From Branchiostoma floridae (lineage: Eukaryota > Chordata > Leptocardii > Amphioxiformes > Branchiostomatidae): a stretch of DNA of 64,000 bases. The translations under genes were made by a program, and so were the position numbers. Under the pieces are notes generated by a model. That model had not been told where the DNA came from. It ran no database searches and worked only from the letters and a program-made list of their open reading frames with translations. The number at the start of each line of letters is the position of its first letter. Position 1 is the first letter of the stretch. The stretch covers positions 14,130,112 to 14,194,111 of the forward strand of contig NC_049986.1 of NCBI RefSeq assembly GCF_000003815.2, written 5' to 3'. This document shows positions 1 to 64,000 of the stretch, piece after piece.

Positions 1-545
1 ACTCCTAAGTATGAAACTCTGATCTCAGCACAGAAGCCTACTATTAATTGGTTTATTTTTTAGTTATGCAAATGTAGACTAAGCTGATAGGATTGCTGTT
101 TTGATCTTGTTATTCAATTGGTCCAATAGCTTAAGCCTTCACAGACAGGAAGGAAAGGAATCGGCTCTATTCCATTTCGAATTTGTTTATTTTCAGACGG
201 ACAGACAGACAGGCGGACAGACAGACAGACAACAATACAATAGGTTCTGGAAATGAAGTTTTATTTACGTTGTACGTTGATGTAGTACCGGTCAATGAAA
301 ATATTCCTGACGCCTTTGTGAACAATAAAAAACGACATTTGCATTGTAGTACTTTTGTCCATGTGCGTTGCTTTGTTCTCTCCGTAGAAGTATTCTATAG
401 GACGACATCCAGTGCACGTGCAACCATCGGTACACACGAAAACACAGTAAGGAAAGCCCTAGGATCCCTGATTTCTTGGTAGACATTATTGCAGCTATTA
501 TTCAAGAAGCTTTCAAGACATGGACATATTTCAAGAAAAGCACTT
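1..545. other. 3' flank of sialidase gene A, no gene seen
   Basis: No coding exon is recognisable here. The stretch lies downstream of the stop codon of gene A, which is on the minus strand, so part of it is probably that gene's 3' UTR. A short imperfect GACA microsatellite sits at about 198-231. Open frames on both strands between 183 and 486 have no recognisable motif. Confidence 0.5.
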
Positions 546-3500
546 TCACCGGGGATCATGGGTGGTAGACGAAGATATTTTCAGTTTAGTAACCGCGATT
601 TCATCAAAGTATTCCGTAGTTCCTCTTTCATATAGCATGTAGATGTGATCATTATCCTGTGGAAGCATCGTGAAAGTGGAGTATCCTGCCAAGTCTCCCC
701 ATATCTCTGTCCCTGAGGTCCAGGTACGGCCAAAGTCGTGACTCCATCTGATGTAAAGTTTGGACCCTGTGGGATACAAAACATTGACATACCTTGAATA
801 GATTTGTAGTCATTAGCTTGAACTCATAACTCATATGAAGAACACATAAATTAGATATAAGTTACACGATGTTACTTGAAATTTCGTAACCAGTCTGACA
901 ACACACTTTTCAATAGAATGTGAACTACTCATTAGGAAAAAGGAATACATGCCAAGCAAAGGCAAAGAATTGGATTCAATCTTTCAGACCACATAAATGA
1001 CGAACACAATACACATGATACAATAAAAGCCAATACCTTAATTAGATCTACTCGTATTCTGCTTAGCCGGTATGACTGTCCTTTGGCGTAACACACTAGT
1101 TTCACAGAAAAAAATGTGCGGCAGCACCTGATTATATTTCACCGAATGACCTATCACACGTAGTTCATTATATCACCGCATACTAGATACCACTTTGTAT
1201 ATGTACGCAATATATTTTCACTGTTTATTCCGACGAAGAAGAGAGGCACTCACGTTTCAACCTAGTGTTCGGTCCCGAGTAGAACATGGTTCCGTTGTGA
1301 AGCCACACGCCTGACGTGATCCTGGGTTCAATGAGTGTTCTGTCCAGGAGCATGTACTGTCGCGGAAGTGTTTCTCCGCCGTCAAAGCTGCGCATGATCA
1401 TCTTGCAGTTACATTTGTAGACCATCTGATTCCGGACCACTATGTGTACAGATCCATCAGGAAACTCAACCGGCTGTGCAGGGTGGAAACAACGGTAGAA
1501 GCTAACCTTATCATTATGGACGAATGCCTGGCACATTTATATTTGAAGACAATTTCAAGGATGTGGCGATATTTGAGATTTTATGCCTGCTACTTCTTTT
1601 TGTCTTTTTGGTGTGCGTGAGGTCCATATCAAAATGCCTTATTGCTTGATAGGTGATAATTGTTATTCTAAATTAGCATAAGACATTGACACAGAAAGTT
1701 CTCATCGTCTTTGAACCATATTTTCTTTCCTTGCTTTTCTTTTCTTTTCTTTACTTATTTTGTCATCCCAACATACCTGGCATTCATCTGGGTCGAAGTG
1801 TCCCTTTTGAATGTTAAGGAACGGCACACTCGGTACGAAGGCCCCATGTCTCCACGTCACACCGTGGTCATCACTCAGCAGCAGCACCAAACCTTTCCCG
1901 TCATGGAAACCGTGCCCGCACACAATCAGCCTTCCTTTGGCTGGGTCGTGCTTTTTCTAAAACGAAATGTCCTTGTTAACGTTGAATATAAGGCATTACT
2001 CCCCCCCCCCCGTATCATCAATTTTGTCTTATTTTGCAAATAAGTACATAGCCTAGAAACGTAGAGGTAGACCTCACATTACTCTTCACTGCTGCAACTT
2101 GTAAATGGAATCGAACATTATGTCTGTGTGTTGCAACTTCAAGTAGCACTATGATATAGGACTACGATGATCATATAGCTATAAGTATTACCTGAATACC
2201 GTATCCTGGGCTTGGATGTGTGGCGTGCTCTTTTCCTACTTGGTCGGTAATATTTCTCGGCCGGCCCCACGTGATGCCGTCATCCGTACTGTTCATCAGC
2301 ATCAATGATCTCGTAGGGCAGAACTCACAGAACACGTACATCAGGAAGATGGTAGCTGTTGTGTCGTCAACGAAAATAGTTCCTATGTAGGAGCATCTTT
2401 TGAAACGCGACATTCCGTCGTCCACAATCCACTGTGACGGGGACCACGTCGCACCTTAAAAGAGATAACGCTTATTAAAAACGAATATTAAAAATACAAC
2501 CATACACTGTATTGTTGGTCACGCTAACGTTCTAATTACATGTAGATATAAGCCCTTCCTGAAGGTAAAAAATCATTTGGCAACACTGACACTAATACAA
2601 ACACCAAAGAGCGACATGTTTTAGTTACCTCCATCCGTTGATCTTTTCACGGCAAAGACCTTTGGATTCTCGTCACTTTTCGACTTTCTTCTTCCTTCCG
2701 TTATAGCTACCAGGTTCCCTTTGGGAGTGTAGGTGAGAACAGGGACCCGGAAGATTCCAACCTCACCCCGCCTATGGCTCGTCCACAGTACAATGTCATG
2801 TACCACACTGAGAGAAACACCAGCCTATAGACAACATCTTTCCTTTACGTTATTGTCATAACAAATCATCTGCGTGTATATTAGATTGAAAACTAACGCT
2901 TTGTATGAACCATTTATGCTNNNNNNNNNNNNNNNNNNNNNNNNNNNNNNNNNNNNNNNNNNNNNNNNNNNNNNNNNNNNNNNNNNNNNNNNNNNNNNNN
3001 NNNNNNNNNNNNNNNNNNNNGCCTTTCACTTCATAGCATGGTTAGATTAGCTGTGCTTCTAAAGACCCCAGACAAGGATTCTTAGTAACAACACAGATGA
3101 AATCAGACGACACACGCACAACTATTTTAATAATGTCCTCAGCTCGTTATCGTGCGACAATCGTACGACGAATGTGACCATACCCTTTCAAAGCCAGATG
3201 AAATTAGTAACAAATCAATGCTTACGTTTGATGACCTGGGAGATCTTTGTACTGAAGACCCCTGAGCTGTTTGTGCGTCATTATGGAGATCCTGTGGAGC
3301 AAAAGACGATGAATAACTACGTATATACACCGATCACAATAAACACCCACACAGTGTATTCTACCAGTCGTAGCTATCCTTTATCTTTAAGACCAGCAGG
3401 TTCGTATTCTTTAATCTCTTACTACCAAAGATAATAGTATCCACTGCTTTTCTGTGTGATACACGTATGTAAGGCATATGAATGCTACGTCGATGTTAAA

Positions 3501-3764
3501 AACGCACATTTGTATTCCTATGGCTGTAGCGACGGTAACTGTAGATGTAGATTGTAAACTGTTAAATGTAGATTACAGCAAAACAATTACAGACCTCGTG
3601 AAATCAAGTAGTGTGAAGCTTACCATTTGACGTTTAGTGAGCGTTGAGTAAGAGACCCGGGAGTACAGCAGCCGTCCTGTCATGAGAACCATGATGACCA
3701 GGAGAACACGGAGCACAACTCTCAGCCACTTCAGCATGGCGCTGGCCTGCTTGATGTCCGTCAT
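546..3764 (-). CDS. Sialidase A: NEU1-like exo-alpha-sialidase, type II membrane form
   Basis: Seven coding exons are read on the minus strand: 3624-3764, 3226-3291, 2629-2824, 2192-2454, 1777-1956, 1254-1473 and 546-766. They total 1287 nt (428 aa), with GT-AG ends and phases 0,0,1,0,0,1. Exon 1 gives a short basic N-terminus and one hydrophobic segment (about residues 14-32), predicted signal anchor. Exon 2 is a 22-residue Ser/Gln-rich stalk. The catalytic domain has [10 protein letters not shown] (FRIP arginine), EGRRKSKSD (candidate acid/base Asp), Asp boxes STDGGATW (across intron 3), [24 protein letters not shown] and SHDFGRTW, then FPDGS, YIRWS and LYERG. The family removes terminal sialic acid from glycoconjugates. 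This is the only minus-strand member of the anchored class. A 100-N gap lies in intron 2. The start was chosen at the Met matching the MTD start of B-D; an in-frame Met lies further upstream. Confidence 0.88.
2921..3020. other. Assembly gap (100 N)
   Basis: Exactly 100 N, the usual size for a gap of unknown length. It falls in intron 2 of sialidase A and does not interrupt a predicted exon. Confidence 0.98.
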
Positions 3765-5427
3765 GGTGCACTCTGTACGATAACAAGACATCGAAGAGCA
3801 CACAATTTCGTGAAATATTCCTCCATGCCTCCAAAGATTTTTTTATGTCTTGTTTTATTTCTTATTTTCAATTTCTCGCTAAATTTTTCTATGTATTTTC
3901 ACTCCAGTCTGTGGGACCATCTTTTATATATTGGAACTTGTACCATTATACGCCCGATTAAGCCAATCAATTAGCAAATGAATTCACTCTATCGCTAAGG
4001 GTAGGTGTTAATTAGATTATCTAAAAATGTCGCAGTTGTTAATTTTGAAAAGATAAATTTTGTTGGGTCTCTTCAGACACCACTTATCGAAGCAAGTTTT
4101 CACATAAGTATAATATATTTATATTGAATGATAGCTTTACTTGTAGCTTTAGTCTTTTGGATAGCAACACCATTAATAGAGTGGGCTTTATTTCAGTCGG
4201 CGTATTTCTAACGTACAGATACGAGACACCTGCAGGTATTTACAATACAATGCCAGTCTTTTGCTAACGCGCGAAGGCATCTGCTGCAAATCTATTAATT
4301 ACAGACTGTTTTGCCGCATTGTGGAGTTCACTCCCAACACATTTCCAATACATATCTTGCAGCGTGTACGTGTATCGTTCCCTGGCCCATGATGGCCCAT
4401 CACAACCAAGTAGATATATGGGGACACTATTATAGTTTGGAATAATACCCAAGGAATAAGTATATATGTGTATTTATCAGAATTGCTATCGGTGACCGGA
4501 TATTGTAACATACTAATCCATATGTTACTATATGTTATATGTTTGGAAACGTAATGTAGAGCAAACACTACTAACCTACAGTGTAACTTCCGGCGGTTTA
4601 CGTCACTTCTAAGTCCTCCAAGTAAAATTCTTGATCCGTGTGTCCTGCATGACACGTTATAGCTTAGTTATTTACAAGTATTGGAGTTTGCCGGTTTTGA
4701 AGTGATGCGTGGACCCGCGAACTGAAAGCGGCGACAACTCGTCCTACCTGTTTGGTGACAAGTGTTGCTTGGTAGGTCAAAGGTCATCGACTCTATTTGT
4801 CACATGGTCAACATTCACACCGCCATTAACTGGCTTGTTTTTAATTTTACTCTTTCCATTTTATGTAAAAATCTAATTACTAGAATAGAAAGACTATAGT
4901 AGAAGGTGATAGTATTCGCATAAGAGGTGTTCAAGTGAGTTCATTTAACCTTCACCCGCATTCCGACACCCGGGAAAACATGTAAAAATGTGTTTTCATA
5001 ATAGTGTATATTAGGCTATGGAGATTTGGTCTAAACATATTTCTTCATTAACATAAAAAGAAAGATTACAGTAAGGTGGCGAGTAATATTGTACGGGGCA
5101 CTCGAGGTCAAAAGTGGTAAACTCACAAGCCTTGCCCGCGGCAATGTATGGATTCAAAATGGCGAACCTAGAAACATAATCATAATGCCATCCAACAACC
5201 CCGGCATCGCACCATGCAGGACCAACGCGTATCATGATTATTTTGCCAAGTACTGGCGTCCAAGAGACATTATCTGGATCACTTAGAAGTGGAACAAACG
5301 GCCAAACGCCATACAAAAGGGACAAGTACGTATCGTAATACTTGCCAACTTGGTGACCTACGTGTTTGACTGTACTAATGACGTTTGTACTAATTCAGTC
5401 ACAACAAGGGGGTTCAAAGAGGTTACA
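3765..5427. other. Intergenic between divergent sialidases A and B
   Basis: A (minus) and B (plus) diverge here, so both promoters must lie in this interval. About 4725-4810 resembles the 3' flanks found after genes B, C and D (a shared AACTCGTCCTACC core), and 5089-5325 resembles segments upstream of C and D. The left part therefore looks like the 3' flank of a gene copy that is no longer present. A minus-strand open frame at 4264-4420 resembles the C-terminal end of a LINE reverse-transcriptase protein only weakly. Confidence 0.5.
5089..5325. repeat. Tandem-unit intergenic segment, copy 1 (upstream of B)
   Basis: This segment recurs at about 9380-9600 and 13630-13840, each time upstream of one of the genes B, C, D and in the same orientation. 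The core CCTTGCCCGCGG is shared. Read on the minus strand, copy 1 is open for over 100 codons, but copies 2 and 3 carry stops or frame breaks, so I treat it as duplicated intergenic DNA or an old pseudogene fragment, not a gene. Confidence 0.6.
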
Positions 5428-5435
5428 TATAAAAG
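5428..5435 (+). promoter_or_regulatory. Candidate TATA box of sialidase B
   Basis: TATAAAAG within a block (acataTAAAAGcgtcttta type) conserved upstream of C. It lies about 280 bp before the ATG. A likely splice acceptor (TCATCATCCAG) just before exon 1 suggests a non-coding 5' exon between the two. The assignment is inference from position and conservation. Confidence 0.35.
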
Positions 5436-5490
5436 CGTCTTTATTCTTATAATCCTAATCCAATCCTAATCACGGTCCATGACCCTATCT

Positions 5491-5604
5491 CTAATCTCCA
5501 AACACGTATAAAGATCTGGTTCACTCTCGGTGGTTTGGATGTACTGGATGTGGTAAACTCACTGAATCTGGGCAGAATCATTACATCTGCTTGGAGATTA
5601 GTCA
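5491..5604. repeat. Short inverted-repeat element upstream of B
   Basis: It opens with TCTAATCTCCAAACACG and closes with CATCTGCTTGGAGATTAG, so the ends are inverted copies of TAATCTCCAAGCAGATG. Equivalent copies lie upstream of C (about 9818-9990) and D (about 14070-14255), carried along by the tandem duplication. Related ends occur in stand-alone foldback elements elsewhere in the window. Confidence 0.5.
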
Positions 5605-5714
5605 CCATGTGAACGATAGGCCACGACTGTTTGTGAATAAACCTTTAAGTACGGCATTTGTTTCATCATCCAGGAAAGTACATTTGTAAATGTAAGGACG
5701 CTCAAAGACTCTCC

Positions 5715-8700
5715 ATGACTGACCACAACAACACAAGAACCATGCCGAGGGTGCTGAGGCTGCTACGGAATGTTCTCCTGATCGCCATCGTCCTCACGGC
5801 AGGCTGGATGGCAAACAGATACTACATTGTAGACTTTACTGTAAGTGTAGCTTTGATATGACTTATTACATGCACCACACTATGGTTATTTGAATTATCA
5901 GGAACCCTCGACTGCTTCATCCAGTGGAAAGACGTATTCAACGTATCGATCATACTTAATTTGATACTCATATGAATTATGAGGAAATCTATATTGGACC
6001 CTCACTCTTGAATAATTACTCTTGAATAATTTTACTCTTAAAGAACGAGTGTGGTAAAGACCACAGATTGTAAAGTTCCTGTTTTTGACTTTGTGAACGA
6101 CAGTAACTGGGAAGACACCATTGATCGTATCAATTATTAAGATGATGGGTGTAGTAGTGATCCAATTTATTTGTTCTTCAGAACCTTCGCCAGAACGCCT
6201 ACTCATTTGAGGGTTCTTCAGTGCAAAGATATCCTCATTCATCACAAGTAAGCATACATGCAGGTATCATTGACAAACAATTCTAATTGTACAGTTCCGG
6301 CATTAATTTTCTAGATTAAAAAAACACAACAAACTAGTTGGCTATTAGAAAACTGTCCTGATGCCATTTTCTGTACTTCGAGTGCTTGTCATCACGCCAG
6401 GCTTCTGTCTGCGAGAGAAAGGGAGAAATATCGAACATGTACTATTGATGCTACATGCTAATACAACAGTATGTACTATTGATGCTACAGGCCAGTGTCT
6501 CTCTCAGTGTGGTACATGATGTCGTACTGTGGACGAGAAGAACAGGAGAAATCCCAATATACCGGATTCCAGTTCTCACCTACACCCCGAGAGGACATCT
6601 TGTAGCTATAGTAGAGGGAAGAAAGGAAGCACCAAGAGACTCAAGTTCAAAGGTCTTTGCTGTGAAAAGATCAACGGATGAAGGTAACAATCAAATATTG
6701 GCTTTAATGTGTATTGATGTTATTTGGTGGAGCTTTGATTCTTCAGAAATTTTCCAACTGAACGTACTGTCCCCTCTAACAGGAGTTCGTTATTCGATAC
6801 AAAATTCTATCGTTCATCTAAGCTCATTTGAAGCATGCGACGGGAGCTACAAGTAAGTTCTTAACAGGAACATTGCCATGTATCTTTCTTGAAAAGGTGC
6901 AACCTGGTCTTCCTCTGAGCAGTGGATAATGGATGACGGAAAGCCACCGACAGATGTATACTCCAACTTGGGAACTGTTTTCGTTGATGACACAAAAGCA
7001 ATTATTTTCCTGATGTACGTATCGTTTGGAATTTGCCCTACGAGATCAGTGATGTTGGTGAACAGTACGGATGACGGCATTACGTGGAGTAGACCGAGAA
7101 ATATTACCGACCAAGTAGGGAAAGACTACGCCACTCATCCCAGCCCAGGGTACGGTATTAAGGTAAGGGGCGTTAATCTCGCTATCAAACTTTGGGATGG
7201 AAATAAAGCTTAAAACTTGCATATCATGTCTCGAGAGAATCATGGGTCATATGATTGTGTTTTAGTATAAAACATTCTTTTTAGAGAAAGAAGGATACAA
7301 TGATAGTGCTTATTTATCTTCAGAAAGAGCACGAGCCAGCCAAAGGAAGGCTGGTTGTGTGCGGACACGGATACAATGACGGTGTGGGGATAGTGCTGCT
7401 GCTGAGTGATGACCACGGTGTGACGTGGAGACATGGGGCCTTCGTACAGGGTATACCGTTCCACAACAACACAGACGGAGACTTTGCTCCAGCTGAATGC
7501 CAGGTAAGCCGAGAAAACGTAACCGATATAGGTGCATTGAAAAGGTTCCTATGAAAAGTAAGAATATTTAGTCGATCAAAAAATATACAGATGTAACTAC
7601 AATATTTCAGATACAGATTTTATTTCCAATGACAAGTCTATGAATAAAATCGCAATCTCCAGAATTGCTTACATGGTATATTAAGCATTTGCAATTAGTT
7701 TCAGGTACATACATATCAAAGCAATAACAAGCATTCTCACACATGACGAAGCAAACTCAGTCAACACTATTGCAATCACGTTACAGCCCGTTTCAAGGTG
7801 CGATACTGATTTGTATAGAGTATCATTTCTTTGTTTGAATTTTTCAATCTGAATGATCAGACTCTCTTTTACGCTTTAGCCGGTGGAACTACCAGATGGA
7901 AGCTTGTATCTAGTTGTACGCAATCAGCATCAGTACAAGTACCACTGTAAGATGACCATGCGGAGCTTCGATGGAGGAGAAACGCTGCCACGGAGGTACA
8001 TGTTTTTGGACAGGTCGCTCGTGGAGCCAAAGATCTCGTCCGGATTGTGGTACCACAACGGAACCATGTTCTACTCTGGGCCGAAAAGTGAAACAGAACG
8101 TGGGTATTGTCACTGTTAATATACAAACCGCATGTCTAGTGAGGTATGGTGACATCACTCAAAAGCTCTGTTAGTGGAAGGGTGGACGGTTTAGCAATTG
8201 TGAGCTTGTATATGTGAAAGAGCGTACTATACGGTGCAACGTTTCTGAGAGATGGTCTAATCATATATATACTTACCGTCAGGTACTGGCTTTACCCGAC
8301 ATGGTCCCTACTTTTCATGATTATTTTCTTGGAATGTATTGACATCAAATAGTGTTGTTAGACTTGTGACATTAGGTTAAACCTCTTATGCAACATTTTC
8401 ACCCACCGACATTTAAATGGCAATGCCGATTACAATTATGCACATGACTAAACACGGTCTTTAGGTTTCAAGTACTGATTGATCTAAGGATTGTCCACGT
8501 TTCTTGTGCTACAGGTCGGAGATTGTGCATCAGATGGAGTCACGACTACGGAAACACTTGGACCTCAGGGACAGAGATATGGGGGGACTTGGCAGGATAC
8601 TCCACACTCATGATGCTTCCTCACGATACAAACCATCTCTATATACTGTATGAAAGAGGAGTAAGAAAGTATTATGATCAAGTCGCGTTTACAAAAATCA

Positions 8701-8735
8701 AACTATCAATGGAGAAGGGTCGTAATACCTTATGA
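5715..8735 (+). CDS. Sialidase B: NEU1-like exo-alpha-sialidase, type II membrane form
   Basis: Seven exons: 5715-5840, 6182-6247, 6491-6683, 6897-7162, 7324-7503, 7880-8099, 8515-8735; 1272 nt, 423 aa. Met is the first codon of MTDHNNTRT, followed by a basic stretch and a hydrophobic segment (about residues 15-32), predicted signal anchor. The 22-residue exon 2 is a stalk. The catalytic part shows YRIPVLTYTP, VEGRKEAPRD, a first Asp box split by intron 3, [35 protein letters not shown] and LYILYERG. Sequons NST and NIT lie in exon 4. It is the first of three head-to-tail copies (B, C, D). The exon 1 donor is unusual: the site matching C and D reads GTAGAC, while GTAAGT 12 nt later is a better donor and also phase 0, so the stalk may be four residues longer. 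Predicted to remove terminal sialic acid on the lumenal or outer face of a membrane. Confidence 0.9.
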
Positions 8736-10103
8736 GAATAAGGAGAGGGAGGATGCTTCCCGTAGTAGTTAGATCAAAATGGACTTCGAAAACAGAATTT
8801 GGCGGGAACACAGATGACGTCATTCAACACAAACAGTTCATTGGTCTACAACAGTGACAGCTTTGGGAACTCGTCCTACCAGTTTGTTCGTTCATGTTGG
8901 ATTGGAGGTTAAAAGTCATCAACATTATGTCCCCATTAGGGGAGAATTAGTGGGCACATGTAAACACAGTTAAATGCATATCTTAGCATTGATTCTTCAT
9001 GAAATGCTGATATGTCGAAGTTATAAAAGACAGTGGTACATGAGTACTAGACATGCTGAATGCACAACATTTTTCAATGTTCATGAATACACGAGGCATG
9101 GGACTTCTGAATGTCCTTTAAGTACAAAAGCTTTGTGGTCATTCAGAGTAACGGACTAAACAAAAAACGCTTGAGAAATAACAAGTTCATTTGACCTTTA
9201 CTTGCATTGACGACTGGCATTCACAGAGAGTAAAAAATAAAGAAATCAAAAGATATTTTCATAACAGGGTATGCTAAGGTATGGTAAGGTGCTGTTAATT
9301 ATCTTGTAGACCAAGACGATCAAGTTCGAAAAGCTCACTCTTAACTCTCGGTCGATTTATGGGCATAAGCAGGTCACTCCAGGTCAAAACTGGTAAACTC
9401 AGACGCCTTGCCCGCGGCAATGTATGGATTCAAAATGGCGATCCTAGATACCTAATGCCATCCAACAACCCAGACATTGTACCATGAAAGACCAACTCTC
9501 ATTATGCTTATCTGGCCGAGTGTTGGCGACCAAGAGACATTAACTGGGTCACTTAGAAGAGGAACAAACGACCAAATGTCATCCAAAAGGTGTTAAGGGG
9601 ACAAGTACGTTTCGTATATTATGTGACTTTTGTAGGTTGCTTGTATTTGTTATGGTGACGTTCAGTCACAGGCAGCTGTCCTGAATGTCACATATAAAAG
9701 CATCTTTACTTTATACTCATTATCCGACCCTAATCACTCAAACTTCTGAGGGTTCAGAACCTTCGTAACTCCAGTAACTCAAATGTTCATATGAAGAAAT
9801 ACGTGTCCTTGACCCCGTCTCTAATCTCCAAACACATATGATAATCCGGTTCACAGTCAGTGGTTTGCATGTGTTTTTGAGGTACATCCAGCTGGTGGTG
9901 ACCTCGAGAGGTAGTGACGTACATGTAGCGTGTTGGATGTTGTAAAAACACTGAGACTGAGCCGGCGCCTTACATCTGCTTGCAGACTAGTCATCCTGAG
10001 AACGATAGGCCTCGACTGTTTGTGAATAAACCTTAAAGTACGGTATTTGTTTCATCATCCAGGTAAGTACATTTGTAAATGCAAGGACGCTCAAAGACTC
10101 TCC
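8736..10103. other. Intergenic B to C, part of the 4.3 kb tandem unit
   Basis: It contains the 3' flank shared by B, C and D (about 8756-8930), the duplicated segment at about 9380-9600, a TATA-like site, and the inverted-repeat block at about 9818-9990. No coding exon is visible. The sequence just before exon 1 of C matches that before B, including the possible 5' UTR splice acceptor. Confidence 0.6.
9693..9700 (+). promoter_or_regulatory. Candidate TATA box of sialidase C
   Basis: TATAAAAG in the block homologous to that upstream of B, with matching flanks (GTCACATATAAAAGC). It lies about 400 bp before the ATG; the extra distance is consistent with a spliced 5' UTR. Confidence 0.35.
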
Positions 10104-12944
10104 ATGACTGACCACAGCAGTACAAGAACCAGGGTGCTGAGGCTGCTACGGAATGTTCTCCTGATCGCCATAGTCCTCACGGCATGCTGGATGGCAAACA
10201 GAACACTCACCGATTATCAAATGGTAAACTTCACTGAAACAGTAACTGTTATGGTAACTGCCATATGACTAAGCAGTGCTAAGTTAGCACCGTGCTTTGA
10301 TTATTTGAATCACAGGAACTGTTCATTGCTTCAGCCAGTGGAAACATGTGTTGGACGAGAATGTATCTATCATTTATTTAATTCGATACTCATATGAATA
10401 AATGCTTGGGTGTACATATAGTATATCGGTCACTTATACCGGTTTATGTATGGCAGAGACCACAGATTGCGAAGTTCCTGTTTTTGACTACGTTAAAGAA
10501 GTCATGTATCATACTGATGTTTAAGATGACAGGTGCAGTAGTGTACAGATACTGTAGTGATCCAACTTATTCATTTTTCAGAGCCTTCGCCATAACGCCA
10601 ACTCCGCCGAAGGCTCTTCAGCACAAAGAAATTCCAATTTATCACAAGTGAGCATTCACGTAATTACCCTCTCCTTACAAACATGTGTAAAAGAACAATT
10701 CCGACAGATCGACTCTAGAAAAAACGATCAACTGTTAGCGAACTGTCCTGATGATTTTGTGTTTTTCTATGCTTGTAGTACTGGTCAAATTTGTTTCTTG
10801 GAAGGGACAATAATCCGACATGTTTTACTACTGGTGCCACAGATTGGTGTCTCCCTTAGTGTGGTACATGATGTCGTACTGTGGACGAGAAGAACAGGAG
10901 AAATCCCAGTATACCGGATTCCTGTACTCACTTACACCCCAAGAGGACATCTTGTAGCTATAGTAGAGGGGAGAAAGGAATCATGGAGAGACTCAAGTTC
11001 AAAGGTCTTTTCCGTGAAAAGATCAACGGATGAAGGTAACAAGCAAATAGTAATTCTGGCTTTAGTGTGTAGTGACAATTTTATTTGGTGGAGCTTTGAT
11101 TCTTCAGAAATTTACCAACTGAACGTACTTTCCCCTCTAACTGAAACTCGTTATTCGATACAAAATTCTAAGCTCATTTTAAACATGCGACGAGATTTAC
11201 ATGTGAGTTCTTAACTGGAACATTGCCATGTATCTTTCTTGAAAAGGTGCAACCTGGTCCTCCTCCGAGCAGTGGATAATGGACGACGGAAAGCCACCGA
11301 CAGATGTATACTCCAACTTGGGAACTGTTTTGGTTGATGACACAAAAGCAATTATTTTCCTGATGTACATATCCTTTGGAATTCGCCCTATGAGATCACT
11401 GATGTTGATGAACAGTACGGATGACGGCATCACGTGGGGCAGGCCGAGAAATATTACCGACCAAGTAGGGAAACGCTACGTTACACATCCAAGTCCCGGA
11501 CACGGCATTCAGGTAAGAAGCTTTGCTATCTTAGGCATCAAACTTTAAAGTAAAAAAAAAAAACTACAACTGAATATCCTATTTAAATGTATTATGGGTC
11601 ATATGATGCTATTTGAGTACGAAACCTTTCTTATTATCAGTGATAATGCTGCATTTATCTTCAGAAAAAGCACGACCCAGCCAAAGGACGGCTGATTGTG
11701 TGCGGGCACGGTTTCCATGACGGTAAAGGTTTGGTGCTGCTGCTGAGTGATGACCACGGTGTGACGTGGAGACATGGGGCCTTCGTGCCGAGTGTACCGT
11801 ACCAAAACAACTTAGACGGAGACTTTAATCCAGCTGAATGCCAGGTAAGCCGAGAAAACTTAACATATAACGTGTGTGTGTATGTGTGTGTGTGTAAGAT
11901 ATACATATAAGTGCCTTAATGTACACGTACGTGTAAAAACATTCCCACACATGACGATGCAAACTCAATCAACACTTTTACAATCACGTTACTGGTCCGA
12001 GAACAACCCGCTTTAAGGTGCAAGACAGTCTTGTATAGAATATTTGTTTCTTTGTTTGAATTTTTCAGCCTGAATGATCAGACTCTCTTTTACATTCTAG
12101 CCGGTGGAACTACCAGATGGAAGCTTGTATCTAGTTGTGCGCAATCAGCATCAGTACAAGTACCACTGTAAGATGACCATGCGGAGCTTCGATGGAGGAG
12201 AAACGCTGCCAGAGAGGTTCATTTTCCTGGACAGGTCTCTCGTGGAGCCGAGGATCTCGTCTGGATGGTGGTACCACAACGGAACCATGTTCTACTCCGG
12301 ACCGAAGAGTGAAACAGGACGTGGGTATTGTCGCTTTCTATACACCGCATGTCTAGTCAGATACGACGACATCACTCAAAAACATCACTGTTAGTGCAAT
12401 GGTAGAATGTTTACCAATTGTGAGCTTTCATACATGTGAAAGAGCGTACTATGGTGCAATGTTTCTGAGCCTGAGATGGTCTAATCATACTTACCGTCAG
12501 GCGCTAGCTTTACCCGGCATGGTCAACACTGATTATTTTAGTTTAATGCATTGACATGAAATAGTGTTGTTAGACTTGTGCCATTGGGCCCAACTTTCTT
12601 ATCATATTATATCCAACATTTTCATCTGCCGATTACATCTATGCACATGACTAAACACGGTCTTGAAGATACAAGTACTGATTGATCTAAGGATTGTCCA
12701 CGTACGCGTTTCTTGTGCTTCAGGACGGAGAATGTACATCAGATGGAGTCACGACTGTGGCCGTAATTGGACCTCAGGGGCAGAGATATGGGGGAACTTG
12801 GCAGGATACTCCACACTCACTATGCTTCCGCATGATAGAAATCACCTCTATATACTGTATGAAAGAGGAATAACAAAGTATTTTGATCAAGTCACGTTTA
12901 CAAAAATCAAAATATCCATGGAGAAGTGTCGTAATGCCGAATGA
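10104..12944 (+). CDS. Sialidase C: NEU1-like exo-alpha-sialidase, type II membrane form
   Basis: Seven exons: 10104-10223, 10582-10647, 10843-11035, 11247-11512, 11665-11844, 12101-12320, 12724-12944; 1266 nt, 421 aa. Exon 1 starts MTDHSSTRT and gives a signal anchor (about residues 13-30); exon 2 is the stalk. Catalytic features: YRIPVLTYTP, VEGRKESWRD, Asp box 1 across intron 3 (STDEGATW), [23 protein letters not shown] with [24 protein letters not shown] (Thr of the last box replaced by Asn) and LYILYERG. It is the middle copy of the B-C-D array, and all splice sites sit at the same places. Exon 5 is nearly identical at DNA level to exon 5 of the more distant genes A and G, which suggests conversion between copies. 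Confidence 0.9.
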
Positions 12945-14369
12945 ATTACAACGCGGATACTCCCCGTAGTAGTTAGATTCAAAATGTAATTCGAAAACAG
13001 AATTTAGCGGGAACACAGATGACGTCATCCAACACAACCAGTTCATCGGTCTACAACAGTGACAGATTGGGGAACTCGTCCTACAAGTTTGTTTGTTTAT
13101 GTTGGATTGGAGGTTAAAGGTCATCAACATTATGTCCCCATGATGGGAGAATTAGTGGGCTACACACATGTAAACACTGTTGCACACGTATCTTACTATT
13201 GATTCTTTATCAAATGCAGATAGGTCGACGTTATAGAAGCCAGTGGTCATGAGTACTAGACATGTTGAGTGCACAACATTTTTCAACGTTCATGAATGCA
13301 CGAGGCATGGGACTTCTGCATGTCCTTTGAGTACACTTAAGGAAATCTTTGTGGTCATTCAGATTACAGTACTATTCCAGAAACGTTTGAGAAAGAACAA
13401 GTTCATTTCACCTTTACCTGTATCAGCACGCAGAAAAAAATAAAAATGTATTTTCATCACAGTATATATTAGGCTATAGATATTTGCGCTATGTGTTTTT
13501 TTTTTCGTTTTATTAACATTAAAATAAAGGGTATGGTAAGGTGGCAATTAATATTGTGGAGGAAGACGATCAAGATCAAAAAGCAATTTCTTAACTCTCG
13601 GTCGATTTATGGGCATAAGCGGGGCACTCGAGGTCAAAACTGGTAAACTCAGACGCCTTGCCCGCGGTAATGTATGGATTCAAAATGGCGAACCTAGATA
13701 CCTAATGCCACCCAACAACCTCGACATCGTACAATGCAGGACCAACTCATTGTGATTATCCTGCCAAGTGTTGGCGACCAAGAGACATTAACTGGGTCAC
13801 GTAGAAGAGGAACAAACAGTCAAACGTCACACAAAAGGTATTAAAGGGACAAGTACGTTTCGTTTTTGTTGTGACCTTCGAGTAGGTTGGTTGTATTTGT
13901 TATGGTGTTCAGTCACAGGTAGCTGTCCTGAATGCCACATACAAAAGCGTCTTTACCTTAAATACATAATCCAACCCTAGTCACTCAAACGTCTGAAGGT
14001 TCAAAACCCTCGGAACTCAAGTAACCCAAGTGACTCAAATGATCATATGAAGAAATACGTGTCCATGACCTCGTCTCTAATCTCCAAACAGGTATAAGGG
14101 TCCGGTTCACTCTCACGGTGGTTTGCATGTATTTTGCGGTACATCTTTCTAGTGATGACCTAGGGAGATAATGAAGTACATGTAGAAACTGGCGTACTGG
14201 ATTGGATAAAACACTGAGACTGAGCAGGAGCCTTACATCTGCTTGGAGATTTAGTCATCCTGTTAGCATAGGCTATTTGTGAATAAACCTTAAAACAATT
14301 ATGATATTTCTTTCATCATCTAGGTAACGTTAAATATATTTGTAGATGCGAAGACGTGCCAGACTCTCC
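12945..14369. other. Intergenic C to D, part of the 4.3 kb tandem unit
   Basis: Homologous to the B-C interval. It holds the common 3' flank (about 12955-13130), the third copy of the duplicated segment (about 13630-13840) and the inverted-repeat block (about 14070-14255). No coding exon is visible. Confidence 0.6.
13940..13947 (+). promoter_or_regulatory. Degenerate TATA position upstream of sialidase D
   Basis: This position aligns with the TATAAAAG of B and C but reads TACAAAAG. If the B and C sites are real TATA boxes, D has a weakened core promoter. Position and conservation are the only evidence. Confidence 0.3.
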
Positions 14370-17264
14370 ATGACTGATCAAAGCACTACAAGAACCATGC
14401 CCAGGGTGCTGAGGCTGCTAAGGAATGTTCTCCTGATCGCCGTTGTCTTCACGGCAGGCTGGATGGCCAACAGAACACTTACAAAATATGAGATGGTAAA
14501 CTTCACTGTAACTGTTATATGACTTAGCACTGTGCTATTATTATTCTAACTATCCATTGCTTCAGCTAGTGGAAACATGTATTGGACGAGAATATATCGA
14601 TCAATTATTTAATTCGATATCTATACTCAAATGAATATGTATGGTATATCGGTCACTTATACCAGATTATATATGGTACAGACCAAACAGATTGCGAAGT
14701 TCCTGTGTTTGACTACGTTAAAGTAACTGATAAGAAGCCATCTGTCATATATACGTGTTTAAGATAACAGGTGCAGTAGTGTACAGTTACTGTAGTGATC
14801 CAACTTACTTGTTTTTCAGGGCATTCGCCAGAACGCCTACTCTGCCGAAGTGTCTTTAGCACAAAGAAGTTTCTATTCATCACAAGTGAGCATACGCGTA
14901 ATTACCCTCTCCTTACAAGCATGTGTAATACTAGAACAGTTCCGACAGATGAACTCTAGAAATAAAACGATCAACTGTTAGCGCACTACCCTGATGATGT
15001 TGTGTTTTTCTGTACTTTGAGGATTGATTCTGAAATGGGAAATAATCCAACATGTTTAACTACAGGTACTACAGGCTGGTGTCTCTCTCAGTGTGGTACA
15101 TGATGTCGTACTGTGGACGAGAAGAACAGGAGAAATCCCAATATACCGGATTCCTGTTCTCACCTACACCCCAAGAGGACATCTTTTAGCTATAGTAGAA
15201 GGGAGAAAGGAAGCACCAAGAGACGCAAGTCCAAAAGTCTTTGCCGTGAAAAGATCAACGGATGAAGGTAACAAGCAAATACTGGCTTTAGTGTATATTG
15301 ACAATGATATTTGGTGGAGCTTTGATTCTTCATAAATGTACCAACTGAACGTACTGTCCCCTCTATATAAAATAAACAGGACTTCGCTTGTTATTCGATA
15401 CAAAGTTGTAGTATCCATCTAGCTTCTAAGCTCACATTACGCATACGACGGAAGCTACAAGCTTGCGGGTTCTCCACTACACTAGAACATTGCATTGTAT
15501 CTTTTGTGAAAAGGTGCAACCTGGTCCTCCTCTGAGCAGTGGATAGTGGACGACGGAAAGCCACCGAAAGATGTATGCTCCAACTTAGGAACTGTTTTGG
15601 TTGATGACACAAAAGCAATCATTTTCCTGATGTACGTATACTGTGGGTTTTGCCCTACGAGCTCACTGATGTTGATGAACAGTACGGATGACGGCATTAC
15701 GTGGGGCCGGCCGAGAAATATTACCAACATCGTAGGGACACATTTTGTAACACATCCAAGTCCGGGACACGGCATTCAGGTAAGGGGCGTTGCTATCGCA
15801 TCATACTTTGTCTTTGGGGTGAAAATGATTTTTAAAAAATGAATATGCTATCTTAAGTATGAAACCTTTCTTTTCAAAGAAAGGGAGAAATTAGTGAAAG
15901 TGCTGCATTTATTTTCAGAAAAAACACGCCCCAGCCAAAGGAAGGCTAATTGTGTGCGGGCACGGTTTCCAAGACGGCCTGGGGCTGGTGCTGCTGCTGA
16001 GTGATGACCACGGTGTGACGTGGAGACATGGGGCCTTCGTGCCGAGTGTACCGTACCAAAATAACACAGACGGAGACTTTAATCCGGATGAATGCCAGGT
16101 AAGTCGAGAAAACGTTACATATTTAAAGCAATACACGTACATGTACATATTAACCTATGACAACCAAACGGTATTTAGTCAATCAAAAAGTATACACGTG
16201 TAACTGCAATATTTCAGATTCAGATACCTTCTTAGTGCACGTAGGTATAGATGTAAATGATTTCTTGCACATTTCTGTTTTTAGCTGGTGGAACTACCAG
16301 ATGGAAGCTTGTATCTAGTTGTGCGGAATCAGCATCAGTACAAGTACCACTGCAAGATGACTATGCGGAGCTTCGATGGAGGAGAAACGCTGCCACGGAG
16401 GTACATGTTCCTGGACAGGTCGCTCGTGGAGCCAAAGATCACGTCTGGATTGTGGTACCACAACGGAACCATGTTCTACTCTGGGCCGAAGAGTGAAACA
16501 GAACGTGGGTATTGTCACTGTCGATATACAAACCGCTTCTGACTAAAGGCAACAGTTATCTTACTTTACTCACCACCACTTACAATCAACCAGTATTACG
16601 TGCATCAGGCAGGGAGTCAAAAAGGGAGATTACACTCCATTATCTCAACTTTTATTCATGAAATAACTCATACTAATGTCTAGTGCGGTATGGCGACATC
16701 ACTCAATTAAAGCTTTTTATTAGTGCAAGGGTGGAAAGTTTAGTGAGTGAGCTCTTGTAAAGAGTGTACTATGGTGCTACGTTCCCGAAAGCTGGTCAAG
16801 TTATAGTCACCTAGAGGCCTGGCTTTATCTCACAAGGCTGTCACTTTTCTTTGAATGTATTAACATCAGGTAGTATTGCTAGACTTGTGACATAAGGTCC
16901 AGCTTTCTTATCCAACATTTCTATCCACCGATAGAGAAGCATCAATGGAAGTGCCAATTACAATTATGTACATAGTTTGTCATGGTCATGAGGTTATAAG
17001 TGCTGATTGATCTAAGTTTTTTCCACATTTTTTTGTGCCACAGGTAAGAGATTGCACATCAGATGGAGTCACGACTATGGCCATACGTGGACCTCAGGGA
17101 CAGAGATATGGGGAGACTTGGCAGGATACTCCACACTCACGATGCTTCCGCACGACAGAAATCACCTCTACATACTGTATGAAAGAGGAATAAGAAAGTA
17201 CTTTGATGAAGTCGCGTTTACAAAAATCAAACTATCCATGGAGAGTGGTCGTAATGCCTTATGA
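14370..17264 (+). CDS. Sialidase D: NEU1-like exo-alpha-sialidase, type II membrane form
   Basis: Seven exons: 14370-14495, 14820-14885, 15075-15267, 15514-15779, 15919-16098, 16285-16504, 17044-17264; 1272 nt, 423 aa. Start MTDQSTTRT, then a hydrophobic signal anchor (about residues 15-32) and the 22-residue stalk exon. The catalytic domain has YRIPVLTYTP, VEGRKEAPRD, Asp box 1 split by intron 3, [47 protein letters not shown] and LYILYERG. Exon 6 opens with Leu where the other anchored copies have Pro. Third copy of the B-C-D array, about 4.27 kb after C start to start. Intron 6 carries one of two copies of a 130 bp repeat also found in gene E. Confidence 0.9.
16541..16672. repeat. 130 bp interspersed repeat, copy 1
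   Basis: Begins CTGACTAAAGGCAACAG and ends near TTCATGAAATAACT. A close copy lies at about 18876-19003 in the same orientation. One copy is in intron 6 of D and the other in intron 1 of E. The origin is not identified. Confidence 0.7.
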
Positions 17265-18703
17265 AATAAGACACGGATATTCCCCGCAGTAGGTAGATTC
17301 AAAATGGACCTCGAAAACAGAATAAAGCGGGATAACAATGGTGCCCTCCAACACAAACAGTTCATTGGACTAAAACAGTGACAGGAACTCGTCCTACCAG
17401 TTTGTCAGAGCACGTTAGGTTGGGGGTAAAGGGTCATCAGAGCCACATCTCCATGATTGGAGAATAGTGGGCTATACACATGTATAAACACTGTCAAACA
17501 TATAAAGCACGGATTTTTCATCAAATATAGATACGTCGACGTTATAGAGGATAGTGGTACATGAGTGCTAGATATGTTGAATGCACAACTATTTTGCAAC
17601 GTTCAGGATACATGAGGCATAAATGTCCTTGAAGTTCAGAGGAAATCTTACTTGTGGTCATTCTCATTACGGTGCTTTTCCAAAAGCATTTCAGAAGTTT
17701 GCACCCAAGACAAATGGAGGTTAAATGCCACTCAGTATTGTTTTCGCTTTTATGACAAGATAGCAGGTCGAGATCCAAAGAGTAACAGTACGTGTCCTAA
17801 CAAGAAAGACCAGTTGTAGGCACCAGTTGGCTTTGTGTGTGACGATGTGTCTTCTCAAAATGGCGAGCTAATATATGTAACATAGTAACTCGCACCTTGG
17901 AGGATTTACTAGTAATTGAGATGATTTTATTTAGCTCTGTTCGAAGAGGCAGAGCGAGACGGCGGAACGTGATACCGAAGGTAGGGCAACTAAAATGTTT
18001 CGGAATCGTCCCATGTGTGTACATTACTTGATTTGATTAACTATGCAGTATCAAGCATATCAGAATTCTGAAGCCCTGGTTTTGGGATAAGATATCATAA
18101 CAAGAGATAATTATGCGTAGCCCATAACCTTAACGTATAGCTGCGAGCGAGTAAAAGACTGAGGCTGTATAGTCAGAACGTCGAGTTTTGTATCTACATG
18201 TACATGACATAAGAGAACCGTTTGAATTACTGTTATATTGACTGACTGGCTGCTAGCAGCTTAAAGATCGTTTAAAAGGTGTATGACGTACGTATACTAT
18301 ATACAATTTATGCATTCCTTTCATTTGGAAGCATGGACTCCTGAAAAAATTGAATATCATTGTCTGTACAATTGGATATATCATTGTCACCGTTGCCGGT
18401 CCCTAATCACGCCATTTAGCTGGCGGCACATTGTATTTTGTTTGGTACTGCCCAGACGTAATGTTGTGTAATCATCTATTATAATTTTCCCGAGCAGCCT
18501 TCGTAACCTCTGCTTCGGCTATTGGGTTAGTTAGTTCTCACTCTTACTGAGGACTAATGACGTGATATATTGGAGAATGGACGTGTCCCTGACATTGTTT
18601 CGAGAAAAAAAGGGTACCACTGTAAGGGATTATAAGGACGTCTTCCGAAAGTGACTATATTTCTTTCATCACACAGGAAAATACATAAGAGAAATATTTC
18701 TTC
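17265..18703. other. Intergenic D to E
   Basis: The first 170 bases match the 3' flank of B and C. The remainder does not carry the duplicated segment seen upstream of B, C and D, so the tandem unit ends here. No coding exon is recognisable. A TCATCACACAG splice-acceptor-like site precedes the first coding exon of E, as in B to D. Confidence 0.5.
17321..17326 (+). terminator. Candidate poly(A) signal of sialidase D
   Basis: AATAAA 57 bases after the stop codon. The homologous position after B and C reads AATTT(G/A), so this signal is specific to D. Confidence 0.35.
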
Positions 18704-21700
18704 ATGGCTGACCTCTTCAAAACACGAGTCATGGCTGGGAAGTTTAGGTTGCTGATTCTTCTTACACTGTTCATCATTGTCATCCTGGCGCGGTGGATAG
18801 GAAACAAAGCATTCACTAAACATGAAATGGTAAATTTTACACAGTATCATTCAGTGGATAGTCCTATTCTTTCTGACTAAGGGCAACAGTTATCTTACTT
18901 TGCTCACCATCACTTACAATCAATTTGTATTACATGCATCAGGCAGGGAATCAAAAGGGGGATTGCACTCCATTATCTCAACTTTTATTCATGAAATAAC
19001 TTAAGTAATCACATATTAATGACAGAATGTTGTATATCTACTGATGAGAGAAAAAAAATCATCCGAATACTTGTCCTTCAACATAGATGGACAATGAAAA
19101 AAACTTGAACATGCATTTGCTGGAACGTGGAGACGAGTGGTAATGCTGCCAACGATTAACTGACAATTATTCAACTGAATATTTCCACAGCGTTATGACC
19201 CTGTCACAGTGATGACAAATGAGAACCCATCAAGTCGTTCTTTCTTCGAGAACGTTAAGTCAGTGGTTAGCCCTGTCGTCCAGACACGCCCAGTCGTGAG
19301 CTCCTTGGCCTGGCAGGCCATGTCAGTCGATAGGCCCGGTGGTGTCTCTCTGAATCAGACACAGGACGTTGTGCTGTGGAGGAGCATAAGGAAAGGAGAA
19401 ATCCCAATATACCGGGTTCCCGTTTTCACCTACACTCCCAAAGGGAATCTCGTAGCCATAGCAGAAGGGAGACGAATATCATCAAAAGACTTTAATCCAA
19501 AGATCTTTGAAGTGAGAAGATCAACAGATGAAGGTAATCCGAGGTGTACGCTTATATCTTGATTTGGTGTCAGTATTTCGTGATAACTATGTTTTCTTCT
19601 CAAGATGGTAGGGCCAATAATTAGCTTCGCCAAGAAGCTTATGTTTTTGCCGACTTGGGCCTGTATGTAGGTCAACAGGATATAACTCGAGAAATTGTGG
19701 ATGGAACTTTTTTATTTTTTGCAGGTGTGTAGCGGTTGTTTAAAGGCATGCCTAGTTCGAAAATGGGTTACCTGGCGTTTTCCTATGGTACATTAGCGAG
19801 CTTGGTATTTTTTTTGGTGTTTTTTCGGGAGGCATAAGTCAAAATGTAGCTGGGCGATTTCCACGATATTTGGCAGGTCTGTAGCGGCTGTGGAAAGGAT
19901 TGCCATGTGCGAGAATGGTTTAGCTACCTTTTACCTATGGTGCTGTAGCTGGCTTTGTATGTAAGTGCGTTTGTCTGTAAGCAAGATAAGATCTCTAAGC
20001 GAGATGTTCTTGATGGATGTTAATGATATTTGGTTGATAGGTAGGGGACACAGAAAGGAAGGTCAAGTTCGATAATGGGCCTCCTGGCAAATTGTTTTGG
20101 TTCTGCAAGTGAGCATCAAAGTTTGCGCCTAAATTTTCCAGAAGTGCCAGGTTCGTGATTTTTTACTGGTGGATAGCTGTTGGTACTAGGAGTCAATGGT
20201 CTAATTTTGGGCCCCCTAGCAGCTTGTTTGGAATTGCAGTGGGTGTTATATTTCGTAACTTTTTAGATGGATAACTCCTGAGGGGATTGATGGATATTTT
20301 TTGTTTTTGGTAGGTAGGTACTTTGGATGATTATCAACATAATGAGATGCAAATTATATAAATCACTCTGTATTTGATATAATTACTTAGGGAAACTTCT
20401 ATAACGGTTGAAAAATACTTGTGACGGAGTCACCTGAAAGGACTTGAATCGACCCATAGATGTCTAAAAATAGAGAATAAGTAGGTCAAAGGAGCCAGTG
20501 GAAGCAGGGGCTCCCTGATAAACAGACGTTGTCTTGGAAGCATGAAATTCTGATTGACAAGGGATGTTACTAGGTCATCCGTGTACTATTCCGCCAGGAT
20601 GGAGTCTGGTAGAGACTACTGGCTGAAAAATGCCTATAAATGGTCATGGTTCATGTTAGCAAAATACAAAGCCTGACCGTGTCCAACACGTATCTATAAA
20701 ATTAAGCAATTAAATAGCTTGCTGAATTGATGTCAATACGACGGCACACAGCAAAGGATTCATAGCAGTTGAAATATAACATATCTATATACAAGTGTTG
20801 CTTATATCTATATACAGATCAACAATAAAAGCAACACTATATCATGGGAACGGTAAAAATGTAGTAGAGGGAACTTGACGAATATCACTTGATATAAAGA
20901 TGTAGAGCTAATATCTACGAGACACTTCAGGTGTATTTTCTTATGATGGACTGCAAGGAAACTTGGTGTTCCATGTGCCAGTAACACTACATGGGTCTAA
21001 ACAAACGAATAAGTACTATGTAAAGTCAGTAATATAACATAATTGAACAATGACGGCTTGTAACACATAGTACTTACATCTGTGAACTAGGTTAAAACAA
21101 CAAGTGACCAAGTGCTGGGACAAGACAAACCCAACATGTTGAAGAACAGCACTTAGGTCAAAAGGGTCACCGTCAATTATCCACGCATTCCTCAACTCTT
21201 AACAGAGATGTCATGTTGTAAGGGAAAGGTCGGCTAGAAAGAACTGACATCATTGCGAGAAATACAAATCGCCAAAGGTGACAGGCGGCTGTCATCGGAC
21301 AGTCGCAGAAATCATAACCTTGGACTCTGTAAAATACCTCTGACTTAACTCGCGACTGCAAAACTTTACTTTCTATTTTCATGAGATTGAAACAAACGTT
21401 CACCAAGGCGGGGGTCGTAGCAATCCTTACATATGGCCCTTAGATGACCCTTGGTGAGTTAAAAAGTTCCGTAAATTGGAAGGAACAACTGTTACAGTGG
21501 CCGGGGTTTGGTGAGTGACGAATGCAATTATCGGTGTGACTTCCTGTGGTTTCCAGGTTTCCAAGACCTACCCACATACCAAATATCACTTCAATCCATT
21601 CAGCCGGTCTTCAATTTGCTGGTTTCTACATACATACATACATATATACATACATACATACATACAAACGCTACCCAAAACATAACCAGCTCTCCGAAAG

Positions 21701-23899
21701 TAATTATGACAACACAAAATAGAACAGTAACCTCATACCTGTACAAATTGTTCTGATTATGCAAAGACATTCATTCACATCGCCAAAACATTTGCTGCAT
21801 TATGTACACCGACAGAATAGACTAATCTACTCACAATGTTCATAATCCAACCAACCACTACATGATGTGACTAGATAACATATGGACTTATACACATTAA
21901 TCATTCAAAAAGAACTATCTGCCATAGAAATTGTTTATTTGGCGAAGATATGTGTTCGAGGAACTCTAGTTCGTTTTAATCTTAGTTCACATCTACTAGC
22001 GACACGTCGAGTTCCTAGGTTATCCAATGCTCCTCATGAAGGGACGTCACATCGTATGATAGATGTTTCCTTACTATCAATATGTTTCCTTTAAAGGTGA
22101 AACATGGTCATACCCACAGCGGATAGTGGACGACGGAAAGTCACCTATCAAGAGAAGCTCCTACATAGGAACTATTTTCGTTGACGACACAACAGCAACC
22201 ATCTTCCTGATGTACGTGTTTTGTGAGTTCTGCCCTACGAGATCACTGATGCTGATGAACAGTACGGATGACGGCATCACGTGGGGCCGGCCGAGAAATA
22301 TTACCGACCAAGTAGGGAAGGAGTACGCTACACATCCAAGCCCAGGAAACGGCATTCAAGTAAGAAATATCCATTTTCATAATATGCTGCTTCATTTTCA
22401 TAGGAAACTATCTTTGTGTAGTCTATTGTCGTGATTTCAAAAGTGTTATCACCTGTTTCTGTAAATATAGGAGGACAAATGTTATACTAACCATGTACGT
22501 ATTTTCGAAACTAGAGTTAAGCCCCTACTCTCCTCTTCTTCTTAGAAAAAGCAGGAGCCAGCAAAGGGGCGATTGGTTGTGTGCGGGCATGGTTTCTACA
22601 ATGGGAAAGGCTTGGTGCTACTGCTCAGTGATGACCATGGCGTGACGTGGAGACGAGGAGCCTTTGTACGGAGTCAGCCATTCAAAATGCGCTTGAAAAA
22701 AGGAGCCTTTGATCCCGATGAATGTCAGGTGAGGCAACAGAAGAAGAATTTAAAAAACTACCAGTGTCACAGCATGGCGGATATTCCATAAATCCGCACC
22801 ACCGCAATACAGAATATAGGAAATGGGAAGTGTACGAGCCATGCTTGGCGAATGGCGATTATAACATGACTATGTTTTGCCTCATTGCATCGCCCTTGTG
22901 TTCTTCGACCAATGTTGTCACAATGTAATAATGGCGATAACACAAATGAGCTATTTCGATAGTTTCAAATGGCCACAAATTCCACAATATTCACAAAAAT
23001 TGTAGGTGCATCATCGTCGCGTTTTACCGTTATGTTGGTCTCTTCCACACAGCCGGTAGAGTTGCCCGATGGCTCCATATATATTGTCGTAAGGAATGAA
23101 AAGACGTACAAGAAGTACCACTGCAAGATGATCATGCGGAGCTTCGATGGGGGAGAAACGCTGCCACAAAATTACACGTACTTGGACCAGGCACTCATCG
23201 AACCGAGAATCACATCGGGGCTGTGGTACCATGATGAAACCATGTTCTACTCAGGGCCAAAACATGACACAAATCGTGGGTACAAAACATTGTTCTGAAA
23301 TCAAAGCACTTAAGCTAACAATAGTGTAAACTATAAATGTGATAAGCAACTTTCAGCAATGGCACAATACAATGTATCTGCCACCAAACTACAGTAGGAG
23401 AAGCTATGCTTCGGGCCATGGAAAAGTTCTTTGTGTCTTTTAATAGCCATGATTTTCTGTAAGTTGAACCTACGTTCGACTCTTCTCCTCAGTCCTTTGC
23501 TAGAGATTGGTGGCACATCTGTAGCCACAAAATCCTGACGTCACCAATGCCTGTTTCCAAAATCATTTCCAGTTGCTTGAGTAACTGTTTCTGTGTGTAT
23601 CGTATTACCTGGATGTCTAACCTTCATCGATGTCACCAATAACCCTTTATCCAACAGTTTACCATATTTGACATTCCGTAGGTCGGAATTTATACATCAG
23701 ATGGAGTTACGACCACGGGAAGACGTGGACCTCCGAGAAACGGATTTGGGAGGAGCCGGCATCATACTCCACACTCATGATGCTCCCGCACGACAAACGC
23801 CATCTCTACATACTGTATGAAAGAGGCCATAAAACCGAAATTGATGAAATCGCGCTTACCAAACTGAAAATATCATCCGAGAACGATCGTAATGAATAG
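18704..23899 (+). CDS. Sialidase E: NEU1-like, type II membrane form with long fused stalk exon
   Basis: Six exons: 18704-18829, 19191-19533, 22097-22359, 22546-22728, 23053-23275, 23682-23899; 1356 nt, 451 aa, the longest member. Exon 1 (MADLFKTRV...) gives a signal anchor. The separate stalk exon is missing: 343-nt exon 2 carries a long Ser/Val-rich stalk and runs straight into VVLWRS, YRVPVFTYTP and AEGRRISSKD. Later motifs are [47 protein letters not shown] and LYILYERG. The last exon lacks a long ATG-started frame but is fully open to TAG. Exon 6 has one extra codon after the RN motif. Intron 3 is 2.6 kb and filled with repeats. The start spacing from D is again about 4.3 kb, so E is probably an older copy from the same duplication series. 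Confidence 0.88.
18876..19003. repeat. 130 bp interspersed repeat, copy 2
   Basis: Second copy of the repeat at 16541, with the shared segments GCAACAGTTATCTTACTTT and CTCCATTATCTCAAC. It lies in intron 1 of E. Confidence 0.7.
19680..20340. repeat. Diverged tandem repeat in intron 3 of E
   Basis: About four to five imperfect units of roughly 130-170 bp, each with a core like AGTTCGATAATGGGCC followed by a (C/T)CT(A/G)GC-type motif. The reverse complement of the same core (GGCCCATTATCGAACTTGAC) occurs at about 25140-25170, so this is an interspersed family present in both orientations. Confidence 0.6.
21626..21666. repeat. (CATA)n microsatellite
   Basis: Nearly perfect CATA repeats, interrupted once by ATAT, in intron 3 of E. 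Confidence 0.9.
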
Positions 23900-24005
23900 A
23901 AAAGTTCGTATGAAATGTGTCACTGGAACAATCTTACCAAGGCAGATAGTTCTTTAAGTCTTCCTCATTTAAGAACTAGAGTTCCACGAACACATACCTT
24001 TGCCA

Positions 24006-24011
24006 AATAAA
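24006..24011 (+). terminator. Candidate poly(A) signal of sialidase E
   Basis: AATAAA 107 bases after the stop codon of E. Confidence 0.35.
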
Positions 24012-24059
24012 CCAGGTTTGTTATGCAGAATGATGTCTGTAGACAAATGCGTTACTCAT

Positions 24060-25320
24060 TTCATTTTCTTTATAATTATATGCTTGGAGTTGGTTTATAA
24101 AATTTTGGCATTGATTATGCAAATTAGATCCCAAGTTACAATCAATTGATATCAAATTGTAGCAAGCATTACTTAAGCTATTAGCATACCAAAAATCATG
24201 ATGATCCTTTGATCCATTCTTGACTTATTCTCTTTCAAAGTCTTTAAATACACCTCTTACTCTCTTCCCTCTTTCTCAGTTACATATGTGACAACTTTCA
24301 TTGATGAAAGTACTATAATGGATTACAGTGGATTTATGAACATTTCCTAATCAATTATGCAAATTAGCTGTTAATTTGCATAATAAGTATCACATTATAT
24401 AAGTCTTCACTTAGGCTATCTACATGCCAAAAATCATGACGATCCGTCAACACGTTCATATTTTCTCATTAATTATGCAAATGAGATCATCATTTGCATG
24501 GTAAATATGTATTGACATTTCTCTCTTTCTCAGCTACATATGTGACAAGTTTTAAAGTCCTATCATGGAATGTAGTGAATTTATAAATATCCTCATTAAT
24601 TATGTAAATTAGCTGTTGATTAGCATAATTGGTATCTCATTATGTAGGTCTTCACTTACGCTACCTACATACCAAAAAGCATGATGATCCGCCAAAATGT
24701 TCATATTTTCTCATTAATTATGCAAATGAGGCCATCATTTGCATAATTGATATCTATCAACATTTCTCTCATTCCCAGCTACATATGTGACAAGTTTGAA
24801 AGTCCTATCATGGAATGCAGTGGTTTTATAAATTTTCCTAATTAATTATGCAAATTAGCTGTTGATTTGCATAATTAGTATACAATTATGTAAGTCATCA
24901 CTCATTCTATGTACATACCAAAAATCATGACGATTCGTCAACACGTTGTAGAGTTATTCTCGTCCAAAGTTTGAAAGGAAACCGGCGCCTGCAGTTCCAA
25001 AAAAGCTGCTAGGGGGCCCAAACTCCCAGCACTTACTCTCTGCCTCGAGGGCTATCTACCACTCGAAAATCATGATCACAGCATGTCCAGAACAGGAGAT
25101 ATCAAAAATTGAGGTTCTGCTGCAGTACCTTAGCAAGCCGCTAGGGGGCCCATTATCGAACTTGACCTTCGTTTTCCCGACCCCTACCCACCTACCAAAT
25201 ATAATCGGGATACATCAAAGGCTTCTCGAGTTATGCTGTTAACACACACACACACAGACACACACACAGACTCACAAGCCTAAAACATAACCTTAGCCAT
25301 TCTGGCAAAGGTAATAAAAA
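24060..25320. repeat. AT-rich tandem repeat with attached interspersed repeat
   Basis: Units of roughly 250 bp carry CTCATTAATTATGCAAATGAG, CATATGTGACAAG and CATACCAAAAATCATGA(T/C)GA; about three to four diverged copies are present. They run into a segment with GCTAGGGGGCCCA twice and a CACACACA/CAGACACA tail. The layout suggests one composite non-autonomous repeat that expanded internally. Confidence 0.6.
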
Positions 25321-26231
25321 TAATCAAATCTGTGCGCCCTGTCCCTGTCCCATATTTCAGCACAGGTCCTTGCTTGCAAGACTTTTCAACTTTCATACCA
25401 AGGAAAAGCAGAAATACTACTATTCAGCTGAAGGACGTGTCTTTCAGTCCAAATACATGATAATACATTTAATCATATAAACTTCAAGAATGCTCTTTCG
25501 GGTACTTCAATGGGTAACGGAGATTCTGCAATTTCAATAAATAAAGAGCCTCTTCAGGGTATCGAAATTAGTTCAGAATATTAGAGTTCCGCTGCAGTGC
25601 CATAGAAATTCGCTTGGATGCCCATAATTGATCACACTTGTTAGATCGACACCTCAAGAACCACATATAGAATATCATAACAATCCAGCACTGGCGTTGG
25701 TTATGACATCAAACCACAAATAAACTAAACCACAAACTTATCAATTTTTGTTATGGTTTAAAAAGCACAAAGTACCAAATGCCACCGCAAATATAAGCAT
25801 TTTGGAGAAGATAATAATGTACAGCGCAAAACATGGCAGACAGGCTGGGCTTGCTGGTTCGAAGCTTTGTTGCTCTTCAATGACATTACTGCAGGTCAGA
25901 TGTCAAAGGTCAATCACTTAAACCCGTCAGACAAGTTTCACCATTGTTTGTAAATGGTACGCTGTTGGTGCACGGCGGTAATCAAGGACGTTACATGGTT
26001 ACAATACATCAACGGTTGTTGCTTGTTATACCACGGGGGCTGTAATGTAATTATATAATCAGCATGCGGAGTCGTAAACTTTTCTACCTGCTTGTATAGA
26101 ATTTCATTCATTGATAAGATCTGGATAAGACAAAGTGGATCACTTACACTGCCGGCTCTGTAAGTACGAAGATAAAAGTAATATCCTGTATCATTTGATC
26201 AACTACTGGATGCCGCCGCCGATCCAGAGAC

Positions 26232-29200
26232 ATGCTGACCAGACTAAGGTTCCTGGCCCGAGTCCTGCTGCTCGTGCTGCTCCTTGTGACTGCCTTCGTG
26301 TGGCTAATTCATCCCGTAAGAGTTGTACCGGATCTGGAGACCCGACAACAGGTAACTGTCTTTATACCCCTGTCACATTATCTACGATCTTCGGGCGTAT
26401 CGATGGAAGACCGGCCATATTTAAGGTCGACAGAGGGTTGCGAGTATTTTTCACCTGAAAACCGTCCCAGGCACATATAAGCCATACTTTGTGCCTTGTA
26501 CACTTGTTGTGCAATACAGTTATTATTATAAGCGAGGCTCGGGCGATTGCCGCAGAATCGTCGTCCGATCGATTTTCGCCTACGGTGAAGGGGGTAGTAG
26601 CACAGACTCTGTAACTGGATTCCTTGCAGACATTCTAGAAATTCTAATACGTGTAAGAGAAAATCTTCAAAAGGAAAACTCGTCTGTTCCCACATTATAC
26701 TTTTCAAGCAGCGAAAAGAAACCGAACATGCCATTGCCACTCGATACTAGTATATAAAATACATATAGACAATTCAATCTCTACCATTGGGTAAGGTTCG
26801 GAGATTACTTCCGGATGTTTCTTATGACAACCACCAGTCTTTAAATATTGTTTATTTGGATGTCTAGCATTCAGCAACGTATATGGTATATACATAAATC
26901 ATGATATTGTAGCAATGTGAATATTCTATATATAATCATGAATTGTACTTTTAAGTTCTTCCGACCTGTATCAGTTAGATACGATATTAAGTCTTTTATT
27001 CTTACATTCGTGTATATATTCCAATGCCAAAATGTGCGATCAAGATGATACGACCCCATGTAACAGTCATACCGTAGGGCACAATTCCCAAACCCAGTGA
27101 CCTGTTCTTAAGGTCGTCACGTTTTAAGGCCATATCGGCTCTAATTTCATCCCTTACGTTACGTTCTGTTAAAACAAGAGTGGCTGAGTCATGAATTCAG
27201 ATGTGTACACATGTCTACTGGTCTAATATTGTACATGTGCGACTAATGGTACATGGTTGTAGACTAATCTTCTTTCGGTATTACATTTCTAACATGTAGG
27301 AGGTGCCTTTAGCACGTATTGTACGGTACTTTGCAATCAAATATTTGGGCCACAGTTGTGTGCTTTTAAGCGTGAACAAATAACAAAGAACAAGTTACTT
27401 TCATCTCATTACTTTGCCGTGAAAAGATCAACTAATGGCGGTAAAGAAAACTTACCAATATGAACTCTAGAAGTTGAACCTGTACATACTAGTACTAGTA
27501 TACTTTAGACTTTGTAGTCTAAGCCATGTATCACACCCTACATAGATTGTACTTAGAATCACTAGATGTATCCTATCCACCTTGTTAGAAAGCAAAAACG
27601 TACAATAAAGGTCTTCATTCATTCATTCATTTCTCAGATCGGGGTGTCTCTCGGCAAGGGCGTGAGCCGCCTTGCTCCAAGTGAGGTGTACAGCATCGTG
27701 CTGTGGACGAGTCACAGACGAGGCGAGGTCGGGATTTACCGGATACCGGTTCTGACCTACACACCACGGGGAAACCTCGTCGCCATGGTCGAAGGAAGGA
27801 AAAACTCCGAGAAGGACGACGTGCCCAAAGTGATTGCCGTGAAAAGATCAACTAATGCCGGTAAAAAAAAATACCAATATGAACTCTACTTACAAACATC
27901 ATTAAACAACAGTAAAAAAGTGACAATGTTATATTATTAGATTATATAGTAAATATCATGGTCGATATTGACCAACAGAGGCCAAACATCTTATGTATAT
28001 GCATTATGTACCATTGTATTATGTACCATTGCCAAGTAGGTAAAAAAAAAACACTGCTCTCCTCGGCCCCATGTATTGCAATTACAGATTCAGAGTACCT
28101 AACAGTATTAGTCTATTAGACAGAAATTATCTCTGTAAAAACCCGCTCCATTACCCCTTCTGATGGTGTTGATTGTCTGTGGGATTCTATCTACTCTGTC
28201 AACCGCCTTGTGGAAGTACTAATGTGGCTGAAAAAAGATCACTGTAAATTCATTTTTGTTTCCACTAGGTCAAACGTGGTCCCCTTCGCAGTGGATAGTG
28301 GACGATGGAAATACGACTCGTCGATACTGCTCAAACATAGGAACAATTTTTGTTGACGACGTAACTGAAACTATCTTCCTGATGTACATGTACTGTGGGT
28401 TTTGTCCTACGAGATCGCTGATGTTGATAAACAGTACGGATGACGGCATCACGTGGGGGAAACCGAGAAATATTACCGACATCGTAGGGAAACATTATGT
28501 TGCACATCCGAGTCCAGGATATGGTATTCAGGTAGGTGCCTTTTTCGTAGAGATTATGGACTTAGTGACAGCTGTACGAACTAAGGAACGAACAAATAGT
28601 TTTGATGCTAAAGGATGGATTAAAGTTCCTTTCAATTGGATCTTTTCCTAGAAAAAGCACGACCCAGCCAAAGGAAGGCTGATTGTGTGCGGACACGGTT
28701 TCCATGACGGCCTGGGGATAGTACTGCTACTGAGTGATGACCACGGTGTGACGTGGAGACATGGGGCCTTCGTGCCGAGTGTGCCGTTCCGTCGGTCCAG
28801 GAAGGGGGACTTCGATCCAGACGAGTGCCAGGTATGGAAACTTTGACGCGGAAGATATATGGACATTGTTGTCTCCGTTGAAATTCAAGTTGACGACTTG
28901 GTCTCTGCATAGTGAGAAGCATCGCTTTCTTAACTTAAGATCCTTGTCCTGGTGAGTCCGTATATATACGGGATGCACATATAGAATGCCTGTATGTGGG
29001 TCAAGTATCTATACGGCCGCGGGTTTGAGGCATTTCTCAATCCGGCATACTGCATGCAGCAAACCACATCGATTGGGAAGAATAGGTCAAGTTTTACTGA
29101 TCAGAGTAATTAACCAGCTTAGAGGAGATAGATTGGCAAAAAAATCTCAACAGGACAAGGGTAGTAAAAACTGGCACAACTACAAACGTTTCAATCTTGT

Positions 29201-31029
29201 ACATGTCCATCGCACACGTGTACAATAATTAGAGCGTCAAACCACTTAGTGTGGAAAAGTAAACGTTTAATTTTAACGGGTTTTATTCTGTTCAGCCCAT
29301 TGAACTCCCGGATGGAAGCATTCGCATCGTGGTGCGGAACGAACACGTCTACAAATGCAACTGTAAGATGATCATGAAAAGTTTCGACGGGGGAGAGACC
29401 CTACCCAAGAAGTACATGTTCCTCGACACGTCCCTCATCGAGCCGAAAATCACATCGGGGGTGTGGTACAACAATGGCGTCCTGTTCTACGCAGGGCCAA
29501 ACAGTACACGTAATCGTGAGTACCGGATATACGATCTTTATTGAGACACGACAAAAGTACAGCGACTTTCGTAAGGTCTACATGTATAACAGTTACTTAC
29601 AGTACAACTTAACACACATATATGGATATCTATAGGTATGAATAAGAATCAACATATAGGGTCTAGCTTGTCGTTTACACTATTGGTTCTATGGTATAAA
29701 CATTCGTGGATATATTTGCCTAACAGTGTGGATTATCGCCTCCCAGAATGTAGTTGAGTTTATCTATCGAACAGAGAGTAGCAAATTCTTTAGAGCAAGC
29801 GGAAAGTAATGGAAACAGCTCTGTACGTTTGTCATTATATCGAGAACATTCCATAACAAAGTAACGTTCGTTTTCAATCTCATTAGGAGAATCCTTTTCC
29901 ACAACCAGTTTGTGCTTGCTTTGCTTACGTTTCTCATACACCTTCCTCAGAGCTTTTAACTGGAGTTCTGCTTCTCACCGCTATAAGTAGCCGGTGTAGG
30001 TGGCGCTTTAGCGGCGAGAAAACAATCCCAAACGCGGCTGAGCTTGTATCCCCCCTCGTCCCGGTTCATCACTGGGGTTGACAAGCTCAGCCGCATTTGG
30101 GATTGTTTTTGGATCGTGACTACCCTTCAATGTTGGTCTTACAGAAGTTTAGATCTTGTAATATGTTTACTGACTTTTAATATTGTTTTGTAACTTGTAA
30201 AAATTAGCCTTGGCGAAATGTGTAGAATACTCAGTATGTGCCTGTTCTGTTCTGTTCTGTTCCGTTCTTCCGATAATGTCCATCCGCCGAAGAGTTGGCA
30301 ATTATTGGCATAATTTGGCTAATACGAAACGGAGGTTCGCCAGGCCTCCGTCCGGGTGATTTGTAGTGAATCACCAGCTCCAGACAGAATTTATTCCATC
30401 GCACACCGCACCATCGCACGTGTGGGGTTCTTTAACGTCCATGGGGTGTGGCTCTCCCTATACACGGGACCTCCATTTAACGTCCTAGCCGAGGCTAGGT
30501 ACTCATTTTTCACTTGAGTAAAGTGAGGAAAGTCGTGTTAAGTGCCTTTCCCAAGGGCACAAGATCGGTGACACGGCAGCTGGATTCGAACTCAAGACCT
30601 CTCGGTCTCCAGGCAAACACGCTGCCGCTGCGCCATGCGGTCTCACATATCATACAACATGTCATATAATTTTTGGTCTCATGTTATCTGGTTTTGCAGT
30701 GGCTATTAGTTGACACCATTGCATTTTAGGGATCTTAGACATTGTCCTTAAGTCACAGTAATCAGAGGAGTCAGTATATCTATAAGACGTCCATCATCAT
30801 GTATTTTACATGTTTCACAGGTACGGATCTACAGCTTAGATGGAGCTACAACAACGGTCGTACTTGGTCAAAAGTGATGCGGATTTGGGGGCACAAGGCC
30901 AGCTATTCCACCCTAACAATGCTACCGAACGACCACGAACATCTCTACATCATGTACGAAAGGGGCATCAAGGACTTCTTTGAAGAAATTGCCCTCGTGA
31001 AAATGAAAATAAACATGATCTATAGATAA
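26232..31029 (+). CDS. Sialidase F: NEU1-like, membrane-anchored, first Asp box altered
   Basis: Six exons are supported: 26232-26351, 27638-27860, 28269-28531, 28652-28831, 29296-29515, 30821-31029; 1215 nt, 404 aa. Exon 1 (MLTRLRFLAR...) has a strongly hydrophobic segment at residues 8-26, a signal anchor or possibly a signal peptide. I found no separate stalk exon between exons 1 and 2, though intron 1 is 1.3 kb. Exon 2 gives YRIPVLTYTP and VEGRKNSEKD. The first Asp box reads STNAG|GQTW, Asp to Asn. Later motifs are [47 protein letters not shown] and LYIMYERG. Intron 6 carries a LINE remnant, a hairpin and a SINE. A fragment of exon 2's 3' end is echoed upstream at about 27411-27475. Confidence 0.87.
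27411..27475 (+). pseudogene. Partial duplicate of the 3' end of a sialidase F exon
   Basis: About 65 bases repeat the last part of exon 27638-27860 plus its intron start: TTTGCCGTGAAAAGATCAAC, then AATGGCGGTAAAG in place of AATGCCGGTAAAA, then ACCAATATGAACTCTA. It carries the same Asp-to-Asn codon, so it derives from gene F and not from another copy. Confidence 0.75.
29720..29941 (-). mobile_element. Non-LTR retrotransposon (LINE) remnant
   Basis: On the minus strand an open frame of 73 codons has the look of the C-terminal Cys/His part of LINE polyproteins: ENERYFVMECSRYNDKR followed by a short Cys-containing helix and YILGG. No reverse-transcriptase core is present. It lies within intron 6 of F. 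The family assignment is from pattern only. Confidence 0.5.
30019..30109. repeat. Short foldback (29-bp inverted arms)
   Basis: Left arm AAAACAATCCCAAACGCGGC..., right arm its reverse complement with one mismatch, separated by 33 bases. Arms at 30019-30047 and 30081-30109. Probably a deleted miniature inverted-repeat transposon. Confidence 0.75.
30235..30645 (-). mobile_element. tRNA-derived SINE
   Basis: Read on the minus strand it opens with a tRNA-like head. The A-box region is TGGCGCAGCGGCAG (30622-30635) and the B box is GAGTTCGAATCC (about 30582-30593). A body follows with TGCCCTTGGGAAAGGCACTT and CTTTCCTCACTTTACTC, typical of marine-invertebrate SINEs. The 3' tail is a (GAACA)n-type microsatellite at about 30241-30268. 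Full length is about 410 bp. It is an insertion in intron 6 of F, not a functional tRNA gene. Confidence 0.8.
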
Positions 31030-32279
31030 TCAAAATAGATCCCACGACTATGCATTTGACGAATTTCCTGTTACGCGTCCCCAGGGTACCTGCATCTTGG
31101 TAATAGACTGTTAGTAGTGGCCAAAGTCGTAACAAGTGTTCACAAGTACTTTTCTTGTCAACGCATCAGGGGAAAGGAACGCACAAGAAATAAAGCTAAT
31201 AATTTAGATCACTGACCATATGGCAGCTGTCATACATACCATACCATAGTTTTGTGATCATGTTTTTCATACCGTTAGAGTATAACAGATGATTCCGACA
31301 AACAGGTGCAGACAGGAATAAACGCATATACTATAGCTTTTATCTAGAGTGATTCCGAGCAAACGTCACATCTATAGGTTCCTTCTTTGTGATGTATCTA
31401 TTTTTACCAACACCGTATGACTATCACAAAAAAACATGTAGATATGAAGTTTTAAAGTAAAATGTCAACATTTTGAAGAGCTTTGTCGCGTGTGATTTAA
31501 TAGCCAAACATTGATACCCGAGGCACTGGTACCTTACTCAACTAGTCTCTGAATTTAGACATAGTTATGTCATCATTTTAGTCCTCCCAAATTGGCGATG
31601 GCGCGAACGAGTTGCTAAGTAACGTAAAGCAGTGTACAAATGGGAGGGGGACGCATAAGACAGGGCGTTTATGTTGACAGCATCAATTATATTAAGTCCC
31701 TAAGGGTGTGCAAGACCTGTCACTAATGACTCGCGCTGATTTGCATAACAGGTTCCCCAACACTGCGTCAGGTCACCTGATCGCATTACCAGGTCAGGGC
31801 TTCCCCCGTCATTGAGCGACCCCAACTACAGTCCTCGATACTTAGTAGTTTTGTGTTCGAGACAGGCCGAACGATACTTTCTGAAGATTATAGAGAAGAA
31901 ACGAAACCTTGGGTAAAGCACGGTGTAACGGTTGGTACCTTCTGTGGTCCCCTCTTGGGCTTGATCGGTAATAAGGTGATTCCATTGTGTTGAGAGGAGA
32001 GGGCAGAGGTCAAAGGACAATGTTTGGAAGACCTTCATAGATATTGCGGAACGAATGGTGAAGTAACACTATCTATTTATTCAAAGAAACTAAACTAAAC
32101 GGATTTCTCTATGATGAGCTTTACAATTTCCACACTATAGACAGGAGCTTTTCGACAGTTCCTCCTACATTGCAGTTATATATATATGATATATGATAAA
32201 ACTGTATGATTTCTCATGATCAGTATGATGTACAGCTTCTGACGTGCGTTACTACACAGGAGTACTGCAGTCGTCCTCC
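31030..32279. other. Intergenic F to G
   Basis: No coding exon is recognisable. The right end should hold the promoter of G; ATATATATATG-type sequence occurs near 32178, about 100 bases before the ATG, but I cannot assign it as a TATA box. Confidence 0.45.
31189..31194 (+). terminator. Candidate poly(A) signal of sialidase F
   Basis: AATAAA 160 bases after the stop codon of F. Confidence 0.35.
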
Positions 32280-35125
32280 ATGCTTCGCCTCCTCCACAGA
32301 AGTAAACATGTCAGGAGGCTCGGTCTTCTCATCGTTCTTGCTGTCGTAGCTTTGGTATGGTCACAGTATCCCACGTTCCGTGGCACAGAATTACATGTAA
32401 CAGAGGGGCCACAGGTGGTACGTTTACACACCCAAAATACATCAACGGAGTATCCATCCACAGGCTTGCGCTTGTCAAAGGTAAACAAAACATCTTATTA
32501 TTTGATCATTATATACTACAAAAATTTCAGTCACGTATGATATATGTTAACACCAAGGGATGTTTCTGTGTTTAAAACATTGCAATTATGAGTATGGCAT
32601 TTGCTGATGAAATTAGAATGCTGGTTAGATTGCTTATCAGTTTTCCTCGAGATTCAAAAATAATGAAATATTGACTTAAGATATGTAAGCGATGATAGGC
32701 ACATTCATATACGACTTTACACATATAACGTTATACTACTGTATTTATTTGTATCTTAGGTCCAGGACTTCGTTCTATGGAGAAGCTATAGAAAAGGGGA
32801 AATTCCGGTATTCCGCGTGCCTGTTCTCACATACACACCTGGAGGGAACCTTGTAGCCATCACGGAGGGAAGGAGGAGGTCACACGTGGATCATGTTCCT
32901 AAAGTCATTGCCTTTAGGAGGTCAACGGATGGAGGTACAAATTACAAGTCATCACATAGGGTCAACATCCTGTATTGTCTTTATCAGCAAGGGTAACTAT
33001 TTGTAATTGTAATTCCAGATAAAGGGTTGTCCTAGGTATTTTATCTGTCATTCATCTTGTCCTCGTATGTCTGTCCAAGACTCAATAAAGATGATTTTGA
33101 ACCCCCTGGCCATTTGGGCATGCACAAATAAATAAATGAAAGAAAAATTCGTGTTTAGTGGAATATATAGACATCTGTTATATATGGGCATCTTTTTCCT
33201 AAGGTACGACGTGGTCACCGTCAAAGTGGATAGTGGACGACGGAGATGCCACCTATCGCAACTGCTCCTACATAGGAACTGTTTTCGTCGACGACACAAC
33301 AACAACCATTTTCCTGATGTACGTGTTTTGTGAGTTCTGCCCTACGAGATCACTGATGCTGATGAACAGTACGGACGACGGCATCACGTGGGGCCGGCCG
33401 AGAAATATTACCGACCAAGTAGGGAAACACTACGTCACACATCCAAGCCCGGGATATGGTATTCAGGTAAGGGGTGTTGTCATTTCACTGATGCCATTTA
33501 AGTTTAACTGACCAAAGCCTCTGATACCACATTCAAGACATACATGTCAAATATTTTCGCTAATATTGTTATCATCTGTAGTATTAGCCATGTTAACCTA
33601 TGATTACAGTTATATCATGTTGATATCTATAGAAACATGGACATATTGTTGACTCGAGATTTTCTTTTTAGCCAAATTCTTTCTTACTCTTTCAACCTAT
33701 TTTCATATTTTCATAAATTACAACCTATTTGCTGAGTATGAAATGAGTAAGTGCTATCCTAACTATTTAACGAATCGTTGACGTTACATAAGAAATTTCC
33801 CATCAGAAAAAGCACAGCCCCTCAAAGGGTCGGCTGATTGTGTGCGGGCACGGTTTCCATGACGGGAAAGGTTTGGTGCTGCTGCTGAGTGATGACCACG
33901 GTGTGACGTGGAGACATGGGGCCTTCGTGCCGAGTGTGCCGTTCCAAAACAGCACACTGACGGACGGAAACTTTAATCCTGACGAATGCCAGGTATGTAC
34001 AGGTATAAGGCTGCATGGGATATCAACCCATGAAGTGCCACATAAGTATGCTGGAATGTAATATAGCGTTAAATATGTCGAGAACCCTGTGCTATTCGAG
34101 TATTGGAAGGTGGATACGTAGGCTTGGGCACTGAAGTATAAAGCTTAGGCCACACCAATTTAATTTCTTGGTTCACGGATTTTTTCATAAAAAATATGGA
34201 GCGAGAGGGCGAAATAAAAATAAAAATTGTAAAATGGATGGGGTAAAGGTAAGGGCTAATCCAAAACATAAAGAATAAAAAGTTTTCAGCTTGAAAAAAG
34301 TACAAAAACACTGTACAGTAACAGCACCTGTACCCACACTTTAAGGAGCTTATAATAAAAAGGCCAATTTGCTACACCAGAAAGTTGGTGAATGGTTTCA
34401 TTAAAGGTGAAAATTTGCTAAGTGGTCATTTTCATTTTTATTTTTATTTTTCAAAAAATAGGAGCGAGCGATTCCGTGAACCAAGAAATTAAATTGGTGT
34501 GGCCTTATGGGCTGTCTGTAACGTTATTGGCACGTTTAAGATAGAAATACCGGTGACCAAATAGCAGGTGTGTACCATTTTTCAAACAGCGAATATCACG
34601 CTACACAATACATTCTGGTAACCATTTAAGTTCAACAGTATATTGTGACGTTCTGAGGAGTGTACGAACGCATATGAACTGCACCAAAATGAAATGTTTG
34701 CTGTCCCCGTACTTACATCGGGGTACCATGTTCAGGATCAGGATAGTCTCCTCAGAAAGCAACTCAATTCCCATTGGTTTCTTCCTAAATTATATGTTAT
34801 TACACTATAGGTAATAGTCGGCTATGACTTACCGATATGTTCCTGTTCAGACAGGTTGACCTTGAATGCCTTTGATGATTTCTCTGTCAACGATATTGTG
34901 TTGTTCGCCGCTGATGTCCCGAGACGACGTCGCCATTTTGAATTTGTATTTTGCGCGTCGCTTAGAAAGATACATTTGATTGGTTGTTTAGATTTTTCTC
35001 TCTGATTGGTCAATCTCAATTCAGTAGAAAATCTAACGAGCGAAGATACCTCATCCAAGGGGGATAAGATCTTCTTTTTGGCTTGCCTGTGTGTCTTTGC
35101 GCGTGCGTCTTTGCGTGTCCATGTT

Positions 35126-35156
<31 letters not shown>

Positions 35157-35164
35157 ATGTGTGT

Positions 35165-35225
<61 letters not shown>

Positions 35226-37321
35226 TGTGTTCATGCAGTAGGTCTATTGTATGCTCTGCGTATGACGTACCCACAGTATGATGGGGTGAAGTCTATCATC
35301 TCTGAATGCCTTATTTAGTGTATGTCTATACAAGTTTCCTTACAGTTTCCATCCATTCCATTTCACAGCCGGTGGAACTGCCAGATGGAAGCTTGTACCT
35401 AGTTGTGCGCAATCAGCATCAGTACAAGTGTCACTGCAAGATGATCATGCGGAGTTTCGATGGCGGGGAAACATTACCACGAGACCACATGTTCCTGGAC
35501 ATGGCACTCGTCGAGCCGAGGATCACGTCTGGGGTGTGGTATCACAACGGAGTTCTGTTCTACTCGGGACCCAACAGGCCACTAGCACGTAGGTGCACTT
35601 TCACATGCTCTCTGTGTTGGCTATTTAATTGCATAGAACGTGCATGCTGTTTAATATTTAAAAAACATGCCACGAGTAAAACATTTTGTCCTACCATCCT
35701 ATGGCTCAAGACATTCAAGCTCTTACGCACATCGGAGAGCGAGGAAATGACAATATTATTTATTTCTAGACCTTACGTTTGCAACGTATTTCAAGCTAGT
35801 GGTAAAATACGAGGGTAAGTCAGAATGTAATGCAAGTGGTTTCATAACAGACTCGTTCTTTAATCAATTAAGTTGAGATTTGGCTCAAAAGTAGAGGTAT
35901 GTGTCCTCTTGAGATTGAATGATTTAAATTTGGTCTCCATCATTTTCTGAGCAACTGAGTTGATTTCAAGATGAACACACCCTTAGTAGCTTGTCAGACT
36001 ATCAATTCCTCTAAATCTGACCCATTGAAAATCCCTGTAGGAGGTTGAAATTATACATGTATGATACCAAATGTCTCTATAGGTTGCGTGCTAATTTTCA
36101 TCCCTAAACTCAAATTGGTTCTTTATTTACAGCTGCTAGGATGCAGTAAGTTGTGTTATAGAGCTGTTGGATTCATACACGAATTCGTGAGTTGTTGGTT
36201 AAAAGACTACTTTTCCATCAACCAAAAGAAATGAAACTTTACAAACATATTAACTGTTTAAAGGCAAAATAGTGTGCTTAGTTTCATTTCTCGTTGTTAA
36301 TGGGAAAGAAGGCTACAGAAAGTTTTAATCATAATACCGCAGATCTCATGACCCTGAAGACCGTGTATACCTCACTCTACACCAGCAACGAAAAAAGAAA
36401 AACTGCTCGGATTATAGAGTTGAAATTAAGCATGTGGCTTATAGAGAAATGCAGCTTATTACATGTGCAGGCTTAGTCTCCTACAATAGCAAAAACTGGT
36501 TTAGGGAAATTCTTAAGTGTACGTTAATTGGACCTCTCTTTTCTTCTGACCGGATACTAAGGGTGTGGTCACCTTGAAAGCAGCTCAGTCACTCATAAAA
36601 TAATGAGCAACAAATTTAGATATTTCAATCTCAAGAGGAGATATGTATTAACCTTTGTGCCAAATTTCAACTCATTCAATCAAAGAACGACTCTGTTATG
36701 AAACCACTTGCATTACTTTCTGACTCACCCTCGTATATCAATGGTTGATGTACTATGTCATATTAGCTTATATAGAAGATGGACTGATATTATGTTGACT
36801 TTTTCGAACATGAGTATGGAATGGTTATTGTAGATATATGTGTATGTGTATGTACTATTAAGAAGGAAAGACCTCTGACTTCCTCCATCCCTAAGTCTTG
36901 AAAAACGGCTTTGTCCGAAGACGTATCAAGCTTGAATAAAGGTCGAAAAAATAGTTAGACAGTATTTACTTGTGCATCTATTATGTTTTAGCAATCGTAC
37001 ATGATACTGAATACTGCCCTGCTTTTTCACTCTACAGGAGAGGATTTGTACCTCCGCTGGAGCCACAACCACGGCCACACGTGGACTAAAGGCTTGCGGA
37101 TTTGGGACGATCTTGCTGGGTACTCAGTTATTACAATGGTTCCGAATGATCATGAACATCTCTACATGATCTACGAAAGAGGAACAGTGAAATACTTCGA
37201 CGAAATTGCGCTCGTTAAACTGAAATTTTCTGTGACGATAAAAAATGATACCTCATTACGTGTGGACGTCAACCCACAGAAACTGAGTTACCCAGGAACT
37301 CCAAATTTGAAGTGGAATTAG
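32280..37321 (+). CDS. Sialidase G: NEU1-like, membrane-anchored, with one frameshift in exon 2
   Basis: Six exons: 32280-32480, 32760-32935, 33204-33466, 33807-33992, 35369-35588, 37038-37321; 1330 nt. Exon 1 (MLRLLHRSK...) combines anchor (about residues 13-28) and stalk. Exon 2 has [10 protein letters not shown] and ITEGRRR in one frame and [12 protein letters not shown] in another. It is 176 nt where 3n+1 is required, so one extra base lies between about 32868 and 32890 and, as assembled, a stop follows. Remaining exons are open: [47 protein letters not shown] and LYMIYERG. The C-terminus is about 20 residues longer than in B-D. Introns 5 and 6 each contain a DNA-transposon-like insertion. 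The break may be a sequencing error, an allele or early pseudogenisation; everything else looks functional. Confidence 0.82.
34148..34504. mobile_element. PIF/Harbinger-like MITE in intron 5 of G
   Basis: 357 bp with terminal inverted repeats of about 33 bp starting GGCCACACCAATTTAATTTC and ending in the complement GGTGTGGCC. Both sides carry TTA directly against the ends, a 3-bp target duplication of the TWA type used by PIF/Harbinger elements. There is no coding capacity, so it is non-autonomous. Confidence 0.75.
35123..35222. repeat. (GT)n microsatellite
   Basis: Long GT run preceded by interspersed GTAT units, in intron 5 of G. It creates artificial Cys/Val and Thr/His open frames on the two strands. 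Confidence 0.95.
35810..36733. mobile_element. Mariner-like foldback element in intron 6 of G
   Basis: 924 bp flanked by TA on both sides. The ends are inverted repeats of about 195 bp (35810-36003 and 36540-36733), starting CGAGGGTAAGTCAGAATG on the left and the diverged complement on the right. CGAGGG termini with a TA target are typical of mariner-type elements. The internal 0.5 kb encodes no recognisable transposase. Confidence 0.78.
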
Positions 37322-37326
37322 AGGAA

Positions 37327-37332
37327 AATAAA
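37327..37332 (+). terminator. Candidate poly(A) signal of sialidase G
   Basis: AATAAA only 6 bases after the stop codon, unusually close; a more distal signal may be used. Confidence 0.25.
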
Positions 37333-37574
37333 AGTTTAGAATTTTCACAGAACAAGTTGGCTACGAATGACACGTATATTTACTGTGCCATTTTATAGTA
37401 CAGGAAGGATATTTTGATGAATAGCAGAAGAAAATGAAACAACAACAAAGGCGCACACCGATACACAGACATAAACAATCGATGATGTATGTCTTAATGT
37501 TCCGAAGTCCAGAAAGATCAGCTACCTACAAATCATGTATGGTAGATAATGGGGTAGATAAAGTATCCAAGTAT

Positions 37575-37806
37575 CCAATATCACATATAATATATAACAT
37601 ATAACATATAACATTACAACACACCACAAATAAACATGTCAGATAAAGTATCCAACATAACATATAACATATAGCATATAACATATAGCATATAGCATAT
37701 AACATATAACATATAACATATGATCACATAACATATAGCATATAACATATAGCATATAACATATAGCATATAACACATAACATATAACATAACATAACAG
37801 TATATA
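37575..37806. repeat. (CATATAA/CATATAG)n microsatellite
   Basis: Dozens of 7-base units CATATAA and CATATAG, split once by a short unique segment containing CACAAATAAACATGTCAG. A diverged copy of that segment borders the right end of the array, so the array includes a duplication of its flank. Confidence 0.85.
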
Positions 37807-38167
37807 ACGTTACCCCACAACAAAAAAACATGTCAGATTAGTACGCTTTGGTCTGAAGTTTATAGGCTATGTGATGCTCATGAGAGTAATGTCAGTTATT
37901 CTACTATCCGTAAACTCTCATATCCTTATTATACATATGAAATGACCAACTCATTGCATAATGGTATGGCATGATATACATATATCCCTGTCATTTGTTA
38001 TAACTCGTAAAATGCTAATAATGTGCATTACAGCTTGAAATCATTTTATATCTTAATATCATGTCAAGTTGTACTACGATTATTATACCAGGTATGTTGA
38101 ATTAACCTCAGTTGACCTGAAGGGTTCGCACAGTTTGTTAGATCTGGGGTGTGGACAGGGGTCCTGC

Positions 38168-39456
38168 TCACTGGTTGGCATAAGTCGGTTCGCAGTCGCT
38201 GTAGATTGAGTTTCCTGGGTTCACGTCTTCGTACAGATTATCAGGGTTCCCATTATTCACGAAGGAAGTTTCTGCTACGTTCCCATCTGCGCCCACGTTA
38301 CCATAGGACGGAGAACAGTTCTCGTACGTCGAGGCTTCCAGGTTCGCCATTTCATACGCGCCTCCCGCGTGTTCACTCTGTGAGGCATGAGGAGAGGGTG
38401 GTACTTGCGCGCTACCATCAAAGTCTACGTTGACGTAGGGTTGTGCATGCCCTGGCCATTTGTGGACGTTTCGGTACGCGTTTTCAGCGCCGTCTGGTTG
38501 GCTCCTTTGTTTCATCAGACTGGTGTAAGTGCTGTTGTCAGGTATGGGTAGTGATCTCTCCCTGGTTGCCTCTAGAAGATTTGCGTAAGTGTCATTGCCA
38601 GACGTGGGCACTTTGCTTCTGATGTGATCCGGTGTTTCCCTGGTCTCCTCCGACAGATTGATGTAGGTGGTGTTGTCCGGTATCGGGAGCGGGTCTTCTT
38701 GACTCCTGATGTTGGTCGGTCTGTCCCTCGTGTCATCCTGCAGGTTGAGGTAGGTGTTCTCATCAGGTATCGGCAGCGGGTCATCTTGACTCCTGTTTTG
38801 GGCCGGTCTCTGCCTCCGACCGGGTCTGTCCGGGGTGTTGGTGTAGTTGTTCATTGTAGATCTAGGTACCGGCAGCGGATCTCTTTGACTAATGTTGCCG
38901 AACGGCCTCTCCCCCAGAAGATTCGCGAAGGTGTCTCCACTTCCTTCTGGGTCTGTACGTTCTTGGGGGATCGCTGGATCATCTCTGTTGAAGATGATTC
39001 CACGTTTCTTGAGAATGATGAAGGCAACGCCCGCGGCCAAAAGGATGAGAGCGAGGATACCGACGACAGCGCCGGCCACTACTCCAGCCGAGGGCCCGCC
39101 GGTTGCAGGTAATGTCTCCCCTGGGCTGGGCGTAATCGTCCCTATATGACAGTCAAGAAGAAAATATCATTTACTAGATTCGCCTCATTTCTCAGGTGCA
39201 AATATTCTTATGAAGCAACTTAAAGTTACTAAACAAAAATGTCGTTTCTGTAAGGTCTTTGGAGCAAAGACAAGACACAATAGCAAGTTACTATATATTT
39301 GGCTCGTTCACCGCCACATAATGCCACAAAAGTCAGAATAGAGTAAGCACCTGAAGTTATTGTCAGACGTGGTGCCATTGATGCCTCTGAAGTTTCCTCT
39401 ATCATCCAGATACCCTCTGTCGTGATAATGTCGGTCATCGTCTCCATGTTTGACAT
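38168..39456 (-). CDS. J: single-pass membrane protein with tyrosine-motif tail (3' part of gene)
   Basis: The terminal exon runs 39141-38168 and is open throughout. It encodes a Thr/Pro-rich stalk, a hydrophobic segment of about 22 residues (GAVVGILALILLAAGVAF), a basic stop-transfer (KKRG) and about 270 cytoplasmic residues. The tail has 13 tyrosines; nine are YxN (YTN, YLN, YIN, YAN, YRN, YVN, YEN, YGN, YAN), one is ITIM-like (STYTSL), plus YEDV and YSDC. A PLPIPD...TYxNL module of about 28 residues repeats several times. YxN is the known Grb2/GADS SH2 ligand, so a phosphotyrosine signalling role is inferred. A likely preceding exon is 39351-39456 (106 nt, phase 0 in, phase 1 out), encoding more Thr/Glu-rich stalk. 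Extracellular exons would lie at higher coordinates and may involve the gap at 40037-40311; I could not identify them. Confidence 0.72.
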
Positions 39457-41476
39457 CTGTTAACAGGTTACTGAAGTCAGAAATACGGCTACGCTCACAT
39501 TAAATGGTACGTTTTGAATCTTTAATTCCCACACCTTTCTGCATCAATGTTTCGGGAAACTATTGGCACTGCTAGGTACATTCGTGCAGTTTGATATCAC
39601 AATACCGCCAGGAAAAGGGCTTTAAACGATCTTTAGATCGACTCATATTGGGGGTCACAAGAATAATTAGGGCCAAAGTTCGAGTACTGTTTACAAGTTG
39701 ACGATAAAGAGACTGTCCTTTGGCGAATTACCGAAAACTGGTTTGCAACGTCACACAGCCTACCCTAAGGCTCAAATTGCCCGAACAACAAACTTTAAGT
39801 AGCCTTTATCGTTTAATCGTGTTCTTCTTCCTCTTGTACCTTGAAAAATACGCAGAATCAGATCCAGATCACATTCGGGGGAAAAACCCGGGTCCTTGCT
39901 TGTATCGTTAAGAAAGATCGAAAATGTCTTTGTCAAGCCAAAGGTGATAATCAAATTTGATTTCTAGACTGATAAACAAAATAGTATAACTTTGACAAGC
40001 CATGAAAAATATGACGAGATGAGTAAAATGTTAACTNNNNNNNNNNNNNNNNNNNNNNNNNNNNNNNNNNNNNNNNNNNNNNNNNNNNNNNNNNNNNNNN
40101 NNNNNNNNNNNNNNNNNNNNNNNNNNNNNNNNNNNNNNNNNNNNNNNNNNNNNNNNNNNNNNNNNNNNNNNNNNNNNNNNNNNNNNNNNNNNNNNNNNNN
40201 NNNNNNNNNNNNNNNNNNNNNNNNNNNNNNNNNNNNNNNNNNNNNNNNNNNNNNNNNNNNNNNNNNNNNNNNNNNNNNNNNNNNNNNNNNNNNNNNNNNN
40301 NNNNNNNNNNNCCGAAGGATTTTCGTTACATGTGAGGGGGGTATAAGGCCTTCTTCCGAAGTCAGAATCTGAACTATCACATGGACAGTCGAAAATTCGA
40401 TACATTTAATCAGAATTAATTCTGTTAGAACTTAGAACACTGTTAACTGTGGACTGAATTATGCTAACTACCAACACATATTGACTATCATACCTATATT
40501 TGATCAATACCGTGTAAAGATATCCAAATAATGCTGCTATTTACCGCCAAGCAAATCCCGAGGCGTGCCTCGTGGACTTGAATCTTATGTCAAGTCATGT
40601 CATAGTTCTGTCTATGTTGCAAGACTAATGCTCTCATACGTACCTTACGAAAGATGAATAGTTGTTGACTCAGTGAAGGACGGTAAGTTTTCCTGGTCAC
40701 GTCCGTGCGTAATCTAGCCCGTGCTGTACTGTCGATGTGCCACACCAAAGTGTGCCTACTTCCTGTTCGACTACTTTTCAAATTATACCGATAGGTCATG
40801 CATATGTTTAAGCTAGTACGTCAAGGGATCATAATTACGGGCTTCACAGAACGAACTCGCAAATAACTTCTCTTTTCGAACAATGGACATACATAGCAAG
40901 AAATAAGCATAAAGCGGACAAGTTTAATAACAATGTGTATTTTGTACATGTGCAATGCTCTGATTTGAACAGTTGACTCCACATCCGATAATCGAAATGA
41001 TTTTTATCAGATTTTTACAGATATAATGCGTGGTCTTCTATCCGGTGTCGTGTTAGTGGTCTCGTGAAGAAGTTTATATAATAATATTCTAATATACCTT
41101 TATCTAGGCCAGTGGTATATTATCTCCCTAGCTAATCTCCTAATCTCCAAGCAGATGTTAGGGTGAATGATGGCGACGTTTTTGACAGTCCACTGCCCCT
41201 AACTGGCAGGTACATTTTGATGCAATTAGCTCTTAACAGCATTTTAACTTACCGACAGTTAACAGCTGTATGGACAGAAGTCTGCTAAAACAATTCTTGT
41301 CCACAAACTTCACATTTGTCCAACCCTTCGTCTTACTACGAGATGAGGACTTGGCTTTCGACAAATTGCCCATCATCAATGTAGCACTCGGTTGATCTCC
41401 CACCATTCGTGTCGGCTCAATTGTTGGACGTGAAATCTTTGCCTTTTCAAATCTTCTATATGTGCTCCGCCTATAG
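39457..41476. other. Upstream of J; gap and no assigned exon
   Basis: The 5' exons of gene J should lie in or beyond this stretch, but I cannot pick them out. A minus-strand open frame at 40590-40799 ends in a good donor (AAG|GTACGT) but has no signal peptide or recognisable domain. At about 41137 the motif TAATCTCCAAGCAGATGTTAGG marks one end of a repeat family described elsewhere; I did not find its partner nearby. Confidence 0.35.
40037..40311. other. Assembly gap (275 N)
   Basis: 275 N, so a sized gap and not the default 100. It may hide sequence of gene J. Confidence 0.98.
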
Positions 41477-41890
41477 TGGTTCTACAGCAAGCACTATCTC
41501 GTGTGTGGACTTCATCCCTACCTTACGTGAAGTGGTGCTATTGCAAGCAAGCGCTATCTCCTGTGCTTTGTCCCTCTCCTGCGCTGTAGCAACCGCTTTG
41601 TCCTGTGTGGGCTTGTCTCTCCCCTTCAGTTGCACTATAGCAAGCACTATCTCCTTTGTGAATGTTAGCTCTCAGTTAAAGGTTTACTATAGCCAGCCAT
41701 ATCCCCTGCGTGTATGTTATCTCGATCTCCCATACAGCCATACAGGTGTGCAATATATTCAGTGCTATATCTTGAATGTGCAGCGTCTTCTATATATAGC
41801 TACGCTATAGCCAGTGCTATCTCCTCCGTAGATGGTCTCTCCCCTACAATTGCACTACAGCCAGCGCTATCTCCTCCGTGGACGATTTCT
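41477..41890. repeat. 50-bp minisatellite derived from the last exon of sialidase H
   Basis: About eight imperfect units of 50-52 bp start near 41477, 41530, 41580, 41631, 41683, 41750, 41801 and 41851. Common core: CTATAGCCAGCGCTATCTCC followed by a GTGGAC/GTAGAT and CTCTCCCCT segment. The rightmost unit is the coding end of gene H, where the complement encodes GE(K/R)xSTEEIALA. The array therefore grew outward from the end of the gene. Confidence 0.75.
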
Positions 41891-44788
41891 CCCCTCTCTC
41901 GTACAGTATGTACAGGTGCGTTCTGTCCTGAGGTAACATGGTCATGGTGGAGTACCCTGCTTCCTTCCCCACACACGTAATGAACCGTCCCACGATGTGC
42001 CGTTACTGTAGCTCCACCGTAACGTCATCTTCTCACCTGCAACATTTACAGGGTTATCTGACCAATTCTATTAGCAACTTTAATCTTTTGCTTACACTTA
42101 ACACTAGTAGTGATGGGGTTACATTTGTTTCAATTCAAAATGATAATTTTCCTCTCATATTTATCAGTTTTACGAACAGTTTACCAGGGTCTGTTGTCTA
42201 AGATTTATCTTCATCGGCTTTCAATTACTATATATTGTTGTCATACTTTGTTTGCAAAGACGAAATATGTACAAATCCGATTTCACAACGTCAGTTCACC
42301 TGTCATATGTTATAGAATGTGTACATTGATATTGTTGTCAATCGTCTTGTTTAACACCTGTGTTTCGTTTGTGACCTGTGAATTGTCGACACCTCAAATG
42401 TATGTTGGCTGCGCATGCCTTTTTGATGCTATTGAATAAAAATACTCCTTAATATATTACATGTATCAGTAGAAAGGATGCCTGGCGGTTGAAAGAAACG
42501 TGGTCCGTACTCACGGTGTGTTTTACTGTCCGGCCCTGTGTAGTACATGACGCCGTGGCTATACCACAGTCCTGACGCAATGCGCGGTTCGATCAGGGTG
42601 TCGTCGAAGTACATGGTACGGTAGGACAGGGTCTCCCCGCCATCGTAACTACGCATGACCATCTTACAGTGGCAGCGATAGCGTCCATGGTTACGGAGGA
42701 TGACGTGGATGGTTCCGTCCGGGAGTTCTACAGGCTGTGTGGAGGAAGAGATAAGGTTTATCTCCAGGGACCAGGAAGAAGAGACAGAAACACACGGGAA
42801 AGTCAAGATGACAGGAATTAGCAAAATGCACCGTAATGTTTACACTCCACCCACGATACTTTTGAGAACTATTTTTTTGTGACTTGTAAAATGACAACAA
42901 GTGGTATGAATTTCATATCAAAAATATGATATCCAAGCAGAAATTGGGCGGAAACCGTGATGTTCTCGAGCTTTTTCGACGTCAGGCTTTCAAAGCGCTT
43001 TTTAAGCTAACATAGAACATCCCTATGCATTCTCCCAACATCTACTTGGAGATTAGACGTTCATAGTACAACTAACCTGGCATTCATCAGGATGGAACTC
43101 TGAGTCATGTGCGTGGAAAGGAATGGCCGACACGAAAGCCCCGCCCCTCCACGTGACGCCATGGTCGTCGCTTAGCAACAGTAGCGACCCCGCCCCTCCC
43201 GGCATTCCGTGCCCGCAAACGACCAATCTGCCTTTTGCCGGACCAACTTTTTTCTGCATTGACGTTTGAAAATATTTCTTTTTTAGCGGTTAGCAATTCA
43301 TCAAGTGAAATCGAACAAGGTGACACCTGTTATGCAAGTTTCAACCATTCTTTAGTATCTGTGGAGAAAAATCATTTTGACACATTGCACTCCTGCTTTG
43401 TTTGAACGCAGGTTCATCTTCAGATAAAAACAATGTTTAAAAAATGGAATCGAAGTCCCTCTACAGTACCTCGACAAGCCAGTAGGCGGCCCTAAATCTA
43501 CCTACATGTCTACATGCTAAATATCAACACCTTTACATTCTCGAGTTATCGAGTCCACAGACACACACCGAAAAAAGCACAAGCTTGTGGCAAAGGTGAA
43601 AAAACACAATCTCCTACCTGAATACCGAAGCCAGGGCTGGGATGTGTGACCATGTCCGACCCTACCAATGACGTAATGTTCCTGGGTTCGCCCCAGGTCT
43701 GTCCATCATCCGTGCTGTTGATCAGGAGCAGAGACCTTTGTTTACAGTTCTCACAGTACACGAACATGACGAAGATGGTGGCGGTTACGTTATCCACGAT
43801 GACGCTGCCCACGTTCAGACCGACATGCCCCTCGCCATCATCAACAACAAAGGCAGTAGGGGACCAAGACAAGCCTGGAAGAAACAAATTCCGTTTGTAA
43901 AAAGAATGGCGGGTTTTGATTACAAGATGCAGAGAGGCAGGTGAGTTTTGGACCATACGTGTGTATGCATCGTAGTTTTTTGTGATAAATCAAAGCGGTA
44001 CAAACCTAACGTTAAATGAAAATCGGTAACTTTCCAGATTAAAACAAAAAAAAGCAATTTGCTTGCTTTTCGACTCTTTTTCCCTATGGCAAGTGTACAC
44101 TGAAATTACAGAATGGCCAAACGATGATGTAACTCTTTATTGTGCCTACATCTCATTTACCTTTCTAATTCTATACAGGATTTTACATCTCTTCCTCTAC
44201 ATACATGTACCGCAACTCTTAAAATGTTTCTTGGTTTTCAAAAACAAGCTTTTTTACCTTACCTTTGTCTGTAGACCTTCTGACGGCAATGAACTTGGGC
44301 CCCATATCGGCGGAGGCATACTTCCTGGCTCCATTGAGGGCTAAGAGGTTCCCCTGGGGGGTGTAGGTGAGGAGGGGGGTCCGGTATAGGTGCACCTCCC
44401 CCTCCCTACCGCTCCTCCACAGCACCGTTTGGTTCACTACCTTTGGGGATACCTATTGAGTACCAATCAATCAACCAATCAATCAATCAACCTATTTAGC
44501 AGTATATTCATTAACCTGTCAATCTACTGTGATATCTACACAAGAATATTTGCATGGCTAGCGGCGTAGGAAATAGGGGAATGATACTGGTATCCGAGAA
44601 CTGCTACTGGCCCGTAAAAATGATCGTCCACATGTAAACAGTGCCCACTGTCTTGGAACAATAACTTGACACAAACACGTAATTGCTCTACTAGATACTC
44701 GCCGAAAAACAAGGACTTTCCTCACCTTGGGGGACACTGCCTGCAATGTGAGCAGCAGAACAGCCAGGACGGAAGTCATGAACCACAT
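41844..44788 (-). CDS. Sialidase H: secreted/lysosomal NEU1-like with a frameshift in the last exon
   Basis: Six exons on the minus strand: 44726-44788, 44263-44452, 43618-43874, 43077-43253, 42515-42734, 41844-42036; 1100 nt. Exon 1 encodes a 21-residue hydrophobic signal peptide (MWFMTSVLAVLLLTLQAVSP), with no anchor or stalk. Motifs: YRTPLLTYTP (Ile of FRIP replaced by Thr), NGARKYASAD (Glu of xEGRK lost), [47 protein letters not shown] and LYILYERG. The last exon is 193 nt where 3n+2 is required: one base is missing near 41962-41975, between RVWG and AGYST, so the assembled frame stops early. It lacks the C-terminal YxxL of gene I. Two acceptors 12 nt apart begin exon 2. Divergently paired with I. 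Confidence 0.8.
42931..43054. repeat. Foldback element, TCTCCAAG-ended family, in intron 5 of H
   Basis: Left end ATCCAAGCAGAAATTGGGCG; right end AACATCTACTTGGAGATTA is roughly its complement. About 124 bp, low coding potential. Confidence 0.5.
43440..43620. repeat. Fragment of the interspersed repeat seen at 19680 and 25000
   Basis: Contains a GCCAGTAGGCGGCCCTAAAT block, CTACCTACATG, TTCTCGAGTTAT and CACAGACACACACC in the same order as the 25000-25320 copy. It lies in intron 3 of H and reaches the splice donor of the neighbouring exon. Confidence 0.5.
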
Positions 44789-45139
44789 CCTGGACGTCTC
44801 CGGGCCGAGGTTTCATTCATAGTGTACTGGGATGAACTGGCACCGAGCGGTCGTCCTTTGTTGTGACGTATTACTCATTGTTCGGTTGGAATGTTCCACA
44901 TTATTGATAAAACTGTAATCCAAGAAGTAAAAACAGCTATCATTCTAGGCCATCTCATGGTATTTGGTGGATTCGAAAGATTGTGTTTTGGTAAAAGCAG
45001 AGAGAGACAACATGAGTATACGAGAAATACAGCAACTTCGTCACACTGCTGGCACCTTTTTGTAAGTGCAGTGAACCAGCCTTAATCCACCTGCCCCACC
45101 TGTCAAAGGTGAAAGGTTAGGTTAGTTTATTTTGACGAG
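44789..45139. promoter_or_regulatory. Shared divergent promoter region of H and I
   Basis: H and I are head to head with 351 bp between their start codons, so both core promoters and any 5' UTRs lie here. A TGTGACGTATTAC site resembles an ATF/CREB half-site. I do not see the GTCACGTGAC-type lysosomal (CLEAR) motif. No TATA box is clear for either gene. Confidence 0.5.
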
Positions 45140-48100
45140 ATGGCACGCTCTGTCGCATTGTCCACTGTCTTCGTCTTTGCGTCGCTAACGTGTGCGATCC
45201 TGCGGGTGGAATGCCAACCCAAGGTAGGTTTACCAACTAAGTTCAAATATCTAAACCATGTAAACGTTTTCTGTTTAACTTTGGTCTTCCCCAAGGCAAC
45301 ATGTCTGTTCTTTCATTGTGTCCTTATAACACCGACGCCCTGACGGCCTTCAGATTTCTCGCACTAAATGCTACGTTACACACCATTTCAAGGGCTTTAC
45401 ACAAGAGCAGGTCTTTTTAAATTTGATCATTATCCTTCACAGAGTGTTGTGTCAAAGACCATTGATCGAAGTATTCCCTCAGTCAGAGTACTTCAGTTAT
45501 AGCCTGGTACAACAACATGCTAAGTTTATTCCCACAGAAGGTTGTTGAAAACGAGTTTTGTGGGAATAAACGTAGCGGAGATAATCCCTGTGTACACCTT
45601 TATCACCCACTATCATATACAGGCAAACGTACGTAGTATTGCTTACAAAAACCAAAAGACACACGTCAATTTGATTAAAACTTTCACGATCTTACTCGTC
45701 TTCTTCACATATTTTTATCAATCAAATATTCTGTGTAGTATGAATTGGGACAAAACATTAGGATTGGATTGTGCCCTGTACCTTGTTACTTGTTCCCTTT
45801 ATATGGATTGGCTAAGTCTATTATAGGTAAAATTGACAACAATTACGGGTTGACTATATTTGCCGGCGATAGAAATACAGTCCTGACCTGCATGACCTAG
45901 ATACAACAATCTTATCGTCATGCAACACCGGCAAAAAGGACATAGGAAAACAAACCGGACAAACAGACTCATGACACTAAAGCATTAAAATAACCCAGTG
46001 TGCAATGGGTGTTTTATATACCATTACGCTGAATGGCGGTTATGCCAACTGTATGACGTTTTTAGATACAGACACAAATGACCAAGTTGCAAACCTAGGT
46101 TCCGTCTTTAGACATTTGGTATGAGATAACTTTGTGATATAGTGACTTTCACTCCTTCTGTCATTGAATTCCCCTCCTTTCTCGACCTGTATGCCGATTT
46201 GATGATTTTGCCCCCTGATGCAGGTTAACCCGCTGGTTGTGCAGCAGGAGCTGCTGTGGGAGTCCAAGCAGTACACCTACCGTATCCCTGTCATCGCGCA
46301 GACGCCAGGGAGCGCTCTTATCGCTATTGCCGAGGGACGGAAGTACAACTCAGGAGATACTGGGTCAAAAGTTGTCGAAATCAGGCGATCAACAGACCTT
46401 GGTATAATGAAATAGCACGATTCTTGTTACTAGTACTTCACTCTTACAGAAAGTATTTTCTGAATTCACACTGATCTTTGAATTAGGTTTTAGGCATCTA
46501 ACTGTTTTTCTTTCATAGCATTCTCCATTTAGATACCATTGATCATGAATGCTCTCCAAGTTGTTGGTTTATTTCCTTGTATGTCTTTTAATCTACAATG
46601 AAAAAGATGACAAATCTGAGAACTTCGAAACTTTTTGAAGTAACCCACCGAATCGTTCAATCGTTCTGGTGTCACCTGTAGGCTCCGTGTGGTCTCCTGC
46701 TGTCACACTCCTGACTGACGGACAATTCAAACTAGGCGTGAATCTGGGCTCGGTCATCGTCGATAACGTCACGGGGGTCATCTTCCTGTGGTTCGAGCAC
46801 TGTTTGGAGTCACAGCATTATTGTGAAAGGTACAGTACTTAATAACACACACAGCTAAGGACTGGTAAAAAGTTGATGTCTTTCGTAGAAAAACTAGAGA
46901 AAGTCAAAGCATGCTAGCATTGACGTTCAACGTTCAACCTCTCAGGGATTAAGGTTCAGTTAGGCGTCACATTTCCAAACCGGGGCCCGACCGGGCTGTT
47001 TGTGGAAACGAAAAATAGAAATGTTTACGTAGAAATAAACGAATAATGCCCACGAGTCACGATTATTCTCTTTACGTCTTGTGTAGTTTGGTGTCTTTTG
47101 TATCATAGTTTTCGTTCCCGAAAGCCGCGACGGTCGGGCTCCGGTTTGGAAATGTGACGTAAGCCTACGCATGACGGAGCCTAGCATTTCATCTACGATT
47201 CATTCATCCATTCAAAAATTGCCTTGTTCAAGTTATTGCCTCAAATACTATTTCCTTTCCATTATTATTTGCCACCAGGTCAGCGCCCTACCTAATGAAC
47301 AGCACGGATGACGGGTTGACGTGGAACAAGCCGCGGAACATGACCGGTGTGGTCGGCGGCGCCACTAAGTTTGTCACGGGGCCAGGACTAGGTATACAGG
47401 TGAGCCTCAAATCTCGATGCACTTTTATTGTCCCTATTGTACGTCCTCAGGGTGTTATGCGAATGTTGGAGCAGTATTGTTGGACTATTTTCTCTAACTA
47501 AACGTTATTTTTCGCTGTACGTAAACAAAACCACTGGCGTAAGAACTACCGTTAGGTCTAGGGCTGAAACTTTGATTTAATTACTCTCCTACTAAAACCT
47601 GAAATAAAGGCTTTTCCGACACTCCCCAGTACCTAACATAATATCCTGTACCTTGGAGATTAAAGCTATAAACTGACTATCCCTCTGTCTACTTTGAGTT
47701 TTACAGAAGAAGCTACCTCCCTACAAAGGCCGTCTGATCACGTGCGGGCACGGAGACCACCTGTCCGACGGCGTGTTCTGTGTGGTGAGTGACGACAGCG
47801 GCACCACGTGGCGCATGGCGGGGAGTGTGAAGAGCATACCGTTCGGCAGGAAAAAAGTAGACGGAGACTTTAACCCAAATGAAAGCCAGGTCAGCTAAGA
47901 TGCCTTCATTTCTTGTCTGTTCTAAAACACTGCATGAATTATTAATATTACGTTACAATTACGTGGCTTCGCGTCGCGTAACGGTAGGGTATTGGCTCAA
48001 AGCCCAAAGGTCCTGGGTTAAAGTTCCCTGATATGTTCCGACGTTGTGCACATGGGAAAGGTGCTTTTCAAGAATCCCATCCCATCACCCTCAGGTAAAA

Positions 48101-49536
48101 ATTAGTAACCCGTGCAGGGACGTCGCTCGTATAAGACGTCAAATAGAGGTCCCCTGTTTGGGGAAGGCCAAACCTCGAGCACGTAAAATAACCCACCACA
48201 CTTGTCGAATGTCATAGACGAGACAAGATGGACAACAACCTTTTTAGTCTGTTAGTCACGACATTGAAGCTTATTGCTGGAATACTCATTAGATCGCAAG
48301 TATCCATCATGACAAATCCGAAACAAACCGGCATCCAGAGAATTTCAGATCGGAATGTATGTTTATCTATTTGTATGTTTATTTGTTTATCTCTGTCATA
48401 GCTAGTAGAACTCCCAGACGGGTCCCTGATGGTGAACATGCGCAATCAGCTGCACTACCACTGCCGCTGCCGCGTGGTCATGCGCAGTAGGGATGGAGGG
48501 GAGACCTTCCCGCTGGACGACCTCTACATGGACGACACCCTGGTGGACTCAGGCGTCCACGCCAGCATGCTGTATCACAGAGGCGTGCTGTTCTTCGCAA
48601 ATCCAGCAAGCTCAACCAAACGTAAGGCCGACGAATGTTCTGATGATACAGTCAAACATTTCTACACTGACCAGGGCTCTAGCCAGCGTCCTTTTTTTTC
48701 TCGTTAATTTCAAAATTTGCTGAGTGTGACAGTCACTGTCACTGTCAGTGACCCCTCTAGGGACATCTTACAACCTGTTATACTTGGGTCAGTCGGAAAA
48801 ATAGTCTAAGGGGGCCATAGAAAGGTGGTCAGAATGCCTATGGCTATGTTGTCTTTATTCAGATGTTTGACAGTATGAATCTGAGTGTAAAATCTGATAT
48901 GATATGATACTAGTTTATTTGTATATGCTGCATGCGTTTCTTTTGAGCGTCGAAACTTAGTCGTCTATGGTGAGACGCGCCCCCTATCCGTGGATAGAAG
49001 TATTGTCGAAGCATCGCTGATCATTGCTTACCGCCCAAAGCAAGTACAGTAGAAGCCAGTTAATTGCACAGCGGATTAACGCAAACTTTTCTGTTAACTG
49101 CACGGAATCCCAAAATCCCAAACCGGTGCGGTACAGCTGGATAACTTCGCATAATTGCACCACGAAATACGCTGGCGAATAGGCTGTGCAAAAAAAAAAA
49201 CGGCCTCTACTGTACATGCAGTGATGCAAAATTTACCTTGCGTTCAAATGTTGTCTTTTCTTACTCTTATGCCTTTGTTCCACTGACGCCTTTAAGACGT
49301 ATGTATGTACTTTCATCTTCTTTTCAGGTGAAGATTTCAAACTCCGCTGGAGCCTTAATAACGGGACGACGTGGCCTGGGCTGAAGACGCTGTGGACCGA
49401 GTCTGCTGGGTACTCCTGCATGACCGTACACGACTCGGTAGACGGCGCTTTTCTATTAATCTTGTACGAGAAAGGAAGGTCAAGTGAATATCAGTGGATT
49501 GAGATGATGAAACTCAGTATCTATGGTGACCTTTGA
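45140..49536 (+). CDS. NEU1: Sialidase I: probable lysosomal NEU1 orthologue
   Basis: Seven exons: 45140-45223, 46224-46401, 46682-46829, 47279-47399, 47707-47889, 48402-48621, 49328-49536; 1143 nt, 380 aa. Exon 1 encodes a signal peptide (MARSVALSTVFVFASLTCAI) with a cleavage region near VEC. Motifs: YRIPVIAQTP, AEGRKYNSGD, first Asp box STDLG|GSVW, STDDGLTW, SDDSGTTW, CGHG, FNPNESQ, VELPDGS, NMRNQ, CHCRCRV, LRWSLNNGTTW and LYEKG. The protein ends SIYGDL, matching the C-terminal YGTL lysosomal sorting signal of mammalian NEU1. One extra phase-2 intron splits the exon that is single in all other copies. The family cleaves sialic acid from glycoproteins and glycolipids in lysosomes, where mammalian NEU1 works with cathepsin A. 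Confidence 0.88.
45519..45580. repeat. Hairpin in intron 1 of I
   Basis: CTAAGTTTATTCCCACA and TGTGGGAATAAACGTAG form inverted arms about 17 bp long around a 25-base loop. Probably a degraded miniature element. Confidence 0.55.
46961..47167. mobile_element. MITE in the extra intron of gene I
   Basis: 207 bp with inverted ends of about 30 bp: left TAGGCGTCACATTTCCAAAC, right the complement with a 3-base difference (TAGGCTTACGTCACATTTCC when read inward). The arms continue with CCGG(G/A)GCCCGACCG. It lies between exons 46682-46829 and 47279-47399, the intron found only in gene I. Confidence 0.75.
47963..48215 (+). mobile_element. Diverged SINE-like copy in intron 5 of I
   Basis: Opens with a tRNA-like segment (GCGTAACGGTAGGGTATTGG ... 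CCTGGGTTAAAGTTCC). It then follows the body order of the SINE at 30235-30645: a GGAAAGGTGCTTTTC block, CGTCAAATAGAGGTCCCC and CACGTAAAATAACCCACCAC. Older and more diverged than that copy. Confidence 0.6.
49044..49215. repeat. Inverted-repeat element in intron 6 of I
   Basis: 172 bp, starting GTACAGTAGAAGCC and ending GGCCTCTACTGTAC, the complement with one mismatch. Internal sequence has paired TTAATTGCAC/TAATTGCAC blocks. Non-coding. Confidence 0.65.
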
Positions 49537-50628
49537 CATTGATGGGAAGTAGCGTGCAATATAGATTTATTTAGCGGAAAATGTATAGAATTCGAAAACT
49601 ATGTTATATTCCACATGGTACATGTAATACATCAAGTAAAGACGTAAAAAAAGTAAACGATTAAGTATGATTAAGTACTGTAGAGCAAAGAACAAGTGAT
49701 GAATTATTACTACGATTTGGTTCATGAATCGAAAAAAAATCTGTTATCCATTACCAGTGATGGATTTATGTTGAGAAGATTGGGTCAAAGATTAACTTGA
49801 TTTCGGATAAGATATAAAGCTAGCCATTTATACGGTCTACACACATAGATCGTGCAACGAATATTATGGGTACATGGTGTACATCTGTGTGTGCCTTTAT
49901 CGGGTGAGTTAAGTCACTCCCACCGATACCTGTAGCTAGAGTTACAGGCCTAGTTGTTGTTCCACCCATAGTTTGTTTTCCCGTACAAGAAGTTCAGTCT
50001 CCCGATAGAAACAGAAGAAGGCAGTCCGGAAGTGGACGTCTGACAGGGGAGCTACTGGTTCCTAATAGCTCCTTGCCCTCCTCGTGAACCGACGGGTAGT
50101 TTCTATTAGACGTCATAAGTTTTAAACTATTATATATGGCTGGCTTACTCCCCTAGCATATATAGTATTTAGTCTATTTGGCCAATTTATACTTTTTGCA
50201 CTTATATATGGAGTCTGGTATAGGCTAGAAAGCAGAGGTACCATATGTATTAGAGCTGATCCCCCTAGTTAAAATGTCATATAAGGCTGATACCTAAAAA
50301 TTTGTATCTAAAGAGTGATTGCCGAGATATTCTACCACGTAAATATGAAGATTCATCAATACTTATGTGAGCATAGACTTACGAGGAAATAAATACAATG
50401 CAATACAACAATAGAAAATGTTGCTGGTGTCATTTTCGCAGTAAAATTTTGAAAGATATACAACTGTATTATATATAGAAGATATATTCTATCTTATTGG
50501 AGTTTTTTTCCGATCCATTCAACGGAGAATCCTTCAGCGTGAAATACACAGTCTTGTCAGGAATAGCCATGGAATTGTGATGATCTTTATCAATATATGC
50601 AGGGTCTTATTCTGCACTGGAAATCACT
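49537..50628. other. 3' flank of gene I, no gene seen
   Basis: No exon or RNA gene is recognisable. The start should include the 3' UTR of I, but I see no close consensus poly(A) signal. Confidence 0.5.
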
Positions 50629-51151
50629 ATTTGCACGAACCCTATGAAATTCGTACGAATATCATGTGATACGCACGAATCACTATGCGAAAACGCACGA
50701 ATCTTATGAAGTTCGCACGAATCCCTATACGCATGAATCTTATGAGATTTGTACGAACCTTATGCGAAATTGCCCAACCACTGCCTGGGTCACGTGACAG
50801 ACGGAGCGGGATTTTGAAGATTGCGGCTTCGATCTTCAGCGACGAAAAATACGATGTACGAGGCTGAAATGAAGCAAAACAGTAGTTCACAGGCTATCAA
50901 AGATGTCTTCGTGGTGGTAAATGTCCATTTCATGCCTTGAAATATATATATCACGGGTAGAAACGCTCAAAATCACGCCTTCTCCTGGCCGCCGTCTTGC
51001 ATAAGGTTCGTACAAATCTCATAGGGTTCGTGTGTATCACATAGTGATTCGTGAGAATTTCATAAGATTCGTGCGTTTTCGCAAAGTGATTCGATCGTGT
51101 GTATCACATAATATTCGTACGAATTTCATGCAAAAAAGGGTTCGTGCAAAT
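50629..51151. mobile_element. Long foldback element with internal 20-bp repeats in its arms
   Basis: Arms of about 145-150 bp (50629-50773 and about 51001-51151) start ATTTGCACGAACCC and are inverted copies. Each arm is itself built from repeats of CGCACGAATC(T/A)TATG type about 20 bp long. The central 230 bp are unique and GC-richer. No transposase frame. Confidence 0.75.
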
Positions 51152-54100
51152 GCTTAGGCACCCCTGATCACGCCCGCCAACTATAGAGCCCTACTGTGAG
51201 TTTCCATCACATAGCCCCCCCCCCCCCCTCGAAAAAGGTCGTTGAACCACAGTGCGACTGACGCAGATGAAGATGTTTTCATCTGCTTTACAAATATTGA
51301 CTTGTCGTCAGACGGAGGGACATGTCGACTGTGCACCTGTGATACCAACGTCCCCTGCTTCTGTTGACCCAGATACGTCACTGTGGGACAGTTTAGTATT
51401 TACCTAGTCCCTACCAGTAATACGCACATGCTGCAGAGATTCTCCATAGGGTTACTAATCTCCAAGTAGAGGATAGGAGGACAGATTGCGACGTCTTTTA
51501 GTACCCACCTCCCCCCCCACACACACACACAACCCTCTTTACTCTTGTCATAAAAAAGCACTGCAGTCGGAAAACGTCATTCCCTTCTAGCATCTGCTTG
51601 GAGATTAACAACCACCTGCAGCACCATTCAGGTTCCATCTGTCAGCTCATGGCAATGGTTTAAGTCTAACTTCAACTCGCTTACAGTAAGTACAGATATG
51701 TTATGGACACAAAGAAAATGGACCTCCCTGCGAATGTTTTAACATGTCCCACTGGAAAGCTCCCTATCTGTGAGGCGTTGGGAACTGATCCCTTTGCTGT
51801 GGTTACGCTGAGAAGCGACGTCTTAAAATGTCACAGTTTTAGGGGAAATGAGAGGCTATTTACCCATGGGATGGGGTCCTGTTAAATGTCCCATCGCTGC
51901 AACTCGTCTTAGATATACCACATTCTGCATGATAAGCAATAATGGCTAAAGCCCCTGCCACACAATTCGAACTTGACCTTCCCGCCAACACTTTTGTTTC
52001 CGACCACTACCAAAACAATCATTCGGTGCTGCCGGGTTGGGAACAGCCTAGAATCACAACAATGAAGAACATTGCTTTCCCGAGTTTGATTTGTCAGAAT
52101 TTTTGGACTAGGGGGGCAAATTCACGACCAACTCCCAACCATTGTCCGTATAAGGTTGTTAGGCCATGGTCGGCTATATGTAAGAGGGGATCAAAGTAAC
52201 GACTCTTCAAACCAAAGCGTGAACTATAGTACAGGGACGAATGCTGAGTGTGGTACTAGTAGTCCCTCGTGTGAAGTTTACTATAAGCGATGTAGTTACC
52301 ATACACACTGTGAAGTTGAATGTCAGGTTGTTGATAGTTACACAGTCAACCTGACATTTTCTTAACCTACGCGATAGAAGGCGAACTTCAATACAAATAC
52401 CAATGGCAATGAAATGTAGGAGGAGAGTGTGATCCTAATATTTACAGGGCCCATCCCTGCAAAGGGCTTCATCCTGAACCGACCTCTCTTTGTACTTGTA
52501 GAACATTTTCTTTTATCGACACTTGACGGCGTTCTTTCTTGGGTGCCAAACTCATTGAGATTACGTCATCTCGAGCCAATCAATACTCTTGCTCCGTATT
52601 AAAGAAGCTGCGACTGAATTGATAATCTTATGTCCGCCGGTCAGTTAACACTGGTTTCACATCATGTCCTATAAATAAATTGCTGCTAGAAAAAGCAAAT
52701 ACACCCCTGCTACATTGCCGAACATTTCCGCTGTTTCCTGGGAGAACCGTTCTCCATTCAGCCCAAGCACGCTGGACTGTAGACATCACAGGCCACTATT
52801 TACTTGTACAGGGGCGCTAGTCGTGCTCTGTTGTGGCGTTTTCTGTTTGCTCCGCTTGTTTCAGTGTTTGGTCTTGTGGTGAGAAGCTAACATGAAGGCT
52901 TGGGACGACAAACTAATATTGCGCCAAGACTATAAACGATGTTTTGATAAACTGACCGGTACTGTAGCTAGAGTTACAGTGACATCAAGTGACCTAAATT
53001 GCCATCGATCAAGGAGGTTCGAAAAAACTCCTTGGGTCGGTTATTCGCAGGTAGCATATCTTCACAAACATGCTTGAAATTTTGAGCATAAAAGTAGAGC
53101 AATCTCCGAAACACAACTGCTGTGTAGTTAGTATAGTACGTCAGAAACGGACAATAAAGATATTTCACAGTCAGGTCCGACATAGAGGGGTGGCACTGAC
53201 GTTGTCGCTCTGTTTTATCTCCAAACAGATGTTTGGAGGGGACATCATGCATGATACCAATACCGCTTCGTACATGTACATCTGACAGAGGGCGGCTGTG
53301 CGAGGAATGGAACACTCGCTTCTAGAAAATGTAACGATATGCCCACCCAACATCTACAATGTACATGGATACTTCCTAGTATTATGTAGTCTAAGTAAGG
53401 TGTTGTGGCTCCACTCTTGGCCATCCACCAATGATAGTTATGTTTGATATTTCTGATATGTGATAGTTTTCTGGTAATACACAGCTGAGACCCAGACATC
53501 AGTCGACCCTCTGTCGTTCTAAAAACCTACTACTATGCCAGGCTATATCAATAGCGTGCCTTCTGGTTTAGACTTTTGGCGTGTTCACTGGTCTTTCACG
53601 CTGTGTGCATATTATGTCTGACTTTTGGAGAGAATTGATGGATAAAACGTCTGATCGCTACATGTTCAGAGAGAAGGGAAAAGTCTTGGCAAACACCATG
53701 AAAAGTAAAGCCAACAGTCACAACCTACTTGTCTTAAAACGGACGGTGATGCGAATAAAGAATTATTTTGACTAGATCGGGATCATTTCCATGGAAACCA
53801 GATGCAGCCGGCCAAACTCACGCCTTTTACATCCTCAGGGAGCCCTAAATTGTAGGTCAAAGGTCAGACTATTGTAGCTGCCTCCCCGTGTTCTCGGCAC
53901 GCAGAGCGCACAGTTGCCGTGTGGGCAGGACTGAGGGTACCGGTCTGTTTGTTTCTCTTACCTGAAGGAGCGTGCGGGAAGTCGGCAAGGTCCCGTCAAG
54001 GCTAGGAAACATTCGTCTCGTCTGTATCACCTGTCACGGCGAGCTGTTCCGGCGTCGACGACAGATTTTCCACGAGAAGTGGACCACCAACGCCCTCCAT

Positions 54101-54906
54101 CCTGCAGTCTTCACTGGGGCGGACTAGCGAAAGGCTGCGGACAAAACGACCGCCGGAGTCCGATGCACCGAGCCTGCCTACAAGGTAGGCAAAATCATAG
54201 TCTTCTGGTTTGATCATAAAAGTATCTACTCATTGCTTGCGGGGCTGAAGTCAATTTGAAGGACTCCAAAGATTTTCGGTGCAGCCGCACTTCTGTTTTA
54301 TTGGATTAAGATTTGTCTATCATTTAGTTTCGTCTATTCATTGGTTATCAAGATACTGTCTGTTTCAAAACCGTCAAAGATATTTGACATATCTTGCATA
54401 ACGTCCTTTGACAGATAAACCAATTTTCTCACAATGGACACTGATTTGTTAGAAAAAGTCTATTTGCTGTAGAAAAATATCTTATCTTATCAATGACTTG
54501 TCAGTAGTTCCAATGTACGTAGAACCACTTTGATTGTTCTAAATGCTCGGACTTAACCGTGGGAAGTATTAGAAGGATGGGAATACATACCTGTGTATGC
54601 AGCAGTGTACTCACGGCATGCTACAACTACAAGTAAACCATTGTTTGAAGCCATCACTGTGCAATTTATCGCCATGTCGTACATATGTGTGTCCCCTGCC
54701 CCCTCCCATGTCCCCTGAATACCACCGATTTCCCCCATCTTTTCTATCTTTAGAGATCCACTGAGGCATCAAGTCTTTCTGCGTGATTAAGCGCACAAAT
54801 AGATAAACTATTACATGGATGAACTGTTCCCGCTATCTAATTGACGGTAGATTGCCACGTGACATTGTTCTACTAAATAGCTTTCATCGCCTAGGACAGA
54901 ATATGG
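51152..54906. other. Gene-poor stretch after the sialidase cluster
   Basis: Contains the foldback at 51456-51607. The only mildly coding-like frame is on the minus strand at 54002-54217: a GC-rich segment after a possible acceptor (CCTTGTAG) open for about 57 codons to TAG, with no recognisable domain. Frames at 52892-53077 and 53581-53775 look random. Confidence 0.35.
51456..51607. repeat. Foldback element, TAATCTCCAAG family
   Basis: Left end TAATCTCCAAGTAGAGGATAGG; the right end, read inward, is TTAATCTCCAAGCAGATGCTAG. About 150 bp, with an internal poly-C/CACA run. Confidence 0.65.
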
Positions 54907-55056
54907 TACTTTCCAAGGAGAGGTTGGTGTGAAAAATCGCGACATTTTCCTTTCATCCGTTTTATTCGATTGGCCTTCCCACCATCGGCCGATCGAAAAA
55001 AAAGGCATGAAAGGGAAAGGTCACGATTTTTTAAACCAACCTCTGCTTGGAGAGTA
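54907..55056. repeat. Foldback element, TACTCTCCAAGCAGAGG family
   Basis: 150 bp. Arms of about 50 bp run TACTTTCCAAGGAGAGGTTGG and then an AAAATCG(C/T)GAC block and TTTCC(T/C)TTTCAT; the right arm is the complement with few mismatches. The loop contains GGCCGATCG. Confidence 0.75.
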
Positions 55057-56780
55057 ATCAAAAGCCCCAAACAGCTACACGTACATATCCTTTTGTTTCC
55101 TTGACAACGATATTGACGAGATGTGTACTCCTTAGCTCGTAACTGACAGATATCGCAATCTTGTTATCTGTTTTGTGTTTCGTTTCGCTACTGTGTACTT
55201 TTGCCTGATATCAATACGTAACGACAAGGTATTAAAACGCTTTTCTCCCCCGGACCCACTGTGCATTGGCCCATCAATCCCGTTCCTATCTCCAACAACG
55301 AAGTCCGAAGAGAACTCCCGCCGCATCAACCCAGATTTCCTCTCTTTCGGACGACAGTTATTGTGTTTACCTATAAACATTGTCCGACTAGAACCCACCC
55401 AGCTGTGTATACTACATTCTCAGCCAACATGTGGCGGGAAAAAAGAAGTACAATGTTGCCTTCTCTTCTAGGAATAATTTACGCATGTTAGGCTTCACAC
55501 TTCAGATGACCTTGCATTTAGCCAAGACAGGTGTGTACGAACAATGGTGCCCTTACGGGAAAAAAGTGTGATTAGCTGCAGGGCTACGCCATCCGCAAGG
55601 TGTCGCTTTTACGAAAATGCGACATGGCTTGAGGATGTGACAGTTTTCTTCCCCGTTATGCGAACACATGGGTTTCTGTCTCTCGGGAGAGCTTTAGAAA
55701 TCCCTACCAATGCCAATGTCGGGAGTTTACGAAACGTGATATCCAACTTATTCGTCCGTGAGAAGTCTGGTTGCCAGACACACTTGGCATGTGAGCTATG
55801 CCGCACATCTGGCCAGCCCTTGACGTGAGGCCGTCCTGAGCCTATGTTCAGACTCTGTGTGAACAGGTGATTCCAAGGCTTCTATATATTGTCCCTGGTG
55901 ATTTCAAAGTCCTAATAATACTCTTATATATAAGCCGCATTATCCAACCAGATGTGTGACTCCAGATACACGTGTGGCACATGTTTTTCTCTGTTCACCT
56001 TTGTGATATGTAACGACAAAGATTCGAGATATAAACACTACCAAGCTTGAGTCACGCTGTGTGTATCTGCTAGAGTATCATAAAACGCGCGCCACTGGTC
56101 TTTGCGAGAAGAGGAAAAGACAGGTCTATTTTAAAGCTATATTGACAGGCGAAGGCACGTTTCTTTCAACAATTCCCCTACATCCGCCACGACTGTTTAT
56201 TTACATGACAAACCGAGGGTCAGTCTGTATAGCCGATTTAAGTGGTACAAAGCCAGACAGAGGGCAGCTATGATTCGCCATCTCTTAGTCGAGACTGTGA
56301 ACCAGTCTTCCCATTTCAATCCATGACTTTTAAAAAATCAGACCTAGCTTGTGCTGTATCTAAGTTTGTGAGAATTTTTTTGGTTTGAATTTGTAACGCG
56401 TCGTTAACTGTCCCAGATATATCCGTAGTGTGTGTATGTCCTTATTTCCCGCAGTTTACGATCGTCTAAACAAACTAATTGTCGCCGTGTTCCTTTCATT
56501 ACCTGATAGCGGACAGCTTATCAAAGGAACTACATACAGCAATACCGCCGATAAAAGCAAGATGACGTTTAGACAGGTGTCAGACTGAAACTTTGCTTCA
56601 GACAAGCTAAGTGGTAAACTAAGAGTAAAACATGGGGCTAAACTTTTCTTTACAGTCTGGACGTATTTTGGCGAATAACGTTTTGTAGTTTGATTGCTGA
56701 TGAAAATTAAAGACAGAAATTTGTGCGGACTATTTCACTCGTCAGGCGATCGCTGATTTCTTCTCGTATGTCCCCTGCGA

Positions 56781-56887
56781 TTAGCATGGGTACCATCCGC
56801 CGTAGTTACATAGTGCCACTAGCTTACGGTAACCAAGGGAAACGTGAGAGCTAGTGGCAACCACGGAGGAGGATGGTACCTAGGCTA
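56781..56887. repeat. Foldback element (TTAG ends)
   Basis: TTAGCATGGGTACCATCC ... GCCACTAGCT on the left pairs with AGCTAGTGGC ... GGATGGTACCTAGGCTAA on the right; arms about 43 and 38 bp. Confidence 0.7.
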
Positions 56888-57123
56888 ATTTCACAGGTCC
56901 AGTTCAGTTCGAGTTTAGCACAAGTTGCCAACCTCTGTCTGTCTCTGCGTGGTGAATGAGACAGTTTCTCTCGCCAAACCAACAGCTCTGACCGTTGATT
57001 TGCCCCATATTGGAGTGTAATGTCACATAGACGCGGTCCAGTATTGAGACAGAACTAGAGCACCCCATGACATGCATGAACCATCGCGAGAGGGCAAGTC
57101 AGTCTAAAAACGTCTCATCAGGG

Positions 57124-57338
57124 TACTCTCCAAGCAGAGGTAAGGCTCCGTCTGTTTTTTTTAACGTTTTTTCTGTCGTTTTTATCGGGCTTTCTATTTT
57201 GTATTTCATCTTGGTGTGTCAAAACCTAACTGGCGTACTTCAAGAAAAATGACAAAATAGAAAGCCCGATAAAAAAAATTAAAAATTAAAAAGAAAACGT
57301 TAAAAAACAGCCGGAGCCTAACCTCTGCTTGGAGAGTA
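57124..57338. repeat. Near-perfect palindromic element, TACTCTCCAAGCAGAGG family
   Basis: 215 bp. Arms of about 85 bp begin TACTCTCCAAGCAGAGGTAA and include CTCCG(T/G)CTGTTTTTT, AACGTTTT and TATCGGGCTTTCTATTTTGT. Same end sequence as 54907-55056 but a different body. Confidence 0.8.
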
Positions 57339-59152
57339 TCATCATGGGACTAAACTCTGCTCAAGGAACAGTAGCAGGATAGTCATTAAGCAGATGTATG
57401 GCACAGACTTTGTTGAACGTCCCTGTGTGGCGTTTAATGAGTCATTCTAGTAGTGGGCGTTTATATCTGCAAAAATCTGGGCAAATCCGTCGCCCGATCG
57501 TCGCACGTTAGTCGTGCGATTGCAAACTGTGGGCACTTTGGGGATGGCCATGCACGTGTCGCACAAAATCCAGCTTTTGATGGAAAAGATCTCTGTCGGT
57601 TCATGGTTCTGTCATAACCTCGGTTTTTGAAAAATCTACATCAAGTTCGTACGACGACCTACGCCACGGATGTGACTGCGCAGTATCAAGGACATCAAGG
57701 CCAAAAGAGAAAAGGGTCCACTATCAAATATGTGTAAAATGTACCAAATTTCAAACAAGCTAGGGAGCGCACATCTGTGTGAAGATAAACTGCCATCCAG
57801 GTGGGAAGGTTAATCCGCGGATCTATCATGGACCAAGGAGAGGTTGTCGTAAATATTTCCGAGAATGTCATGTCCGCGGGCCCGGCAGGATGACGCTGAC
57901 CAGAGGGGGTATTGGGTTTGTTGACTTTGGTCGACTGTACTAGTATTTTATGTGACGGTCCATCAGGTGGGGATTTACAAGTGTAGCTCCAAGGATGCAA
58001 GCTTCGGGCTGATAAAGTCTTGAGCGTTGTCTTGGCTTCTGTCTGAAACACGCCTCTTCTTACATCATAGTCCTTCCTGTTGGTAATCAGAGTAACATGC
58101 CCTACCCTGATGGGATCTTAAACGTACGCAGTACGGGTAGGTGGATGGGAGAACCTTTCTGTGTCGGTGATGTAACAGCACACTAATGTGTATAGGGCGG
58201 AGCCCATCTCCGTTTCTAAAGCCCTAGGGCCACATAGTACCAAAGCTTTAGTGGTTGATGTCATAGTACAGTCTATGTAGAGTAGGTGGTCACTATGGAC
58301 AGGAGCCTGAACGCTTCTGGCAATGAGAACAGTTATCTAAGGGACCACCAAAAGTGTCCACATTCGCCAGGTGGTCCGTATATAGAGGTGGTCACCTGTA
58401 CAGGCTTTGCTGTAATTGAAGTGGCACGAAACATCTGTGTGGTGAGAGCTCACCTGACTAATCTGACCACCACGTTAATCCCTTTGGGTTGACTGCAGTT
58501 ATTAGGCTGTCTCCCTGTTGACCATTGACACATGAGATCTGTGAGACCAAAAAGAGATGAAGAGAAGAATTGGCAGTGACAACCGCAATCTTTTAAGACC
58601 AACGACATGCGGATCTGTGAAGAGGAGAAAGTGTTCTTCCCGCAGGTGTGAGACCCACTTACGTCACAACCAATCCACCTTTCGCGACTCTTACTTTGAA
58701 TGGCAACAGATTCAAACTGGAAACACGTGCATTTCGAAGTGAATGAGCCAGAACGTATGGATTACTTTAAGACATGACACACTTTCAATGCTAATCTTAT
58801 AGAGTCACGATTCAAGATTAAAATTGCGATTGAAAATCGACTATTGCCCCCTTTTGTAGGTTAGACTTGGTTTCCGCACCCCTCAGCAACACGGAAAGCC
58901 TGGATAAACCACGTAGTGTCACAAGTGGGCGGCCGTGTCCCCGTATCCATCAGATATCTGACGGGACAGGAAATAAAACGTCTGTCATAATAGTCTCGTG
59001 GGGAAATATGACGTCTGTACGCCTACACAGTCTCAGGCACAGGTGGTCGCGGCGGGACACAAACTTGCACAGCTGGTGACGGCCGCACGGCGAGGTCACA
59101 GTCGTCGTACGCGTCGCATGACGGTCGTAGAATTTTCAGGCACACTGTGACA

Positions 59153-59334
59153 TAGCCTCTACCAGGCTCCGCGGATCGCTAGTCAAATAGCAGAAAATAA
59201 ACTCGTAGAATAGTATGCTATGGGAGTCGGCCGGCCAGAGTAGTCAGTACGCGACCCTCTGGCCGGCATGATATTCCCTCTATTAGTCCAATTTCTATTA
59301 TTTGACCTGCGATGCGCCGAGCCTAGTAGAGGCT
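59153..59334. repeat. Foldback element (AGCCTCTAC ends)
   Basis: Left AGCCTCTACCAGGCTCCGCG ... GTCAAATAG; right is the complement (AAGCCTCTACTAGGCTCGGCG when read inward). A second, inner pair GGCCGGCCAGAG/CTCTGGCCGG sits in the middle. About 182 bp. Confidence 0.7.
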
Positions 59335-62300
59335 TGTTGTGACAAATCCAACAGCCCATCGCGTCACAAGAATCTTAAACAGCCTTCTCTGTAACAAGAC
59401 AGCTGAATTTTGTAAGACACATGCACGGCTTACCTGTCCCATTGATGCCCTCAATTTGCGATTGTGTGATGATCACACGACGTACATGTGCGTGACCAGC
59501 CGGGCTACTAACCAGCTAGCACTCAACAAGCTATGAGACGTTTAGCGGCGGTTGTCAAAACACAAATCAGATTAAGACAATATTTAGAAAACAAAAGAAA
59601 TACCAGAGCAAATTGACAAACTTTATGGCATATTTAGTCTACTGCTTGGCAGAAATAGTGCCGGCGCGTGGGCCGGAATTTAGGTGTAGTTGTCGTCGAT
59701 GATAAACAAAAGACTATTACGTAATGTGGTGTTTTGGTCGCCACACGGCATATATCGTTTTAATGGCACCCATAGCAGACGGACGTTACGCAATCTGCAG
59801 CCCCTGTAGTTTCTCAAGTTTATAGGTTATGAGCACGTGTGGGCACCAGCTTTACAGCTTACTCCAGGAGCCGTCAACCTACAGTCCTGTTGTGTTAGAT
59901 CAACACTGGATCAGATAAAAATGCACTTTGCTTTCCCGCCAAGTCGACTCGAACGTGCGACAGAATACAGACTATTTGGGCTCGATCGTGCTTACAGACT
60001 CCGCCAAATATTTCCTGGCACTTGGCACTCCTTAAAGAAACGTATTGCCCAACAGGTGCAGGCTTCCTTCCGTCCAGACGTCTTGAGTTTAACAACACTT
60101 AACTCTGGGACAAAGAACGCGTGAAGGTTAAAGAAGCAAACAGTTTTGAGGCGATGTTGAGACGGAGGCCGGGAGTGAATAGTGTATATCCTCACAGCTC
60201 ATTTTCTATGGAATGCATTTACAGAGACATAACAGAAGCTACAGTACCAAAAAAAATTAAAGCGAAGAGAAATACATACATGTAATATTGATACTGTAAA
60301 TGCAGAAATCTTTGCGGTGGTTTTATGTTTGTGCGTTCTCGCGGTGGCCACTTCACCGTGAACTTAAACCACCGCGAACATTTTCCATTATAATAGTACT
60401 ACTAGTAAAATGTGGCTACAGTCGTAATATGAGCTACGGCGAACACTCCATTTTTCCGCTACTGCGAAAGTAAATTCCCGCGAACTTAATATAGTATCTT
60501 AACGGTTCTAAAATAACATTGTACTGTAGATTACATAGTATGTATGGCACGTTTATCGCATTTGATATCTAATCTCGTAGATTGTTCAAGCAAATCGTAA
60601 ACTAATTTACAGACCCCAAAGTCCCGATGACTCCTCGTACCGAATATTCTTGGAATGTAACTTGTCAGGCCGGGTTGTTGAACTAACAGGTGTCGCGGGA
60701 GATGCACGTCAAGAACTTTCAGAACGGAAGAGACTTTCACTTTGCCGTGTTGTACAAACAAACGGCTGGGGGTGGAACGCTGCCCGTGTGTGAGACAGTT
60801 GGCTCAGGTTGCCACGGAGAGGAATGTGCTTGTTATTCCTGGGTACAGACGACAAAAGTTACATTAGGATCGTAAACAAAGTACTGCGGAGAGCGTTAGG
60901 TGTGTACAATGGTTGGATTTTTCTCGAAGTGTCTAAAGCCGTCAGCGATAAAGCTTAGTACTTGCTTACTGCTTTCAGTGAAGATGCTACTAGACGGCCT
61001 AATACTTAAATCCGTACATTTTCTGCTCGGAAACATTGCGAAACCAATGCAAGTTGGCGGGTAGTGACCTTCGGGAGCGGACTAAAGCGAACAAGACTGC
61101 ACTCCAGGCTATGTAGATACGTGTACAAAGTCACGTAGACAAGACAGTAAGTCTTCGCTTTGAATATACATATGCTGGAGGGGCGACCGTATCCGGCTGT
61201 CCCATTCTTCAGAATGCACCACGTTGCAATTGAGTTTTTTCTTCACTTAGCAAAAACGTAGTCCTAAAAAAGTACGACTTTCCACCCAACATCTGCTTGG
61301 AGACTAAATAGGAATTTTGACAAGACTGCATGAAGTAACAATAGGTACCGCCGCTATAGAAACCCCGTCTTGTCGGTAATCTGTGTTTGGACTCTTACCA
61401 ACAACACAGTTTCCCCCGGTATCCCCGCTATGTATGCAATTAAATCGGGCTAAACACAGAGTTAAGAGACTTCATTAAAAGCGAAAGGTCGCACATTCAT
61501 TTTCTGTAAGCACTACAAACAAGCAAAACGGTCCGGACTTAAAAGGTTGGTAATTCTTATCTGGCCGATCAGCCATGATATTTCCGTCTCGCCTGTCTGG
61601 CGATTCTGCGTGGATCAGGAGAATTTGGGACCGACTTAGTCACCAGTCCTGTTGTATCACCATTTTGTCTTCTTGTTTGTTTAACAGACTGAACCTTTGT
61701 AGTATATATAAACGCACAAACCGAAGACAAACCATCGTCATCAAAAGTTGCCAAAACAACTTGTTGTGTATTTTGCACGTTTAGCTGTCCTTTAAATCAG
61801 ACTTTTACGTCGTGCATCATATCTCAATAATATCTAATTGTTTAATTTGCAAAATCATGCCCGAAGGCTAATTATTACATGTACACTACATTGTACAGTC
61901 TCAAAGACTAAGAGCAGAAAATAGTAGTGTGATACATAACACTAGTCTAATCAACTATATGATACAATGTATACTATTGTCGGTTTTGACCGTCAACGAA
62001 ATCAATGGTCACACAATTCCAACAAAAGTCGCGCAATGGTCGCTCAGCAATCGCCGTCAAGTGGAAATGGTTTTAGCAATTCAGAAACAAGTAAAAACCC
62101 GAACATCTGCTTTGAGATTGCAAAATCTCTACTCAGCGCTAGCAGGCCGCCACATTCATGACTTGGCACAGCGTCGACCCTTGCGGACAAACTTCCCCCC
62201 CAAAATCGCAAGACGCCACGTTTGTGACAGAAGATGTCTCAATCGAGCAGTTCGACTTTGGTTAAACCACCCAAATAACACATGGTGACGATATACGAGC

Positions 62301-64000
62301 GCGATAACTTCATTAATGTCTCCAAGGTTATTTCTTTTTTCACACTCCATCTGTCTTCATTCCACGCCTTGACGTGAGAGCACCTTGGTAGATTGTAGAC
62401 ATAAAACACCCAGATGCATACGGTAAGTCTTTTCTCTTATCCAGTGCGCCATTTCTCTTGCTAGCTCCGTAAGGGGGTCATTGACCTCCAACGGGGGCAC
62501 TGTTCCTGTCAGTGTTTGTAACTCAAGAGACATTCGATGGATTTGTTCAAATATTGGTAGGTCATTAGTTATTGAGGTCCCAATAACGCGTGGCGTCTGT
62601 TGGCACCGTAGCATTATTTTGGTATAATTGTGTCCTGACTTGAACTGGAGATCTGTATGTCGGGGCGCCACGCTCCTCCCGGGAGTAAGTGGAGATGAGT
62701 GAGTGCGTGAGTGAGTGAACTTGGGCGAGACGTTACAGAAACAAGTAGGGCCATTTAAAAGATGTATAAAACGAGTGTAAGATGTGCGAAGACAAGTCAT
62801 ACTCAGGTATCTCTCTATAACTGCACACAAGACTGAATAAGATTTATAAGGGTAGACTATCTGGTTCCAAGGTCGCGTTTGCCTAGATTAGTTTTGTAGA
62901 AAACTATTTCCTGTAGTAACTGTAAAATAAGACTTTAAAAGCTCTCTAAAATCACGTACATTAAAATTTGGGCAGATCTTACGGGAGACTTGATCGTAAC
63001 CTGAGAATCGCAATAACAAGAAGAGACTACAGTTAGTCATAACTCATAGGGTTGTTGTTTTCTGTTGCCAGGCAACAGAACCTAATCAGTACCTGTGAGG
63101 ATAATTTAGCGAATCGAGCCCACGTCTTCAATATCAATTATTTCCTCACCTATAACCTATTCTAGCAATTTTGGCAACAAATCTTTATTAAGTACGCCCT
63201 CTATGTCTATAGTGTATCACAGATAATCTATTTTTGTTCCGAGTGCGTGTACCGTTATCATATCCAATAAATATTGAACCAATCTTATCATCCTCCGCGA
63301 TTGTGAGCTCTCAAATATCAAAAAGTGATCCTGTCCCAGAGAACAAGTCACGATTGATTTAAAGATAAACGTGGTGGTTAAAGGTTGGAAGGTACTATTG
63401 GGACTATCTTAGTTGAAATGTAGACGATACAAGAGACGGGGGTGTTGTTAGATATTGGGCTCTGCGAGACTGACGGCTCATACCTTCTCATGAGTAAGGG
63501 GCGGTTCACAAGTTCACAAGATGCTTCTGAGGAAATTTCGTTTTCACTGAAAACTTATCGGTATACCCTGAAAAAGTGTTTTTGGTACTAGGTGTGTGTG
63601 TGATGCTAAGGAATTATTCGACAGTCAATTACTATGATGAAGAAGATGGGCACCTGTCACACACGCGTTAGTTTTTATTTGTAAAAAAATAGTTTGACGG
63701 ACTTCCCTTATTTGGTCATGACACTAACATGGCGACATTTCTTTCCATGTCTATTGGAACAAGGGCATTGTGATTGCCGCCACAATATTCACATTCGGTG
63801 AAAGTCAAGGACGTGTGGGTAACATGAACGAAGCACAGAAAGATAGATTTTAGCATCAGACAAAACTAATCTAACACACGAGTAAAGTCAGATTATTTGG
63901 AAGCGTTCTGAACACTTTGAACTACTATTTATTCTGGTCGCTTATTCGCCCGGATGTTAGACACGTGATCCATCCATTGTATAAATATGCAGATTAGAGG
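59335..64000. other. Gene-poor right end of the window
   Basis: No gene is recognisable. A minus-strand open frame at 62357-62830 (157 codons) has a helix-like C-terminal half but no known domain. About 60300-60530 has several CCGCGAAC/GCGGTGG blocks in both orientations, suggesting another inverted-repeat element. The motif AACATCTGCTTGGAGACTAA at about 61281-61300 is a lone end of the foldback family above. Confidence 0.35.

Follow-up and report, generated by a model that had tools for sequence, protein, structure and literature searches.

Higher vertebrates keep one NEU1, whose hold on the membrane is disputed, whereas amphioxus has many NEU1-type genes, and the locus analysed here raises the question whether such genes have been re-targeted as well as multiplied. 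The preliminary description of the window (the whole analysed stretch of DNA, 64,000 nucleotides from Branchiostoma floridae) had placed nine sialidase genes within positions 546-49536. Exon searches and splice modelling confirmed nine NEU1-type sialidase genes in this interval, named A-I. Eight of the nine models are intact (A-G and I, 380-451 aa), while H is frameshifted in its last exon. The cluster runs from 546, where the minus-strand stop codon of A ends, to 49536, the stop of I. The genes are listed with their coding exons in order.

546..3764, minus strand: gene A, 406 aa; exons 3624-3764, 2629-2824, 2192-2454, 1777-1956, 1254-1473, 546-766; N-terminal basic tail and hydrophobic segment, C-terminus without YGxL
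5715..8735, plus strand: gene B, 401 aa; exons 5715-5840, 6491-6683, 6897-7162, 7324-7503, 7880-8099, 8515-8735
10104..12944, plus strand: gene C, 399 aa; exons 10104-10223, 10843-11035, 11247-11512, 11665-11844, 12101-12320, 12724-12944
14370..17264, plus strand: gene D, 401 aa; exons 14370-14495, 15075-15267, 15514-15779, 15919-16098, 16285-16504, 17044-17264
18704..23899, plus strand: gene E, 451 aa; exons 18704-18829, 19191-19533, 22097-22359, 22546-22728, 23053-23275, 23682-23899
26232..31029, plus strand: gene F, 404 aa; exons 26232-26351, 27638-27860, 28269-28531, 28652-28831, 29296-29515, 30821-31029
32280..37321, plus strand: gene G, 442 aa; exons 32280-32480, 32760-32934, 33204-33466, 33807-33992, 35369-35588, 37038-37321
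41942..44788, minus strand: gene H, exon 6 frameshifted; exons 44726-44788, 44263-44440, 43618-43874, 43077-43253, 42515-42734, 41942-42036; exon 1 of the ordinary signal-peptide type
45140..49536, plus strand: gene I, 380 aa; exons 45140-45223, 46224-46401, 46682-46829, 47279-47399, 47707-47889, 48402-48621, 49328-49536; exon 1 of the ordinary signal-peptide type, C-terminal end YGDL

Splice junctions in these models were set by homology between copies, and the joins made by an automatic splice search for A, C, D, E, and H were replaced by junctions of this kind. Genes A-H contain six coding exons and I contains seven; NEU1 is reported to have six (PMC3431349). A single intron-phase pattern had been described for the cluster, and this holds for eight of the nine genes (phases 0,1,0,0,1), the exception being I with one additional phase-2 intron. 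Five exons of H read through, and the frame of exon 6 shifts after SLRVWG, ahead of the catalytic Tyr, with homology running on in another frame to about 41847. Because exon 6 changes frame before the catalytic Tyr, we regard H as broken in this assembly. Upstream in-frame ATGs would lengthen A by 9 residues and D by 8, exon 1 of B has an uncertain end, and an alternative donor is possible for exon 1 of C.

The array continues past the window, since two paralogs (L and M) lie 5.6-13.7 kb to the left of its start. Four others (N, O, J, and K) lie farther away on the same contig and P lies on another contig. Overall, our genome census contains at least 16 NEU1-type loci, nine in the window and seven outside, and such counts from a genome search are lower bounds. 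The array together with the paralogs beyond the window substantiates the tandem expansion of NEU1-type genes that had been proposed. Five NEU1 copies in B. floridae were published in 2012 (PMC3431349); that set is NEU1-type and multi-copy like ours, with five copies compared with at least 16 loci, and very likely overlaps the genes found here. Multiple amphioxus NEU1 copies were already published, and what we add to that report is the cluster and the derived clade; its accessible sections on B. floridae NEU1 mention neither the cluster nor the N-terminal change. Elsewhere in the window, a receptor-like tail at 38.2-39.1 kb matched no Pfam family and had two weak hits on contig C3 (3e-4), neither of them convincing as a paralog, and none of ten selected open reading frames at 51.9-62.9 kb matched Pfam with an E-value of 0.1 or less. 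At about 40.0-40.3 kb the sequence is a run of 300 Ns.

The top match among solved structures was mouse NEU1 (8du5, GH33) with 286.7 bits for A and 321.9 bits for I; the best Sialidase-2 chain scored 42.4 and 36.5 bits, respectively, a difference that excludes a chance match. Core identity to mouse NEU1 is 41-44% for A-G, 47% for I, and 49% for the readable part of H. PF13088 (BNR_2) was above its cut-off in all three of the nine proteins that were scanned (D 88.0, I 99.2, and G 93.0 bits). Furthermore, A-G carry 21-24 of 50 NEU1-diagnostic residues compared with 3 of 48 in human NEU2, NEU3-5 being outside this comparison. In NEU1 numbering, all 16 amphioxus genes keep the catalytic columns R78, D103, E264, and R280, and also R341 with split codons included, while Y370 is conserved in 15 of 16, the exception being H, where it is out of frame. 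The Arg triad, the Tyr/Glu pair, and the Asp are all kept in A-G and I. The cluster genes share these catalytic residues, and mostly the six coding exons, with lysosomal NEU1. Judged by sequence, A-I are NEU1-type sialidases. A loss of the catalytic Arg in L and M (LKW for LRW) was considered and rejected, since R341 is the codon split by the last intron, and each of the seven genes beyond the window has it.

Trees that include mouse NEU1 agree with the earlier grouping of A-G with NEU1. Among NEU1-type sequences, in trees built without NEU3 and NEU4, A-G and P form a clade with support of 100/100 in three of three trees, and this clade is contained in an 11-gene group (A-H, L, M, and P) with support of 100/99 in three of three. 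In mammalian NEU1 the C-terminal Y(-4) signal is YGTL. The YGxL motif is present in mouse NEU1 and in gene I but absent from A-G, L, M, P, and the off-frame end of H, whereas the other amphioxus group (I, J, K, N, and O) has Y-G at position -4 in five of five genes (J ends in YGFN). Loss of YGxL on the 11-gene branch is clear, and the missing motif is a clearer difference of A-G than the N-terminus. Because the C-terminal Y(-4) signal is missing, we term A-G NEU1-type sialidases and not lysosomal NEU1 orthologs. The aromatic residue of this signal is described in PMC3431349 as retained through Chordata, whereas it was not seen in 11 of 16 amphioxus genes here. In a type II protein, the YGxL end would be lumenal in any case.

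Beyond YGxL, A-G differ from lysosomal NEU1 in exon 1, and comparison of first exons upheld the observation that theirs is unlike that of H and I. Net charge ahead of the hydrophobic segment is +3 to +5 in all eight of A-G and P, compared with -2 to +2 in the six signal-peptide-type paralogs measured. Hydropathy over 19 residues overlaps between A-G and P (1.69-2.74) and signal-peptide types (1.55-2.61). The charge difference across the segment favours an N-in orientation in B, C, D, F, G, and P, while the far-side charge does not in A (+4) and E (+3). No classical first exon was found in the 1.5 kb upstream or in intron 1 of each of A-G. The preliminary description held that A-G were re-targeted as type II membrane sialidases with a signal anchor and a stalk. 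The lost YGxL and the changed exon 1 fit this view; the anchor is ambiguous, and B-D have no distinct stalk, with 23 residues from hydrophobic segment to LW motif and thus no more than their six measured signal-peptide-type relatives (14-23). In gene E, 76 residues separate the segment from the first LW motif. A microbe-facing or epithelial role, also suggested in the preliminary description, is conjectural. The N-terminal signal peptide of NEU1 is reported as conserved in mammals only (PMC3431349).

We propose that the NEU1 sialidase expanded in tandem in the amphioxus lineage. One branch (A-H, L, M, and P) lacks the C-terminal YGxL, and within it A-G and P also have a changed exon 1, with a basic tail and hydrophobic segment in place of the ordinary short signal peptide. 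The products may enter the secretory pathway as active exo-sialidases and act in the Golgi or at the cell surface, where they would remove sialic acid from glycoproteins and glycolipids; the N-terminal segment would fix A-D, and the others less surely, in the membrane as type II proteins. The conserved catalytic residues and the low dN/dS among A-G also speak for this reading, whose probability we place at about one half. A bolder version, which we hold more tentatively, is that a lysosomal sialidase became a type II family, with YGxL lost first and the anchor gained second, whose copies might remodel varied sialic acids on amphioxus cell surfaces, mucus, or gametes. The layout would then be like that of viral type II neuraminidases, which have a short tail, an N-terminal anchor, and a propeller; if A-G are anchored, this likeness is one of layout only. 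The vertebrate sialidases NEU3 and NEU4 are membrane-associated and act at membranes, as A-G would if they are anchored, but they belong to a different subfamily. Tandem NEU3 clusters were reported in fish, frog, and lizard (PMC3431349), and accounts of how NEU3 and NEU4 associate with membranes give no agreed N-terminal anchor (PMC11416241). The amphioxus paralogs, at least 16 in number, with the C-terminal motif gone on one branch and exon 1 altered on a later one, are a natural set for testing which features decide whether this enzyme ends up in the lysosome, at the surface, or in the medium. Should the anchors prove real, a degradative enzyme would have been re-targeted through the change of a single exon.

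It is less probable, though a serious alternative, that A-G are soluble secreted sialidases whose N-terminal signal peptide is cleaved as in human NEU1 and which, without YGxL, exit the cell or remain in the secretory lumen. The uncharged hydrophobic stretch is only 11-16 residues, the segment-to-LW distance in B-D lies inside the signal-peptide range, and the N-terminus of A-G resembles that of human NEU1, which has a +3 tail and 18 uncharged hydrophobic residues and yet is regarded as carrying a signal peptide. Scores from a cleavage matrix are good for E (10.1), F (8.7), and G (12.8), with E, F, G, and P ranging from 8.7 to 12.8. In contrast, A-D score only 4.4-5.4, under the seven signal-peptide-type paralogs (5.7-10.1) and also under four cleaved controls, and the tail of A-G is more basic than in the amphioxus signal-peptide-type paralogs. 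We rejected the matrix as a means of deciding between anchor and signal peptide, because the type II control MGAT1 reaches 10.8, as high as signal peptides. Since no measure that was run tells anchors from signal peptides, an uncleaved signal anchor in A-G is predicted only as possible.

We consider it improbable that A-G are still lysosomal NEU1 isoforms, with YGxL dispensable and sorting through PPCA (protective protein/cathepsin A) or through glycan tags. N-glycosylation sequons are found in A-G, and whether YGTL serves in sorting in mammals is disputed; more recent structural work, cited in PMC11416241, puts NEU1 off the membrane. However, YGxL is kept in one amphioxus group and lost en bloc in the other, and exon 1 is changed as well in A-G and P.

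Genes B, C, and D (5715..17264, plus strand) form a repeated unit of approximately 4.3 kb, introns and spacers included, with 79-84% DNA identity across longer stretches. The frameshift in H, these near copies, and the run of Ns might suggest an array of mostly decaying duplicates or one inflated through assembly errors, but this is very improbable given that eight of nine models are intact, that B, C, and D lie in series with dS of 0.19-0.27 and diverged introns, and that dN/dS is below 0.5 in all 21 pairs of A-G (0.14-0.41).

The preliminary description had proposed nine sialidase genes in the window, and our exon searches and splice modelling recovered all of them: A and H on the minus strand, B to G and I on the plus strand. 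Eight of the nine are intact; H is broken by a change of frame in its last exon. Directly past the stop that H reaches off frame, about 35 bases recur in altered form (window about 41800-41900, minus strand). Alternatives exist for the exon 1 ends of B and C and for the start codons of A and D. Across the searched assembly (513.4 Mb in 431 contigs; window at C8:14130112-14194111), searching all six frames with D and I as separate queries found at least 16 NEU1-like loci, a count that rests on our own grouping of exon matches. With L and M included, 11 genes lie in about 63 kb. The loci outside the window and the extra exon 3 intron are as follows.

L and M: to the left of the window, 5.6-13.7 kb from its start
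N and O: to the right of I, at about 180 kb
J and K: farther left, about 1.15 Mb beyond L
P: contig C7
Extra exon 3 intron in I: window 46830-47278
Extra exon 3 intron in J and K: L005 3077-3451 and L006 4388-4757

The single intron-phase pattern described previously holds for A to H (phases 0,1,0,0,1) but not for I, which has one additional intron of phase 2. This intron splits exon 3 in I, J, and K, and is absent from the other genes. In N and O, exon 4 is doubled in tandem (L004 2633-3044 and 7285-7688), with a stop inside one N copy; the doubled exons are possibly alternative exons.

The assignment to the NEU1 type was also borne out, as mouse NEU1 (8du5) is the best solved relative of both A and I. 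Core identity to mouse NEU1 is 42, 43, 42, 44, 41, 42, and 43% for A to G, respectively, 49% for H and 47% for I, compared to 55% for J, 53% for N, 52% for K, 49% for O, 42% for L and P, and 40% for M; thus the genes closest to NEU1 sit outside the window. Table 3 of PMC3431349 provided 64 NEU1-specific positions, of which 51 were kept and 13 dropped because the mouse row disagreed at the numbering used. A to G matched 21-24 of 50 aligned positions, I matched 24 and J 35, while a bacterial sialidase matched 8 of 45 and human NEU2, imperfectly aligned here (its R280 column reads L), 3 of 48. Genome-wide, a human NEU2 query recovered none of the 16 loci at E up to 1. Its only matches were three weak exon matches on C19:7843820-7849890 (L009, L010), which may represent the NEU5 gene described in PMC3431349, a survey that credits B. 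floridae with five NEU1 copies and a single NEU5. We recognised no other amphioxus sialidase survey in the open-licence full-text literature searched.

One tree set the 16 amphioxus genes beside mouse NEU1 (17 rows); NEU3, NEU4, and NEU5 were left out of all trees. Mouse NEU1, I, J, K, N, and O fall on one side of a split supported at 100/99, and L, M, H, A to G, and P on the other; in this second group, A to G and P form a clade at 100/100 with H as sister (91/87). The 11-gene group (100/99) and the A to G plus P clade (100/100) persist with a bacterial outgroup, alone or with NEU2, while mouse NEU1 and the remaining genes become a series of weaker branches; very long branches lead to these outgroups. 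The C-terminus follows the same division: mouse NEU1 ends in YGTL, I in YGDL, K in YGGL, N in YGNL, O in YGEL, and J in YGFN, while A to G, L, M, P, and the off-frame end of H lack this motif. On the tree, the absence of YGxL from 11 genes reads as a single loss, not eleven. PMC3431349 names the motif the lysosomal localization signal, kept through Chordata. The loss itself is a fact; its meaning is less sure, since later structural work, as reported in PMC11416241, buries the supposed membrane helices of NEU1 in the core of the protein and so raises the question of how its C-terminus could be read by cytosolic adaptors.

A to G had been described as apparent type II membrane sialidases with a signal anchor and stalk. 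The modelled hydrophobic exon was recovered in all seven by scanning 1.5 kb upstream and intron 1, with one weak additional candidate each in A and I and an antisense background of 4 candidates per 22,328 bases. In A to G and P alike, 11-16 uncharged residues follow a basic tail; human NEU1 has a +3 tail and 18 uncharged residues. Ordinary signal-peptide-type first exons occur in H, I, J, K, M, N, and O; none was found at L. Tail charge is +3 to +5 in A to G and P versus -2 to +2 in six of the signal-peptide types (N excluded), but hydropathy over 19 residues overlaps between the two kinds. On a cleavage matrix that fails to separate the controls, E, F, G, and P looked cleavable and A to D least so. 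The segment between the hydrophobic stretch and the LW motif measures 23 residues in each of B, C, and D, 27 in P, 31 in A, 37 in F, 46 in G, and 76 in E, versus 14-23 in the six signal-peptide types. The stalk is therefore real only in some copies, with B, C, and D inside the signal-peptide range.

A unit of approximately 4.3 kb is repeated by B, C, and D. In exons 2-6, dN/dS is 0.14-0.41 in all 21 A to G pairs. Among B to D pairs, dN is 0.09-0.22 in exon 1 versus 0.07-0.08 in exons 2-6, and exon 1 is higher in 3 of 3. Exon 3 of A, E, and G (window 2188-2466, 22115-22364, and 33190-33471) is 89-93% identical, above most other aligned exons. Identity is uneven between A and E (92.8% in exon 3; 74-75% in exons 2, 5, and 6) and between A and G (89-90% in exons 3 and 4; 78% in exon 5), which suggests possible gene conversion among these copies. 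Since catalytic residues are kept, sialidase activity is likely. Varied substrates exist in B. belcheri, for which a review (PMC6994554) reports tissue-specific Neu5Ac and Neu5Gc, and ovary O-glycans with methylated KDN. We found nothing that favoured or opposed the microbe-facing role suggested earlier.

Between G and H, a minus-strand last exon (window 38168-39142) encodes a transmembrane stretch together with a long, tyrosine-motif-rich tail (YLNL, YINL, YANL, YTSL, YRNV, and YVNV). Its product looks like a signalling receptor; we found no outer part, no Pfam match and no convincing paralog genome-wide. Large families of proteins like mNeonGreen, a lancelet-derived protein, mark amphioxus. 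We found clusters of GFP-like genes (G000 C4:24569428-24647496 and other contigs), and the 68 exon matches to the mNeonGreen query are spread over four contigs and reach 88% identity.
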